Assembly (NCBI GenBank): GCA_964023205.1
Contig: OZ026837.1
Span: 8,102,088-8,166,087, forward strand
DNA: 64,000 bases
Origin: Lutraria lutraria
Taxonomy: Eukaryota; Mollusca; Bivalvia; Venerida; Mactridae
Direction: 5' to 3'
Positions 1 to 64,000 of this stretch are shown here, in pieces. The notes under the pieces are model-generated. The model was not told where the DNA came from and searched no databases. It saw only the letters and a program-made list of their open reading frames with translations. The stretch's first letter is position 1. The number at the start of each line of letters is the position of its first letter. Both the position numbers and the translations under genes were made by a program.

Positions 1-344
1 TTATACTGAGTTGAGTTACAATGAATTGATTTGAATATGATGTATTGAATTACACAGAATACATATATGGATGTGTACCGAGACATTTATAGTGTTGTTG
101 TGTTTTTACCGATGACTGTGAAGTACCCTGGTGTAGTTAATGCCCAGTAACCCACGACCGTGGTATGGCCTACTACTACCGAAAGTACCAAAAGGCTACA
201 TATATATATATCAGATCAGTGTCGAGAGTGTAGTCTAAAGTTGTGAGTAGGATAATTATATAATAAAACATTAGTATCCATGCAGCAACTTCAAACTAAG
301 TTCTCATACAAAGTCAGTGATTTTCTTTAAAAAAACTATTGGAT

Positions 345-560
345 TCACCACCAGATGGTTCCATAAATATCAATTCGTTTTTGCACTCCTCGGGCCTCCA
401 CAGTCACTTCTAATGGTAATGATGACGGTATGAAAAGTAAATGAGTTTTTGGACTAGGTGAGTGTCTAGCATTACATTTGGTTAAATTCTTACTTTTGGG
501 ATCTAGGGAAGTAACTCTTGAAGGCCTAAAAGCTTTTTCTCCCGAAGATTTGCCTCTATG
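345..560 (-). other. Open reading frame without ATG, unknown
   Basis: A 71-codon stretch on the minus strand is open from a TAA to a TGA stop and lacks a start codon. The predicted peptide is Ser/Pro/Lys-rich at first and becomes more protein-like towards the end (EVTVEARGV, RIDIYGT). I do not recognise it. It lies downstream of the EGF-type exons on the same strand and could be a terminal exon of that gene, a repeat-derived fragment or chance. The rest of 1-721 shows only a short TA run near 200 and nothing else I can name. Confidence 0.2.
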
Positions 561-721
561 TTACAGTAACCATTATCTACTTGTAGTAGTTTAAAACATT
601 TGATATTGCGTTGAATTTTTATTACTCTCATGGATCACTTTTCCTTTATATGTTCATTTATAAATTCATGGCATTTATTCTTATTATGTTTTCTATATCA
701 AGCAATCTTTTGCAGACTTAC

Positions 722-820
722 CTGTACACCTCGGAGGTGAATATCCGGTAGGACAACTACAAACACCAGGTGAGGAACATGTTCCATCATTGAGACAGTT
801 TTCCGTTCCAGAACATATCG
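722..820 (-). CDS. EGF-like domain exon of a minus-strand gene
   Basis: This 99-bp exon has a clean acceptor (TTTAAACTTAG) and donor (GTAAGT) on the minus strand and is phase 1 at both ends, as is usual for exons that encode one EGF module. Its translation carries six cysteines in EGF spacing with a GTCSSPGVCSCPTGY core. The phase-1 start matches the phase-1 end of the exon at 1179-1258, so the two can be joined. It lacks the DxDEC calcium-binding signature, unlike the EGF repeats at 61.6-64 kb. Product: part of an extracellular EGF-containing protein; the full gene is not visible. Confidence 0.7.
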
Positions 821-1178
821 CTAAGTTTAAAGAAACAAGAATGTATGGATTATGTTGCGAACAAAAGGCAAACTGGCAACAACGTCATACAGTGATGTAT
901 GACAAATATTTATATAAATCTCTAAACTGATTATGCTAATTATGTTAAAAGCTGCTGCTAGTGACACATTTTGTCGAAATTTTTGCCATTTTACGTACAG
1001 TCATTGTTTCTGTATTATTAATTTCATTTGGACCACATGTTTTATTAAACTTTAAGTATGACAACTGGTTCAATAATGCTGTTTTAGTTTTGTTCCCGGT
1101 ATAAACATCTACTAATGGAACGTTCAACATAAGCTTCTGCTGTTTAGACATTCACGTCCAAGTATGAATGAAACTTAC

Positions 1179-1258
1179 GAGTTGTGCATGTAGTTCCTGT
1201 GTAGCCAGGACAACACTTCTGTGAGTAGCAGGTTTGGTAACAAGTTGTATAAGCACCT
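1179..1258 (-). CDS. Cysteine-rich exon, EMI/EGF-type extracellular gene
   Basis: An 80-bp exon with acceptor TTGTTCTTTAG and donor GTAAGT on the minus strand. It encodes a cysteine-rich segment ending CCPGYTGTTC, which resembles the end of an EMI domain (CCPGW.G..C) leading into EGF modules. It starts in phase 2 and ends in phase 1, compatible with the next exon at 722-820. Another Cys-containing open stretch upstream on the same strand (about 1310-1375, preceded by an AG) might be a further exon, but I see no good donor for it. The gene probably continues to the right and has been split by the transposon cluster. Confidence 0.6.
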
Positions 1259-1669
1259 CTAAAGAACAAAACAATAAAGTTAAATAGAAAACCATATATT
1301 TTTCCGAATCTAAATTTATCAATACAGAATTTCGGATCTTCGCATTCAACTTGGCAACTGTTAATTATTGTGCGTAGTCCCCCCCCCACAACAACATTGT
1401 ATTACACTTTACGAGTTCGCAAATTGATTAATGTATCGGGGTTGGTTGTCTGGTCGTCGTAAGTATCATCAATTTGTAGATTTAAAAAACTAAACAATAA
1501 TTATATACTTATAAAATGGACACATACTATGTTTTTAAGGGAGCAATTAACAAAATAAGGTGTCAGATAAGTATCGTCTCATGAAATAATTGATGCTTCT
1601 CAATCAATTTTGATTCAAAATCGCAAATGTTTACGGTTCAATAATTAAAACCACGCCCGAATTCATATA

Positions 1670-3024
1670 CGAGGACGAAAAAGAAACGCAGGGTACCAAA
1701 CATATGCAACCAAAAAATATTCATTGGCCTAAATTGATAAATTCTTCAGGTCAAAATCTCGGTCAATGTCCACAATACCCAGTGGATAAAGTAACGCAAC
1801 GTCGTTAAGGCTCGCCGCACGCGGGGTAAGTGTGAAAAAAGCAGAATACCCGTGCAAAATTGTGATGAAGAAATACTCAAATGTCAACTTCAGTCAATGG
1901 GATACTTTTCAAGACGTCACATTGGTTTTCGGAGTTTGTAACTGCTTTCAACATCTTCGAAGTATGGAACGCTTAACCGAAGTTAAGAGGGGGCAAACTA
2001 TTGTGCTACTGTTGGAGAGTCGAGGCCAACAGCATGTTGCTGCACAGTTCAACGTGCATGTTTCTACTATAGAACGTCTCATCAGACGCATGCGAGAGAC
2101 GAGAGGGCTTGCAGGCTTGTGCGCGTCACGACGCCACGCCATGACATGAACATCCGCCTCGTCCACAGGTCTGCACAATCGCCACCGTACAGCCAGTGAA
2201 ACCGCTGATAATACGTAACGCAATCATAGTCGACGTATCCATGCCGAAATTGTCAGTAACCGGGTACGCGTCAACCATCTGCGAGTCCGACGTCCTTACG
2301 TTAGTTTGCCACTTACCACTCCGCATCGCGCACCTTGTAGGGCGTAGATAGCTGCACATTCGCCCCAAAACTATGCAATTAGGCAGTGGAGACTGGTTCT
2401 CTTCATCGATGAGTCCCGGTTCACTAACTATCGTTTGATAGATGGTAACCTCAACGCCGTATGGTACAGAGATGAAATACTCCTCCCTGTTGTTGTGCCA
2501 TTGTAACAGAGAGCATAAGCTCACATTCCAACAAGGCAAGTTAACCGCATTTGTCAAGATTTTCTTACAAACCAGAATATCCAGCCCCTTGACAGGCCAG
2601 CCTACAGTCCAGATTTATCCCCTACTGAACACCTCACGAACTGGACAGGAGATTCAGGAGACGCCAGAACGCTTAGTCATGCACTACTAGAAGAGTGGGG
2701 AAAACATCCTCATGGCAACGGTTAACCGGCTAATGAACCGATGCATAGGAGAGTCATAGCTGCGACAAATGATACACATACGAGATATTGAACAAGCTTT
2801 GATTATCCATGTGTAGTCAGTCACTATACGCTTTTACTAGGGATGGGGTACTGTCAATAAGAGGCCATTTTCTTATGACGTATAGGTCAAACAGAATTGA
2901 AATTGTGTCAATATGTTCAAAAATTATCAGTGGTAAACATGAAATAATTACTTAGAATATTAACTTAAGCTATACACGGTTAAACTACCGTGAAAGGTTA
3001 CCCTGCGTTTCTTTCTCATCCTAG
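1670..3024 (+). mobile_element. Tc1/mariner-type DNA transposon, decayed
   Basis: The 1,355-bp element is bounded by imperfect inverted repeats sharing the core AGAAACGCAGGGTA and flanked by TA dinucleotides at 1668-1669 and 3025-3026, the standard Tc1/mariner target site. Inside, on the plus strand, is a broken transposase: an N-terminal helix-turn-helix (RLTEVKRGQTIVLLLESRG) and, further on, a FIDESRF aspartate motif and AYSPDLSPTEH with the last catalytic acid. Stops and frameshifts interrupt it, so it cannot make a full protein. Confidence 0.85.
1957..2690 (+). pseudogene. Tc1-like transposase pseudogene
   Basis: Conceptual translation changes frame several times. The readable parts are the HTH region near 1960-2110, a DESRF segment near 2407-2425 and an AYSPDLSPTEHL segment near 2598-2635, in the order and spacing expected of an IS630/Tc1 DDE transposase. 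A TGA follows soon after the HTH (2146-2148) and more stops lie between the blocks. It is inactive. Confidence 0.8.
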
Positions 3025-3124
3025 TATAGTATCATTGTACAAATACAATGCACAACACGTTAGAGATGGTTAACGCTGATAAAGTAAAATCGATAAAGGG
3101 GTACAGTGTTTATCGCAATAATAC

Positions 3125-3830
3125 ACTATTTTTAGCGCTCTTGCACTCAAAAGTCGTAGAAGCATATCCCACCACATATTCTGTCAGATTCAGGTCGGGA
3201 GATCGTGCTAGCCAGTCCATACGCTAGATTTCCTCTTGGTCAAGATATTGCTGAACCACGCGAGCATTGTAAGGACGGGCATTATCGTCCATTATGACTA
3301 AGCAATCACCTACTGCGCCAGCGTATGGACGAACAAAGTGTGGCAAAATCTAATTGCGATATCGGACACCATTCAAAGCTCCGTTCTCGATCACATAGAG
3401 ATCCGTGGACCCTTTGAAGGATAACCGCCCCAAACCATAACAGACGGCCCACCAAACCAATCATGTTCAACAACGTGGACTTCTGTTGAAAGGATATTCC
3501 TGAGTCTGACGGCCAGTGCGACATCCTAGTGTTGGCGCTAAAATGCACTTCTCAATTGTGTCCTGTGGTCAAAGGTGAGCGAACAGCTGGTTTGCGTGCC
3601 CAAATATTGGCAGCATGGAGTCGGTTTCTGACAGTTTGCTCTTGTAGCCTCCCGGAAGTCCCTATTGAGTGTTTTAACAGACTCGAGCCACCTTCTTTTT
3701 GGCCTGTCCTGAACCGCTGTTGTTTCCTTGTACAACTACATCTCGGATGTTCTTTAACAGAACCGGTCTTTAGGTACCTAGCCCACACCCTATTGACGAC
3801 CATATGGCTGACGTGTGAGTTTGGGAAATG
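3125..3830 (-). pseudogene. Second Tc1-like transposase pseudogene
   Basis: On the minus strand the sequence encodes, in order, an HTH remnant with RYLKTGSV (about 3770-3810), a TVRNRLHAANIWARKPAV segment (about 3580-3640), a MDDNARPYNARVV block with the second aspartate (about 3245-3300) and ARSPDLNLTEYV with the last acid (about 3170-3215). These are classical Tc1 family motifs. A TAG just after QEEI, lost frames and altered residues show that it is dead. Its motif wording differs from the element at 1670-3024, so it is a separate family. Confidence 0.75.
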
Positions 3831-3983
3831 ACCATAAAAACTGTTTTCAAATTTTGGGTGTGTACTGAATAGGCAACAGAACGATTTCCGCAATGTGCGC
3901 ATAAAGCGCAGAAATTTCGAACATCCCGTGTCAATATCAACTGTATACACAATACATGTGTCAAATGCGTAAACGTCCATGTG

Positions 3984-5253
3984 TATAGTGCGATTTTATT
4001 AACCTGTCAGAGCTGAATGCGTTTATTTCTAGCTTCGTACTATGGTCGGTAGTTTCCGTTTATTTTACGACAGGGTATGTTTCGATCCGCATGTTTATAT
4101 ATTTTGAAGCGCATCGTTATAAGCATGGGAAGCAATAGCCGTGTGGAAAATGGTTAGAACAGTAGAAAAAGAATGATCAGCCCACTCTTGGACATATTAT
4201 TTTTTATACATTTTTTCTCGCCCTTCATTGATCAAAAGGAATGCGGGTCCCCATTTTTCTCATGCATCTGCAGTGAAACTTGAACAAACCATTACACATC
4301 GACTGTGTATTTTATGCAATATGTCACGACATGTTTTTTTGGACGACTGGGGTCTAGGGCAAAACAGATGGCTTTATCATACATCACACATTTTTTATAG
4401 ACTACAATGTTAATACCTTTGCGTATATATGTTAGTGTGTTTTCATATTTTCAGATAATAATTTGCGTCGACGAAAATAAATTATTCCCCCCCCCCCAAA
4501 TAAACATCATTATTAATTATAGAAAAATTGAAAAGTCAACCAACAGATTCACAAAAGTATATTTATTATTGAAATATGAAAATTAAAAGTGTTAGTGGCT
4601 GGGATCGATCCTACGTCCTCAACTTTCACACAGTGATTTTTCTTCCATGTCTGTTTAGGCTACTGTGTAGTACATAGTGTAAACACGTGTGTGGAGGATT
4701 TTTGTAAAATGTGAATATTGAGGACTGTGTTAAAAATTGAAAATAAACATGGAGAAACATTTAAAAGTGAAAAATTGAAATATGGAAACCCTCAATGACA
4801 TATTAAAGTAATTGTTGGACATTGTAGTTTAAATTAATTTTGATATTATGATACATTATTTTGGCAAATGGAATTATCATAAGTTCAGGTGAGAATTATA
4901 GATACTTGTTAATCATCAAATATTATTTTACTTGTGCGGAAATGTACATTGAATCATTAGCTATTGATAAAAACTCATTTTAGTTATGTACTTTCAGTAA
5001 TTATTGAACAATGCCACTTTTTAGGATGCATAGCAAAAATGTCAGGTGGCTATTTTTTCACAAATTTGTGATTTGATGATTCACCTTAAGACAGCGTCAA
5101 TAATAATTTATATACACATACATTCGACAATTGATAAAATGAAGATTATTGTACAACTTACGACAGTTATCGAATCTCAGCGAAGCTAAAAATAAACGCA
5201 TTCAGCGACCGTGTAATTATTCAACTTTGACAGGTTAATAAAATCGCACTATA
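3984..5253. mobile_element. Non-autonomous DNA element with inverted repeats
   Basis: About 1.27 kb bounded by TATAGTGCGATTTTATTAAC at the left and its reverse complement at the right. A second inverted block (TGAATGCGTTTATTT) lies inside each end; the right arm has about 23 extra bases between the two blocks. There is no coding capacity. The ends begin with TA, consistent with a TA target site. Most of the interior is AT-rich and featureless. Confidence 0.65.
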
Positions 5254-5975
5254 CCAAACATAAAGAAATATTTTTACAATTATAACAAGATTAAATATGT
5301 TATTAAACTAGTGTTCCTTAATTTCTTTTGTGGAATATATAAACCAATACTTACTTTGACCATACAACCTAGAACTGAGAAGTCTTTCATATGGTTGAAA
5401 ATCTGATTGTAAAATCTTTAATAATCCTATAAAAACTGAAAAACATGTTCTTTAACAATATTCTTTAAGAACGGTGTATAAAAATGGTTTCCTAACTATT
5501 TCATCACCTGTATTTTGTACAACGACCCCACCAAAAAAAACCGCATCTTATTGTGTAGCTGCCACTAGTGTAACATGACTTTTTGCAGGCTTCTCTTACA
5601 GTACAGTTTCCAGCAGCGGCCAATCTACAATAACCATACGGTATATGTGTAATAAGCTACATGAAATACAATTGTATTGGAACTCAGAAAACCTGAACAA
5701 TATCACAGACTTAACTCCTCATTTATGGTGTTTTCCCAGATGATAAGTGTGAGACTGGGCTCGCGAAACAGGTTTATATCCCCTGTAACCAGGTTACAAT
5801 ATGTTGAAAGGCGATACTCCTAAGAGAGACTGTGTATTGTGGGACTCAATTCTTTGTTTCTATGTATTGGGTAGGATTTAGTTAGTTGATTTTGTGGAAG
5901 GTAGTAATTACGAGAAGGTTTTTATGCTCACGCCATGAAATGGCGGACGGCAAATAGTGTTTACCCTGTCCGTTT
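5254..5975. other. AT-rich intergenic DNA, nothing recognised
   Basis: No open frame longer than chance, no inverted ends and no tandem array were seen in this stretch. Confidence 0.5.
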
Positions 5976-5999
5976 GTGTGTGTGTATGTATGGGCATTT

Positions 6000-6310
6000 T
6001 CGTGTCCGGCTCATATCTTTGCCATGCATGATTGGATTTTGAAATATATTGGCACAAATGTTCATCATATCAAGACGACATGTCATACGCAACAACTGTG
6101 TCACTTGCTCAAAGGTCAAGGTCAAGGTGGACGTTCAAAGTTTGTGCATATTTATTATATGAGTGTAGTGAAAGTGTTCGTGTCCGTCTCATAACTTTGT
6201 CATGCATGATTGGATTTTGAAATAAATTGGCACAAATGTTTGTCATATCAAGATAACGTATCATGTGCAAAATCTGTCTCGCTTGCTCAAAGGTCAAGGT
6301 CACAGTGGGC
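6000..6310. repeat. Two tandem copies of a dispersed repeat of about 180-190 bp
   Basis: The block starting GTGTCCGGCTCATATCTTTG near 6003 recurs near 6180 as GTGTCCGTCTCATAACTTTG. In both copies GCATGATTGGATTTTGAAAT, a GGCACAAATGTT segment and CTCAAAGGTCAAGGTCA follow in the same order. A diverged relative lies near 29600-29830 (GTCCGCTC, ATTTTGAAATCAG). This is an old dispersed family, not a gene. Confidence 0.7.
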
Positions 6311-6355
6311 ACTTAAATTTGTTCGTGCAATCCTTATGTTGAAATAGTGAAAGTA

Positions 6356-7317
6356 CTGTTCAGTTAGGATAATGTGATAGTGACGTTTCATATTATGTGT
6401 ACACAAAAGTTTACAACCATTGTCTGAACGGGTAAAATCACTGTGTGGTAACACTGTACGCAAAAAATCAACGGTGTTTACAAGATGGCGGACGGATAAA
6501 TGTTGTGAGGTAGATGACGTTTGTTTTTGGTTCAAACTTTTTAAACACGACGTCCTCTACAGAATAATATACATCAAATGAAAGAACTTTAAAACGGCAA
6601 TCGTCGGCTAATAATCGTTTTTTATCAAACCACGCCGTTTTCACAAAATCAGTGTCTGAACATCTCGTGTTGAGTTTTTTGAAAAACGAAGCGAGGAAAC
6701 TGAACAAAACCGACGATCATTCCGTTTAAATGAATAAATCGACAAAAATACTTGTCCACGTGTATGGAGAATGTAAAGCTCCTCACGTATATCCATGATT
6801 TCCTCTTCAAAATTCCTTGTAGTAGATGTTTTAAAGCTTTTAAATTTTACATACTGTACGCCACGGTGCTAAGTGTAAACATTGTACTGTACGCAACGGA
6901 GAAAACAATTTCTGTACGCAACGGAGCAACAATTTTAGTCAAACATCTGTACGCAACGGAGCAGTCAGTGAATAGCTTGTTTAATAAAAATGATAATAAT
7001 ATAAACACCAGATCTAGTATAATCCTTAAAAACAAAACGACAAAATTGACGAACTTTTCTAAAGAATATATAGAAATAGAAAATAATTTGCGAAAAAGTA
7101 CTATCGCGGTCTCACACTGATATTTTCACAACAAATGTATCAACAGACAACATCGTTACCAGCTGCGTTACACCGACAGTTTATGTACTTATCGAAATTT
7201 GTAAATTATATAGTCAGTCTACTTGTCTAATGATAATTGGTACAATATGACAACGGTTTTACACCGTTAAAGTGGGCTCGACCACGGCGTCACTCTATAA
7301 TTATCCTAACTGAACAG
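6356..7317. mobile_element. TA-flanked non-autonomous DNA transposon
   Basis: A 962-bp element has inverted ends CTGTTCAGTTAGGATAAT with a shared GTGACG a few bases further in, and TA on both sides (6354-6355 and 7318-7319). It has no transposase. The interior contains CAAGATGGCGGACGG near 6481 and four copies of a CTGTACGCAACGGA-like motif between about 6852 and 6962. A 122-codon open frame at 6752-7120 spans this repeat and shows no domain. Confidence 0.7.
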
Positions 7318-9590
7318 TACATGTATGTTGTGTGTTTACAACCCTTAGGTCATGTTTACCTCCCACTTTGGGCAGCATTCCATAGCAACCGGCTTTATGT
7401 TGTATTCACATATTTGCCACACAACACTCATTTCTGTGTCCAGTGTGAAATAGCGGGGGTATCCGTGTCCTACGGACACATTTCTAGTTTAAGATACATG
7501 TTTATATACTAGGGAAATTTGTTTCTGATTTCACCTTGAGGTTTGCGAAGAATCCGTTGTCGAATAATCAAGGTTCTATTGTATTAACGCAGTGTTTCTA
7601 ATTTCACACACAGTCGAACACATGGATCTCTTAAACAAGAGTACAATTAAGAAATGTGACCCACTTAAGCGGTCCAGAACAAGAACCTCCAGATTCGTTC
7701 AGATGTCTGTCCAATACAGAAAAATGATCATTTGTGACGAAACAATTTAGTTCCAACCACAATGTACCAAAAATACCAATGTCAGTTAAACTTGTGTACT
7801 GTTAATGTGAATGGATATTACTCACATGTATACATACGTATTTCAGTAAGAAGGACATGATAATCATATTAGCTTTTATAATGTGATTATATAAGAAAAG
7901 GATAACCGTCTATAAGAAAAATATGTTCACAATATATTTAACTGGTTAAATGATTTATTTTTAAGTTTTATAGATACCCCAGAAAAAATAGCGTTTTTTG
8001 CATTTCTACAGAAATCTTGTTTGTTACTGGAATATTTTATCTTTAGTATGTAAGTAGTGTTTTGCAATCTCTCAGTAAATATATATAGTTTTGAATGACG
8101 CCACCATATTTTTTGACACATACAGTTAATGTTTAACTGGAGAATAGGGGAGACAATTGCAAGCGCGTACATTTATGCATTGATACAAATAAGATACAAA
8201 AACAGAATAAAAATATGAAAAAATATAAATGAGATCCAATAAGAATAACATTCATAAACTAAACAAATATTGTAACATTGTATTTATTTAATTAATTATG
8301 CTTGCTTGGAATTAAAAAATGTATAGCAAAACATGTAAAATGCGTAAATACGAGTATGTATTGAGTTTAAATACTAGCATTACTTTTCATGATTTATCCG
8401 ATAAGTGTAATTGAATTCCATCATGTATATTATATTATGTAAAGCTGCTCCAGCAAACTGTAGCTTCTCGTTAGAAGGAATGGATACAGAAGCAACATGT
8501 TTTCCTTAAAGTAGTTTTATCTAAAGAAATTCCAGTTACTCGTAATCTGTCCACTGCTATCTGCTTTTAATATGATGGAAAAGTTAGTCGTGTTTAGACG
8601 CTAATTGCTTACATTAGATCAAAAGAATGAAGCATTGAATATCTTGGAATGTGGAATTCCAACATACACGTACTGTAAATATGTCCATGTATTATAAAAA
8701 AGTGTGTCTTATGTGACGCCCTGTCTCATGTGACTTTATTTTCATAATCACAAGATAAAACATACTTATGCCATAAAGTTCATGTCAATACGTAACACTG
8801 GTATTACTGTGATTTTGAAAGTATTTATGAGTATTTTTTACTGTTGTTTAGTGTTGCTGTTTTGTTTTTGTATTTGCCGTTGCTAGAATATTTACCGAGT
8901 CTTTGATTATTATTTTCTAAATCTCTAAATAATGCACATATAGAGATAAAAATAATTATGATACAATGTATATATTTCGTCAATCTAAGATCATAACAAA
9001 ATGTCATTTCGTTCAAATATTAACTATTCAGCAACTTGGATTTGAATATAAATACTGTTCATTGCCAAAAAATTACAATAAATAATTTTAAAACTGTCAG
9101 ATCATTATCGTCACCTGTAATAATTATTATTTTATTAATTAATGAGTACCATTTAATTTTGATAGCCACTCCCAGTCTTGATGTCTAGCAAGAATGTTGA
9201 TAAAGCTATCGTTCCATCGCATTACATATCACTTCAGACAAAACGCTAATTGAGAGGCTCTTGACGGGGAAACTGACTGATTGGGAAATCAGTTAAAGAC
9301 CGCAGTCATTGGTTTATAAAAAGAAGTAATAAGTTACATATAACCCGAATTTAAATTGTGATTGGTTTGTAAGAAATATGTTTTTTTCGTTATGCCAGGT
9401 TCCTACTATCACGATTCGCATCATGAATGAAATCGTGGTCTTAATCGTGGACCAATAGTGTTGGTCCTATCAGAGCTTATTAGATATTGAGGTCAGTCGT
9501 GGCAAGCGTGTTAATCGCAGAATTTTTTTGAACGGTTAAAAAAATGTGAAAGATTAACACAATCAATTATTTTCAATCGGTATTATCGTA
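7318..9590. other. AT-rich intergenic DNA with one repeat-like boundary
   Basis: No supported gene. Short open frames here (for example near 7927-8172 and 8825-9016, minus strand) are low complexity and have no recognisable domain. A phrase GGTTCCTACTATC near 9399 recurs as GGTTCCTACTGTC near 9818, on either side of the 30-bp array. Confidence 0.4.
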
Positions 9591-9722
9591 TTAAATCGTA
9601 TTGGATCATCATAAAACGCGACAGATCGTATTGGATCGTCACAAAACGCGATAGATCGTATTGGATCATCACAAAACGCGACAGGTCGTATTGGATCATC
9701 ACAAAACGCGATAGATCGTATT
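9591..9722. repeat. 30-bp tandem repeat array
   Basis: About 4.5 contiguous copies of a 30-bp unit based on TCGTATTGGATCATCACAAA followed by ACGCGACAGA, with a few substitutions. No spacers separate the units, so it is a minisatellite. It gives rise to a repetitive minus-strand open frame (YDLSRFVMIQ repeated) that is not a gene. Confidence 0.85.
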
Positions 9723-9899
9723 CCGTCGGGTTTCCAAATCGTGGTGATCGGGACTGATCTTGGCCCTCACCTGCCATTATTAACTGTTTAGGGTTGTAGT
9801 GTACTTTGTAATGCTAGGTTCCTACTGTCGTGCGATCAGCTATGAACGCCCCGACTGGTTTTTCGTATTTGATCATGGGATGTTTTTGAAATTACAGGT

Positions 9900-10720
9900 T
9901 TGTTACAGACAAACAAAGAGCCATAAATCTGCTAAAAATGATCGAATCACAAACCCCGACAATAAATATTTGGAACTTGGTGACAATAGTTCTATCAAAG
10001 TTTGGTAAAAATCCTTTGAGAAATGTAGGAGGAGTTGTGCCCAGAAGAGTATATCTCTATTACATATGTACAAAATGAACAAAGGGCCATACATCCGCCA
10101 AAAAAAAATCCAGTCACAAGACTTTGAATATATGTGCTGGGGTTCTTTGTGACAATGCGTCTGTAAAAGTTTCGTCAAATTCCATGATGTAGGAGGAATC
10201 TCATAGAAGAAATTTAGGACATAAAATAAACAAAGGGCCACAAATCTTCCAAAAATGATCAAAGCCCGCATAGTATATGCTGTGGAACTATGTGACAATA
10301 GCTCTGTCAAAGTTTGGTCACATTCCCTTGAGAAATATAGAAGTTACAAGTATAGAGTATTTCTTTATATATCACAAATGCACAAAATAAACAAAGGGCC
10401 ATAATTCCGTCAAAAATGATCGTCATCATAAAACCTTGACCATATGCATTGGGTATTTTGATAACAATAGCTCCATGAAATTTTTATCAAAATCCTTTGA
10501 GAAAAGAAGCAAACAATAGTATTTCGTTGTTACAATCGCACAAAATAAACAAAGGGCCAAAATTCCGTCAAAAATGATCGAATCACAAAACCCGGTATAT
10601 ATGTGCGGGCGTTCTTTGTAACAACAAGTCAGTGAAAGTTTCGTCAAAATCCCATAAAAAATGTAGGAGTGGTATCCTAAAACAAATGTAGGATTTTTTT
10701 TAAACACAATGACCCCGTGA
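9900..10720. repeat. Array of about 160-bp tandem repeats, five units
   Basis: AACAAAGRGCCAT-type blocks recur near 9912, 10078, 10229, 10390 and 10549, each followed by an AAAATGATCG(A) segment, a GTGACAATAG-like segment and AATCCTTTGAGAAA. Units are 150-166 bp and diverged. The final part runs into TTTGACCTACTGACCTGAAA near 10730, a phrase also typical of the family at 27 kb. Confidence 0.75.
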
Positions 10721-11630
10721 CCTTAACCTTTGACCTACTGACCTGAAAATGCACAGGTCCTGTAGAGGTTGTCATGAGGTACGTATAAAGTTTGATGAAT
10801 GTAGGTGCAAGCGTTTTGATTTTTATAGGCAAGTTTAAAGTTTGGTAAAAACATACAGAGAGACCAAAACAATGTGCCCCCGATCTATTAAACGGGGGCA
10901 TAAAAATGGGCACACTAATCCAAAACGAAAATGAACCTGCGAATGGTTTTCGGCAATTATTTTGGCATTCTAAATATTTTGCCACCACACATTAAGGACA
11001 CATCTGACAGTTTCCACAATTCTACTATTAAACATATAGGCAAAATGAAAACGCATCATTAGAAAGAACACAATTTAATAACTGGTGCTCATTACAATGA
11101 ACTGGAACTTGGAAAAGATGTTGAATTGTTATATTAGTGATGCATTAAATTGTAACCAGTGTCCATGATACTAGTCGTCTGATGGACAAATATCAATAAG
11201 TACAAGCACGGTAAGTAATGCGTGTATTTGTTTACATGTTTCTTTTTATTTCATGTATATAAGAAATATTTTGCTTGGTGTAGTTGTGTTTATTGCGTTG
11301 AAGGTTGTACGCTGTACATAGATCGTGTAATATTAACTGCAAAGGTAAAAGCATGATATACGTTAGAAACAATCTTGTGACATTATATAAGGATGATGAC
11401 GATCTTTTGGGTTTGAAATTGCGTTGAACTAAGATGGTAAATTTTAAACACAAAACAAATGAAAACACAGAAATACACGATAGTATAGATTATAAGTGTA
11501 TGTTGAATAGTGACAAAATGGATCAATTTGTTTCAGAATGTAGCAATGTAAATACATAAGACAAATTATTGGACATTACAACTAGTATCGAAAACACTGA
11601 TATCAGTGTAAATCAGGATGATAAAATATG
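10721..11630. other. Repeat-rich intergenic DNA, no gene seen
   Basis: Contains a run CCTTAACCTTTGACCTACTG and a C/G-rich patch near 10878-10900 that belong to dispersed repeats. No coding potential was recognised. Confidence 0.4.
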
Positions 11631-12112
11631 TTAAAGCCCCAATAAGGCTTACAATTGGTAATATTTTCTATGTACAATGAATCTCGAAAGACTGAGATAT
11701 TAAAATATGCCCAAAATGGTACAGAAGGGACCTATATCTGATCTTTGAGAAATAAGCAACTGAAAACTCTATTTAGTATTTTGTCCTCCGTACAAAATAC
11801 TAAATATTGTTTACGTTTAAATTTCCCGAACAATTCCGAAAACTTTTCCTCATTGATCGGAAGTACGCACAAAACTATCCGTAGTCTCCGGAAAGTGACG
11901 GAGATACAGTCGGAATACATTTAGCGCCGTATTTGTAAACAAACCGGGTGTGTTATGTCAATCTTCAAGGAAAGATTATTTAACCTACATGACAGTTTGC
12001 GTGTATTTTAGTAACACATTGTGTTTATTATTTATCAGTCTTTAAATCAGTATCAGATTTGTGTTTCTGTATGAAGAAAATACCTCGTTTGGGAACCTTA
12101 TTGTGGCTTTAA
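11631..12112. mobile_element. TTAA-flanked MITE
   Basis: TTAA at 11631-11634 and 12109-12112 flank inverted ends that read AGCCCCAATAAGG on one side and AGCCACAATAAGG on the other. The interior of about 470 bp is non-coding. A TTAA target is typical of piggyBac-type transposition, so this may be a piggyBac-mobilised MITE; the family assignment is inference. Confidence 0.6.
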
Positions 12113-12149
12113 GATTTATTTGTAAAAGTTATCAAGTATGCGGTAGTAC

Positions 12150-12650
12150 CTTTATTTGGACGAGGTTTTAAAAATAAGCAAAATACTTTTAAAACACTAA
12201 TTCATAAACAATGGTATAACGAAGACTGTCAAATAAAAAGGTATAAGTCCTATGATGCTCTTAAGGAATATAGAATTGACAAAATGACGATTGTAGAAAA
12301 AAACTCACAGAAAGTAGGCACACGTATAAAAATATTCTAAAACAATGCAAATATGGCCAGAACACCACTAAATATTTTGAAATGTGCAGATACAAAAATG
12401 CAAAAACGCATTGGAACATGAATAAATATTAAATGGATAAGTAATCCGTCTGATCATTTTCTTACACCTGATGAAGATTATCTATATTTTTGAATTAATG
12501 AAAGCATTTTCGACATGAGTTTCAACTTATGTTGAATGAACTGGGTGATACAATAAGTATTGATGAGATCATGTGTGCTATCAATCAGTTTGAATCAGGC
12601 CACATGTTTGGACCTGATTGTACGCAAAAAAATAGAAACAGGTAATTGAT
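12150..12650 (+). pseudogene. LINE ORF2 fragment, endonuclease-RT linker
   Basis: Conceptual translation gives HKQWYNEDCQIKRYKSYD followed after stops by ISIDEIMCAINQFESGHM and a GPD triplet, the usual linker between the APE endonuclease and the start of the reverse transcriptase in LINE ORF2 proteins. Stops and frame changes interrupt it. It breaks off before the palm motifs. Confidence 0.65.
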
Positions 12651-13590
12651 CTTTAGACCCCTTTGATAAAACCGCCATTATAATTATTCGCCGGATGTCA
12701 GCTAAAACATAACTAGGCTAATATACTAGTATATGAAGGGGTCAAGTTTAATAACTAGTGAAAAATCCAATTTTTAGATTTTGAATTATATATTTACTAA
12801 GTAATAATGTTTCTCTGACTCACAATTCACAAGTAGGACAGAGCTATTAAAGACGAGTTTGATGATTAAATCAAGTGCCTCAGGATGCTTTGTGTCTGCA
12901 ACAAACAAACCTGGTTTGGTTTCCAACTGGTTTGTCAAACTGTTCGTTTGTTCAGTAAAACTGGTTTGGAATGAAAAGGTTTTGCCGTTTGTTTAACAAA
13001 TCTCGAACCGGATTGTCGAACCTTCCAAACTACCCTTTCGTATATGATCTGATTAGCTATAGTCAGATTTCTACCTTATAATTATCTAAAGACACTTTCT
13101 TAATCTAACGTTTTCATCTGTTTACTGTAGAGAGCAATTTTAACCATATACCCAGCCGAATCTGAAGATGAAAGAATATATCAACCAAATTTCCAAATAT
13201 GACATCCTAAATAGTTTGTTCATGTATACATTTTTCGCACACATTTTATGTACATTGTCCCGACAACTTGCAGTTACATGACTTGATTGACATGACTTAG
13301 CATGGTATGACCATGATTTCCACTGCAAGACAATATCATTCTTGTCAGGGAATAACAACAGAGATAATAACTTCATTCTTTTTTTTTCTTTATAAGCGTG
13401 TGCTCCTGATGATAAATTAAGAACATAGTAAAGATATGGATATTAGAATGCTTCTACCTAAAACCTAAACAAAAACTAGATATTTTCAACAAAAGCATCC
13501 TGAGAAATTTTAGATATAACACACTACATAGTGACACAACATAGTGACCCTCCAAGCTTTGTCTGTCGAGATATGGCAAATAACACTCAG
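12651..13590. other. AT-rich intergenic DNA, nothing recognised
   Basis: No supported gene. There is a local run of GTTTGTTTAAC/TGGTTTG-like words near 12910-13010. A short minus-strand open frame at 13140-13376 has no recognisable domain. Confidence 0.4.
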
Positions 13591-13594
13591 GCAA

Positions 13595-14465
13595 CACATC
13601 ACTTTGACCTTAATTTGGGCTAAACGGGAGATTTTGTGGCTCACACTAATTGGAGAGCTGACAGAAATATGATTTTATGTTTGTATAGGTCTGTTGTTCA
13701 ATCAAACCTAGAATACGGATGTATTGAATTATGATCAGCTAGGAAATCATATGTAAAAGATCTTGATTCAATATATAATCACGAATTAAGGCTTGTCTCT
13801 GGAGCATTTAAAACCTGCCCTGTAAACAGCCTCTACACCCAGACAAACGAACCATCCCTTTATTTCACGCGGCAAGAATTTGCCACTCTATATTTTAAAA
13901 CTAGAATCGTTTTTTCATAAATTTTCATTACGTACTCAGACTTGTTGTCTGCTATGAATTCGGAAGTACCTCTGTCTGTGATGTCCTCGAACGAATCTCG
14001 CGTCTCTGTACACCCAAGGAATTTGTATTGTGCTGGATCCCAGGTAACATGGGTATAAAAGGAAATGTTAGAGATGATTTTCCCATTTGCAACAGTATCC
14101 TATCTTCCTGTCATTCCTAATGGGATGCCGACATTGTAAACAATATTTACTATGTCAAACAAATTCCTGGTGAATGGCACCCTGCTTCTTTTAACAGGTC
14201 CATTCGTTGTGAAGAGGTAGTATTATCTAGGTGCAGAATTGGTCATTCGCGTCGGAAATATTATTTGCTTCTTACTAGAGAGGATACGCAAGAATGCGTT
14301 CCGTGCAATGCTCCACAATCTATAATACATATTTTTATTGACGGCATCGTCATTCAGCTAATCCGTATATTAAGACCTTTTGATGTCGCAAACGTGAAGA
14401 CACTCTTTGAAACGGTCAGGCCTATAAACCATTATAAATTATATGAAGGAAATCGGACTAATCAA
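13595..14465 (+). pseudogene. LINE remnant: RT thumb, RNase H end and terminal Cys region
   Basis: Frames on the plus strand read ADRNMILCLYRSVVQSNLEY then SARKSYVKDLDSIYNHELRL and, near 14215-14330, LSRCRIGHSRRKYYLLL with a downstream CVPC and a shifted histidine. This is the C-terminal part of a Jockey/I-type LINE polyprotein as I recall it. It is split by stops and frameshifts and belongs to a different family from the intact LINE at 17.4 kb. Confidence 0.65.
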
Positions 14466-14506
14466 TAAACTGTGATGCCTTTTTTTACACTTCCTTTAAC
14501 TATGTA

Positions 14507-15512
14507 CAGGGTGTTTCATAATATCCGTCCCCATTACAAAGTAACATAGTTTGATCATTTTAAAATATGTTGTAACTGTTCATACATCAAATTTAAGCAG
14601 ATGGACGAAATATTTAACATGCATAAAATTACGGGAATGCGTTGTCTTCATAACGATATTGATGACGTCATTTCCTGTGGGCAGTTTTGCACGATGGTGC
14701 CGGCCAAGGAACAATGTTCTGAAGTTGTTAAACTTTATTATCAAAGTGTAACTGTCATCAGAATTATGAAAAAGAAGCATCTTAAGTTGGAAAGATGAGC
14801 AAGAAACAAATTCAAAGAATTATACACAGGTTTCAAGACACAGGGTCCATCAAAGATGAAAGACAACGGTCAACCAAAATCAGTGAGAATTGTTGAAAAT
14901 ATTGAACAGGTGAAGGCAACCATCGAAGAAACTTTGCAGAAGTCTGTATGTAAAGTATTAGGTGAAATAAATAACTCTATAAACTCTACAAGTTTCTACA
15001 GAATGTTAAAATATAATTTAAAACTATAGTCTTCTATGATTTCTACCATGCAGCTTTATAAACCTACGAACATTGCAAGTAGAGTGTCATTTGCTAATTG
15101 GATGATTACAAATATGCATATTGAAGATGACCTTTAGTTGAAGAGAAACATTTCTATCTGAATGCACAGGTTAACAAGAAAAGTCGCAGATATTTGGGAT
15201 CTGAGAAATCTGATTTTTACATTGAAAAGCCATTACATGTTGATAATTAGCAGAGACAAGTGCGTCGCAGTGATAAACACAGACTTGACGTCGTCATTGC
15301 CCAGAACGGACGTCATTTGGAGCATGTGCTGTAAAGTGTACTTTTTGGAAAATGCGTAATGTAATAAAAATATAAAGGGAGGATACATGTTTATATAGCA
15401 AACAAAACTTTATTCTGTCTATGATTTAACACTTAAACTCAATTATCTAAGAAACAAGTCATATTAAATTTACAGTTGTGTAAAATGGGGACAGATATTA
15501 TGAAACACCCTG
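14507..15512 (+). mobile_element. TA-flanked DNA transposon with dead transposase
   Basis: A 1,006-bp element has inverted ends CAGGGTGTTTCATAATATC and TA on both sides (14505-14506, 15513-15514). The plus strand encodes a broken IS630/mariner-type transposase with an N-terminal HTH region (MVPAKEQCSEVVKLYYQS), a VENIEQVKATIEETLQKS segment, and later pieces around an asparagine/tryptophan-rich region (SFANWM) and KKSRRYLGSE-like residues. Frame changes near 14795, 14880 and 15130 and lost catalytic acids make it inactive. Confidence 0.75.
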
Positions 15513-15514
15513 TA

Positions 15515-17430
15515 CAATACGAGTATAATTCTAACGCAATGTTAATGAGATTAGTCTAATACACTTATTATGTGTGAATACAAATACATTCTAACCAATT
15601 TACATCAGTTACTCTTCATTTCCTATTAGTATGTTAACACGCTTTATACTTGTTGCTTTCCTTTTATTTGTTGTCGATGCGCCATTAAACGACATTAAAC
15701 ATACATGAATAAGTTTGAGGTTAAATATTTGATAGTGTAATAAAGCAATACCCTTATCGATGGATCCAATATAGATGTCCATTCTTTATTCAATCATATG
15801 ATAAACATAATTTAGAGTCTCTAATTTTTGGAAAATCCAAGACATGATGAAAACCAAACAAGATTTATAATAACATCTTCTTTCAGCATCATATATGTTT
15901 TTAATGTTTTTGTTCTCACCAGTTTACAATAATTTGACCTAGCATTTCATAATATTAAAATATGGTATCTTAAAATCGCAAATCACTTCTGCCTTATTTC
16001 CATGAACAAAATGATTGTTTACATACTACATGAACAATGTACATTGAGGTGCAATCTGGTTATACTGTTTAGTTCATATGGTATATGAAGATTTAAAGAT
16101 GACAGCTGCGTTTTGCAACACAAGTGCATGTATAGATCCATTCATAAATTTGGAATCTTGAAGTGACGTAAAGGTCATCCATAGGAGTATTTACAAAGAA
16201 TATCAAAAACACACAAATACATTAACCCGCCAAATCGGCTTGCACCGATCGCTATATAATCCAAACCGCACACCAACGGCTACACAACAGCGCACATACA
16301 ATACTTCACACTATTTTTACCTATCAATATAAAGGCAACGATAAAACATATTACCTTAAAGGTTATATTTTTGGAAAAATATGAAGTTGTTTAACAAAAT
16401 TTTAATGTAATTGTTCATAAGCATTAGCAAGCATGTTCGCCACGATAAGTGTTTGAAATTTATTTAACGGCCTGAAAAACGCAGTTGTGTAACATTGTAG
16501 CTAATTTCCGAAAATAATCTGTGAGAGTTATTTCCCTTGATTATTTTGTGAAGTCATTGTTAAATTCAATTTAAAAACTAAACAATAAGTGTATACATAA
16601 ATAAACCAACTTTAGAGAGTCCATTGCGTGATTTTAAATAAATATGATATTTAGTTTTAAATTACGTTAACCACTCAGTATGTCATGACATATTAAAACA
16701 TTTAGTTATCATGCAACGAACCGTTCAATCAACGATTGTTCGGCGAATAATGCATTCCGTTCTATATTGATTGCCATTCAAATTGTTAATCGTGTAATGA
16801 TCAATTATTATCATTGTTCAGTAAGTTGTTATAACTAATTATTGTCAAAGTTAGGCCAAGTCAATATATGCCTGTTTTCTCATTTAATAAACTAACAAAC
16901 CCTTCGTCTCCGTAAAATATTTATCAATGTTTTTTACCGTTGTTTTAACACTACGATATTGTACATTTATCGATCAATATCTGCAATGACGTCACACAGC
17001 AAGGGAGGTAACCAATTCGATATTTTCAATTTTTAGTAAGGACGATATTGACCAGTTTTCTGTTTTATATGTTGATTAATAAGTTGTCACTTTTGAATAT
17101 TCAAATTTTATGAACGTATACACAATTGTGTACATTTAATAATTCTAAGCTCTCCCAAATAGAACAGTATGAACTTTAAGAGTCCGCTTATAAATAAAAT
17201 ATTCTACTCACTCAATATACAAAAATACCAGTTTGAACAAGATGAATGATCACAATTTATTAGACAAATAAAGATTGTTTAATTGATAATTTGTAGTCAT
17301 ATCTTGAGTACAGCCAACGAAGTGCGATGATACATTCGTCCAGTTCGCAAGTTAAATCAGGTTTGTGTATGTTGACATTCAAATCATGTATAAAATATGT
17401 AACCACGCACCATTAAGCTTGCCTTGTTAT
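15515..17430. other. AT-rich intergenic DNA, nothing recognised
   Basis: Nearly 2 kb without a supported gene, array or inverted-repeat element. The longest open frames are under 65 codons. Confidence 0.45.
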
Positions 17431-17440
17431 ATACGCATGC

Positions 17441-17456
17441 GCGAAGATGGCGGTTG
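17441..17456 (+). promoter_or_regulatory. YY1-like motif in LINE leader
   Basis: GCGAAGATGGCGGTTG contains AAGATGGCGG, the YY1 consensus. In human L1 a YY1 site near +13 fixes the transcription start. Here the motif lies about 105 bp upstream of ORF1, next to CGCATGCGCG, and may mark the true 5' end of this element. Function is inference. Confidence 0.4.
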
Positions 17457-17557
17457 AAAAAAACTGAGCTCCAAGTGAAATGAAGAAAACATGAACATTT
17501 AATGGATCTAATAGATAATATGGAGTATTGGATGTATGTATAGCGAACTTTTAGTGT

Positions 17558-18784
17558 ATGTGCGCATTGTGCAGAAGTTTTTCGTGCGTGAATTACATGG
17601 GGAAACGGAAAAACACGTCTTCCTCTCCCTCCGAGAAGGCGCCAACTGTAAATACAAAGAAGACAAAGAAACCAACGGTCGCTAAAAAAGGTAAATTAAA
17701 CCAGACTGTCACCGTGCAAAATTCGAAAATGGCTCAATGTACTCCTGTATCTGGGAAGCCTGATGGAAATACTGTGGCCGCCACGACGAGCACTCCAGTT
17801 CCACAACAAGTACATACCCCCCACCCATACATGATGCCGGCTACGTTTCAATATCCTCATTTTGTGGGTAACATCAATCCGATGTTAAATTCTAGTTCGC
17901 CAACATTAATTCAGCCTACACCTACCATGACACATAGTGATCCCGTTATGCAAACATTGCTGCAAAAAATGGAACATATTGATTCAAAATTAAGCCAGTT
18001 GACAGAAATTCGTGTATCATTGAAAGATATAACCGTGCGCCTAGAAAACATGGAAGCACGCATTTCCGATGTTGAAAAAGGTCAGCAATTCGTCAGTGAA
18101 CAATATGAATCTGTGACATCACGTACTAATGTCAATATGAAGGACATAAAACAAGTTAAATCTGACATAAGTAAAATAATTGCCGAGAACCAGTCACTGA
18201 AAAAAGCTAACGATTCATTGGTAGATAATGTACTCGACTTGAAATGTAGATCGATGCGGGATAATTTGATGTTCTTTGGAATTCCAGAACTTCCTACCAA
18301 GTTTGATCCCAAACCAATGGCACAGAATCAAACCTCAGTGTCTCAGCCTTCTAATACCAATACCGCAGCGGATGTTCCTATGGAGACGGTGACTTCAACT
18401 TCCGGTGAGAATTGTATTGAAAAAGTGCAATGTTTTATACAGAATATACTTGGAATCACTGACTCGAAAACAATGATTCGCATTGATAGGGCCCATCGTG
18501 TTGGTGCATTTAATAATCAGAAAACGCGACCGATTGTTGCTAAATTTCAAGACACGGAATCTAAGTTGTTGATTAAGGATGCTCTCAAACGAGTTCAACT
18601 TCGCAATACCCCATACAATGTATCGGATCAGTTTCCACCAGAGGTACAACAACGACGCCGGGAACTTATCCCAGTGATGATGAAAGCACGCAGTGAAGGT
18701 AAACGCGCCACGTTAGTCAGAGATAAACTGTTCATCAATAACAAGTTGTATCAATCCGCGGGTGCTTCTTCAAACAGTGAGTGA
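17558..18784 (+). CDS. LINE ORF1 protein: coiled coil plus RRM-like RNA-binding domain
   Basis: The 408-residue product starts at an ATG (a second ATG, at residue 14, opens MGKRKNTSSS and is also plausible). Residues 1-120 are basic and Ser/Thr/Pro/Gln-rich. Residues about 130-230 have leucine/isoleucine heptads (KMEHIDSKLSQLTEIRVSL) typical of the trimerising coiled coil of L1 ORF1p. A CRSMRDNLMFFGIPE segment then opens an RRM-like domain, continued by IRIDRAHRVG and a C-terminal domain with QQRRRELIPVMMKARSEGKR. L1 ORF1 proteins bind LINE RNA as a chaperone. The stop is TGA at 18782-18784 and the frame continues straight into ORF2. Confidence 0.9.
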   Translation: MCALCRSFSCVNYMGKRKNTSSSPSEKAPTVNTKKTKKPTVAKKGKLNQTVTVQNSKMAQCTPVSGKPDGNTVAATTSTPVPQQVHTPHPYMMPATFQYPHFVGNINPMLNSSSPTLIQPTPTMTHSDPVMQTLLQKMEHIDSKLSQLTEIRVSLKDITVRLENMEARISDVEKGQQFVSEQYESVTSRTNVNMKDIKQVKSDISKIIAENQSLKKANDSLVDNVLDLKCRSMRDNLMFFGIPELPTKFDPKPMAQNQTSVSQPSNTNTAADVPMETVTSTSGENCIEKVQCFIQNILGITDSKTMIRIDRAHRVGAFNNQKTRPIVAKFQDTESKLLIKDALKRVQLRNTPYNVSDQFPPEVQQRRRELIPVMMKARSEGKRATLVRDKLFINNKLYQSAGASSNSE

Positions 18785-21700
18785 GGGTGGCAAGAAAAGT
18801 ATGAACTTTCGGTTGTATCTTGGAACATTGAAGGGTTGGATTCATGTATTAATGATTGTGATTTTCAAAATTTTGTATCAACATTTGATATTGTTTTTAT
18901 ATGTGAAACATGGCAAACTAATCGATCTGATTATGTATTAGATGGTTATGAATGTCATTGTGTACCTAGGCCAGAATCATTACGTAAAACGTCCAGACGT
19001 GGTCATGGGGGTGTATGTTTATTTTTCAGTAACCTAATATCTAAAGGTATTACAATACTTGAGTCAGATGATTACGGTATCGTATGGGTTAAGTTATGTA
19101 AAGAATTTTTTGGCATGGAAAATGATTTATACGTTTGTTTTGCATATATCCCACCACAGAATTCTCCATATTTTAATCAGCACCCGACTGGATTTCACGA
19201 GACTATAGAACAAGGGATTAGAAAATACTCTGATTGCGGTAAAATTTCTATTATTGGGGATCTAAATGGTCGGGTTGGGCATAGATACGATATAATGACA
19301 AACACGGACCGGTCTAATTTACCTTACACTTTGCCGAACGATGATTATAATCAGTTACTACTACCGGATAGAAAATCAATGGATAATGTGGTAAATGCTT
19401 CTGGCCAAAGTATAATTGATTTGTGCATTAACTCAAACCTTTGTATTTTAAATGGTCGATTTACAGGTGACCCCGTTGGTCAGTATACATATATGTCTAA
19501 TACAGGTAATAGTTTGATTGACTATGTGTTAGTGTCACATGAATTATTTCCATGTGTTAGGAACTTTACTATCCATGACATGCATTCCTTTTCACCACAC
19601 GTTCCTATAAATGTTGATTTTGCTATTCATTGTACAAAAACAAACTGTGAGCCCGTATCGAAATTTGTGGATAAAGTAGTTTGGAATTCTGATAATGATA
19701 CATTGTACAAAGATTGCATTCAGTCAAAACTGCACGTTTTTGAAACAGTAGTTAATAATATTACCAACCAAGTTACTGATGTGAATAGAGGATTAGAAGA
19801 GTTTTCTGATATATTATATAAATGTGCATATGATGTTTGCGGTAAAACTGTAAAGATTAATACTTGTCCATCTAATAATCCAAGAAAGTATAAAAATGAC
19901 TGGTTTAATCGTGATTGTGAATCAGCACGTCGTGAATTTAGACAATCAAATAAAGCATTTTCCCGCAACAGATGTCCGGAAAATTTGTATACTCTGAAAG
20001 AAAAAAGACGTATCTATAAGCTAACAAAGAGAAAAGCAAGGAGTCAATATAATACAAGAAATAAACAGAAATTACACTTTTTAGCTGAAAATCAACCGGC
20101 TAGTTTTTGGAAAGAAATAAAAAATATACGAAAAAAGACAAAAACTGGAAATGTGTCACTAGATGAATTTCATGATCATTTTGAAAATCTTTACTCCGAT
20201 ACTAATATTTTTACTGATGATGAGGTAGAAAATAATTTGTCTGATGTCAATTTTACAGACAATAATTTTGTCGACCAACTTGATTCTGTTATTACGTGTG
20301 AAGAAGTTATTAAAGCGATATCCTCGTTGAAAAATGGTAAGGGTGGATCTATTGATTTGTTGACACCTGAAATGTTTAAAGTATGTAAAAACGAGTTAGC
20401 CCCGAGAATATGTCGACTTTTTAACTATATTTTTGACAACGGTGTTTATCCAGATCTGTGGACTAAAGGTATAATTGTTCCTGTACCCAAAAAAGGCGAT
20501 ACTAACGATGTTAACAACTATCGTGGTATTACATTAACTAGTATATTTTCTAAATTATTCTCCATTATTTTAGATACTCGTCTGCGGAAATGGGCATCTG
20601 ATAATAATATACTATCCGATAATCAATATGGCTTTGTTACAGGTAGAAGTACAGTTGATTGTACTTTTGTTTTAACGTCTATAATTGACAAAGTACTTAA
20701 ACACGAAAAGAAAAAAATGTACTGTTCATTTGTTGATTTTCGCAAATGCTTTGATTATGTATATAGGAATGGTATTTGGTTCAAGTTAATTGATTATGGT
20801 GTATCTTCTAAAGTTGTAAAAATATTACAAAGTATGTATCATAGTGTTAAGTCGTGTGTTAGAGTAAATAATAACCTATCAGATTTTATTGACAGTTATA
20901 TGGGTGTAAAACAGGGTGAGCCTTTATCTCCACTTTTATTTGTCTTCTTTGTTAATGATATGCAAACTTATATGGAAAATGATGAATTTGAGGCTTTTAC
21001 AATTGACCAGTTGCAAATATTTTTATTACTTTTTGCAGATGACACTGTTTTGTTCTCCTATAGCAAGGAAGGACTACAATATCTATTAGATAGACTATAT
21101 GCATATTGTTCAAAATGGGGTATAACTGTTAATATTGACAAAACTGTATGTATGGTGTTTAAAAGGGGACATGTAATAGAAAATGTTGATATCTCTTATA
21201 ATGGTGTTAGACTAGCTGTTGTAAAGGAATTTACTTACCTCGGTGTAACACTAAGTGCGAATGGCAATTTTTATCATACCCAAAAAAACTTATCTCATAA
21301 AGCAGGGCGAGCATTATTTTCATTAAACTCATTGTTTGATGTTGTGCCATTGGCAATCTCTGAAAAACTAAAACTTTTTGATAGCATGATATCGCCTATA
21401 TTAAACTATGGAGCTCCGGTTTGGGGATTCCATAATGCACCTGACATAGAAAAAATACATATTAGATTTTTAAAACAAATTTTACAACTTAAGCAGAATG
21501 CAGTAAATGCAGCCGTGTATGGTGAAGTCGCCAGATACCCCATGCTATATTTAAGACAATTAAGAATAGTGAAATATTGGTATAGAATTATTAAACAGCC
21601 TGAATCTTTGGTGTATAAGTTAATGTATATGCAAGACAATAATGGTAACTATATTAATACATGGTCTAAAAACTTTATTAAATTGTTATCAAATATGGGT

Positions 21701-22228
21701 TTTGCATACCTTTGGACACAGAATGTATTTATAAATGATAATACTATTGCTAGTTTATGCCAAAGGATAATTGATATTTTTTTGCAAAAATGGTTTAGTG
21801 ATTTAGACAATTCTTCTAGGCTAGAAACATACAAAACTTTTACATTGAATTTTGAAAGGAGAGCATATATCTCTACTATCTCGAATGCTGAACATAGAGT
21901 TGCGCTAAGTCGTTTTAGATGTTCTGCACATAAATTATCAATAGAAGAAGGAAGACATAGGAACATTGAAAGAAATCAAAGAATATGTAAATTATGCAAT
22001 ATGAATATGATTGAAAATGAATTTCATTTTTTACTTGTATGTCCCCACTATAGTAACCTTAGAAACAAATATATTAAACACTATTACAGTACCTGGCCTA
22101 CAATCAATAAATTCTGTAATATTATGAAAAACACTTCAAAAAAAACTACAATAAATCTGGCTGCCTATTTATATCATGCAGATAAATTAAGAGCACAGTC
22201 TCTATCTAGAATAATTACTAATCGTTAG
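18785..22228 (+). CDS. LINE ORF2 protein: APE endonuclease and reverse transcriptase
   Basis: The open frame runs from just after the ORF1 TGA. No in-frame ATG exists before the endonuclease domain, which begins within about 10 codons (VVSWNIEGL); the first in-frame ATG is near 19114, inside that domain. APE motifs seen are CETW, GRGHGGVCLFF-like region, IGDLNGRVGHR and a C-terminal SPH where SDH is usual, so the last aspartate looks replaced. RT motifs include VPVPKKGDTNDVNNYRGITL, CSFVDFRKCFDYV, KQGEPLSPLLF and FADDTVLF. The C-terminus has CKLC...HFLLVC, the usual CCHC motif. Length is normal for an L1-like ORF2 and the frame is uninterrupted. Confidence 0.9.
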   Translation, partial: GWQEKYELSVVSWNIEGLDSCINDCDFQNFVSTFDIVFICETWQTNRSDYVLDGYECHCVPRPESLRKTSRRGHGGVCLFFSNLISKGITILESDDYGIVWVKLCKEFFGMENDLYVCFAYIPPQNSPYFNQHPTGFHETIEQGIRKYSDCGKISIIGDLNGRVGHRYDIMTNTDRSNLPYTLPNDDYNQLLLPDRKSMDNVVNASGQSIIDLCINSNLCILNGRFTGDPVGQYTYMSNTGNSLIDYVLVSHELFPCVRNFTIHDMHSFSPHVPINVDFAIHCTKTNCEPVSKFVDKVVWNSDNDTLYKDCIQSKLHVFETVVNNITNQVTDVNRGLEEFSDILYKCAYDVCGKTVKINTCPSNNPRKYKNDWFNRDCESARREFRQSNKAFSRNRCPENLYTLKEKRRIYKLTKRKARSQYNTRNKQKLHFLAENQPASFWKEIKNIRKKTKTGNVSLDEFHDHFENLYSDTNIFTDDEVENNLSDVNFTDNNFVDQLDSVITCEEVIKAISSLKNGKGGSIDLLTPEMFKVCKNELAPRICRLFNYIFDNGVYPDLWTKGIIVPVPKKGDTNDVNNYRGITLTSIFSKLFSIILDTRLRKWASDNNILSDNQYGFVTGRSTVDCTFVLTSIIDKVLKHEKKKMYCSFVDFRKCFDYVYRNGIWFKLIDYGVSSKVVKILQSMYHSVKSCVRVNNNLSDFIDSYMGVKQGEPLSPLLFVFFVNDMQTYMENDEFEAFTIDQLQIFLLLFADDTVLFSYSKEGLQYLLDRLYAYCSKWGITVNIDKTVCMVFKRGHVIENVDISYNGVRLAVVKEFTYLGVTLSANGNFYHTQKNLSHKAGRALFSLNSLFDVVPLAISEKLKLFDSMISPILNYGAPVWGFHNAPDIEKIHIRFLKQILQLKQNAVNAAVYGEVARYPMLYLRQLRIVKYWYRIIKQPESLVYKLMYMQDNNGNYINTWSKNFIKLLSNMGFAYLWTQNVFINDNTIASLCQRIIDIFLQKWFSDLDNSSRLETYKTFTLNFERRAYISTISNAEHRVALSRFRCSAHKLSIEEGRHRNIERNQRICKLCNMNMIENEFHFLLVCPHYSNLRNKYIKHYYSTWPTINKFCNIMKNTSKKTTINLAAYLYHADKLRAQSLSRIITNR

Positions 22229-22430
22229 CTTATTTAATGAATTTTCAATGTATTTTTTATTTTTTGTAAATGATAATAATACCATGTGTTTTGTATATTG
22301 AGGTATAATATCCTCTGATAATTAATATTACATGTATTCATGCTTTTCTGTATTTATATTTACTTTGTGTATCGCCATCTGTTATTGTAAATGGCGACAA
22401 ACATGTATTCATGTTTATACCATTAAACTT

Positions 22431-22448
22431 TCTTGAACTTGAACTTGT
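22431..22448 (+). repeat. 3' microsatellite tail of the LINE
   Basis: TTCTTGAACTTGAACTTG is a short CTTGAA tandem run just after the LINE 3' UTR. Short tandem 3' ends replace poly(A) in many non-LTR clades. Confidence 0.55.
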
Positions 22449-22455
22449 GTTTCGT

Positions 22456-23379
22456 TTCGACAGGATAAACTGTATAATGGATTTTTTTATTTCTTTGAAT
22501 AATTTATTAGTCTCTTGTCAGATATTGTATGTATTGCATAATCTCGTAGTTAAAGAGAGATAATATATAACACATAACAACAATGCAATTGTTACTACAT
22601 TTTGTAATTTTCTAGTAACACTGCCTCTCCCGGATACAGACAGAAATTCAAAATGTGTCTCACTCGTTATTAATCGATTCTTCTCACTTTTGGTATCATA
22701 TTTTATTACATACTATCGCGCGATATGTCAACAAGCTATTTATTTGTGAAATAAGTACCATTGTTGCTTTGTAAAAAGTCCATTTCAGGACTAAATATGC
22801 AGCCAAATAAATATACTCTATGCTCATACAAAAATATTCTTCTAAATTATATACAATGCATGCAATGGTTTATTGCGTTAATCCGTATTGCGCATGTTAT
22901 TTAATGAATTGGCTGTTTCATATGATATCATGCAAAGACTGTAGACTGACATAGATATTGACCTTAGATTGAAACAAACAATACAACTGACAAATAAAAA
23001 CACCAATGATTTGTCAATTATACGGCCTCTATTAACATTTCTTTAGTGTAGTAAATAGTTAATTACTTTGTTTGAATGTAACGAACGCATGCTTTGTCAC
23101 CGAATGTTTTATCTTTAAATATCTTGTCTAGCGCACACAATATTTGATATTGAAATAGTTGACTATTCTTTTGAGCAGTTTATGACGCATGGTATCAATA
23201 TTTGTATACGGGTAAATCTTGTGAAATAGTTTCGGAAAATACAGAAAGCTTAGATAATAATTGTTATTTCTAATATCACATTACTTGTTTCTAAAACTGG
23301 AACCGAAAGTATGCCAACGTGTTCGCAGTTATAGCAACATAGGCAATGATGGATAAAAAGTTTATACAAACAAAAACAA
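22456..23379. other. AT-rich intergenic DNA, nothing recognised
   Basis: No supported gene or element between the LINE and the following minisatellite. Confidence 0.45.
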
Positions 23380-23389
23380 ACATATTAAA

Positions 23390-23915
23390 AGTCTAGAAAT
23401 GAACATAGATCGTCAATTCTTGAAAAGAAAAAAGATCGTCAAATTCTAGATCAACACAAAGATAGTCAAAGTCTGGATAAGAACAAAGAAAACCAAACTC
23501 CAGAAAAGAGCAAATATAGTCAAATTCAAGGCTAGTCAAATTCCAGATATTAACAAAGATCCACAAATTCTAGAAAAGAATAAAAAGCACTCAAACCAAG
23601 ACACATTTTCGATAAGAGCACAGAAAGTCAGATTTTCAATAAAAACAAAGAATGTCAATTTCAAGATAAGTAAAAAAGTAAATTTTAGATAAGAACAGAC
23701 AGACAAAACTCCAAATAAAAACAAAGAATGAAAAATTCCAGATAAGAATGAAGACAGGCAAACTCGATATAAGAACAAAAATAGTCTTATTCTAGATAAG
23801 AACAAAGATAATGAAAGACTAATTCCAGATATTAAGAACAAATATATTCTCATTCTAGACTCGGACCGAGTTAGAGCAATTCAAGTTAAGAACAAGTATA
23901 GACAAATTCTTGATA
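23390..23915. repeat. Degenerate 25-27-bp minisatellite
   Basis: About 20 imperfect units around AGATAAGAACAAAGATAGTC followed by AAATTCT. The minus strand of this array reads as a Phe/Leu/Ser-rich open frame (23536-23853), which is an artefact of the repeat. Confidence 0.75.
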
Positions 23916-25015
23916 GATAATAAACCACAACTGATCACCAGAAAATTACTTTAAATAAATAATTATAACTGTTACAGTAAATATATAAGCATCAACTCGA
24001 TGTTTAAACTTAATACGCTAAAAAAGGCTAAAACCTAAAATACTTCTCAGCATCATTTTGAACAATGAATCATCATACATTCAATTTTCCTTTCAAACTG
24101 CATTCATTAGAGAACGATAAATAGCAATCAAAAACCTAATGAAAAGTGATTGTTTCAACATTTTAACCATTCAAATATCTATTATTTCAACATTGCGAGG
24201 CATTTGAATGGACACCAAATATCTTTAAAGAATATATTGAGTACGTAAATAAATATATCAAGAATTTATAGGTACCAACAGACACGTCCACATTTCCTTA
24301 CAGTTTGACATTAATGACTTCTATTTAAGTAAGCAGGCTTGTTTTCTTTAATATTTTTTCGCTATTTTAAGTCGTTTTAATTTAAACTAAATCCATTTGA
24401 ACTGTTAAATAATACATTGTGAGGAACATTTACACAAATATAAAAAAATGTTCTTACCCAACGAAAGTTGATAATATTATTGACAACGGCAATAGATACG
24501 TCCACATTTTCATATAGTCAAACATTTATGACTTCCAATTATATAAGCAACGTAATATGCATTATTGGTTTCGTAATTGATTCATCGCTATTTTAAGTCA
24601 TTTCCATTTGAATCAAATTCAGGTTTACTCTAATACACTGGTATCCCAGTTTATTTCTACCCTTTGTCATCGATATTTTGAATAACTTCATACGTAAATT
24701 CGTGTAAACAATTCTTAATATTCGGATTTATATTTTGACCAATGGCATCACGGTATTTTTCGAATTTATCCACCGGTTAAGTTTGTTTAACCATATGGTT
24801 TATTGAATAAATGGTTAAATAATCGCGCGATCAGATCTTACTTCATCTGTATTAGACCTTGATGCGCAAGCCTTAAGGGGAGGGATTAGAGGCGTGGTCA
24901 GCGTTTTCGAATTCAATCTTCTTGTCCTTACGACATACAGAAAGGGTAAACAGACATGTTCTGATTTTTTATGACCCATTTTTGTTTTTTGCTTATATCG
25001 AATTGAATACCCCTT
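23916..25015. other. Intergenic DNA with dispersed repeat copies
   Basis: Segments near 24265-24340 and 24460-24560 share ACACGTCCACATTT/ACGTCCACATTT and TAATGACTTC/TATGACTTCCAA-type words with each other and with 54365-54480. These are diverged copies of one dispersed family. No gene is visible. Confidence 0.5.
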
Positions 25016-25232
25016 TTCAACAGTCAGTCATATGAGGTAAACAGTTCACCTAAACATCGCTGCTGGGAAGAACCAGTACAAGACTCCCATCCTCCGTAAG
25101 CAACTGCCTATTTTCTCACATAAAGAGACATGGTCGATAGCGTAGCTCGAACCCACGACCCTCTATCATGGAAAGGTTGCGGTGATTTGAAGTCAGCGAC
25201 TTTAACGATTCGACCACGGAGGCGGGTCGCTT
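25015..25232 (-). repeat. tRNA-derived SINE
   Basis: Read on the minus strand the element opens with CCGCCTCCGTGGTCGAATCG, an A-box-like TGGTCGAATCG, and has GTGGGTTCGAGCTACG about 60 bases later, a good B box (GGTTCGANNC). This spacing is that of a tRNA-like Pol III promoter. The downstream part (GGATGGGAGTCTTGTACTGG and CTTCCCAGC) would be the SINE body. It is not a functional tRNA because the acceptor arm does not close. The SINE family name is not assigned. Confidence 0.6.
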
Positions 25233-26990
25233 TTGTGGAATTTCTGTGTAATAGTTTTCTTTGATTTGTTATATCAAATGCTTAATTTTCAAGGTATGGA
25301 TTGTATTAAAAAAAATTTGTTAATGCTGGGTTTAATGAAAATGAATATAATGTTTCTTAAATATTTATTTTTTGTAACAGGAGGAAAATAATGTACCTGA
25401 TGCGGGGCTCGCGATCTCTTACTTGCAAGTCAGATGCTCTAGTTTATTTATAAATACGAGTACTATAATACAGTACTGCTACTTTTTCATTGAATAATGA
25501 GATACAAATGTATATTATTTTCGAATAATTAAAGCATTCGAAAATCTAACGCATGCGTCGTTTTCAGTGTCCAGATTTGAGTTCCATTCCAATATGTCGA
25601 CTACACTCCAATATTACAAAAATAACAACCGAAAGATCTATATTTTCGGGTGACGGCAAGAAAGTAATAGATATATATGAGGGACTTGATTGTTTTCATA
25701 AGTACATGCAAGTATTTTGACCTACAATTTATATTTTAGAGGAAAAATCGCCAATTCTGTCTCGATCTCTCGAGTCACTTTTTAACTTCGCCGAAACATA
25801 GTGTTTGGCTAAACATTTCAGGAAGACACAATGGTTCTATAACAAACGATTAGTAGCCGTTGATTTGTAATTTAATTCTCTTTTATTTCGTATCATGATT
25901 AGTTTTAAAGACGTCAAAATAAAAAGGTTATGACCAAAAACAAGTGACGCTTACACTTTCAAACTTTACCGTCCGCCATCTTGGAAACACCGCGGGTCGA
26001 AGGCGTACAGAGTTTCCATACAGTTTGTTTGTAAGCCATTGGAACAAATATCAAAGTACTGAAAGTACTGTCGGACTTGATTTTTACCATACGAGGCAAA
26101 AGAGAGAAATGTGTACCCACATCGTTCGAGCCCATTCAAATATTTTTAACATTTAAAAGTACGAACCGATTTTTCATTCATATTGTAATGCAGGTCATAT
26201 GCATGTAGGTAATTGACATACGCTAGGGCCTTTGCTAAAATTTTAAAATGAAAAAAAAAGCCTGATTTTGGAAAGTTTAATGATTAGCACATTAATTGAA
26301 GACAATTTAATTGCATTAAAAACTCTTTATTGTACACAAACAAGTGACCAACACTTCAGTAACAGTAAATACAAACATTGATCCTTCTGGTTTTAACACA
26401 ACAGAACATCGTCGCATTGATCACATTCAGGGTCACTCAAATCCTGACACAGTAGAGTAAGACCTATATGACCTATAGATAACCCGATGTTGCATGAAAT
26501 TCAGACGTGATTATGTAATTCTGAATAATCTGGCGTAAAAGGAACTCTTAAACTGTATTTTTTAAAAGCACGTATCCAGTAATTTACGTTCGTATTTAGC
26601 GACTCGAATTATTATTCGTAACCCGCAGTTTAAACATTCAACCTTCGATGTTTACCTGACATGAACTCATTCAATAAATCAAACTCACCACACCGGTTAC
26701 GCTTTGCTACTAGACACTGCGGGGATTGAGTCTATAAATAGCGATTCCGTCATCAAACTAACACTAGTTGGTTTGAATATCACGGAAATACGATTAGATG
26801 AGAATCGCTTTGTACTATTAAGAAATGTTAGAAAGGCACAAAACACATACATCGATGGTAGATTGTTGCAAATGCATGAATACGTCCGTAGATATCGAAC
26901 GAAAATCGAAAGTAGAACTACTTTTACGGCAAGATATTTTATTGGACAGCGAATACGCGGTTTTAATTCTACGCATTTGAATATCTTATG
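25233..26990. other. AT-rich intergenic DNA, no gene recognised
   Basis: Contains CCGTCCGCCATCTTGG near 25971, the reverse complement of a phrase in the element at 6356-7317. Overlapping open frames on both strands near 26697-27083 have no recognisable domain and I do not call them. Confidence 0.4.
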
Positions 26991-26994
26991 TATC

Positions 26995-28030
26995 GACCCC
27001 AGATGACCCATGTTAGAACTTGTCCTACATATGAATAAGAAAAACATTCTCACAAAATTTGGTGAAGAACCAATCAAAACCATGAAAACTACAGCATAAA
27101 AAAGATTTTCCTGAGATTTGACCTTCTGACCTAGTTTTTTTACCCCAGATGACCCATATTCGAATTTGTCTTACGTATCAATATAAAAAACATTCTGACA
27201 CGGTTTGGTGAAGATACAATCAAAATTTGACATCTACAGTATTAATAAGTTTTTCCTAAGATTTGACCTCGTGACCTAGTTTTTGACCCTAGATGACCCA
27301 TTTATCCTTAATATCATTGAGACGAACAATCAGACAAGGTTTGGTCAAGATCCAATTAAAACCATGCTATTTAGAGCTTTTACAAGAGTTTTACCTACTA
27401 TTTGACCTGGTGACCCAGTTTTTGACCCCGGCTGACCCATATTCAATATTGACCCACATATCATTGAGGCAAATATTTTGTCAAGGATTGGTGAAGATCC
27501 AATCAAAACTGTGACATCTACAGTGTTAACAATGTTTTCCTAAGATTTGACCTGGTGACCTTGTTATTTGTACATAACGGTTATATCGTTAAAACAAACA
27601 ATTTGACAAAGTTTGGTGAAGATCCAATTGTAACTGTGAAATCTACAGTGTTAACATGGCTTTTCATAAGATTTGACCTAGCGATCTAGTTTTTGACCCA
27701 AGATGACCCATGTACGAAATTGTCCAAGATATTATAAAGACAAACATTCTGACAAGGTTTCATGATCATCCAATCAAAACAGTTACTTCTAGAGTGTTCA
27801 CAAGGTTTTCCAGCAATTTGCCCTAGTGAACTAGTTTTTCACTGGAAATGCCCCATTATCAAACTTGACCTACATATTATTGAAATAAACATTCTGACAA
27901 AGTTTCATGAAGATCCAATCAAAACAGCGATTTCTAAAGTGTTCACAAGATTTTCCCTTATTTGGCCCTGGTGACCTAGTTTTTCCGCCAAATTGGCCCA
28001 ATATCGAACTCGTCCGAGATTTTGTCAATA
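26995..28030. repeat. Array of about 140-bp tandem repeats, seven to eight units
   Basis: AGATGACCCAT-type blocks recur near 27001, 27147, 27292, 27432, 27701, 27846 and 27992. Within units the order is ACATTCTGACA(AG)GTTTGGTGAAGATCCAATCAAAA, a short AT segment, TTTTCCTAAGATTTGACC and GTGACCTAGTTTTTGACCC. Divergence rises towards the right end. Such arrays are common in bivalve genomes as I recall; that is not verified here. Confidence 0.75.
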
Positions 28031-28039
28031 TTAACGTTC

Positions 28040-28370
28040 TGAGCTACAGCCATGGAGTTGTGCGCGGCTATCGTCTAGTGATAGTTAACATTTGTAGTAA
28101 CTTATTTTAAAATCCTCCGATGAATGAAGATGTTACAGAGCGAATACGCCTAAAAGACTAAAATTGGAGCTACAGCCATGGGAGTTCAGCGCGACACATC
28201 GTCGATTGATTGTTAACATGGTATGTGGTAACTTATTTCAAAATCCTAGATGAATGACAAAGTTACAGCCAGGAAATGTTTCAGGACAGACAGACAATCT
28301 GACAGACAGACAGACAGATAATAAAGGTGACTTTTATATAGGCCTCATTTTACAGTGGTGTTTAATACCT
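28040..28370. repeat. Dispersed repeat ending in GACA microsatellite
   Basis: Two GAGCTACAGCCATGG-type segments (28041 and 28168) are each followed by AACTTATTT(T/C)AAAATCC and a GATGAATGA(A/C) phrase, and the block ends with a GACAGACAGACAG run near 28300. A related copy, with the same GACAGACAGACA ending, lies at about 53,690-53,900, just right of the Polinton. Confidence 0.65.
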
Positions 28371-30450
28371 ATTTCCTGTAAATTGCTTCAATTTGTAAAA
28401 AATAATTTAATATATTTGAGAACGGGTCTATTCGCAATAATAGCACTGCATATAGATCCACAAGAACACATGCAGTTTTATATTTTGAAAGTTTATTGTT
28501 TCAAATACCATTAAATAAGTTAATCCATTAGGTTATATGTTTGATTTCAATAACACATATAAACACACCTGCAAACATTCATACATTATAGTTTCCGTTT
28601 CCATTGCACCACACGTACACCGAGGAGATGGAATCATTCTGTTCAAGTCGCAGTTAACTTTTTCCTAGGGTTAATATTGTAATTCGGGTGTTTCGGGTCT
28701 GTAGTTGAATTTAGAATTGGATGCGTTTCTTTTACATGTATTGTTTTTCTTATACATGTACATGTATTGTAAAAGAGAATTCCACTTGCGGATAGTAAGT
28801 AGGAGAACAGATGAAGCATATATAATCATATGCTCGGGAGTAACACTGTATTGCCGGAATGTCAATATGGGAACGAAGTGCATAGGGACTAATGGGGTAC
28901 TTTTCATAAGCAAGTCCATCTTTCATTTTACAAAGAAGAACTGAACGATGTCACCGTCTTCTCGTGGTTAAGTGTTTTTCAGCTAAGTTCGTTGATGCGC
29001 TTGTCGATGATGCACAGTTTAGTAGCTCATGGGACGACACTAACCGCTTCGTGCTGCGCTGATTCGAGATAATCTTTTTTGTTTGTAACTTCATTTGTCC
29101 CACACATCGGTATGCTCATGCACGTGTCTAATGGTAACAATGCAGAGCCTCCAGGCATGTTCGAGATATATGACTTCCAACTTCTTGTAATGCTGATTTT
29201 CTACTACGCCTTATTAATTAACATGAACTTTGATGATAAATGCAATGACAATTTTGCCATATTCGAAAATTTTAACCCAAAGGTGTTGTGTCTCCTGACC
29301 GTTGAAGTGTTAACACAGTCGAAGAAATAAAGAAGGAAAGAAATGTAAGGCTTGGTGTGTTTTTCTTTAACAATTGTTTCCTTGTGTGGAGTAAATGAGA
29401 CTAGCCAATGAGTCCTAACTATGATTTTAGAATACTAAAAATAAAAACAAGAGACACTGCTTTGCGATTTGCAAAAATTATATAATATAACGGCATGTGG
29501 ACTACTTATTAAAGCGCAAAGTCGGGTGATGCCGACACTGTTGTAATCCCGAGACTCCTATCTTTTCTTTAAAAGGTCACAATGTTTGGTATTTTTGGCT
29601 TGTCCGCTCTCTAACTTCGTCATTCATCGGAGGATTTTGAAATCAGATACCACAAATGTTAACCGTCAATAGACGATGTGCCGCGCGCATTTTCCATGGC
29701 AGTACATCCTAGGTACAGATCACATTTAAAGCTAAAATGGTTCTTTTGTCGTGTCCGCTCAATGACTATGTCATATATGAATAGATTTCAGAAATACTTG
29801 GTAGAAACATTCACCATTATGTGACGGTTTGTCATGCGTAAGACTTAGTGTAAATCTGCCTCTAGGATTATCTAATAACACTTCTGAAAACACTTTATTC
29901 CTGAGATTTTAAACATTATGATTGTGTCAAAGTGACGTGAGGGGTGACAAAAATTGTACAAGGTTGTCAATAATTGCGTAGGTTGCTATAAAACCAAACG
30001 TTTGTTTATTACGTTGAAGTGATTGCATCTATGTCAAAAGGTCATAATAGTAATAATTGACATATTTTCAGCATCGGTTTCTACAACGTTTTTGACCATA
30101 ATGATATTCACATCAAAGTATTGCTATACTTACCAACAAAACTTCAATATGTCTTTATTGTGATATCAGAAATAATAGTTATTGGTTAGCAATAAGAGTA
30201 CAGTTTAGTCCATGGGGACCTAGGTTTAATAACAATGTAAATCTGCTGGTTTTCAAAACAATTTGGTAGACATGTGGAATCATGATACGCTTTGATAAAC
30301 GAAAAATGACCTACATTTTGCATTTTCATTTTGTCGGTATAAAATAAGTTGGTTTTCGTACGTATTACACCAAGACAAAATTGTCGTACATGTATGAAAA
30401 TAGGCAATCTTTATAATTTGTCATATATTTTCTGGATTCCAAAGACGTAC
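28371..30450. other. Intergenic DNA with dispersed repeats
   Basis: Around 29040-29300 a segment starting CCGCTTCGTGCTGCGCTGAT matches the region at 54608-54760 (CCGCTTCGTGTTGCACTGAT) in several ordered blocks, so the open frame at 29079-29330 is repeat-derived. Around 29600-29830 are diverged relatives of the 6-kb repeat. No gene recognised. Confidence 0.45.
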
Positions 30451-30459
30451 TCTTCAAAA

Positions 30460-31345
30460 CGAATGCGTGGACATTTATGGCACGGGGTTGAAACCTTCAC
30501 CACTCCGTAATTACGAGCGTTGGTTTTATCGGGGCAAACAGATTAAGGTTACTGAAAATTATAAATACATGGGCCTCTTTTTCACATCTCGTCTATCTTG
30601 GTCTTCAGCTCCGGAAAAATTAGCCACTCAGGCTCAGAAAGCCATTTTTTTCATATTTCTTAAATATTTCACAAATGTTTAAAATGTTTGGTGCTATGGT
30701 GAAGCCAATTTTATGTTACGGCTCCCAAGTTTGGGGATATGAACATTGTAGTTTAACAGAATCTGAGCATAATAAGTTTTGTAGAAGCCTCCACCATGTA
30801 CGTAAATCTACTAATACATGTATGGTTCTAGGTGAATGTGGAAGACTACCATTATTTGTAACATACTATACCAATTGTATTCGTTATTGTGCACTCTATT
30901 ACAAATGCCAGCTAACAGGTATCCAAGACAGTGTTATCTTATGCTTAAATTCCTTGACAACGCTGATCGATCATGCTGGGCACAAAAAGTTAAAAACCTT
31001 TTATTTTCTTATGGATTTGGACATGCTTGGTTATCACAAGACATTGGAGATCGTAATTGTTTCATTAAAATGTTTACACAAAGAGTTACTGACTGTGGCA
31101 CCAAAAATTGGCATGCTTCTATAAATATGTCAATTAGATGTCATCATTATTGTCATTTTAAATCGTTGTTAGATATTGAAAAGTATTTTTATTTACATGG
31201 TACAAATCTGGAAGAGACGTTCGTGATTTTTATTCACTTTTGTCTACTGAACATCCTGCAACATTACATACAATTTCAATATACAGCGGAGGTTACATTC
31301 TTCCCTGTACGCATAAAATTCATTTATAACTGGCTACGCCCCTGA
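30460..31345 (+). pseudogene. LINE ORF2 3' remnant (RT thumb and C-terminal region)
   Basis: Two frames carry recognisable LINE RT sequence: YERWFYRGKQIKVTENYKYM with GLFFTSRLSWS, then MVKPILCYGSQVWGYE and RKSTNTCMVLGECGRLPLF. A third frame continues with KVKNLLFSYGFGHAWLSQD. The order matches the region after the FADD motif of LINE ORF2 (compare NYGAPVWGFH in the intact LINE). Frame shifts near 30680 and 30970 and loss of the start make it a dead 5'-truncated copy of another family. Confidence 0.8.
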
Positions 31346-33311
31346 CTATAAAATTGATTTTTTTCCCATTATTTTCGAATATCTAGTACATCGCACTCAA
31401 CGGTCTTAAAATAAACGACTGTCTCGTAATAATAAAGGAAGAAGCCGCGTTTTCTTATCTTTAAGAAAGCCCATAAGCTATCGTAGAGTTAAGAAAGAAT
31501 CGCAAATTGCACTGTAAGCATACACACAGATTAAGATTTGGTGAAAATTAAAACAAACCTAAGCCAAAACTAACAACTAGACTTATGAAGGTTGATTCTA
31601 AAAATGCAGTACATACCAAGTGATTTTTTATTGCAATGTTGGTATACAACTTTATCCGTCCATTCCAAACAGCAAACAAACAGTTATTGTAATATATGTC
31701 ACTAGTATCCTCTGATGATGAACTCTGCAATTAGTGCCGTAAATTGCTTACTTACATTATCATTAAAATTTAGATTATGAAGTTCGTAAATAACATTTCA
31801 GTAGAAAAACTTGAGATAGTAGTTGTAATACGATGTACCTACAATGTTAGTTTCACAGTTATACAATTTACAGAGCGATTTTCGTATTCATTCAATAATT
31901 ATTAGTGTACCAAGTAGTCATTAAAGTATTGAATTGCGTCCCGGCATTCATAACCATTACGACTTCTTACAATCAGTATTCATTGAGATAGATATAGATT
32001 TTACAATTTTGAGATGTAACTGAGAATGTATTGCCGAACACAAAGTACATACAAATAACTTTGAAAGGTGTTATTCTAGATCGCAAATAAATAAACTTAA
32101 TCATGTGATTTCTGTATTTGAATTCTTAGTCTACAATATACAATATTCGTATCAATCAACACATAAGAGCATTGAGGGGTTCGAATCAAGAGTTCAAGGC
32201 TAAGATGCAATGTGTGATATGAAGTTGGTTTTATACATCGTTAATTTAAGAAATTTAAACGCAAACCAACTAAGTAATCACATGCAATCGTGTAAATTAT
32301 TTCACTACAGCTCAAGATAGAAAAATAGTCAATTTAGCTATTTAAACCTAAGTTTTATGAAAGATCTGAAATTCAAGTATTGACTCTAAAAATAAGATCG
32401 ATCCTGTAATCACAAACATGCATATTTTTCTGACCGAAATATGAGAAATATAAATTATATATATTAGGAGATATTGGACCATTCTCTATCAAGGCGACAA
32501 CAGTGGACAAAGATTAATAAAGGATAATAAGTAAAGAAAACATGAGTTAAGCGTGACGTTCACCATAATTATAATTATTATAACAAAAAGCGAACATCAG
32601 AGGCAAATTATTAAGACGACATTTTGGAACCCCAAAACGGGCTTAATATTGGGTTTGTCTTACCATCAAGTTGAAATATAGAAATAATTAAACACAATAT
32701 GAAATAAAATGTAATAAATTTAAAGTGACATTACAAACACTTTATACATGTACATTTCATTGGTTTAAAAAATACTGTCCACTAAGAAATAAGCACTGGA
32801 GGCAAATGTCCACTTAGAAATAACCACTGAGGGACAAATGTCCTACGTACCATTTCTACTGGGGGACAATTTTTTCATTGGGGAGCAAATGTCCGAGGGG
32901 CTTATGTTCGTATCCCGTAAGTGTGCGTTTGAGTACATGTAGTTCTTCTTTATGATTTGATAATACTGTCATTTCAAAATGTAACTTAATAACCTACAAT
33001 GTCGTTCTGACATTTAAATAGTACCTGGCGTAGTCAATTGTGTTTGTATGTTCATAACTGCATGGTGTATGCACACGTCAAATAAATAATTGCTGTCTAT
33101 CTAAAACCGTTTGTTTACAATTTATTGGGAGGGCATAAGAAGAAAAACATTATTGAACATTACAAAAACATTGTGCATGATAGAAAACATAATTTGCCGA
33201 TTTAAATTCGATATGTAAGCACATAGGCAGTCGATTCCGTGATTGTTATACGATTATAGACGTTATTTTTCTATTCAACTTATCAAACAACGTAAATCTG
33301 ACGAAAGAAAA
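31346..33311. other. AT-rich intergenic DNA, mostly featureless
   Basis: Only feature noted: a degenerate short array near 32765-32895 with GGACAAATGTCC-like words (self-complementary core). No gene recognised. Confidence 0.45.
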
Positions 33312-33558
33312 ATCTTCAATTTCTTCCCTTATTGAGTGTATAAAAACACCAAGGTAGTGCACTCGCCATTTTGTCGGTTGACGTAAGTGACGAAAATAAG
33401 CGTGGGTCCCGGCTTTCCTTCTAATCTGCACGTGCTTAACGGGAACCCTGCTTTCGTTGTAGTGTGCCCCAACTTTAAACGTTTTGACCACTTTTAGAAA
33501 CAAAGCCGGGACCTACCTTGGTGTTTTTATACACTCAATAAGGGAAAAAATTGAAGAT
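33312..33558. mobile_element. Foldback/MITE element with 45-bp inverted arms
   Basis: Arms at 33312-33356 and 33514-33558 are inverted copies differing at about one or two positions (sharing GTATAAAAACACCAAGGTA and CCCTTATTGAGTG). A second inner inverted pair (GGTCCCGGCTTT and AAAGCCGGGACC) nests inside. The 157-bp centre is non-coding. The whole could fold into one long hairpin. Confidence 0.75.
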
Positions 33559-36323
33559 GACCTTACATTTAACGATCTTTTGCACATATTCAGAATCAGT
33601 ATATGAATTTAAAAAATACAATGAACTTAAATAAAAATAGGGTTGGTTCGATCTATATTTATTTTCAAGATTGTAACTATAGTTTTTTATCGAACTGGCT
33701 TATTCTAAACTGAATCCGTAGTAAATTCTAAAAATAGAATGTCAGGTTTCCGTCGAAGTGCACGTATTTTCAGAAAACGAAATAGCGGTGCATATGAAAA
33801 GTCGTTAATTTGCGAAGAAATAAGCTATCAAAATGATCGCTATTATTATGAGATACATTTTATTTCCAAAAGGCTAAAAAGCCCACAAGAATACAAATAT
33901 GCATAATATAAGATTGGCGAACAGTGACATTTACATACATGTATAGATATGATTGTACAGTCAAAGGAAGTATCATACTAATTAATGATACATAATGAGG
34001 AAGGTAAAAGACAAGAATAATTCATATATGAAAAGGCGAACGTTTTATATCACGCTCGGAGAAGGTCAATGTGTATTACAAATAAGAACTATGCATATTT
34101 CTGTATGTTTCATATAATAATTTAAATAAGCTTTAACCTAATGACACTAGTAATGAGTGGTTTCTCATGAAAACAATTATATTATGTCGGTCAAAGTGTG
34201 AGGGGTATTTTTATGTTGACTCGGAGTGTGATGTAATTACGTTATATTTTAATGTAATAAATCGTGTTGGCGGCAGCTAGGCGGAAGTTTGTAAAAATAA
34301 AATTGACTCTTGGAAAATTGGTGGGCGTATTATTGAAATTTGGAGTTCTATTGGATAAGCTACTACTTTTTACAATGTGTCGTCACCACCTCACCTGTTA
34401 CAATAGAGTGTATTATAATGGGGACTTGGTAGACGTGGTAAACAATGTGGACTAGAACGACGCTCAGCGTTGCCTATGCGGAAAGAAATTATAATAAGCA
34501 AAACTACACTGAGATTTGTGAAACATGTTTTGTCTTTTTTATTGAATTTGATGCTTAAGTGTTGTGATCTTAAAAGCTAATGAATAGATAGTGTATTCCA
34601 CAGTAAAGGTTTAAAATATTTTGCAGTTAAACCATACAACTATAATAGACGACAAATACAATTTATTGATTGACTATTTGAAGCATTGATATCATGGGTA
34701 TAAAGCCGTAAGTCGGTCCGTTATTGTGAATGTTAATAGCATTTGCACAGGTACGAACAAAATGGGTACATATCTCTTTTTATATGTAGATTATGTACGT
34801 CTCTCCGTCTGTCAGTCTCAAAACTGGATTATGTTATAACTTGTAATCATCATATTATTATAAGCTATGTTGATGAAACTAAGTATGTGAATATGTTGAA
34901 TTGCGGTGATTACGCATATGTCATTTTGTTTTTCCCTCAGATCAAAATTGTGGCTGCTATGGTAACGAAAAATTCAAAATATGGCCACAAAATCTTGATC
35001 CTGTGATAACTTAATTAACCTTCAAGATAGGTTGATGAAATTTGGTATGTGAATATGGACATAAATAGATGGCATTATTTATAAGTGTATGTTAATACCT
35101 AAACATGAATATCCATTGACGGTACTATTCCTAATTTAGGATTTTTCCATACAGTCATTCTTGTGTTGCGTGCAAAACACCTGAATTTTTCTCGCATGGA
35201 CAAATCAAGTTCTGACAGTACTTTCGGTACTTCGATTTTGTTATTAATTTGTTCTGGACGATTTAAACATTGTGTAAAAAAATAACTTTTACAGATAATA
35301 TACCTTATGTTTACTGATTGATGCAGGAAAAATGAAATAAGACATTTTTTGTAAGATTTTCATTCGAGGTAAAAACAAACATAGTGACTGAATTCGATCC
35401 GTCACTTTAACCGGGTTCACTATAACTGTTTTTTTTTGTACTGTACATGCTAACAGGCTTTTTAATGAAAGAAGTTGGTACATTATTAAAGTAAAGTCGC
35501 TACACTTGAAAATGTCAATATAAGTATTGTGTTTTCTTCCTGTTTGAATGCAATGGTTAAATACGATGAATGAAGTAAAATTATTTTAACAAGATACATA
35601 AATTCGTTAACATGAATAAGCATAGAATATCAAAAGCCCACAAAATACTATAACTTGAGAACTTGAATACTACTATTCAATGTATATAAATACAAGTGTA
35701 ATTATTTCAATTTTCAGAAAATGATAAAGATAGCTTGTAAGAGATTTTTATCAGTGTCGATAATAAAAATAAATATGATTGGGTAAAACTTCTTTCAAAT
35801 ATTTTATCTAATAGAAATGCAAGCAATTTTTCCATTATATAAAATATCAGGTGTAGTACACATGATACTTTGTATTGAAATTGTTATCCATGATTAAAAA
35901 CGCCCGGAATCAGTACTTGTGACATAAAGATAAATCATGTGAAATCAATTCGTGTGCATACAGAAAGCTTCGTTTCTGATATCACAATAAAGTCATATTG
36001 AAGTTTTGTTGGTAAGTACAGCGATAGTTAGATGTGAATATCAGCATGGTCTGTCAGATGTTTCTTGTTGTAATTAAAGTATGTCAATTATTAATATCTT
36101 GAACTTTGGATGTAAATGCATTCGCTTTAACCCAATATACACAAGTTTGTTTTACATAGCAACATGAGCAATGATTGTTAAAACCTTATTAGAATAAGAG
36201 CTTTGTCACAGGAGTGACTAATAACCCCACACGCCGCTTTAATACAGAATGCTTAAAATCTGGTGTATAAAGATTTGCTAGGAATATAATTGGCCAACCC
36301 TACAGGCAGTGTCTTATGCATAA
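33559..36323. other. Intergenic DNA with diverged repeats
   Basis: Near 34850-34910 and 34990-35060 are two copies of a GTTGATGAAAYTWRGTATGTGAATATG segment, a dispersed family. Near 35975-36015 lies a block (ATCACAATAAAGTCATATTG) that is an inverted relative of 30140-30170. No gene recognised. Confidence 0.4.
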
Positions 36324-36329
36324 CACACC
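36324..36329 (+). repeat. Target-site duplication, left copy
   Basis: CACACC directly abuts the left TIR. The same six bases abut the right TIR. Six base pairs is the Polinton standard, produced by the retroviral-type integrase. Confidence 0.93.
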
Positions 36330-36585
36330 AGTAGTATACGGCGATACCCTGGGTACCAAATCAACGTAATTGGTACCCAGAAGTTTTCAAAATTGTGACA
36401 AATTGGGGCAAATTGGAAATCAATGTTGTGCCCCAAAATAGTATGAATTGAATTTTAGGAATGTTCTGGGTACTGTGTGTGTATTGTTATTTGTACTGTA
36501 TAGACTTAGACAATGAGAGAATTTTCTTTCGAAAAGACATGGTGACCCTGAAAAGGGCCGTTGGTGGCCCTGAAAAGGACCGTTG
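36330..36585 (+). repeat. Polinton left terminal inverted repeat, 256 bp
   Basis: Matches the reverse complement of 53369-53624 without gaps; I count two mismatches (in GTTGTGCCCC versus GTTGTACCCC, and GGTGACCCTG versus GGTGGCCCTG). The outer end starts AGTAGTATAC. The inner end contains two hairpins that on the minus strand have histone 3' stem-loop form. Confidence 0.95.
36544..36581 (-). terminator. Tandem histone-type 3' stem-loops (left TIR)
   Basis: On the minus strand the hairpins are GGTCCTTTTCAGGGCC (36581-36566) and GGCCCTTTTCAGGGTC (36559-36544): 6-bp stems, TTTC loops, each stem with one G-U pair. They follow the stop codon of the minus-strand gene ending at 36628 by 46 nt. A GAAAGAAAA block lies 13 nt beyond the second hairpin (36530-36522), like the histone downstream element that pairs with U7 snRNA. 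Role in 3' end formation is inferred from the match to the known histone signal. Confidence 0.7.
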
Positions 36586-36627
36586 TGTCTTCTCAAGGTG
36601 ATTTCTTCATAGCTGTTAGTCGGATCT

Positions 36628-37344
36628 TCATTTCTTTATTTCTTTACCATACTTGCCCCGAGGTTGTTTCTCAAGATCATGTTTTCGTTTCTTCGTTTCT
36701 GTCATCTCCGGTTTCTTTTTGTCATGCTCCGGTTTCTTTTTCTCATGCTCATGTTTTCGTTTCTTTGAATCATACATAAACTGTACAGGTACAATCATTT
36801 CTTGTGGCTTAAACCGTACTTCTTGATTTTTCATGAGTCTGACCATCTCTTGCATGACTTGATTCATCTGTACCATTTCTTCCTTGATACCTTGTAGAAC
36901 AGACAATCCCGCTGTAGGCTTTGTAATTGTATTAGACTGTTTATCCGTCATAAGCTGTGTATTCGCCATAGGGGGCTGTGTATTCGCCATAGGCTGTATA
37001 GGCTGTGTATTCGCCATAGGCTGTATAGGCTGTGTATTCGCCATAGGGGGTTGTGTATTCGTCATAGTGGGTTGTACATCTACCATAGGCTGTACATCTA
37101 CCATGGGTTGTATTGGCTGTACATCTACCATGGGGGGCTGTACATCTACCATGGACTGTTGACTGTATTGGCTGTACAGTGGTTGACTGTATTGGCTGTA
37201 CTGTGGCTGCCTATACTGTAGTTGACCGTACTTTGGCTGGTTGTACTTCGGCTGGTTGTAATGCATACCCGCATTCGGGTCTATCAACTCAGATGATTCT
37301 AGTGCTTCTCTCAATATATCGTATGGCATGTTGAAGGACTCCAT
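36628..37344 (-). CDS. Polinton repeat-rich protein with basic tail, unknown function
   Basis: I start it at the ATG at 37344 (238 residues), because the frame further upstream opens only with GTG and a TATA box (TATAAATA, minus strand, about 37382-37389) sits about 40 bp before this ATG. The N-terminal part is followed by Tyr/Gln/Pro repeats (YNQPKY, YSQYSQPLY), then repeated MVDVQP and MANTQP motifs, a short coiled-coil stretch (GIKEEMVQMNQVMQEMVRLM) and a Lys/Glu/His-rich tail that could act as a nuclear localisation or DNA-binding signal. It is transcribed toward the left TIR and ends in tandem histone-type hairpins. I recognise no family. Confidence 0.7.
   Translation of the reverse strand: MESFNMPYDILREALESSELIDPNAGMHYNQPKYNQPKYGQLQYRQPQYSQYSQPLYSQYSQQSMVDVQPPMVDVQPIQPMVDVQPMVDVQPTMTNTQPPMANTQPIQPMANTQPIQPMANTQPPMANTQLMTDKQSNTITKPTAGLSVLQGIKEEMVQMNQVMQEMVRLMKNQEVRFKPQEMIVPVQFMYDSKKRKHEHEKKKPEHDKKKPEMTETKKRKHDLEKQPRGKYGKEIKK
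36935..37175 (-). repeat. In-frame coding tandem repeats
   Basis: Short units encoding MANTQP(PQ/IQP) and MVDVQP(PQ/IQP) are repeated more than ten times. The period is a multiple of three, so copy number can change without breaking the frame. Confidence 0.8.
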
Positions 37345-37381
37345 GCTAGATAATGAAAAAATAGTGTCTGCGCCGGGGGTA

Positions 37382-37389
37382 TTTATACT
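37382..37389 (-). promoter_or_regulatory. TATA box of leftmost Polinton gene
   Basis: TATAAATA on the minus strand, roughly 40 bp before the ATG at 37344. This spacing leaves room for a start site and a very short leader. Confidence 0.5.
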
Positions 37390-37432
37390 TTTTGCCTGCA
37401 CGCGCCAGTGTTCTATTAGGTCAAGGTCAATT

Positions 37433-37540
37433 GTGAGAAGTTTTTTTTGAATACGTGTGACACTTCAAGTTTTTTTTAAAAATAAGTGTGACACTTCAAG
37501 TTTTTTTGAACAAGTGTTTGACACGTCAAGGTCAAGGTTA
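37433..37540. repeat. Three short CACTTCAAGTTTTTTT repeats
   Basis: TGTGACACTTCAAGTTTTTTT-like units (about 35-40 bp apart) occur three times between the TATA box and the 34-bp array. They lie upstream of the minus-strand gene and may be regulatory; no known site is matched. Confidence 0.5.
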
Positions 37541-37560
37541 TATTGTAGATATGCTTTGTA

Positions 37561-37806
37561 CACATTATACTATCACAGCAATTTGAACACTGTACACTTA
37601 ATACTATCACAGCAATTTGAATACTGTACACTTAATATATACTATCACAGCAATTTGAACACTGTACACTTAATATATACTATCACAGCAATTTGAACAC
37701 TGTACACTTAATACTATCACAGCAATTTGAATACTGTACACATTATACTATCACAGCAATTTGAATACTGTACACATTATACTATCACAGCAATTTGAAT
37801 ACTGTA
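37561..37806. repeat. Seven 34/38-bp tandem repeats inside the Polinton
   Basis: Seven head-to-tail units start CACWTWATACTATCACAGCA and end in ATTTGAAYACTGTA. Five units are 34 bp; the two at 37629-37704 are 38 bp because of an extra ATAT. Degenerate relatives continue to about 37920. The array lies between two minus-strand genes, far from coding sequence. It resembles an iteron or enhancer array, such as an origin or activator-binding region; that is inference. Confidence 0.85.
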
Positions 37807-38044
37807 CATCACATACTAACACTTATATTTGTGGGGGAAATACTTTGTTCTTCATACAATCACAGCACTTTGTATACATTTGTTGAAAATGATTGTACAC
37901 ATCATACTATCACTTATATTTGTAGGGAAAAATGTTATAATGTTTATAGAAAACTTACCTCACACCGTATATTTGTATTTGGTGTTATCAGATAGGACTG
38001 TAAATATTGACAATATGAGAGTGATTCTTTCTGAATTGTATGGG

Positions 38045-38082
38045 GGCCCTGAAAAGGGCCGTTGGTGGTCCTGAAAAGGACC
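38045..38082 (-). terminator. Tandem histone-type 3' stem-loops (internal)
   Basis: Minus strand: GGTCCTTTTCAGGACC (38082-38067) then GGCCCTTTTCAGGGCC (38060-38045), both perfect 6-bp stems with TTTC loops and CCAAC 5' flanks. The first begins 19 nt after the stop of the minus-strand gene at 38102. AGAAAGAAT follows 12 nt after the second (38032-38024), like a histone downstream element. The pair is a near copy of the TIR pair but lies 1.5 kb inside the element. Confidence 0.75.
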
Positions 38083-38101
38083 GTTGGTGCTTGTATGGGG
38101 A

Positions 38102-38425
38102 TTAATGGCGTTGACCGCATCTCCCCATACAAGCGGGACACCACTTGTCCCATTTCTGGACATCCTTGGGGTCCGGTGTAGGTTGATAGAGGTTCGAAGG
38201 AACCTCTATTAACTCATCTTCCCAGTTCTCTGGGGTTGATTCTTGAGGGGTATCCCCCCAGTCCTCTTCCCCAGAGCAGACCTCAACCTCCTCCGCGAAC
38301 TGTTTTCCCTCTCTCAGGGTCTTCACCTCCAGCCTTAACTCTTCTAGCTGCATCTCCAGTTGTTCAATATACCGCCCTAAGGCGGCATATTTTCTCTTAA
38401 TAATATTAACTGTACGTTGAGACAT
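38102..38425 (-). CDS. Polinton small coiled-coil, Cys-ended acidic protein
   Basis: A 107-residue protein. Residues about 8-40 form a heptad-like coiled coil (YIEQLEMQLEELRLEVKTL), the middle is acidic (EEVEVCSGEEDWGD, ENWEDELIEV), and the end is WCPACMGRCGQRH, with a CxxC and a third Cys suggestive of metal binding or dimer bonds. The ATG at 38425 is the only good start. The gene has its own 3' end signal of tandem histone-type hairpins. Its coiled coil plus Cys-rich end resembles the organisation of the rightmost gene (52893-53360), though I cannot show homology. Function unknown. Confidence 0.75.
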   Translation of the reverse strand: MSQRTVNIIKRKYAALGRYIEQLEMQLEELRLEVKTLREGKQFAEEVEVCSGEEDWGDTPQESTPENWEDELIEVPSNLYQPTPDPKDVQKWDKWCPACMGRCGQRH

Positions 38426-38489
38426 CTTGATACAGAATGAAATTAGATCAAGGCAAGGTCACTGACTCTCATATGATACAAGGACTCTG

Positions 38490-38570
38490 ATTGGTCCATT
38501 TTAACGGTATTTCATTGGTCCATTTTAACGGTATTTCATTGGTCTATTTTACTGGCATTTCATTGGTCTG
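38490..38570. promoter_or_regulatory. Four CCAAT-type motifs in a repeated promoter block
   Basis: ATTGGTC (inverted CCAAT) occurs four times at about 22-bp spacing in units like ATTGGTCCATTTTAACGGTATTTC. The block lies between divergent genes starting at 38425 (minus) and 38632 (plus). CCAAT boxes bind NF-Y, which commonly drives histone and other S-phase promoters. Role inferred. Confidence 0.5.
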
Positions 38571-38631
38571 TTGTTTTCTAGGTCAGTGTTTTTCTCATGT
38601 TCCATAGCTCATTTATGTTTCATGATTCAAC

Positions 38632-38859
38632 ATGGGCAACTGCTTGAAAAGTTCTTCTGATGAACCTGATGAGTTACAAGAAGATGTTTGGGTGGTCAAG
38701 ATGGGTAATTTGTACCCAGACTTGTCTGAATTTCAAGATACTTGTGTTGTCAAGATGGATATCAAGATGGGTAATTTATACCCTGACCTTGGCATGTATT
38801 ATGATGAGGATTTGAGAGCCAACTATTGGCGGTACTTATTTCTTGCAGAAATGCAATAA
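38632..38859 (+). CDS. Small predicted lipid-anchored protein with two YPDL late-domain motifs
   Basis: A 75-residue protein with an ATG start. The N-terminus MGNCLKSSS has Gly2, a following Ser cluster and Cys4, the pattern of an N-myristoylated and palmitoylated membrane anchor. Residues 28-31 and 50-53 are YPDL, each inside a KMGNLYPDL duplication; YPX(n)L is the motif by which retroviral Gag proteins recruit the ESCRT factor ALIX for budding. The remainder is acidic. The stop is followed after 10 nt by a single histone-type hairpin. I infer a role at membranes, for example virion egress; no family is recognised. Confidence 0.7.
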   Translation: MGNCLKSSSDEPDELQEDVWVVKMGNLYPDLSEFQDTCVVKMDIKMGNLYPDLGMYYDEDLRANYWRYLFLAEMQ

Positions 38860-38869
38860 ATTACCCAAC

Positions 38870-38885
38870 GGCCCTTATTAGGGCC
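38870..38885 (+). terminator. Single histone-type 3' stem-loop
   Basis: GGCCCTTATTAGGGCC: perfect 6-bp stem with loop TATT (T at loop positions 1 and 3, as in the histone consensus), 5' flank CCCAAC and 3' flank ACCA. It starts 10 nt after the stop of the gene at 38632-38859. An AATAAA overlaps the stop codon (38855-38860), so both 3' end pathways might be possible. No clear purine block follows at the usual distance. Confidence 0.6.
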
Positions 38886-39078
38886 ACCATATGTGTTAGA
38901 TTCGTTTTATATCTCGAGCAAAGACAAAAGCATATTACATTGTCTATCATTTTATTTTTGAAAACATTTATAAAGTACAACAAAGTACAACACAATACAA
39001 CTCACTTAGTCTCCAATTTAAGTCTATACACAATTGTCCAACACATTGTCCAACACATTGTCCAACACATTGTCTGGA

Positions 39079-39510
39079 TTACACAAAGTCACTCACAGTT
39101 TTTGTTGGATTCTTTTTGTATTTACGTTTTTTCTTACTCTGTTCTGCGTCCTGTAGATCGACCTGTTCACCTTGTTTCTTAGGACAGTCTGCGATGAAAT
39201 GTCCTTGTTCATGACAATAAAAACATTCATTTTTATCGACGTGTTCACCTTGTTTCTTAGGACAGTCTGCGATGAAATGTCCTTGTTCATGACAATAAAA
39301 ACATTCATTTTTATCGACGGTTTCCGTACAGCTGGTAGAATAATGCCCTTTCTTTCCACAACGATAACACTTGATATGATCCCATGTTACATTTTTCTGT
39401 CCACAGAGCTGATCCGCTAAGTTGTTAAGCTCTTTAATTTTCTTCTTTAATGAATACATCAAAGTTTGATCTCGGTTCTCTTCAACTTGGTTCATTTTAG
39501 GATCGCTCAT
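39079..39510 (-). CDS. Polinton zinc-knuckle (CCHC) protein
   Basis: A 143-residue protein on the minus strand with its own TATA box 34 bp or more upstream. An N-terminal helical part (LKKKIKELNNLADQL) precedes three CX2CX4HX4C zinc knuckles at residues 48-61, 70-83 and 96-109. The last two are a perfect 26-residue tandem duplication (VDKNECFYCHEQGHF). The tail is Lys-rich (KKKRKYKKN). Such knuckles bind single-stranded nucleic acid, as in retroviral nucleocapsid. The role in this element is unknown; with the lipid-anchored late-domain neighbour it recalls parts of a Gag protein. Confidence 0.8.
   Translation of the reverse strand: MSDPKMNQVEENRDQTLMYSLKKKIKELNNLADQLCGQKNVTWDHIKCYRCGKKGHYSTSCTETVDKNECFYCHEQGHFIADCPKKQGEHVDKNECFYCHEQGHFIADCPKKQGEQVDLQDAEQSKKKRKYKKNPTKTVSDFV
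39170..39326 (-). repeat. 78-bp in-frame tandem duplication
   Basis: The coding segment for the second and third zinc knuckles is duplicated head to tail with no visible differences, so the duplication is recent. Confidence 0.85.
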
Positions 39511-39543
39511 GTTGAAATGATAAAAAACGGACGGAGCGTACGT

Positions 39544-39590
39544 CTTTTATAGAGTGTCACGCGTTGTGACCTTGAACCCGAACTATAAAA
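39544..39590. promoter_or_regulatory. Divergent TATA promoters for zinc-knuckle gene and PolB
   Basis: CTTTTATA (39544-39551) is TATAAAAG on the minus strand, 34 bp before the zinc-knuckle ATG. TATAAAA (39584-39590) on the plus strand lies 30 bp before the PolB ATG at 39620. Both spacings allow start sites just before the ATGs. Confidence 0.6.
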
Positions 39591-39619
39591 AACGACGGAG
39601 AAGTTCTAAGATCATAATC

Positions 39620-42600
39620 ATGTCAGATACCGACAGTACTAGTGGTGAGGATGAACCTCCAACTAAACGAAGCAAGGTTGAGCCTGTGCGCGACTATTAT
39701 GACATACAGTCACGCATGGAAAGAAAGTCAAGAAAATTCAAGACTCAATCTAGAGTATATGATGTGACATTTCAGCCGTATAATCAATCGTTTGAATTTA
39801 CAAACAGGTTGTTTAATGATATGATGGATCAGCTCTACAAGAGATGTGAAGTGAAGTCGAATGATCGAGTTCGAGTATCTATTCTACATCCTGACTTGGA
39901 CTTTGGAATACATGTTCCGTTTAATAGGGCATCTCGTATTAGTGGAGATACATTATTGGATGAAATTGAACGTGTGGCACAAAGTAACCGTCAATTTAAA
40001 ATTCATGATGGGGCGGCACAGATGGAAATTACGCATATTGCTATGCCACAGGGATCCGGAAAGAAAACGTTCAAGGCATCAAACTTATTCAGTATGCGGA
40101 AGTCAAAGACAAGTGTTGTGTGTATTGACAATAGTAAGGACTCTATGTGTTTAGCTAGATCGATTGTGGTAGGACGGTGTAAAGTACATGAAAATCAAAC
40201 CCCAGAATGGAAAAAACGATGGGGTTATATACGTCACTCTAAGAAAAATCTTCAAAAATACGAAGCTGAAGCATTGTTGAAGCAAGTGGGTATTTCATCG
40301 GATCAGTCGTGCGGTATAGAAGAATACCAAAAACTACAGGACTATCTCTATCCAGGCTATGTGATTAAAATCCATCCACAACATTATGGAAGTGAATTGT
40401 TATTCAAACCACCTGCTATGACTGAAAAAAGTCGTGTGATTCATATCTTTCACCATGATAATCATTATGACTGTATTGTATCCATCACCGGATTTCTCGG
40501 ACGGGGTTATTATTGTGAATGGTGTGATGTCGGTTATGATCACCGTGAAGGACATCAGTGTAGCCATATTTGTCAGTGTTATGCTCACACCCTGTGCCCA
40601 GCAGGACAATCTATAAGATGTCCGGATTGTCGTCGCCTATTCCAGAGTCAGGCATGTTTTGACAATCATAAAACAAAAACGGGAAAACAACGTAAAACCA
40701 TTTGTGAATCCGTATGGAATTGTAAGAAATGTGGGCAAAAGGTGATTGGAACGAAACGGAGTCACGTTTGCCCAGGGACAAAGAAATGCAGGTGTTGTAA
40801 AGCCATAGTAGGACCAGATCATGACTGTTACATTCCAACGTATGAACCACCCGATAGAAAACAACCAGAAGTACCATTCATCTTTTTTGATTTTGAATGT
40901 CGTTTTGATTCTGGAGAACATATCCCTAATTTTTGTGTGGCTCAACGTGCTTGTGGTGACTGTATGTGTAAGTCAGTGAAAGCTCCATGTGAGTATTGTG
41001 AAGAGGTGAATGAAGCCAGACAAATGACATTCCGTGGTGAAAATACGTTACAACAATTCTGTACTTGGCTATTCCTCCCTACCCATCGAGGATCGACAGT
41101 GATAGCCCACAATGCTCAAGGCTATGACGCTCAGTTTATTCTTAGATATGTGGTTACTCAGGGGACGGCGAAACCCCAGTTGATTATGAATGGTAGTAAA
41201 ATCATTCAATTGAGAGTGCATGGAATACGCATGATTGACTCCCTCAGTTTCCTGAGTATGCCTCTCTCCTATTTTCCCAATACATTTGGACTGACCGAGT
41301 TAGCCAAAGGATGGTTTCCATTCTATGCAAACACCTTGGCGTATCAAGATTATGTGGGACCTTATTTGCCGCTACACTTTTACAAACCGGATAGTATGAA
41401 ACCAGAGCGACGTGAAGAGTTTTTAATCTGGTACAATGAAAGAAAAGGTGACGTATTTGATTTTCAAAAGGAAATGGAGAAATACTGTCAATCGGATGTG
41501 GACATTTTAAGACGCGGGTGTGGAGAATTTCGTCAACAATTATTGGAAAGTGATCAAATAGATCCATTTACTGAAGCTACCACATTAGCTCAAGTGTGTA
41601 ACAAAGCCTGGCGCAAAAATTCCATGCCACCTCATAGTTTAGCCGTGATTTCGGATGCCGGATATCCCAATAAAACCCGGTATTCCATGAAAGGCATACG
41701 TTGGCTACAAACGATGGCTGTCACCGAAGAGATACATATTCGGCATGCCTTGAATAACAAAGGCGAAGTCAAAATTGGACCTTATTACGTGGATGGCTAT
41801 TGTCAAGAGACCAACACCGTGTATGAATTCATGGGATGTTGGTACCATGGGTGCCCCACCTGTTTTCCTAACCGAAGTACCATTAATCCGTATACTTTGA
41901 GAAGCATGCAACAGGCCTATCACGATACGTATAAACGACTGGAGTCTTTGAAAGAACAGGGGTACCCTGTTGTGGTCATGTGGGAATGTGAATTTGATCA
42001 GCGTTGTCAAAAGGATCCTGCCTATAAGACAAGAGTGGAACGATTCTATCATGGTCAAGAACCGATACAACCCAGGGAAGCTTTGTTCGGAGGTCGTACG
42101 AATGCCATCCGACTGTATCATGAAGTAGACAACGACCAAGAAATCAAATATGTGGATATTTGTTCTCTCTATCCGTATGTGAACAAGTACAGGGCTTATC
42201 CGATAGGCCATCCAGTGATCATGAGTCAAGAACAAATTGATCAACACCATATTGAGAAATACAAAGGACTGGTTAAATGCCGTGTTCTACCCCCGCAAGA
42301 TTTATGGATGCCTGTCTTACCCATACACTGCAATAGCAAAATGGTGTTTACGCTATGTCGTACTTGTGCTGAGAAGGAGATGGATTATTGTACACATTCA
42401 CCGTATGAACGGTTCTTGTATGGCACATGGACTCATGTTGAATTGGCTAAAGCTATTGCTTTAGGCTATCAAGTATCAAAAGTGTATCATGTATGGCACT
42501 GGGATGAATGGAGTACGGACGTCTATCGGCAATACATTGACAAATACTTGAAAATGAAACAAGAGGCTAGTGGATATCCTCCAGGGGTGGATACGGAAGA

Positions 42601-42949
42601 AGCTCAAGATAAATTTAAACAAGATTATTTTGAAGCAGAAGGAATTCGTTTGCAACAGGTGGAGAAAAATCCAGGAAAACGAGCTTTTGCCAAAACCATG
42701 CTGAATTGTCTCTGGGGTAAAAATGCTCAAACCAACCTCTTGCCTAAAACAGAGTATGTTCATCGATTGGACCAGTTCTACGGAATACTGAACGATCCTA
42801 AAAAGTCTGTGAAATACGCAGAGTGTTTTGATCATGATGAATTCATGTTAATGAATTATACTGATGAATCGGACAAAGCAGACCCTCATTCATCAGCCAA
42901 TCCTGTGGTGGCTTCATTTGTGACGGCTTATGCTCGATTAGAACTGTAG
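39620..42949 (+). CDS. POLB: Polinton DNA polymerase B, N-terminal 1,109 residues (frameshifted)
   Basis: Replicates the element; family B polymerase of the protein-primed type. I use the ATG at 39620, 30 bp after a TATA box; upstream sequence in frame has only GTG. A Cys/His-rich region spans residues about 295-410. Exonuclease motifs: Exo I DFE at 424-426, Exo II NAQGYD at 498-503, Exo III YCQSD at 622-626. An inserted region at about 710-790 (VDGY, EFMGCWYHGCP) resembles a restriction-endonuclease-like fold seen in related polymerases. Motif A is DICSLYP from 846; motif B KTMLNCLWG from 1025. A TAG at 42947-42949 ends the frame before motif C, which continues in another frame. Confidence 0.93.
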   Translation: MSDTDSTSGEDEPPTKRSKVEPVRDYYDIQSRMERKSRKFKTQSRVYDVTFQPYNQSFEFTNRLFNDMMDQLYKRCEVKSNDRVRVSILHPDLDFGIHVPFNRASRISGDTLLDEIERVAQSNRQFKIHDGAAQMEITHIAMPQGSGKKTFKASNLFSMRKSKTSVVCIDNSKDSMCLARSIVVGRCKVHENQTPEWKKRWGYIRHSKKNLQKYEAEALLKQVGISSDQSCGIEEYQKLQDYLYPGYVIKIHPQHYGSELLFKPPAMTEKSRVIHIFHHDNHYDCIVSITGFLGRGYYCEWCDVGYDHREGHQCSHICQCYAHTLCPAGQSIRCPDCRRLFQSQACFDNHKTKTGKQRKTICESVWNCKKCGQKVIGTKRSHVCPGTKKCRCCKAIVGPDHDCYIPTYEPPDRKQPEVPFIFFDFECRFDSGEHIPNFCVAQRACGDCMCKSVKAPCEYCEEVNEARQMTFRGENTLQQFCTWLFLPTHRGSTVIAHNAQGYDAQFILRYVVTQGTAKPQLIMNGSKIIQLRVHGIRMIDSLSFLSMPLSYFPNTFGLTELAKGWFPFYANTLAYQDYVGPYLPLHFYKPDSMKPERREEFLIWYNERKGDVFDFQKEMEKYCQSDVDILRRGCGEFRQQLLESDQIDPFTEATTLAQVCNKAWRKNSMPPHSLAVISDAGYPNKTRYSMKGIRWLQTMAVTEEIHIRHALNNKGEVKIGPYYVDGYCQETNTVYEFMGCWYHGCPTCFPNRSTINPYTLRSMQQAYHDTYKRLESLKEQGYPVVVMWECEFDQRCQKDPAYKTRVERFYHGQEPIQPREALFGGRTNAIRLYHEVDNDQEIKYVDICSLYPYVNKYRAYPIGHPVIMSQEQIDQHHIEKYKGLVKCRVLPPQDLWMPVLPIHCNSKMVFTLCRTCAEKEMDYCTHSPYERFLYGTWTHVELAKAIALGYQVSKVYHVWHWDEWSTDVYRQYIDKYLKMKQEASGYPPGVDTEEAQDKFKQDYFEAEGIRLQQVEKNPGKRAFAKTMLNCLWGKNAQTNLLPKTEYVHRLDQFYGILNDPKKSVKYAECFDHDEFMLMNYTDESDKADPHSSANPVVASFVTAYARLEL

Positions 42950-43410
42950 AAGTGCTTGAACCTCTAGGAAAGAGAGTACTGTATTTTGACACAGACAGTT
43001 GTATGTACATTCATGACCCTGATGGCTATAATGTTCCTATTATCTCCAGTCGATTGGGAAAATGGACAGATGAGGTACCAAAGGGTCGTATTGTGAGATA
43101 TGTCGCTTTAGGTCCAAAGAACTATGGCTATGAATACATTGAAAACGGTGAACTCCATCAAAAATGCAAAGTGAAAGGCATTACGTTAGACTACAATGCC
43201 ACTCAACAAGTGAATTTCAATACGATGGTGGATTGTGTGAAAGACAGACATAATTATTCGACCGTAGTTGAATATGCTTCTCGGATTAAACGTCATAAGG
43301 ACAGAACCGTGACCAGTGAGAAACAAGTCAAAACATTTCGTTCGGTATATACCAAACGTATTGTGGTCGAGAATCATATGACTGTGCCTTATGGTTATCT
43401 ACATGACTGA
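42950..43410 (+). pseudogene. POLB: PolB C-terminal part in a shifted frame (motif C)
   Basis: The frame used at 42952-43410 is not the frame of the upstream PolB part. It carries motif C (DTDS, 42988-42999) with a YIHDPDGYN-like neighbour and the thumb region, ending at TGA 43408-43410. Protein similarity runs without a gap across the junction, so loss of about one base near 42946-42951 best explains the break. Without this part the polymerase lacks the second catalytic aspartate motif and should be inactive. An assembly error is possible. Confidence 0.9.
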
Positions 43411-43470
43411 CCTTGACCTTTGAGCTAGAGGCCTAGAACAAGTCATCTAAAATTCATTATTCATAAAGAC

Positions 43471-43635
43471 ATGGATTGGATACCCTTACTACCGATAGAG
43501 CTGAGACTTAAAATTTATCGTTATGTCATATGGGCTAACGCTAAAACATGGAAGATGGAGTTAGTGCACACAAAATGTCATGGGCTACTCATAATGCTAT
43601 ACATAGCTTACAACATACAAATCATCGACGGATAG
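43471..43635 (+). CDS. Short F-box-like ORF, possibly 5' part of next gene
   Basis: A 54-codon frame opens MDWIPLLPIELRLKIYRYV, which resembles the start of an F-box (LPxELxxxIYRYV); F-box proteins link targets to SCF ubiquitin ligase. After about residue 28 it loses similarity and runs into TAG. It overlaps the start of the 43548-44105 frame. One reading is that the two are a single gene broken by an indel near 43545-43560; the other is a real overlap. Neighbours are PolB and small unknown genes. Confidence 0.45.
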   Translation: MDWIPLLPIELRLKIYRYVIWANAKTWKMELVHTKCHGLLIMLYIAYNIQIIDG

Positions 43636-44105
43636 AGAGACTGTTGAAGGATGTAGGTGATCGCCAGGACTTGTCATTCAACCAAAAATTACCGATTCTA
43701 CGAAAACTGAATGTGGTACAACAAAGCTTAGATCGTATGTTATCTACGACATGGGATTTTTTAATCCACGATGCTAATTTGAGCGACGTATCTGCCTTAG
43801 CTAACAATTTTCGTTCTACCCCCAATGTGATATGGTTCAGTATGGCTGAAGAGGACAATGGGAGATCTCACCCCGGATGGCGTCCGTATTCACAGTTTAA
43901 AATACGTGGTATCATGGTATTTAAGAGACAGGTACCGTTCACTCATGTTATTCATATTCTACAGTATCGTGCCGTGTTCTATAAATTAAGGCATCGCTTA
44001 AGAGAAGTCAAAGACGAGATTGAAGCCGTTCATGCGAATCGACCTAGAATAGTGATTTGTTCAGGAAATATTCAATTATGGTTAAACCATCTAGACGATT
44101 TATAA
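43548..44105 (+). CDS. Polinton protein of unknown function
   Basis: A 185-residue frame with an ATG start, alpha-helical in character (NHRRIERLLKDVGD, YRAVFYKLRHRLREVKDEIE), without a recognisable domain. Sequence before the ATG in this frame has stops, so the start is either this ATG or a frameshifted continuation of the F-box-like ORF at 43471. Its end overlaps the next ORF by 28 bp. Function unknown. Confidence 0.6.
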   Translation: MEDGVSAHKMSWATHNAIHSLQHTNHRRIERLLKDVGDRQDLSFNQKLPILRKLNVVQQSLDRMLSTTWDFLIHDANLSDVSALANNFRSTPNVIWFSMAEEDNGRSHPGWRPYSQFKIRGIMVFKRQVPFTHVIHILQYRAVFYKLRHRLREVKDEIEAVHANRPRIVICSGNIQLWLNHLDDL

Positions 44106-44365
44106 GTTTATATTACATTTTGGACTTTGAGCTGTATACGGATACGTTATACAGTATTGTACAAGATGACCTTGTCAAGGTCAAGGACATTCGCGCGTGG
44201 ATTCTGAATCCTCACACGTTTGAACTATTTAGACAGATGATTCGTGATGCTATGATCAGTGCACACTTAGACTTGAAAGCTATCCATCGAGACGATTGGA
44301 ATACTTATGTATGTAACGATAGAGTGATTCACACGATTCAGGAATGGAACAGTTTGATATTATGA
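44078..44365 (+). CDS. Small Polinton protein, unknown
   Basis: A 95-residue frame from the ATG at 44078 (MVKPSRRFISLYYILDFELY); a longer reading would need a TTG start. It overlaps the previous frame by 28 bp and the next by 22 bp. Aromatic-rich N-terminus, then helical. No family recognised. Confidence 0.5.
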   Translation: MVKPSRRFISLYYILDFELYTDTLYSIVQDDLVKVKDIRAWILNPHTFELFRQMIRDAMISAHLDLKAIHRDDWNTYVCNDRVIHTIQEWNSLIL

Positions 44366-44706
44366 ACCATACCCTGTTGAGAAAAGCATTGGTATTTGCT
44401 TATCGTATGAAGATACCTGAAGGTCATCATTCTCTGGAATGGATTCGACAACAGTTGAGTACACCAGACATGTTTGAAGAAATGAAACATGGACTTCATG
44501 TGATGAATTCATTTTATAAACAATCAGTACCCATGGACTTGAGTGAAACGGATTGGTTCAAACAGGTGGTGAACAATGACTCTGTGTTAACATTTCTGAG
44601 TCAATTTGGACATTCAGAATGTGTGTTTGAATTTTCTGACAAACTGTTGTTACCCTTACATGACATGTGTTGTTCTTGTTGTGATTATTCTTGTACTCAT
44701 ACATAA
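44344..44706 (+). CDS. Small Polinton protein with Cys-rich end, unknown
   Basis: A 120-residue frame with an ATG inside the end of the previous ORF. The C-terminus is HDMCCSCCDYSCTHT, rich in cysteine. The stop is followed after about 20 bp by AATAAATAAAA, a likely poly(A) signal. No family recognised. Confidence 0.55.
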   Translation: MEQFDIMNHTLLRKALVFAYRMKIPEGHHSLEWIRQQLSTPDMFEEMKHGLHVMNSFYKQSVPMDLSETDWFKQVVNNDSVLTFLSQFGHSECVFEFSDKLLLPLHDMCCSCCDYSCTHT

Positions 44707-44723
44707 ACTTGTTATTGTACACA

Positions 44724-44735
44724 AATAAATAAAAT
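44724..44735 (+). terminator. Poly(A) signal after PolB-proximal gene cluster
   Basis: CAAATAAATAAAATG contains two overlapping AATAAA hexamers downstream of the gene ending at 44706. This contrasts with the hairpin-type 3' ends of the outer genes. Confidence 0.5.
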
Positions 44736-44773
44736 GTTTTTCTTCCAATAGTGTTAGTTGTGATTTTCACGTC

Positions 44774-45421
44774 ATGGAGTCCAGTTTACTTTTTAAGCAT
44801 CCTTGCAATATGTTTATCGCAGGCCCTAGTGGCTCTGGTAAAACACAATTCGTAAAAAAGGTGTTGGAATACAAATCAGATTTGTTTCAAGTAGTACCTG
44901 AGCGTATTGTATGGTGTTACAAAGAATGGCAAGTAGCCTATGCACAATTACAAGAACAAGAACCTAGTATTCGGTTCATACAGGGGATACCTGACGAGGA
45001 TGAAGAGATAGTAGAGGATACATCCATTCCTCATTTAATTATATTTGATGACATGCTTGGTGATAAAGATGAAGAGAAAATCAAATTATGGTTTACACGA
45101 AAAGGTCACCATCGTAATGCTAGTGTGATCTACATTACACAAAACATGTTTCAACAATCGAAAGCCAGTCGTACCCTGAGTTTAAATGCACATTACATGA
45201 TCTTATTTCAAAACACAAGAGATAAAGGACAAATCAAAGTGTTGGCGAATCAAATTCAATTGCCACACTTGTTACCCGCTTATCAAGATGCTATCTCTAC
45301 ACCTCATGGGTATTTAGTGATTGACTTTCACCCTCAAACACCAGACAGTTATCGGTTAAGAACAGATATTTTTCATCACTGGATCACTGGAGAAAAACGT
45401 GGGCCAGTTGTGTATATATAA
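44774..45421 (+). CDS. ATP: Genome-packaging ATPase, FtsK/HerA (A32-like) type
   Basis: A 215-residue protein with Walker A GPSGSGKT at residues 17-24, Walker B HLIIFDDM with acids at 92-93, and a YITQN sensor-like segment downstream. This is the signature of the A32-type ATPase that pumps DNA into capsids in adintoviruses, Polintons and nucleocytoplasmic large DNA viruses. The length is typical for Polintons. It opens the rightward morphogenesis block and ends just before a TATA box for the next gene. Confidence 0.93.
   Translation: MESSLLFKHPCNMFIAGPSGSGKTQFVKKVLEYKSDLFQVVPERIVWCYKEWQVAYAQLQEQEPSIRFIQGIPDEDEEIVEDTSIPHLIIFDDMLGDKDEEKIKLWFTRKGHHRNASVIYITQNMFQQSKASRTLSLNAHYMILFQNTRDKGQIKVLANQIQLPHLLPAYQDAISTPHGYLVIDFHPQTPDSYRLRTDIFHHWITGEKRGPVVYI
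45411..45421 (+). promoter_or_regulatory. TATA box before the H1-like gene
   Basis: GTATATATAAA overlaps the ATPase stop codon and lies about 40 bp before the ATG at 45456. Confidence 0.5.
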
Positions 45422-45455
45422 ACATCGTTTACTCATATAAGATCATTCAGTCATC

Positions 45456-46652
45456 ATGTCAGCCACAGCCATAGCTCAATCGTTAGAACATTTGGGTCAG
45501 GAACGAGACCCTACTGTACGGGAGCAAATGCTAAGGTCTGGATTAAAAGAAATGCTCAAGTGGTTCACCTTAGCAGCAAAGGTGATTTTAAAAAAGAAAA
45601 TTGTGCTACCTAAACAAACACAAAACTTTATGCAAAAACATCAGCATGAATTAGAGCAGCTGGGAGATGATCAAGTGGACATGGATACTAAACGTCAACT
45701 CATATTGAAACCAGGAGGAGGTGGATTTCTTGGTGGAGTCATGATACGAAGTTTACTCCGATGGAATGGTCAAAAGACGATTCGTAAATTTGTAAAATCT
45801 CCAGCTAAAAGAAAAGCGCCTGCTAGAAAACCTAGAAAATCTCCAGCTAAAAAAGCTAGAAAATCGCCTGCTAGAAAACCTAGAAAAGCTCCAGCTAAAA
45901 AAGCTAGAAAATCGCCTGCCAAGATCAATGAACGTTTTATTACTCTCCGTCGTCGAAAGCAAACCACTTCAACACCCTCTATGGCTGTAACTCCAATCAG
46001 TAAGTTACAATGGTCTCCTATCAGTCCTGTGAGTAGTTTGAGCTTTAGTCTAAATTCATCTAAAAGCTTAAGAAATTCTTCTAGAAGTGGATCAAACAGT
46101 TTTAGCACACCTAAAAGTTCATCTAGAAGTTTATCAAGAAGTGGATCAAACAGTTTTAGCACACCTAAAAGTTCATCTAGAAGTTTATCAAGAAGTGGAT
46201 CAAGCAGTTCATCTAGAAGTTCAAGAAGTTTATCAAGAAGTGGACCAAGTAGTTTGAGTTATTCAAGCAGTGGACCAAGTAGTTCTTCAAGAAGTTCACC
46301 AAGTAGTTATTCAAGCAGTGGGCCAAGCAGTTTGAGTTATTCAAGCAGTGGGCCAAGCAGTTTATCTAGAAGTTATTCTAGAAGTTCACCAAGTAGTTCT
46401 TCAAGCAGTGGGCCAAGTAGTTTGAGTTCTTCAAGAAATTCATCTAGGAGTTCATCCAGCAGATCATCTAGTAGATCATCTCCCAGTTCAAGAAGTTCAC
46501 CAGACACTCCATTGTGCCGTTTTTCACCCCTATCCTTATCTACCTTATCAAGACAGGCTGTCTTGAAACCCCTTTTGAGACATCGTATTCACCTGATGAG
46601 ACAGGGTCCTATGAATTCAGCTTCAAGACAAGCCTTTGATGCTTTAGTATAA
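45456..46652 (+). CDS. Basic core-like protein with histone-H1-like tail and Ser/Arg domain
   Basis: A 398-residue protein. Residues about 25-100 align by eye with the next gene's product (KEM, a short helix, V-L/I-P, QK, then a lysine-rich stretch and a glycine-rich GGGGF segment), so the two are likely paralogues. Residues about 112-157 consist of repeated KSPAKK/ARKPRK units like the SPKK motifs of histone H1. Residues about 195-355 are a Ser/Arg/Pro repeat domain with an exact 54-bp tandem duplication (unit SGSNSFSTPKSSSRSLSR). A DNA-condensing virion protein is a reasonable inference. Confidence 0.75.
   Translation: MSATAIAQSLEHLGQERDPTVREQMLRSGLKEMLKWFTLAAKVILKKKIVLPKQTQNFMQKHQHELEQLGDDQVDMDTKRQLILKPGGGGFLGGVMIRSLLRWNGQKTIRKFVKSPAKRKAPARKPRKSPAKKARKSPARKPRKAPAKKARKSPAKINERFITLRRRKQTTSTPSMAVTPISKLQWSPISPVSSLSFSLNSSKSLRNSSRSGSNSFSTPKSSSRSLSRSGSNSFSTPKSSSRSLSRSGSSSSSRSSRSLSRSGPSSLSYSSSGPSSSSRSSPSSYSSSGPSSLSYSSSGPSSLSRSYSRSSPSSSSSSGPSSLSSSRNSSRSSSSRSSSRSSPSSRSSPDTPLCRFSPLSLSTLSRQAVLKPLLRHRIHLMRQGPMNSASRQAFDALV
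46085..46195 (+). repeat. 54-bp in-frame tandem duplication in Ser/Arg domain
   Basis: Two consecutive copies of a 54-bp unit encoding 18 residues, with partial copies after it; the downstream region to about 46490 is built from shorter AGTTCATCTAGAAGT and AGTGGACCAAGTAGT words. Confidence 0.8.
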
Positions 46653-46655
46653 AAG
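46648..46655 (+). promoter_or_regulatory. TATA box before 46691 gene
   Basis: TATAAAAG overlaps the end of the previous gene and is about 40 bp before the ATG at 46691. Confidence 0.5.
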
Positions 46656-46690
46656 CTGTAAAGAAGTAAAAACAGGTATTATTTGACATA

Positions 46691-47062
46691 ATGGCACCAA
46701 AGAGACCACTCCTGCATAAATACGGACATCTGGTTTTGGGTTTAACTCAAGCCCCAGATGGGTTAAGAAGAAAGATGATACATGGAGCATCTAAAGAAAT
46801 GATTCAATGTGTGGCAGAATGCTGTCAGAATGTTTTAAAAGGCAATGTTGCCTTATCCCCCTCTCAAAAGCAAAGGTTGAAGTCCAAGCGTCAACATCTC
46901 CGCACTTTAGCAGATAAAAGAGTATCCATTCAAAAAAAGAAACGTGTGTTGAATCAAAAAGGAGGATTATTTCCATTACTAGCTCTTGCTCCAATCATTG
47001 CTAAAGCTGTTGCTGCAGGAGCACTCAGTGGAGGTGTTGCCACACTGGTGAAAAAGCTATGA
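46691..47062 (+). CDS. Conserved small Polinton core/minor capsid protein
   Basis: A 123-residue basic protein: helical N-terminal half (KEMIQCVAECCQNVLKGNV), a QKQRLKSKRQHLRTLADKRV lysine/arginine stretch, then KGG and a hydrophobic Ala/Gly/Leu-rich amphipathic segment. Small proteins of this plan recur in animal Polintons near the ATPase, as I recall, and are compared with adenovirus minor core proteins. LSGG followed by V near residue 115 fits the adenain cleavage rule (M/I/L)XGG-X, which would release an 8-residue basic peptide. Its stop overlaps the next ATG (ATGA). Confidence 0.75.
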   Translation: MAPKRPLLHKYGHLVLGLTQAPDGLRRKMIHGASKEMIQCVAECCQNVLKGNVALSPSQKQRLKSKRQHLRTLADKRVSIQKKKRVLNQKGGLFPLLALAPIIAKAVAAGALSGGVATLVKKL

Positions 47063-47790
47063 AGAAAATGGCTATCGTCCCGTTCAAAATGCTAGAAGAG
47101 ATGAATCGATGGAAAACAGAACAACGACCACGTTTACCTTCTCCCCCGCAAGTCAGTCAAACATCCGATTTACAGAAACAAATGGGAGACGTATTACAAA
47201 ATGAATCGTTGTCTGAATCAGAAAAAGCACAACACTATGGACAAGTCTTGCAAAAGTTTCAACTGTCTCATCAAAAAGCACGTGAACCGGCTACTCTGGC
47301 TGCACCAGTTGCACCGGCTGCACCGGTTGTTCCAGCCGCTCAAGGTGCACAAGCGGCTCCTGCTACATTGACGGATCGGATTCTTGAAAGTGTTCCTACT
47401 ACCATGCGTCGAAAAACTCAGCTTTTATTACACTTTCTACAAAATCATCCCCACATGTCATGGAATAATCAAGGGATGTTGGAATATCATGGAAAACCAA
47501 TACAAGGATCCAACATTATTGATTTGGTCAATGATGTCATACGTCATAGAAAAGGGTCGGAGCCTAGAGGATGGGAACAGTTTTCTAGTGGACTAAGAGA
47601 TGTCAATGTACCACAAGAAGTGATAGGAAATAAACGGAGATGGTCATGGATGCAAAAAGCAGACGATTCGGAGGAAGATGATGAATTTGATAGTTTTGTT
47701 GAGTCTCGTTCACCTAAACGGATGAAAGCAGAACCTATAAGTAAACCTGTCAAACAGATGAAAGCAGAACCTAAGTGGGAAGCCTACTAG
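47059..47790 (+). CDS. Conserved Polinton protein, unknown function
   Basis: A 243-residue protein that starts in the ATGA overlap with the previous gene. Residues 1-75 are helical and Gln-rich; 78-105 are an Ala/Pro linker; 107-185 form a folded-looking domain (RKTQLLLHFLQNHPHMSW, GSNIIDLVNDVIRHRKG, GWEQFSSGLRDVNVP); the tail is acidic (DSEEDDEFDSF) then basic with two MKAEP repeats. A protein with this middle domain is common beside the integrase in Polintons, as I recall. Function not known. Confidence 0.75.
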   Translation: MKKMAIVPFKMLEEMNRWKTEQRPRLPSPPQVSQTSDLQKQMGDVLQNESLSESEKAQHYGQVLQKFQLSHQKAREPATLAAPVAPAAPVVPAAQGAQAAPATLTDRILESVPTTMRRKTQLLLHFLQNHPHMSWNNQGMLEYHGKPIQGSNIIDLVNDVIRHRKGSEPRGWEQFSSGLRDVNVPQEVIGNKRRWSWMQKADDSEEDDEFDSFVESRSPKRMKAEPISKPVKQMKAEPKWEAY

Positions 47791-47795
47791 ACAAC

Positions 47796-48869
47796 ATGAA
47801 CAAAAAGGTAGACAGTCTGTTACATCAGATTTATTATGATCCCCATCATCCGGCTGGTTTTGGTGGGGTAGAACGTCTTACTACAGCAGCTCGAACTCAA
47901 CTGAAATCCATTACACCAAGTCAAGTACGATCCTGGTTGAAGGGACAAAAGACCTATACCCTGCACAAACCTATCCGTAGGGCATTCTCGAGACGGAAAA
48001 CGATTGTGGGTGGTATTGATCATCAATGGCAAGCTGATTTGGCAGACATGCAATCCTTGGCTCAGTACAACACCCCTTATCGATATTTGTTGTGTGTCAT
48101 TGACGTGTTTTCAAAATATGCTTGGGTCGTTCCCCTCAAGGATAAAACGGGGCTCACATTGGTGGAAGCGTTTCGCTCTATTCTTAAAACGAGACAACCT
48201 AAAGCGTTGCAAACCGATAAAGGAACAGAATTCAAGAATCAAAGGTTTCAACAGTTTTTAGACAAAGTAGGGATTCATTATTTTACGACTGAAAACCCAG
48301 AAACGAAGGCTAGTATAGTGGAACGTTTTCAACGAACCTTAAAATCACGCATGTGGAAATACTTTACGCATCATAAAACACGAAGGTATATTCAGGTATT
48401 GTCTGATCTCGTGCATGCCTATAATCATCGTGTTCATCGTAGTATACACATGGCACCCGTATCCGTAAATGAGAATAACGAATCTCAAGTGGCCTTGACC
48501 TTGTATGGAAAATCAAGAAAGAAAGCGTCGACGACTCTTCATGTGGGAGATATTGTTCGTATCAATAAAACAAAACGTACATTTGATAAAGGTTATCTAC
48601 CCAACTGGACCACTGAACTGTTTAAAGTGATCCAAGTCAAAAAGACCTCTCCTGCTACTGTGAAATTGACTGATTTAGACGGAGAACCCATACTGGGTTC
48701 GTTTTATTTCTCTGAAGTACAGGTTATAAAAGATGATGCTATCTATGAAATTGAATCAGTGCTCGCCCATCGCCAGAGTAAGGTAGACGGAAGACGAGAA
48801 ATTAAAGTACATTGGAAAGGTTATCCTTCGAAATTTGACAGTTGGATTCCCGAATCCCATCTCGTTTGA
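47796..48869 (+). CDS. INT: Retroviral-type integrase with C-terminal chromodomain
   Basis: A 357-residue protein from the ATG at 47796 (upstream in-frame GTG rejected). The core has the DDE triad D81 (WQADLADM), D141 (LQTDKGTEF) and E176 (SIVERFQ), with D141 and E176 35 residues apart, as in retroviral integrases. An SH3-like region follows (HVGDIVRI). The end from about 48745 is a chromodomain (YEIESVLAHR, VHWKGYPSKFDSWIPESHL), which may guide integration to modified chromatin. The exact 6-bp TSD fits this enzyme. All catalytic residues are present, so this copy may still be active. Confidence 0.95.
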   Translation: MNKKVDSLLHQIYYDPHHPAGFGGVERLTTAARTQLKSITPSQVRSWLKGQKTYTLHKPIRRAFSRRKTIVGGIDHQWQADLADMQSLAQYNTPYRYLLCVIDVFSKYAWVVPLKDKTGLTLVEAFRSILKTRQPKALQTDKGTEFKNQRFQQFLDKVGIHYFTTENPETKASIVERFQRTLKSRMWKYFTHHKTRRYIQVLSDLVHAYNHRVHRSIHMAPVSVNENNESQVALTLYGKSRKKASTTLHVGDIVRINKTKRTFDKGYLPNWTTELFKVIQVKKTSPATVKLTDLDGEPILGSFYFSEVQVIKDDAIYEIESVLAHRQSKVDGRREIKVHWKGYPSKFDSWIPESHLV

Positions 48870-48884
48870 ACTAATAAATACATC

Positions 48885-49130
48885 ATGTCTCAAACCGATA
48901 CGGCCAGTGTGGTAGTGACTGCCTCAGAGCAAGCCAAATTGTGTGAACCCAAAAATAAGGTCACTTTTTTTGCACAAATTGTAGTGGTATTTATTATTAT
49001 TACCGTATCGCTATTTAATTTGTGTTTTCAACGACCCGATCGGGAATTGTGGCTTCTGCTTTTAAGTAGTTCTCTAGGTTATATTCTACCGAACCCCTCC
49101 TTGAAATTCAATAAACCTAAATCAACATGA
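48885..49130 (+). CDS. Small Polinton membrane protein
   Basis: An 81-residue protein with one clear transmembrane segment (FFAQIVVVFIIITVSLFNL, residues about 28-46) and a second hydrophobic stretch (LWLLLLSSSLGYILP). The tail is PNPSLKFNKPK. The gene starts 15 bp after the integrase stop and its TGA overlaps the next ATG. Membrane role unknown; an inner-membrane or virion-assembly role is possible. Confidence 0.7.
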   Translation: MSQTDTASVVVTASEQAKLCEPKNKVTFFAQIVVVFIIITVSLFNLCFQRPDRELWLLLLSSSLGYILPNPSLKFNKPKST

Positions 49131-49969
49131 GTTCGTTTTACATCACACTCATGAGTGATAGCTCTATGGATTTATTCCCAGACAATACGCAATGTTGTTT
49201 TCGTACCAAACTGACAAAACCCATCCATCTCAATAAACAAGACTGGGAAATTGCCTTAGTGGAAATGATTGTTCCTAGTCAGGTCATTAATGTCACTGAA
49301 GAAGAGAGACATTTCTGCATTGTCACACACGATCCTGTCCTGGGTAAGGCCTTTGAATCCTTAATTTCCTATTGTACTCTCCCCAATAAAGAAGAAAAAG
49401 GTGTACGACTTTGTATTCCTGTAGGAACTTATGTCACACCCCAACATTTGATCGAGACGATTGACTTTACCGTAAAAGATAATCTGGGTAAAATATTTAG
49501 ACAGAAAGGCCTTCGATTTACCATGGGTTTTTCAGGACAAAGTAAACGCGCAAAACTGGACAGTTCGGATCAACTAGGCATTCAGTTTCATCCTCACATG
49601 TTTATTAAACTGGGTGGAGCTCCTGATAGTTCTCCTACCATCTTTTTAAAAGACACTCCAGATCCGTTTCCTCATGGCGTAGATATTAACATGGGTCATA
49701 ATCATTTGTTTGTTTATTCTGACCTCGCGGCTTATACCTATTTGGGAAACATAGAAGCCCCCATCTTACGTGTAGCTCCATTTGATCCGAGAACGAAAGC
49801 AGGAACTAACCCCCATATTCATTTCGAGTTCTTGAATTTACACTATGTACCACTGGCTAAAGCCGACTTTGACACCATCACTATCCATATAAGGGGTGAC
49901 ACTGGCCAGACTATTCAGTTTATTCATGGGAAGTCTATGGTGAAACTACACCTACGTCAAAGACAATGA
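49127..49969 (+). CDS. mCP: Minor capsid (penton-like) protein, single jelly roll
   Basis: A 280-residue protein with typical Polinton penton features by recall of the family: N-terminal FYITLMSDSSMDLFPDNT and KLTKPIHL segments, a WEIALVEM strand, and late LNLHYVPL and FDTITIHIRGDTG strands. Such proteins form the pentameric vertices of the capsid. Starts within the previous gene's stop (ATGA) and ends within the next gene's start (ATGA), so three genes are chained. Confidence 0.85.
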   Translation: MSSFYITLMSDSSMDLFPDNTQCCFRTKLTKPIHLNKQDWEIALVEMIVPSQVINVTEEERHFCIVTHDPVLGKAFESLISYCTLPNKEEKGVRLCIPVGTYVTPQHLIETIDFTVKDNLGKIFRQKGLRFTMGFSGQSKRAKLDSSDQLGIQFHPHMFIKLGGAPDSSPTIFLKDTPDPFPHGVDINMGHNHLFVYSDLAAYTYLGNIEAPILRVAPFDPRTKAGTNPHIHFEFLNLHYVPLAKADFDTITIHIRGDTGQTIQFIHGKSMVKLHLRQRQ

Positions 49970-50331
49970 TACCTACTTACCAAGGTCAACCTCGACAATA
50001 TGGACACGGACTTGGATCCATGTTTAAGAAAGCCATGAAAAGAATTATACCTTTACTGAATCCATTTGTGAAATCTGGAGTTCGCACCTTGAAAAAAGAA
50101 GGACTCCAACAAGGAAAAGCCGCTATCAAAGATATCTTGACAGGATCAAACGCTAAACAAGTAATACGAAAACGTGGAGCCTCTGTATTAAAAGATGTGG
50201 GTGAATCCTTGCTACGTGCTGTGGCCAGCCCTAAAAGACGTATAAAGAGCAAACCAGTCAAGAAAAGACCTCATTCGAAACTTCATCATCGCCGAGTTAA
50301 GCAGGCCAGACCTCTTGATATTTTCGATTAA
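49966..50331 (+). CDS. Basic minor virion protein, adenovirus core-like
   Basis: A 121-residue very basic protein with an N-terminal RQYGHGLGSMFKKAMKRI segment, an amphipathic middle (FVKSGVRTLKKEGLQQGKAA) and a Lys/Arg/His tail (KRRIKSKPVKKRPHSKLHHR). Polintons usually encode such a protein between the penton and hexon genes. It probably binds the packaged DNA or the inner capsid; that is inference. Confidence 0.7.
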   Translation: MIPTYQGQPRQYGHGLGSMFKKAMKRIIPLLNPFVKSGVRTLKKEGLQQGKAAIKDILTGSNAKQVIRKRGASVLKDVGESLLRAVASPKRRIKSKPVKKRPHSKLHHRRVKQARPLDIFD

Positions 50332-50333
50332 TC

Positions 50334-51632
50334 ATGATGCAACACGGTTCCTGTGAATGTAGTAAGACAGAGTTGGATGTGTCTGTTGTGCCACCTACCA
50401 TGACAGCCATGCAAGAAGGTCAATGGACTGAGCATTATCCCATTTCTGCTCTGGACAATAATGCTCCGATTGAATTTGTGATTCCTGCACAGACAGAAAA
50501 ATGGACAGATCTGAATCAATCTTACCTGTACCTAAAACTCAAAATTATACAGGCAGATGGTACAGACCTAGCGGCCGACAGTGAAATTGCTACCGTCAAC
50601 AATTTCTTTCACAGCATGTTCTCAAGCATTGATGTGTATCTGAATAATAAACTGATCACCAGCAATGCGGACACGTATGCCTATCGGGCATACATAGAAA
50701 ATTTACTCTCCTTCACCTCAAGCTGTAAAGACACTCAACTTCAGGCGCTAGAGTTATGGGGTGAAGACACCCCTGGTCATATGAACACCCACGCACATGA
50801 CGGGGGTAACCTGGGTTATATTGAGAGACGTGCTCGTGTCCATCAAAGTCGTGTGGTGGAACTATGTGGACGGCTTCATTTGGATCTGATGATGCAAGAT
50901 AAATATTTACCCAATGGTATGGAAATACGCTTAAGGCTAAACAAAGCGTCACCTCAATTCTGTCTCATGGGTGCCGCACCGGCTAAAATCAAGTTTCTAG
51001 AAGCAGGATTCAATGTAAGAACAGTAGATTTACTGCCAGTGGTAGCCAATCAACTCAATCAACAGATTGCTCAACATAACATGAAAATCCCCATCCGACG
51101 AACTGAAGTAAAAACATTTACGATTCCTAACGGTCAACGATCCAAGATTGAAGATCATTTATTTCAAGGTCAATTGCCAAAACGTCTTATCATCGGTATG
51201 GTAAGAAATGGAGACATGAATGGAGACATGGCTACCAACCCCTTTGATTTCCGTCATTTTACACTGAATCATCTAGAAGTCAGCATTGACGGAAAAAGTA
51301 TTCATAACAAAGCGTTTCAACCCAATTTTGAAACGGGAGAAGTTCTAAGATCCTACATGTCACTCTATCAAGCGACAGGAGCTCTTGGTCTCAATCGTTC
51401 ATTTGGATTGAGCATGAATGATTATCGGAACGGATACACACTCTGGGGGTTGGACTTGACAGCAGATCAAGGTTGCGAGGAAGGTCAACTCCATCCTATA
51501 AAAACGGGCAATCTGAGATTGGAATTTCACTTTGGAACAGCACTTGCACAAGCCATCAACGTGATTGTATTTGCGGAATACGACAATCAAATTGAAATCA
51601 ATCAATTCAGAGAAGTACTTCTAGATTATTAA
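50334..51632 (+). CDS. MCP: Major capsid protein, double jelly roll
   Basis: A 432-residue protein starting 2 bp after the previous stop. Recognisable Polinton hexon features include WTEHYPISALDNNAPIEFVI near the N-terminus, LNQSYLYLKLKI, NNFFHSMFSSIDVYLNNK and AYRAYIENLL, and the C-terminal NVIVFAEYDNQIEI. It would form pseudohexameric trimers in an icosahedral shell. The frame is intact and of normal length, so capsid production by this copy is plausible. Confidence 0.95.
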   Translation: MMQHGSCECSKTELDVSVVPPTMTAMQEGQWTEHYPISALDNNAPIEFVIPAQTEKWTDLNQSYLYLKLKIIQADGTDLAADSEIATVNNFFHSMFSSIDVYLNNKLITSNADTYAYRAYIENLLSFTSSCKDTQLQALELWGEDTPGHMNTHAHDGGNLGYIERRARVHQSRVVELCGRLHLDLMMQDKYLPNGMEIRLRLNKASPQFCLMGAAPAKIKFLEAGFNVRTVDLLPVVANQLNQQIAQHNMKIPIRRTEVKTFTIPNGQRSKIEDHLFQGQLPKRLIIGMVRNGDMNGDMATNPFDFRHFTLNHLEVSIDGKSIHNKAFQPNFETGEVLRSYMSLYQATGALGLNRSFGLSMNDYRNGYTLWGLDLTADQGCEEGQLHPIKTGNLRLEFHFGTALAQAINVIVFAEYDNQIEINQFREVLLDY

Positions 51633-51633
51633 G

Positions 51634-52098
51634 ATGGAAGACATGGATATTGAACACCTGGAAAAAGGACAAGATTACGAAATGAAGTTATTGGCGTATC
51701 CTTGTTGTACAAGTTCAAAGACGGACTTTTTACAAGAGTGCTTGAATCATCACGTCACAGAAGCACTCCAATCTTTAATTTATAATCAAGTGCATAAAGA
51801 CTGTTATGGTTGTCGAGTGAATCATCCTAGTCAAGTACAACATGTACTCTGCTTATACACGAATACGGAAGAGTGGACAGAACTTTACATTCAAAAAGCG
51901 ATTCAACGTTTGGACGTGTTCAAGGTCATGGAAAAGTGGTATCCTGAATTAGTGACCTTGACCGATAGTGAAAAAGGAGACGCGTGTCGATTATGGATTC
52001 AGTTTAAAGAAGAACTCACTCAGAATCAGTTCATAGATCAATGGATCAGTGTTTGGGCTGAACGTGTCAACAGAAATTGGCATTATGGAGACGAATGA
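51634..52098 (+). CDS. Conserved Polinton Cys/His protein, unknown
   Basis: A 154-residue protein, starting directly after the MCP stop. It contains CYGCRVNHPSQVQHVLC, a Cys/His cluster (CxxC...HPSQ...H...C) that recurs in Polinton proteins near the protease as I recall and may bind zinc. The rest is helical. Its end overlaps the protease start by 14 bp. Confidence 0.7.
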   Translation: MEDMDIEHLEKGQDYEMKLLAYPCCTSSKTDFLQECLNHHVTEALQSLIYNQVHKDCYGCRVNHPSQVQHVLCLYTNTEEWTELYIQKAIQRLDVFKVMEKWYPELVTLTDSEKGDACRLWIQFKEELTQNQFIDQWISVWAERVNRNWHYGDE

Positions 52099-52675
52099 AC
52101 TACAATACCTATTAGATCATTCACCGTTATTAAAACCACTACGTGCACGTGTTTGTGCTAAAGATCAATTACCTTCAGAGAAACCGCATGACGTGAAAGC
52201 CTATATTGTGAATACCCATAACGGGAATCAACCTGGAGAACACTGGGTGGCTCTTTATTTAAAAGACAATAAAGCAGTGTACTTTGATTCCTACGGATTA
52301 CCACCTTTCGAAGAGATTCTATCCTTTGTGAAAAAACATGCCAACAAAACTTATCTGTGGAATGCCATGAGAATACAAGGCGATATGTTACCGGTGTGTG
52401 GTGTGTATTGTCTATTCGCTTTGGATTTTATCTCACGTGAATGTGACTTGAACCAGATACTGTTAACCCGATTCAAACCGGACATGTATGGAAAAAATGA
52501 CACTTATGTGACGCATTGGTTTCAACAATATTATGGTACTTATTACATGCATGCTCAATATGTGAATAAATGTGGACAAAAGTGTTTTGCTCAACGTAAC
52601 TCTAGACCAGAAGGTCACAGACGTTTGTATCATAGTATCATACATAGAAATACAACTCTTTATGGTGATCATTAA
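52085..52675 (+). CDS. PRO: Adenain-like cysteine protease
   Basis: A 196-residue protein from the ATG at 52085 (a GTG-led extension is rejected). Catalytic residues: His53 (GEHWVAL), Asp68 (YFDSYG), Gln98 (RIQGD) and Cys105 (PVCGVYC); the Gln-to-Cys distance of seven equals that in adenovirus protease. It should process capsid precursors during maturation. An AATAAA follows near 52730. Last gene of the morphogenesis block. Confidence 0.9.
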   Translation: METNELQYLLDHSPLLKPLRARVCAKDQLPSEKPHDVKAYIVNTHNGNQPGEHWVALYLKDNKAVYFDSYGLPPFEEILSFVKKHANKTYLWNAMRIQGDMLPVCGVYCLFALDFISRECDLNQILLTRFKPDMYGKNDTYVTHWFQQYYGTYYMHAQYVNKCGQKCFAQRNSRPEGHRRLYHSIIHRNTTLYGDH

Positions 52676-52725
52676 ACAATGTTACTGTTTCATAAAATGT
52701 TTCATGTAGTTTCTTGTTTCTTGTT

Positions 52726-52737
52726 ACAAAAATAAAA
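52726..52737 (+). terminator. Poly(A) signal after protease gene
   Basis: AAAAATAAAAGT about 55 bp downstream of the protease stop contains AATAAA. It marks the probable 3' end of the capsid/protease block and separates it from the next promoter. Confidence 0.5.
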
Positions 52738-52810
52738 GTTTAGAGAACTAGGTGTCTGTTGTCTTTTTTCTAAGTTCATAAAAATCAAGCTCCGCACATG
52801 CATCGGCGCG

Positions 52811-52866
52811 TGACGCCATCCAACCCTAGGGTGACGTCATCCAAGCAATATGACGTCATCCAACCA
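52811..52866 (+). promoter_or_regulatory. Three CRE-type repeats upstream of the last gene
   Basis: GTGACGTCATCCAAG, ATGACGTCATCCAAC and a degenerate TGACGCCATCCAAC sit in tandem, about 20 bp apart. TGACGTCA is the palindromic CREB/ATF site. They precede the gene at 52893 by 30-80 bp. Host ATF/CREB control is inferred. Confidence 0.6.
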
Positions 52867-52892
52867 CGAAAGTGGGCCATACAATACTTACA

Positions 52893-53360
52893 ATGCCTCA
52901 TTTCATTCTGAGAACTCAAACACTCAAGATGGAGGCTTTATTCAATGAACTCAAAACAGCAAAACAACTGACTGAAAAACAGAGCAGGGTATGGCGTTCA
53001 ATCAGTCGCTTAGCGGCTAGCATTGTTAGAAAAAGGGAACGTGATCTTCAAACCATTGGTGAGACTTTGAATACCATTGAAACCAATCGATTTCATCATA
53101 GAGAAGAATTATCTCAAATGCGAGAGCAATTTCGAGATCAAGTCAGAGAAAGGCAGCGAGATGCTCGGGAACGAACGGCGAATAGACAACGGGAACAAGA
53201 AGAAGAGCATTGGCGCTCTACCGCTCAAGTTGAGTACACGGAACAACCACCAGAACAGGAATGGTCCTGTGGGGATCTAACATGCAGGCTCTGCTATCCC
53301 CTACCAGACTGCAAATGTGAACTATGTACCCAACCAGATCAGTCAGCAAACACGGTTTAA
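52893..53360 (+). CDS. Rightmost Polinton gene: coiled coil with Cys-rich end
   Basis: A 155-residue protein from the ATG at 52893. A long Glu/Arg-rich coiled coil (EELSQMREQFRDQVRERQRD) leads to a Cys-rich end (CGDLTCRLCY and CKCELC), a possible zinc site. The start is preceded by a tandem CRE promoter. The stop at 53358-53360 is followed after 12 nt by tandem histone-type stem-loops inside the right TIR. Function unknown; being at the edge, with its own promoter, it may be a regulatory gene expressed early. Confidence 0.75.
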   Translation: MPHFILRTQTLKMEALFNELKTAKQLTEKQSRVWRSISRLAASIVRKRERDLQTIGETLNTIETNRFHHREELSQMREQFRDQVRERQRDARERTANRQREQEEEHWRSTAQVEYTEQPPEQEWSCGDLTCRLCYPLPDCKCELCTQPDQSANTV

Positions 53361-53368
53361 AAAACCAC

Positions 53369-53624
53369 CAACGGTCCTTTTCAGGGCCACCAACGGCCCT
53401 TTTCAGGGCCACCATGTCTTTTCGAAAGAAAATTCTCTCATTGTCTAAGTCTATACAGTACAAATAACAATACACACACAGTACCCAGAACATTCCTAAA
53501 ATTCAATTCATACTATTTTGGGGTACAACATTGATTTCCAATTTGCCCCAATTTGTCACAATTTTGAAAACTTCTGGGTACCAATTACGTTGATTTGGTA
53601 CCCAGGGTATCGCCGTATACTACT
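53369..53624 (-). repeat. Polinton right terminal inverted repeat, 256 bp
   Basis: Inverted partner of 36330-36585, equal in length. Its inner end lies 8 nt after the last gene's stop codon, so the 3' UTR and 3' end signal of that gene are inside the TIR. Confidence 0.95.
53373..53410 (+). terminator. Tandem histone-type 3' stem-loops (right TIR)
   Basis: GGTCCTTTTCAGGGCC (53373-53388) and GGCCCTTTTCAGGGCC (53395-53410) have 6-bp stems (one G-U pair in the first, perfect in the second), TTTC loops, CCAAC/ACCAAC 5' flanks and ACC(A) 3' flanks. GAAAGAAAA lies 13 nt beyond (53424-53432), the position of the histone downstream element. The first hairpin starts 12 nt after the stop codon, as compact as a histone 3' UTR. 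Confidence 0.75.
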
Positions 53625-53630
53625 CACACC
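53625..53630 (+). repeat. Target-site duplication, right copy
   Basis: CACACC directly after the right TIR, identical to the left copy. Confidence 0.93.
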
Positions 53631-53689
53631 GTTAAATGCTGGTGAATATTTATGTCAAGTATTTCCGAAATCCATCTATATATGACATC

Positions 53690-53900
53690 GTTATTGAGCG
53701 GACACGAAAAATAGCCAATGTTTTAAATTTAGATGTGACCTTGACCATGGAGCTACATCCATGGGTGTTGCGCGAGACACATCGTTCTGTTGACTTATTT
53801 CAAAATCCCCCATTAATGACACAGTTACTGCGAATTAGGATAAGTTTCAAGAGAGACAGACAGACAAACAGATCCCTATATAGCCCCATTATTTTATAGT
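53690..53900. repeat. Dispersed repeat ending in GACAGACAGACA
   Basis: Ordered matches to 28040-28370: GAGCTACATCCATGG, AACTTATTTCAAAATCC-like, GACACAGTTACTG and GACAGACAGACAAACAG, followed by TATATAG and CCCCATTATTTTA. It sits beside the Polinton insertion but is not part of it. Confidence 0.6.
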
Positions 53901-55260
53901 AGTGTATGATAAGAACAAATTGCAGGCAAGAAAATAAATCAGAACAGACAACCATAAAACAGTTACATAAAAATCATTTTAAAAATAAATACATGAAAAC
54001 CGATGACCGGACACTATTATTTTCATGTATTAATTGAAATCGCATCAAATGCAGAACTTTTTCTTCGAGTTTTATTCGAGTTTCGAGTGTCATTGGTCAC
54101 CATAATAAGGCAATTACAAGGGAAAGGAGATATCCGTCCAAATAGAACGATTAGTGTAAACAATAGCTTATTGAATGGTGAGATTATAAAATACATGTAT
54201 TTACACCAGAATTCTTATGTTTTGTTTGCTTCTGGATTCTAACCATTCAAATATATAATATAATTTAATATTGTGAAGCCTTTCAATGAATACAAAGCAT
54301 ATAATCTAAAACATGAGTACGCAATTTATCGTGTAACTAATTTATAGATTACATTTTTAAAAATATATCAATTTTACATACCTAACGAAAGTTGACAATA
54401 TTACTGACAACAGAAATAGACAAGTCTACATTTTCTGAAAATTTCACAACTATGACTTCCAATAGCTATGTAAGCATTTGTGATATAAAGGGTTGGTTTC
54501 GTTTATATGTAGTTTAAATTTAAATTGAATCCGGGTATACTGTAATTACACTAATATGCCAATAGTTTTGCTACGCTTTGTCATCGATAAACAGTTACGA
54601 TTTTAGCCGCTTCGTGTTGCACTGATTCGAGGTCATTTTTGTTGGTTAAAGTTCGCGATGTAAGAGACTTCCATCTTCTTGGAATACCGATTTTCTACCA
54701 TGCCTTTTACCACCTGATAAATGCGATGACCATTTGCAATATCCGGAAAATTAACTGTAAGATATGATGTAAATCACTGAAGAAGAGAACAGTGTATGCC
54801 GATACAGGGATATTATAAAGAAGATCTTAGTGCCAAACCAGGTGAAAGGCTTTTGGTATGTCATAAAATCATTGCGAACTTCTCTTTCCTCGTCAAGTGC
54901 TGGCTTATTCATTGTACACACCAATAGTAGAATCGCCTTTGATGAAACCAGACTGGAAGGGTGTAAGAAGTTTGTAAGAAATGATGTAGTATATACGTGT
55001 TTGTTGATAATTTCCGTGTGTTTACAGACAAGGGAAGGACTGCAGTTACAAGGTTTTGACGGGTAAGACGTTTACGAAGGGTGATAAGAAAGTTCAAGAA
55101 AATGTTATTTCATTTCTTTTTAGACTGATTCATTGCAGGACTGTTATTATAATAAACACTCTTTATTTATTTCACACTTCAAATGAGAAAAATACAGTCA
55201 CTTTAGTCAATACGCACTATCTGGACCATTCTGACGTCGACGTCACAAAAACGACGAGGG
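53901..55260. other. Intergenic DNA with dispersed repeat copies
   Basis: 54365-54480 matches the 24.3-24.5 kb repeat family (ACCTAACGAAAGTTGACAAT). 54605-54760 matches 29040-29300. No gene recognised. Confidence 0.45.
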
Positions 55261-55266
55261 TAACTC

Positions 55267-56230
55267 TTAATCCTTGTAAAAGTACTCGCCATTGAACATG
55301 ATACATTATCTACAATGCTCAATCCACGAGTCTACGAAACAAACCCTGAATTTGTCAGTGCGAATGTTGTCAATGGCACCCTGCACTGCACTTGAAAATT
55401 CGTCTGTGACGTCAAAATGAATGCCCTGAAGAAAGCTTTTTATCGTAGGGAAGAGGAAGAAATCACATGGCACAGGTCAGGGCTGTAAGGAGGGTGGTTC
55501 AGAAGGTCAAACCCCAACTCTGACGTCGAAGAAGATAATGAACATCTGCTATTTGGCAGACAGTGTCTGCTTAAACTTCAGGGATGGAGAGCCGGGTGTT
55601 TACTACATAATGGATCCTGATTGGTTTCCGATGTGTAAAACCTATCGTTGTTTCGTAAAACCCTTGGAACTGGATTCCACGCGTTTAAATAGCCGCAATA
55701 TCCGTTTGCATAATTGGGTTCGCATACGCTTGTGATCAGCTGTTATCTATCTATCTATATATCTATCTATACTGTCACACTCCTCATTCGGGTGTTATGG
55801 ACAGGGGTGCATCGAACGTGCACATACACGCCCACGTTGAGTAGTTCGTGAATAAAATTAAAATCTATCGCACTTTACAAGTCGCTTCAGTTTCTATGAT
55901 TGTAATCCGTCCAGTTGCGCCTTGGTGACCTTGAAGTTCGATGAAGGTATCGTCACTGGACGACCGGTACTCTCTTCATCAGTTGGGTTTTCTCGTCCAT
56001 CTGCAAAGCGTTTGAACCACTAAGTCTTGTAAATGGTTGTCTTCTTGGAAGCAACATCCCCAACGCATTCACTACAAAATCTATGATTTTTATGTTTGAA
56101 AGTCCATCTATTTTGACGAATACTTTGATTGCAAACGTCGACCGAAAACACGACGTAAACGGAAATGACGTCAACATTTGTAAATGACGTTATCAGCGCC
56201 GTGCTAAATGTGAGCGGAATTTGCAACGTT
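55267..56230 (-). pseudogene. Mariner-type transposase pseudogene
   Basis: On the minus strand the N-terminal region (near 56000-56130) reads HKNHRFCSECVGDVASKKTT then, after a frame change, SGSNALQMDEKTQ; the C-terminal part reads LLNHPPYSPDL (catalytic acid region) and ends MFNGEYFYKD. These are mariner transposase motifs. Several frameshifts and a TATC microsatellite (about 55745-55772) inside the gene break it. Confidence 0.75.
55745..55772. repeat. TATC microsatellite
   Basis: TATCTATCTATCTATATATC and following TATCTATAC, inside the mariner relic. Confidence 0.8.
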
Positions 56231-57796
56231 AACCTTGTTGACGCTATGTTTTATAAATACCTGGGCAAATCTACTATGCATGATGAGGTTGCTATGGAGA
56301 CCATAAAAACAAACAAACATAGTTGATGTTTAAGTTTATATCTAAAAAGGCAAATGCCTGTTCTATAACATATCTATGCTACAACTTATTACTATATACA
56401 AATGAGACCTGAGAACTGAGACCCCTCGTATAAGCAAGTTTCCCGTTGGAAGGGAAGATTCGGAGAAGGTAAAACTAGTTCTTCAAACAATGATGAACCA
56501 TGGACTGTCATACATTGCATTATCAAAGTACAAAATAGTAGAGATAAAAATACACTTCAATTGAGATAAAAAAATACACAATAATCAAGATTAATAATAC
56601 AATAATTATCATAAAGAAATATAACTATTTGGATAAAAATTACACAAAAAGCGACAATACAATGACACCTCCCCAATCCGGACTTGAAAAAACAACAGAT
56701 TAATATAACGGTAATCTGCATTAGAATAATATACAATAATCGACAAAATTGAATTGCTTTACATGTTTACGAATAATATTCAATAGAAAACGGAATAAAC
56801 ACATTTTCCGGCTAAGAAGTTTTCTGGATTAGAGAAGTCCGAATTAGAGAGTTTTCATTTTGTTTGATACAATTATCAAAAAATAAAACAACTATTATAA
56901 AAGTGTCATTTTATGATCTTCTTTCTCAATCATATTCAGTTTTGAAACATCATTTGTTTACACTTGCGTGGATATTAGGTTGTCCAAACGTTGAAATTTA
57001 GTATTTGAATGGCGACTCTGAAAAAACATTACATAGATTGACACAATTTTAGCAAGTACGTCTAGTACACACGCAGTTATAATTCAACAATGACATTGAT
57101 TTTCTATTTCTCTTGCAGTCGGACAAATCAAATGTCGGATATGCCGTACAATGAAAATCAATACAAGATTATGATTTATATGACAATATGTAAGCTCCAT
57201 ATCATTTACTTAAAATAACATTGTAACATTAAATGATGAACTATAAATAGTATAGGGACACTATTGGCCAGGGACATTATATTGCAATATATAAAAAACT
57301 GAAACTATTTGATTTGATTGAACATCTACATCTATAGCAAATGCATATTCAATAGCGTTGTACATTACATTCAAATATAAAACAAATAAAAACAATTTCA
57401 AATAATTCCGTGAAAATATAGTACTAAAATAACCCATGGCATATTTTAGTGTCCCTGCACTAGCACACACCATACACACACATTGACATCATGAATTCAG
57501 ACTGACCAAAAGGATTCGCTCGACATAAATATTCGGATTTTCACTTTAGGTTTTATCAAATTATGCACAGGAACTCAAGTAGTACTGTACTAAAGTTTAT
57601 GTCGAATGTTTCTAAAACTGAATGAAACCCTTAAGCGTCCCTTCTCGTAGGTCATATCTATCGAGGAATGTATTTAATACATTACCAATTGAAGTAAGAT
57701 ATGAAATGTTCAATTTTAAGACATCAACAAATTTTAGACTTAAAGTTCAATCAAATATTCAAGCTGGTATATTGTTATAAATAAATACCTCTAAGC
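56231..57796. other. AT-rich intergenic DNA, nothing recognised
   Basis: No supported gene or element. It lies just downstream of the EGF-SEA gene and probably includes its 3' UTR at the right end. Confidence 0.45.
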
Positions 57797-58132
57797 TTAT
57801 ATTCTCTTGTGTTTGTATGTCGGATCATTCCTGAAAAAATAAAGGACGTTCTTAGCATCTACCGGGGTGTTAGCGCCATCTAAAAACTATTACATGATTA
57901 TCATTTATTCGGAATGTTCCATGTGAAATATGAAATCTGTGATATGTTAAATGCTGATCAAATCTGTATAATGCAAATGAAGTCATGATTTCCAATGAAA
58001 ACATAGATCCCTACATTATGTTAAGTTCATGATTTTGGTCATAGGCTGAAATCGATTCCTATTTGAAACATATTCTTACCGCTTATAGACGTTGGAGCTC
58101 TAGCATTGCCCCTTTCTCTGTCAGGATTACCC
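57797..58132 (-). CDS. Cytoplasmic tail exons and stop
   Basis: Exon 58132-58080 (acceptor TTTATTTCAG, donor GTAAGA) encodes GNPDRERGNARAPTSIS. The last exon starts at 57879 after GTTTTTAG and ends at TAA 57799-57797, encoding DGANTPVDAKN and a basic end. An alternative acceptor inside this exon (CTTTATTTTTTCAG) is possible but would change the tail. Confidence 0.6.
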
Positions 58133-61100
58133 CTGAAATAAATTGTTTTACAGTTATAGTTGTATTAAACCAGTGCATTTTTGTACCACGAATGAAATTA
58201 CAAAACTTAGTTCATATAAAAATATACCAAAATAACGCAATAGATATTGGCTACGAACAGTTCAAAGGCTGTGTAATTTGTGACACAACATTGGTTCCCA
58301 ATCACGTTGCACGTAATGAGTTGTATTGAAATACAGGGAAACTTGACAGTATAATTTACATCAGTAAACCCAGTGTATATGCAAATCTGTATATTAAGTA
58401 AATGAACATACTATTAGCAACAATTACCTTTTATGTTTCTTCTCTCTTCGTTTTCTTATACACAATGCACACATTATTACGAATATGATGGCAATACAGA
58501 GGAAAGTAACGCCAGCTGTTGGCAGTATATACACCAGATAATTTGCTAAAAATAAAACAACGAACTGTCTCAGAATGATAAATATCGAATCACATTTTGT
58601 AACCATTAGGTAGTTAGGTCGGACGCTGAAGCCAAAGTCGGTGCATGTACTACTTAGAAGGAAGCAGGTAACGACATCGTGGACAGGTTGCGATGTCGGG
58701 GTCAGTATCGACAACAATGAAGATATACAACTTTAATCTGAAATTATCTTCAAATGAGAGATAATCGAAGACAATTCTATGTCCATCGTTACGAAATAAA
58801 TACAAGATGTCAAGCTTCCGACATCAAGACGTACTCCTTATATTACTTCTTTTAAAGTGTCGATGTTAAAGGTATTGAACTTCACTTATCAATTGGTCTA
58901 TATATTAGAAAAATTAAATTCGATAGTAATTACAACAAAACAAGCAGTATTTACTTACGTGTGGTAGTATCTGTAACTTCATTTCTGAAATGTGTTACTG
59001 TAACATTAGTATTTTGGTTATGCATTACTTCATAAACTATTTTAATAATCGCTGTCAATATAATTTGCGATTTGTGCACGAACTTCAATATTGTTCAAAG
59101 CGATATCCTAAGGGATGTTCCATCGTTAAAAAATAAATAAGTTAAATGTCTTTAAATGTGTATCACTAAACTTATATTTCATAAGTGCTAATGACTTGTA
59201 CATGTATGTAACCATGTAATACTTCTACAAAAAAAACTGATAAAAAAAGCATGATGACATCAGTGTTAGTTGACATTGAGGTTTACGTCAATGCGGGCAC
59301 ATTCGTTTGAAATTCAATTTGGATATTTACATTTAGTTAAATGTATAATAACGGTGCATTCATTTAATTTGTAACAGAATAAGAAATAAATTATGAAAAG
59401 AAAACAAAACAAAACCATCTAAATTTAAATTGAATGTCAAATATGTCTACGTTTGGTGTTTGGAATATTACATAACAGTGCTGAAAAAGATTCAACCTAG
59501 TTCAAACTAATATCTAAAACTTACAAACATGTCGGACCGTCGTTTGAGATTTCACATCGTTGACCTTGGTCACATCCCTCCATGTAAGTTTCTAAGATGT
59601 GACATTCGTTCGTAATGTTTGCAGGCAAATCTATGAAAACATGAAATGTAATGTCCGATCAACTAATAGAATATAGAGATTAATATTAACAACTAATGAA
59701 TAAACAGTAACGATCGTACAACAAAATACATGTAGTAAATACTGCTCCATTTATTATACCAAAGAATACTTATGGGGTGTTTAGTCCGTCTTCAAAATTA
59801 TTTGAAATGTACGTACACTCTGTAACCTTCGTACAAGAGAACATTTTGAATACTGTCCTAACTTTGACTATTACTAAGTGACCAATACATACATTCAGAC
59901 AACACTTTCAATATCTAACGCCATTTGTCGGGCAGAAAACATTACTTTAATCCAACGATGGTCTTACTTTCGATTTATACTTGGTATATGTTTACATACA
60001 GATATATCATCAACACATAGCAGCTAGCCCGTTGTTCAATTTCTGGTGATTACACTGATGTGCAAGTTAATAGAGGTTAACACTAGCAATTACATTAAAA
60101 AGTCTTGACAACATAAAAGTTATCATCGAATTAAAAAACATCTTACATGAACGTGACGCAACAGTAACACCGTCATATGTTATGTCCGTTCCTGAAGAAA
60201 GCACCACAGTTGCATGAACCAAATTTGTTGAATCAGTTTCGTCATATAGAACTGTATAGTCGATTACTGTACTACTTTCTGTTGTTCTGATAAGACAAAT
60301 TGAGAGTATTATTTACAGATGAATAAATTTAGTACGTAAGTCACTCTTATTACTCACTCTAAATGTATTTCTCTTCGACTAAATACGCAATTGAAGTACG
60401 CATATATATAAAACAAGTGGTAATATTCAATTTCAAAACTAGCTTTAGGAACATATAAAGCAATCTCATTTTTTGTGGAATCAAATTGAGAAGATACATA
60501 ACGGTTGGAAAATTTATTAATTTAGTTGAATACATGTGGTTGTAATGCAGTGATATTCAAAGAGAAGTGTTGTCTAAATGAGGGATAACCGTTTTCGACC
60601 TTCAGTACATTTTATCTTAAAATATAACATGAATAGAAAACTGTTTTGAATTATATAAATATTAGTGTTTACCGCATTGACTTGATTACAACTGTAACGC
60701 CACCCGATGCATACGTTTGGTAAAATTCTTCAAGCTGACAAGATATTGTAATAGATAATTAAGTTACATTTATAAAAACAAATAAACATAAAACATTTAT
60801 TATTAATAAGTACAATAGTTTACTGAATAAACACACAACATTATAATACAATAGTTGATTGATTAAATGTAAGTCAATATTTACAGAGAATTAAACATTA
60901 AATACTGTTAACCAAATTAGTATTGAAACTGCAGCACATATACATACAGATTGTTTGACGGCTTCTGGGGTCAATGTTTCTGATCGTTCAACTCTTTTCT
61001 TCAATTCAAATAAATAACTGATTGCAACTGAAGCCTGGAAAGATCTCTCGAATGGACCTGTTTCAAAATGGAACAAATGTAAAGTATATTTTTTTTATTT

Positions 61101-64000
61101 CATTCACTATCTTCACTGCATTCGATTGGGAAATCAACTTAAAGCTGCTTTACAAAATGGAATCACGAACAAAACATATAAAATGTTTAACGTGTCAACT
61201 AATATTGTTAGCTAGTTAACCGATTTCTAACCTTCTCACATCCTTGCTCCATTGTATGCTTAATATATATGCTTAAACAGCATAAATTTGCATCCTGTGT
61301 ATATAAGTTCTATACAATGAAAACTGACTACTATGTCACAATATAAGAAGTTAAGTACTTGAACGTATTAAAATTACTTGATGTTTCGTTTCGAAATCTT
61401 ATCAGTTATTTAGCAATCGGAATGAGATAATATTCAAGCGAAGCGACGACGCAAATATTTAGTAAACTTATGAAAGGCCACCAAAGAATGAAACAAATAT
61501 TATTTTGTTCAAAGTATAGCTATGCATGTAGTATAATAATTATAATTGTGTGCGACACTTGCAATCTTTAACACATTCGTATTTCTTTCTTTGCCGGTGG
61601 CTAATACAGGCTGGCTGTGTGTCTAATAAGTAAGGATTCCAGTTTTCTTTACAAACCTAGACAAGCAAGTCCAAAACGATCCGGTATAAAGTTCTGTTTA
61701 CAACTGCATTTGAACGACCCCATTATGTTCACGCATTCATGATGACATCCACCATTATACATCAAACACTCATCCGTATCTTCACAATTCCGATTATCAG
61801 CATTCAAAGAGAAACCAACATCGCAACGACATTGGTAAGAACCAGGTGTGTTTTCACAAAAATGACTGCAACCACCATTATCATTTGTGCATTCGTTTAT
61901 ATCTGTACACTGTCTCTTGTCTGATTCCAACATGTAACCTTCATTGCAAGCACAAAGAAAGGAACCATGTTCATTTAAACATATTTGTTCACATCCTCCG
62001 TTGTTCTCGCTGCATTCATTGACATCGCGACATTTATATCCGTCGCTATCTAAAACGAAGCCGACCGCACAGTCACAAATAAATGAACCATCCGTGTTCA
62101 TACAAAGTTGATCACATCTACCATTATCTGATACGCATTCGTTAATGTCATTACATTTAAACTCATCATCATCCAATTCATATCCAACCCCACACATACA
62201 AGTGAATGATCCAACATTATTTTCACATTCCTGTTCACAACCATGACTGCTTGTACTGCATTCATCTAAATCGGAACATTTGGAATCTCCAGTAAGTACA
62301 TATCCTAAACGACACCTGCATTCGAACGTCCCTTCAGTATTCGTACATTCGTGTTTACATCCTCCATTGTTTTCAAAACACTCGTCTCTGTCCAAACAGC
62401 TAAAGCCATCATCAGCTAATATGTACCCTGACCTACATGAACATATGAATGCACCATTACTATTTGTACATACATGACCGCATCCACCATTGTTTGTTAA
62501 ACATTCATCAGTATCCAAACAATCCAGCTTATTGGAAGCTAGCGTGAAACCATCATTACAACCACAAACAAATGAACCAACTTTGTTAATACAAGTATGT
62601 TCACATCCACCAGTATTACTTGAGCATTCGTCAATATCAGAACACTGGTGAAGATCATCTTGTAAGGCATAGCCGGGTAAACAGTTGCAGTAATATGCTC
62701 CTTCAGTATTGACACATTCATGTTCACATACTACGTTGCTTTGAACGCATTCGTTAATATCTTTACAATTAGATTCATCAATGTCCAATGTGTATCCATT
62801 CATACATTCGCACGTGTAAGATCCGTCAGAGTTTTTACAGTTATGAGCACATCCACCATCGTCGTTGCTACACTCGTTTATATCTAGGCATCTTGAACCA
62901 TCGTGATCTAACGCAAAACCATCTCTACATGTGCAAGTAAACGATCCAACTGTGTTTATGCAGCCTTGGTCACATTGTTTGACGTCCAAACCACATTCGT
63001 CGACGTCTACACATTGCGTTTCTTGATACAGCTCATAACCAGGAAGACAGTCGCATTCAAACGAACCCATAGTATTTGAACACAGATCCCCACAACCGCC
63101 ATTATTCACCGCGCATTCGTCTACATCATCGCAGTTATATCCATCAGTAGCTAAGGTGTATCCATGACGACATGAGCAAATAAATGTTCCGTCCTTATTT
63201 AAGCATTCTTGTGCACAACCTCCGTTGTTTGTTAGACATTCTTCAATATCTGAGCAATGTTTACCATCATCGGTAAGTGAGAATCCGTCAAAACAAGAAC
63301 AGGAAAATCCACCAATTGTGTTTGTACATTCCTGTTCACAGTCATGGCTATCTGCCATACACTCATCAATATCGGAACAATTAATAATACCAGTAAGTAT
63401 ATATCCCGAAAGGCAGCTACATTCGAACGATCCGTTAATGTTAGTACATGCCTGTTCACATCCGCCATTGTTTTCAGAACATTCGTCAATGTCCAAACAG
63501 CCCGAACCATCATCAGCTAATACGTACCCTGACCTACATGAACATGTGAATGCACCGTTATTATTTGTACAAATATGATCGCATCCACCATTATTTGTTA
63601 AACATTCATCAGTATCCAAACAATTCAGCTTATTGGAAGCTAGCGTGAAACCATATTTACAACTACAAACAAATGAACCAACTTTGTTCGTACATGCATG
63701 CTCACAATCACCATTATTAGTTGAGCATTCGTCGGCATCAGAACATTGATGAAGATCATCTTGTAGTATATAGCCGGGTGAACAGCTGCAGTTGTATGAT
63801 CCATCAGTGTTGGAACATTCATATTCACAACCTGCATTGTCATTTGAACACTCATCAATATCAGAGCAATGTTTTTCGTCATCAGCAAGTGAATACCCTT
63901 CCAAACAAGAACAGGAAAATCCACCGATTGTGTTCACACATTCTTGTTCACAGTCATGACTATCTGCCATGCACTCATCAATATCGACACAATTAAAAAT
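57797..64000 (-). CDS. EGF-SEA type I transmembrane protein gene (partial, minus strand)
   Basis: Eight exons are proposed, in transcript order: 64000-61657 (continues beyond the window), 61057-60948, 60734-60673, 60286-60147, 59630-59525, 58984-58959, 58545-58428, 58132-58080 and a last coding exon 57879-57797 ending in TAA. Every internal junction has GT-AG ends and matching phase, with no stop in the joined frame. Order of domains: at least 19 EGF repeats, a SEA domain, a short Cys-containing stalk, one transmembrane helix and a basic cytoplasmic tail. This plan fits a cell-surface adhesion or mucin-like protein. No orthologue is named. Confidence 0.8.
58428..58545 (-). CDS. Transmembrane exon
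   Basis: 118 bp, acceptor TTATTTTTAG, donor GTAATT. Encodes VYILPTAGVTFLCIAIIFVI followed by MCALCIRKRREKKHK, a single hydrophobic helix and a basic stop-transfer sequence, giving type I topology with the EGF repeats outside the cell. Confidence 0.8.
58959..58984 (-). CDS. 26-bp microexon
   Basis: Acceptor CATTTCAG and donor GTAAGT flank 26 bases encoding NEVTDTTT in phase with both neighbours. It extends the Thr-rich stalk. Microexons of this size are credible but need transcript support. Confidence 0.55.
59525..59630 (-). CDS. Juxtamembrane Cys-containing exon
   Basis: 106 bp with acceptor TTTTCATAG and donor GTAAGT. Encodes LPANITNECHILETYMEGCD and QGQRCEISNDGPTC, four cysteines resembling a short or truncated EGF-like stalk between the SEA domain and the membrane. 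One N-glycosylation sequon (NIT). Confidence 0.7.
60147..61057 (-). CDS. SEA domain, three exons
   Basis: Exons 61057-60948, 60734-60673 and 60286-60147 join in frame. They read FERSFQASVAISYLFELKKR, then LEEFYQTYASGGVTVVIKSM, then SSTVIDYTVLYDETDSTN. The order (helix, helix, strand with V-x-D-Y-x-V) matches SEA domains. The usual self-cleavage GSVVV appears as SSTVI, lacking the glycine, so cleavage is uncertain. Confidence 0.75.
61657..64000 (-). CDS. Exon coding 19 calcium-binding EGF repeats (partial at right edge)
   Basis: One continuous open frame of over 2.3 kb encodes 18 complete repeats with D-x-D/N-E-C calcium-binding starts and a further partial one at the window edge. Most carry the C-x-D/N-x4-F/Y-x-C hydroxylation consensus. 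The frame is still open at position 64000 (VDIDECMADSHD), so the exon extends further. The donor I use is CTAG/GTTTGT at 61657/61656, weaker than average but in the phase needed for the SEA exon. Many EGF repeats in one exon is unusual, since EGF modules are often one per exon. Confidence 0.9.

What the first reader, a model, noticed from the sequence alone, without database searches (positions are those of the whole stretch)
38045..53432. Polinton genes end in histone-mRNA-type 3' stem-loops
Seen in sequence: seven hairpins at four sites (36544-36581, 38045-38082, 38870-38885, 53373-53410). All have 6-bp stems of the form GGYCCT...AGGRCC with a 4-nt loop (TTTC in six, TATT in one), CCAAC-type 5' flanks and mostly ACCA-type 3' flanks. 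All lie on the coding strand 10-46 nt after the stop of the adjacent gene. Three sites are followed 12-13 nt later by a GAAAGA-type block. Established knowledge: this is the layout of replication-dependent histone mRNA 3' ends (stem-loop bound by SLBP, purine downstream element bound by U7 snRNP). Inference: the element borrows the host histone 3' end pathway, which would limit these transcripts to S phase and make them poly(A)-minus. I know of no report of this for Polintons but cannot check the literature.
Basis: partly seen in the sequence, partly recalled or inferred. Interest (0 to 1): 0.92.

Follow-up and report, generated by a model that had tools for sequence, protein, structure and literature searches.

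The report
Polinton genes with histone-style ends
A virus-like mobile DNA element, whose presumed capsid gene occurs in at least 97 near-identical copies in what is likely a bivalve genome, carries the hairpin that ends histone messages just after four of its genes, and so it likely borrows the cell's histone machinery to finish those messages, which would tie them to DNA replication and leave them without a poly(A) tail.

Summary
All seven hairpins lie on the coding strand after the stops of four genes of a Polinton (36330-53624, 6-bp target duplication). Of 4227 Rfam families only Histone3 matches these sites (35.8, 31.7, 31.0, 27.6 bits; one above the 34-bit gathering score), and it matches nothing else in 64 kb. 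A script finds 7 such hairpins in the element, 0 in the rest of the window, and a mean of 0.01 in surrogates.

The window's own genome (728.5 Mb) was searchable. Sibling copies keep the hairpins: 19 of 19 readable capsid-selected copies at the right end (20 fetched), 17 of 17 after the 107-aa gene. Hairpin and GAAAGA block outlast the non-coding DNA behind them. Stem pair 3 is C-G or U-A. Host histone genes use the same two stems; a host SLBP gene exists. Four distant relatives show none.

Best reading: SLBP/U7 processing, giving S-phase, poly(A)-minus mRNAs. This is inferred; there are no RNA data. Caveats: the outer two sites are TIR copies, the g75 site lacks the GAAAGA block, 15 of 19 ORFs have no hairpin, and U7 was not found.

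The parts
36324..36329 (.). target-site duplication CACACC, left
   Evidence: read; same six bases at 53625-53630
36330..36585 (+). left terminal inverted repeat; inner edge holds the left hairpins
   Evidence: 256 nt, 99% complementary to 53369-53624
36544..36559 (-). histone-type hairpin 2 of the left-end site (one G-U pair)
   Evidence: RF00032, 27.6 bits for 36518-36564
36566..36581 (-). histone-type hairpin 1 of the left-end site (one G-U pair)
   Evidence: 46 nt after the stop of 36628-37344
36525..36532 (-). GAAAGA-type block (HDE-like) of the left-end site; approximate span
   Evidence: present in 16 of 18 aligned rows
36628..37344 (-). left-end gene (Lend), 238 aa, no Pfam family at E<=0.01
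38045..38060 (-). histone-type hairpin 2 after g107
   Evidence: RF00032 31.7 bits for 38020-38065
38067..38082 (-). histone-type hairpin 1 after g107 (GGTCCT/AGGACC, the U-A form)
   Evidence: 19 nt after the stop
38024..38033 (-). AGAAAGAA block (HDE-like) of the g107 site; approximate span
   Evidence: GAAAGA present in 18 of 18 aligned rows
38102..38425 (-). g107 gene, 107 aa, coiled-coil-like with C-terminal cysteines (by eye)
38632..38859 (+). g75 gene, 75 aa, begins MGNCL
38870..38885 (+). single histone-type hairpin after g75, loop TATT, no GAAAGA block
   Evidence: RF00032 31.0 bits for 38865-38910
39079..39510 (-). zinc-knuckle gene, no hairpin, poly(A)-type hexamer 123 nt after the stop (a contrast within the element)
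39620..42949 (+). family B DNA polymerase (viral/organellar type)
   Evidence: PF03175 E 2.1e-37
44774..45421 (+). A32-like ATPase
   Evidence: PF04665 E 2.4e-8
47796..48869 (+). retroviral-type integrase with chromodomain
   Evidence: PF00665 and PF00385
50334..51632 (+). presumed major capsid protein (family named F54H12.2-like in Mercenaria and oysters)
   Evidence: the capsid role is recalled knowledge, not a call
52893..53360 (+). right-end gene (Rend), 155 aa, coiled-coil-like with C-terminal cysteines (by eye)
53373..53388 (+). histone-type hairpin 1 of the right-end site (one G-U pair)
   Evidence: 12 nt after the stop
53395..53410 (+). histone-type hairpin 2 of the right-end site
   Evidence: RF00032 35.8 bits, above gathering 34, for 53390-53436
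53424..53431 (+). GAAAGA-type block (HDE-like), 13 nt after the stem
   Evidence: present in 20 of 21 aligned rows
53369..53624 (+). right terminal inverted repeat
53625..53630 (.). target-site duplication CACACC, right
   Evidence: read

Best explanation
This Polinton carries the histone-mRNA 3' end signal (stem-loop, and at three of four sites a GAAAGA block) after four of its genes, and the host's histone pathway likely cuts these transcripts there. Inferred steps: RNA polymerase II reads through the stop and the hairpins. The host SLBP would bind the hairpin, probably either of the two where they are tandem. U7 snRNP would pair with the GAAAGA block, and cleavage would fall a few nt after the last stem, giving mRNAs without poly(A). 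Their stability and translation would then follow SLBP, that is, S phase, when a DNA element with its own polymerase has nucleotides and replication factors at hand. Shown here: the signal, its strand and place, its conservation across sibling copies, the same stems in the host's histone genes, and a host SLBP gene. Not shown: any RNA end, any binding, U7 pairing, cell-cycle timing.
For: Rfam Histone3 is the only family hit at the four sites. In histone orientation all 7 hairpins are on the coding strand after stops. 7 in the element against a mean of 0.01 in 300 surrogates. Capsid-selected copies: 20 hand-picked from the 97, 1 withheld; 19 of 19 readable have the right-end hairpin(s) and GAAAGAA, 16 with two hairpins and 3 with one. 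Gene-anchored, overlapping loci counted once: g107 17 of 17 copies with at least one full stem (both full in 16), g75 16 of 17 full and 1 with a C-A mismatch, Lend 17 of 17 and Rend 20 of 20 with at least one full stem. Mean pairwise identity (Lend, g107, g75, Rend): hairpins with flanks 0.913, 0.974, 0.996, 0.870; +4 to +35 nt 0.960, 0.987, 0.964, 0.954; +35 to +135 nt 0.776, 0.764, 0.886, 0.749. Stem pair 3 alternates C-G and U-A. All 126 ungapped column-aligned loops (6 gapped rows dropped) keep T at positions 1 and 3: TTTC 107, TATT 18, TCTC 1. Host histone repeat: four core genes GGCCCT.TTTT.AGGGCC, H1 GGTCCT.TTTC.AGGACC, the same two stems. Host SLBP RNA-binding domain on two exons. Host H2A has GAAAG 13 nt after its stem. 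No AATAAA/ATTAAA within 300 nt after Lend, g107 or Rend in the window.
Against: No RNA data. Host U7 not found (the control rang nowhere, so uninformative). The g75 site has no GAAAGA block (0 of 18 rows) and in 5 of 18 rows has AATAAA/ATTAAA near the stop; so has 1 of 18 Lend rows. 15 of 19 ORFs have no hairpin of their own. The window's right-end pair folds slightly better as one nested hairpin than as two tandem ones (-20.5 against -19.1 kcal/mol). 0 of 4 contigs with distant relatives carry the signal. Lend and Rend copies were found through the hairpin itself, so only the g107, g75 and capsid-selected counts are free of that bias. At Lend and Rend the hairpins are less conserved than the last 200 coding bases (0.913 against 0.975; 0.870 against 0.911). 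The host core histones differ from the element in loop (TTTT) and flanks (AAAAC, ACAAA and the like), and their downstream elements are not uniform.
Confidence: 0.8

Rival explanations
1. The hairpins are virus-type termination/polyadenylation palindromes, as in Mimivirus, Marseilleviridae and the Sputnik virophage, recognised by a viral RNase III-type enzyme.
For: Hairpins sit just after stops; [quoted passage not shown]
Against: Noumeavirus has 226 palindromes for 452 predicted proteins; here 4 of 19 ORFs carry one nearly fixed sequence that matches the histone model, including the 5' CCAA and 3' ACC flanks and the loop. The 19 ORFs show no RNase III or capping family in Pfam. The host's own histone genes have the same stems.
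Confidence: 0.05
2. The hairpins act at the DNA level, for example in replication or packaging from the terminal inverted repeats, and lie near gene ends by accident.
For: Two of the four sites are at the inner edge of the TIR.
Against: The g107 and g75 sites lie outside the TIR, 1.5-2.3 kb inward, and are kept (17 of 17 with at least one full stem; 16 of 17 full). The loop and flank orientation follows the transcribed strand at every site, which a DNA palindrome would not need.
Confidence: 0.04
3. The hairpins bind SLBP but do not direct cleavage: the transcripts are polyadenylated further on, and SLBP only tunes their stability, export or translation, or is titrated by the element.
For: The g75 site lacks a GAAAGA block; tandem hairpins suggest extra SLBP binding; SLBP has been reported to aid SARS-CoV-2 frameshifting, and that paper says SLBP expression promotes HCMV replication (abstract start; passages, PMC12166091).
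Against: At the other three sites the +4 to +35 stretch with GAAAGA is at least as conserved as the hairpin (0.954-0.987), which a binding-only site would not need; no poly(A) hexamer lies within 300 nt of those stops in the window.
Confidence: 0.07
4. The hairpins are a passenger: one captured histone 3' end, duplicated inside the element, without present function.
For: The sites resemble each other over 27-68 nt, and the family is young (the 97 best of 473 first-look capsid candidates are all 99% or more identical).
Against: In diverged copies the hairpin and block outlast the non-coding DNA behind them; pair 3 changes on both sides; loops differ between sites (TTTC, TATT) yet keep U1 and U3.
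Confidence: 0.04

Closest known systems
Replication-dependent animal histone mRNA 3' end (Rfam RF00032, SLBP, U7 snRNP)
   Same: 6-bp stem GGYCCT/AGGRCC, 4-nt loop with U1 and U3, CCAA and ACC flanks as in the Rfam consensus, purine block 12-13 nt on at three of four sites, just after the stop; same two stems as this host's histone genes.
   Different: Genes are not histones but those of a mobile DNA element; three of four sites carry two hairpins in tandem; the host core-histone loops are TTTT and their flanks AAAAC/AC, the element's mostly TTTC and CCAAC/ACCA.
Polinton/Maverick and adintovirus elements
   Same: PolB, rve integrase with chromodomain, A32-like ATPase, presumed capsid protein, TIRs beginning AG, 6-bp target duplication.
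   Different: Histone-type 3' ends; not seen on four contigs with distant relatives; 0 papers of the held library hold both 'histone stem-loop' and 'polinton'.
Sputnik virophage carrying the mimivirus hairpin poly(A) signal
   Same: A small DNA virus takes the 3' end signal of the machinery that it depends on (PMC6723459, passages).
   Different: There the lender is a giant virus and ends are polyadenylated; here the lender would be the animal's histone pathway.
SARS-CoV-2 and SLBP; Histone3 listed in coronaviruses
   Same: A virus RNA linked to SLBP (PMC12166091, passages), and a Histone3 annotation in a virus genome (PMC7786107, passages).
   Different: There SLBP acts on frameshifting, and the Histone3 match is 14.7 bits inside the nsp3 coding region, far below the 34-bit gathering score; no 3' end role is claimed in the passages seen.

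Membership tests
Histone 3' UTR stem-loop (RF00032) | covariance-model score at or above the gathering score (34 bits) | tested here: inconclusive
   1 of 4 window sites at 35.8; others 31.7, 31.0, 27.6. In the genome 44 matches at E<=1e-3 from 75 scored candidates; 39 lie at ends of sibling Polintons and 37 of these are over the cut-off.
Histone 3' UTR stem-loop (RF00032) | six-pair stem, four-nt loop, U at loop 1 and 3, CCAA/ACC flanks | tested here: met
   Stem and loop: 7 of 7 window hairpins (three with one G-U pair). Flanks: CCAA 6 of 7, ACC 6 of 7. 126 of 126 ungapped aligned hairpins keep T at loop 1 and 3. That U1 and U3 matter is recalled.
Histone 3' UTR stem-loop (RF00032) | on the coding strand shortly after the stop | tested here: met
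   10-46 nt to the first stem, four genes.
Histone mRNA 3' processing | purine-rich downstream element | tested here: met
   Three of four window sites; rows with GAAAGA: Lend 16/18, g107 18/18, Rend 20/21, g75 0/18; GAAAGAA in 19/19 readable capsid-selected copies. Not met at g75.
Histone mRNA 3' processing | complementarity of that element to the host U7 snRNA | tested here: inconclusive
   RF00066 found nothing (65 of 192,230 candidates scored) and its control rang nowhere; a pattern search did not complete.
Histone mRNA 3' processing | host has SLBP | tested here: met
   PF15247 60.9 and 34.5 bits on two adjacent stretches of C10.
Histone mRNA 3' processing | poly(A)-minus end about 5 nt after the stem; SLBP binding | not testable with these tools
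   No RNA data.
Polinton/Maverick | PolB, rve integrase, A32-like ATPase | tested here: met
Polinton/Maverick | terminal inverted repeats and 5-6 bp target duplication | tested here: met
   256-nt TIR; CACACC on both sides.
Polinton/Maverick | capsid proteins and adenovirus-type protease | tested here: inconclusive
   Capsid-like ORF has 384 relatives at E<=1e-3 but no Pfam family; no protease family hit; no fold was predicted.
Giant-virus hairpin rule | many gene-end palindromes, processed by a viral RNase III | tested here: not met
   4 of 19 ORFs, one nearly fixed sequence; no RNase III family among the 19 ORFs scanned.

The most novel reading that the evidence does not exclude
This is a DNA virus or transposon whose own messages are made as histone messages: poly(A)-free, SLBP-bound and locked to S phase by the host's U7/SLBP pathway, with doubled hairpins as a virus-specific elaboration. 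Multiplying in a genome while bypassing the poly(A) pathway for these genes would be a way of living that no virus known to me has shown.
Probability: 0.6. Interest if true: 0.93.

Novelty: new variant of a known kind. Interest (0 to 1): 0.87.

Why it matters
Histone-type 3' ends are generally regarded as the mark of replication-dependent histone genes (recalled). A mobile DNA element that has taken them up would show how a virus can tie its expression to host DNA replication by an RNA signal and not by a promoter, and would give a natural test of what the signal does away from histone genes. It would also mean that such transcripts are missed in poly(A)-selected RNA-seq. The claim is directly testable in the host animal with total-RNA 3' end mapping.

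Tried and rejected
Chance palindromes: rejected by cmscan E-values and surrogates. DNA-level TIR role: rejected as the main explanation because two sites lie outside the TIR. Giant-virus hairpin rule: read about in passages and set aside on sequence and distribution.

Relatives in IMG/VR: PolB, capsid alignment, exact hairpin 24-mer and a two-member PolB alignment all gave none. A looser hairpin pattern gave 2 contigs (L005, L006), in both cases inside an ORF, with phage-like genes around as I read them; taken as chance. Bacterial MAG contigs gave 4 relatives (L001-L004, capsid 38-41%): no Histone3 match at E<=1 and no histone-like hairpin by script; not all gene ends are covered on these contigs.

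Column-wise tally shows 12 five-pair rows at hairpin 1 of the TIR sites; 2 are real mismatches also seen, the other 10 (C-A at pair 3) fit misalignment of copies whose hairpins are spaced differently, since the ungapped gene-anchored scan shows full stems in the copies concerned. A shared CTCTCAT motif downstream of host H1 and H4 and of two element sites is weak: shuffles reaching the observed score were 187, 11, 40 and 497 of 1000 for words of 6, 7, 8 and 9. LxCxE motifs: none in 19 ORFs. Genome searches with a U7-like pattern and with the hairpin pattern did not complete. In one search and my first frame for g107 was off by one base; the right coordinates are 38102-38425.


Full report
What is there. 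Bases 36330-53624 are a Polinton of 17,295 bp: 256-nt terminal inverted repeats, 99% complementary, and the same six bases CACACC outside each end (read). Pfam finds a family B polymerase (39620-42949), an A32-like ATPase (44774-45421), a retroviral-type integrase with a chromodomain (47796-48869) and a zinc-knuckle protein. The ORF at 50334-51632 has 384 relatives at E<=1e-3; among the 120 listed, the named ones are from Mercenaria, Saccostrea, Ostrea and Crassostrea, plus one from a Thiodiazotropha MAG. That it is the major capsid protein is recalled knowledge of this family. The host is therefore likely a bivalve; the genome itself is unnamed (728.5 Mb, 71 contigs).

The hairpins. Seven hairpins stand at the places given, each with six pairs and a four-base loop, in histone orientation on the coding strand after the stops of four genes. 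Rfam's Histone3 model is the only one of 4227 families to match these sites: 35.8 bits (53390-53436, above the 34-bit gathering score), 31.7, 31.0 and 27.6. In the whole 64 kb, at E up to 10, Histone3 hits nothing else. A scripted test with fixed criteria finds 7 in the element, 0 in the rest of the window, and a mean of 0.01 in 300 Markov-1 surrogates.

Independence. The left-end and right-end sites are the two copies of the TIR. The site after the 107-aa gene is 87% alike to them over 68 nt, and the site after the 75-aa gene shares 27-36 nt with others. So the four sites are about three semi-independent ones. Conservation among sibling copies is the stronger evidence.

Sibling copies. A search of the window's own genome with Histone3 gave 44 matches at E<=1e-3 (75 of 131,090 first-look candidates were scored, so a lower bound). 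I fetched or received stretches around all 44: 39 lie at ends of sibling Polintons and 5 in an unrelated tandem array. None of the 44 is a histone gene. Anchoring on the genes, with overlapping loci of one copy counted once, at least one full six-pair hairpin follows the gene in 17 of 17 copies (left end), 17 of 17 (107-aa gene; both hairpins full in 16), 16 of 17 (75-aa gene; the 17th has one C-A mismatch; one further 39-nt edge hit was not readable and is left out) and 20 of 20 (right end). Left- and right-end copies were chosen by the hairpin, so these two counts are biased. To remove that bias I hand-picked 20 of the 97 copies found by the capsid protein alone and read 261 bases at the expected place. 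One is withheld; 19 of 19 readable ones have the hairpin (16 two, 3 one), all on the coding strand, with GAAAGAA behind.

Conservation. In alignments of 17, 17, 17 and 20 copies plus the window (order: left end, 107-aa, 75-aa, right end), mean pairwise identity is 0.913, 0.974, 0.996 and 0.870 for hairpins with flanks and 0.960, 0.987, 0.964 and 0.954 for the next 31 nt, against 0.776, 0.764, 0.886 and 0.749 at 35-135 nt. At 135-235 nt it is 0.669, 0.580, 0.757 and 0.631, but at the two ends about a fifth of that stretch is host DNA beyond the element. Between stop and hairpin it is 0.501, 0.936, 0.958 and 0.630 (41, 13, 5 and 7 nt), and in the last 200 coding bases 0.975, 0.940, 0.918 and 0.911; so the hairpins are kept about as well as coding DNA, a little less at the ends. 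Stem pair 3 is C-G in some hairpins and U-A in others. Of 132 aligned hairpins 6 have gaps; the other 126 all keep T at loop positions 1 and 3. From recalled knowledge these are the loop bases that SLBP contacts.

The host's own histone genes. One 6.9-kb repeat of the host's histone array (found by PF00125) was read. The genes I recognise as H3, H4, H2B and H2A end in GGCCCT.TTTT.AGGGCC, and H1 ends in GGTCCT.TTTC.AGGACC. These are the same two stems as in the element, with other loops and flanks in the core genes. H2A has GAAAG 13 nt after the stem, like the element's block. A paper on the clam Lucina pectinata reports palindromes close to the stop in its histone mRNAs and purine-rich elements in some of them (PMC6210712, one passage). 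The host has an SLBP RNA-binding domain on two stretches of C10. U7 was not found, but the control rang nowhere, so this says nothing.

Against. The 75-aa site has no GAAAGA block and, in 5 of 18 rows, has AATAAA/ATTAAA close to the stop. Fifteen of 19 ORFs, the polymerase and capsid genes among them, have no hairpin of their own; they may share the right-end hairpin through nested transcripts or use other ends. Seven of these 15, the zinc-knuckle gene among them, have a poly(A)-type hexamer within 300 nt of the stop. The tandem pair of the window's right end folds slightly better as one nested hairpin (-20.5 against -19.1 kcal/mol). The commonest pair, in 30 of the loci scanned (overlapping ones counted), folds as two tandem hairpins. 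Four MAG contigs with relatives of the capsid protein (two from a symbiont of Escarpia, one of Bathymodiolus, one Breoghania; 38-41% identity) show none.

Reading. The signal is histone-type in sequence, place, strand and conservation, and its stems match the host's own. That it works through SLBP and U7, gives poly(A)-minus ends and ties these genes to S phase is inferred. The tandem arrangement is unlike the host's single hairpins. One use would be a spare site for SLBP or a second stop for trimming; this is speculation.

Literature. Full-text searches of the held open library: 'histone stem-loop' + 'polinton', 0 papers; 'histone stem-loop' + 'virus' + 'SLBP' + 'viral mRNA', 1, an mRNA-design paper judged from the listing; 'adintovirus' + 'histone', 5, one read in passages without such a signal; two of polinton, bivalve, Mercenaria, 671, 15 listed, none opened; histone genes with stem-loop, purine-rich element, mussel, 6, one read in a passage; SLBP with virus terms, 60, 15 listed, one read in passages; 'polinton' + 'hairpin' + 'polyadenylation', 7, two read in passages; histone + stem-loop + transposable element + U7 snRNP + non-polyadenylated, 0; 'histone stem-loop' + 'transposon', 2, neither on this by its listing; SLBP, viral genome, histone-like, U7 snRNA, 2, one read in passages. 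Subscription papers and preprints are largely missing, so novelty is stated only against these searches.

Noticed in passing
L015-L017 (G000 C12:22874500-22889000 and 22912000-22918000): A tandem array of about 1.5-kb units encodes a 109-aa non-histone protein (MPSRIQSL...), each followed by a histone-type hairpin (GGCCCT.TTTC.AGAGCC, one C-A mismatch), with an AAGAAAA block behind it in some units; 13 of 13 hairpins read alike. The protein has 227 relatives at E<=1e-3; among the 120 listed, those with an organism name are from Mya and Pinctada. Perhaps a second non-histone user of the signal, likely a host gene.
   Followed up: partly
G000, whole genome: The 97 best of 473 first-look capsid candidates are all 99-100% identical to the window's protein, 96 without a stop: a young and large Polinton burst.
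   Followed up: partly
L058 H4 and H1 downstream regions; window 53432-53445 and about 38005-38020: CTCTCAT followed by TTGTC/TTGTTC about 27-40 nt after the stem is shared by host H4 and H1 and by two element sites; for 7-mers 11 of 1000 shuffles do as well, for other word lengths more. Possibly a bivalve histone downstream element.
   Followed up: partly
36544-36581, 38045-38082, 53373-53410 and sibling copies: In the commonest tandem pair the first stem uses U-A and the second C-G at pair 3, so that the two hairpins pair less well with each other; most other variants scanned have near-equal or lower energy in a nested fold.
   Followed up: partly
38102-38425 and 52893-53360: The 107-aa and right-end proteins both look coiled-coil-like with cysteine pairs near the C-terminus (by eye); the 75-aa protein begins MGNCL, a possible lipid-anchor motif (recalled).
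   Followed up: no
37550-37830: Tandem repeats with ACTATCACAGCAATTTGAA...CTGTACACATTA units lie upstream of the left-end gene, perhaps a promoter or origin.
   Followed up: no
17558-22228 and 61649-63970: A reverse-transcriptase element with an endonuclease-type domain and a large EGF-repeat ORF flank the Polinton, which fits an animal chromosome.
   Followed up: no
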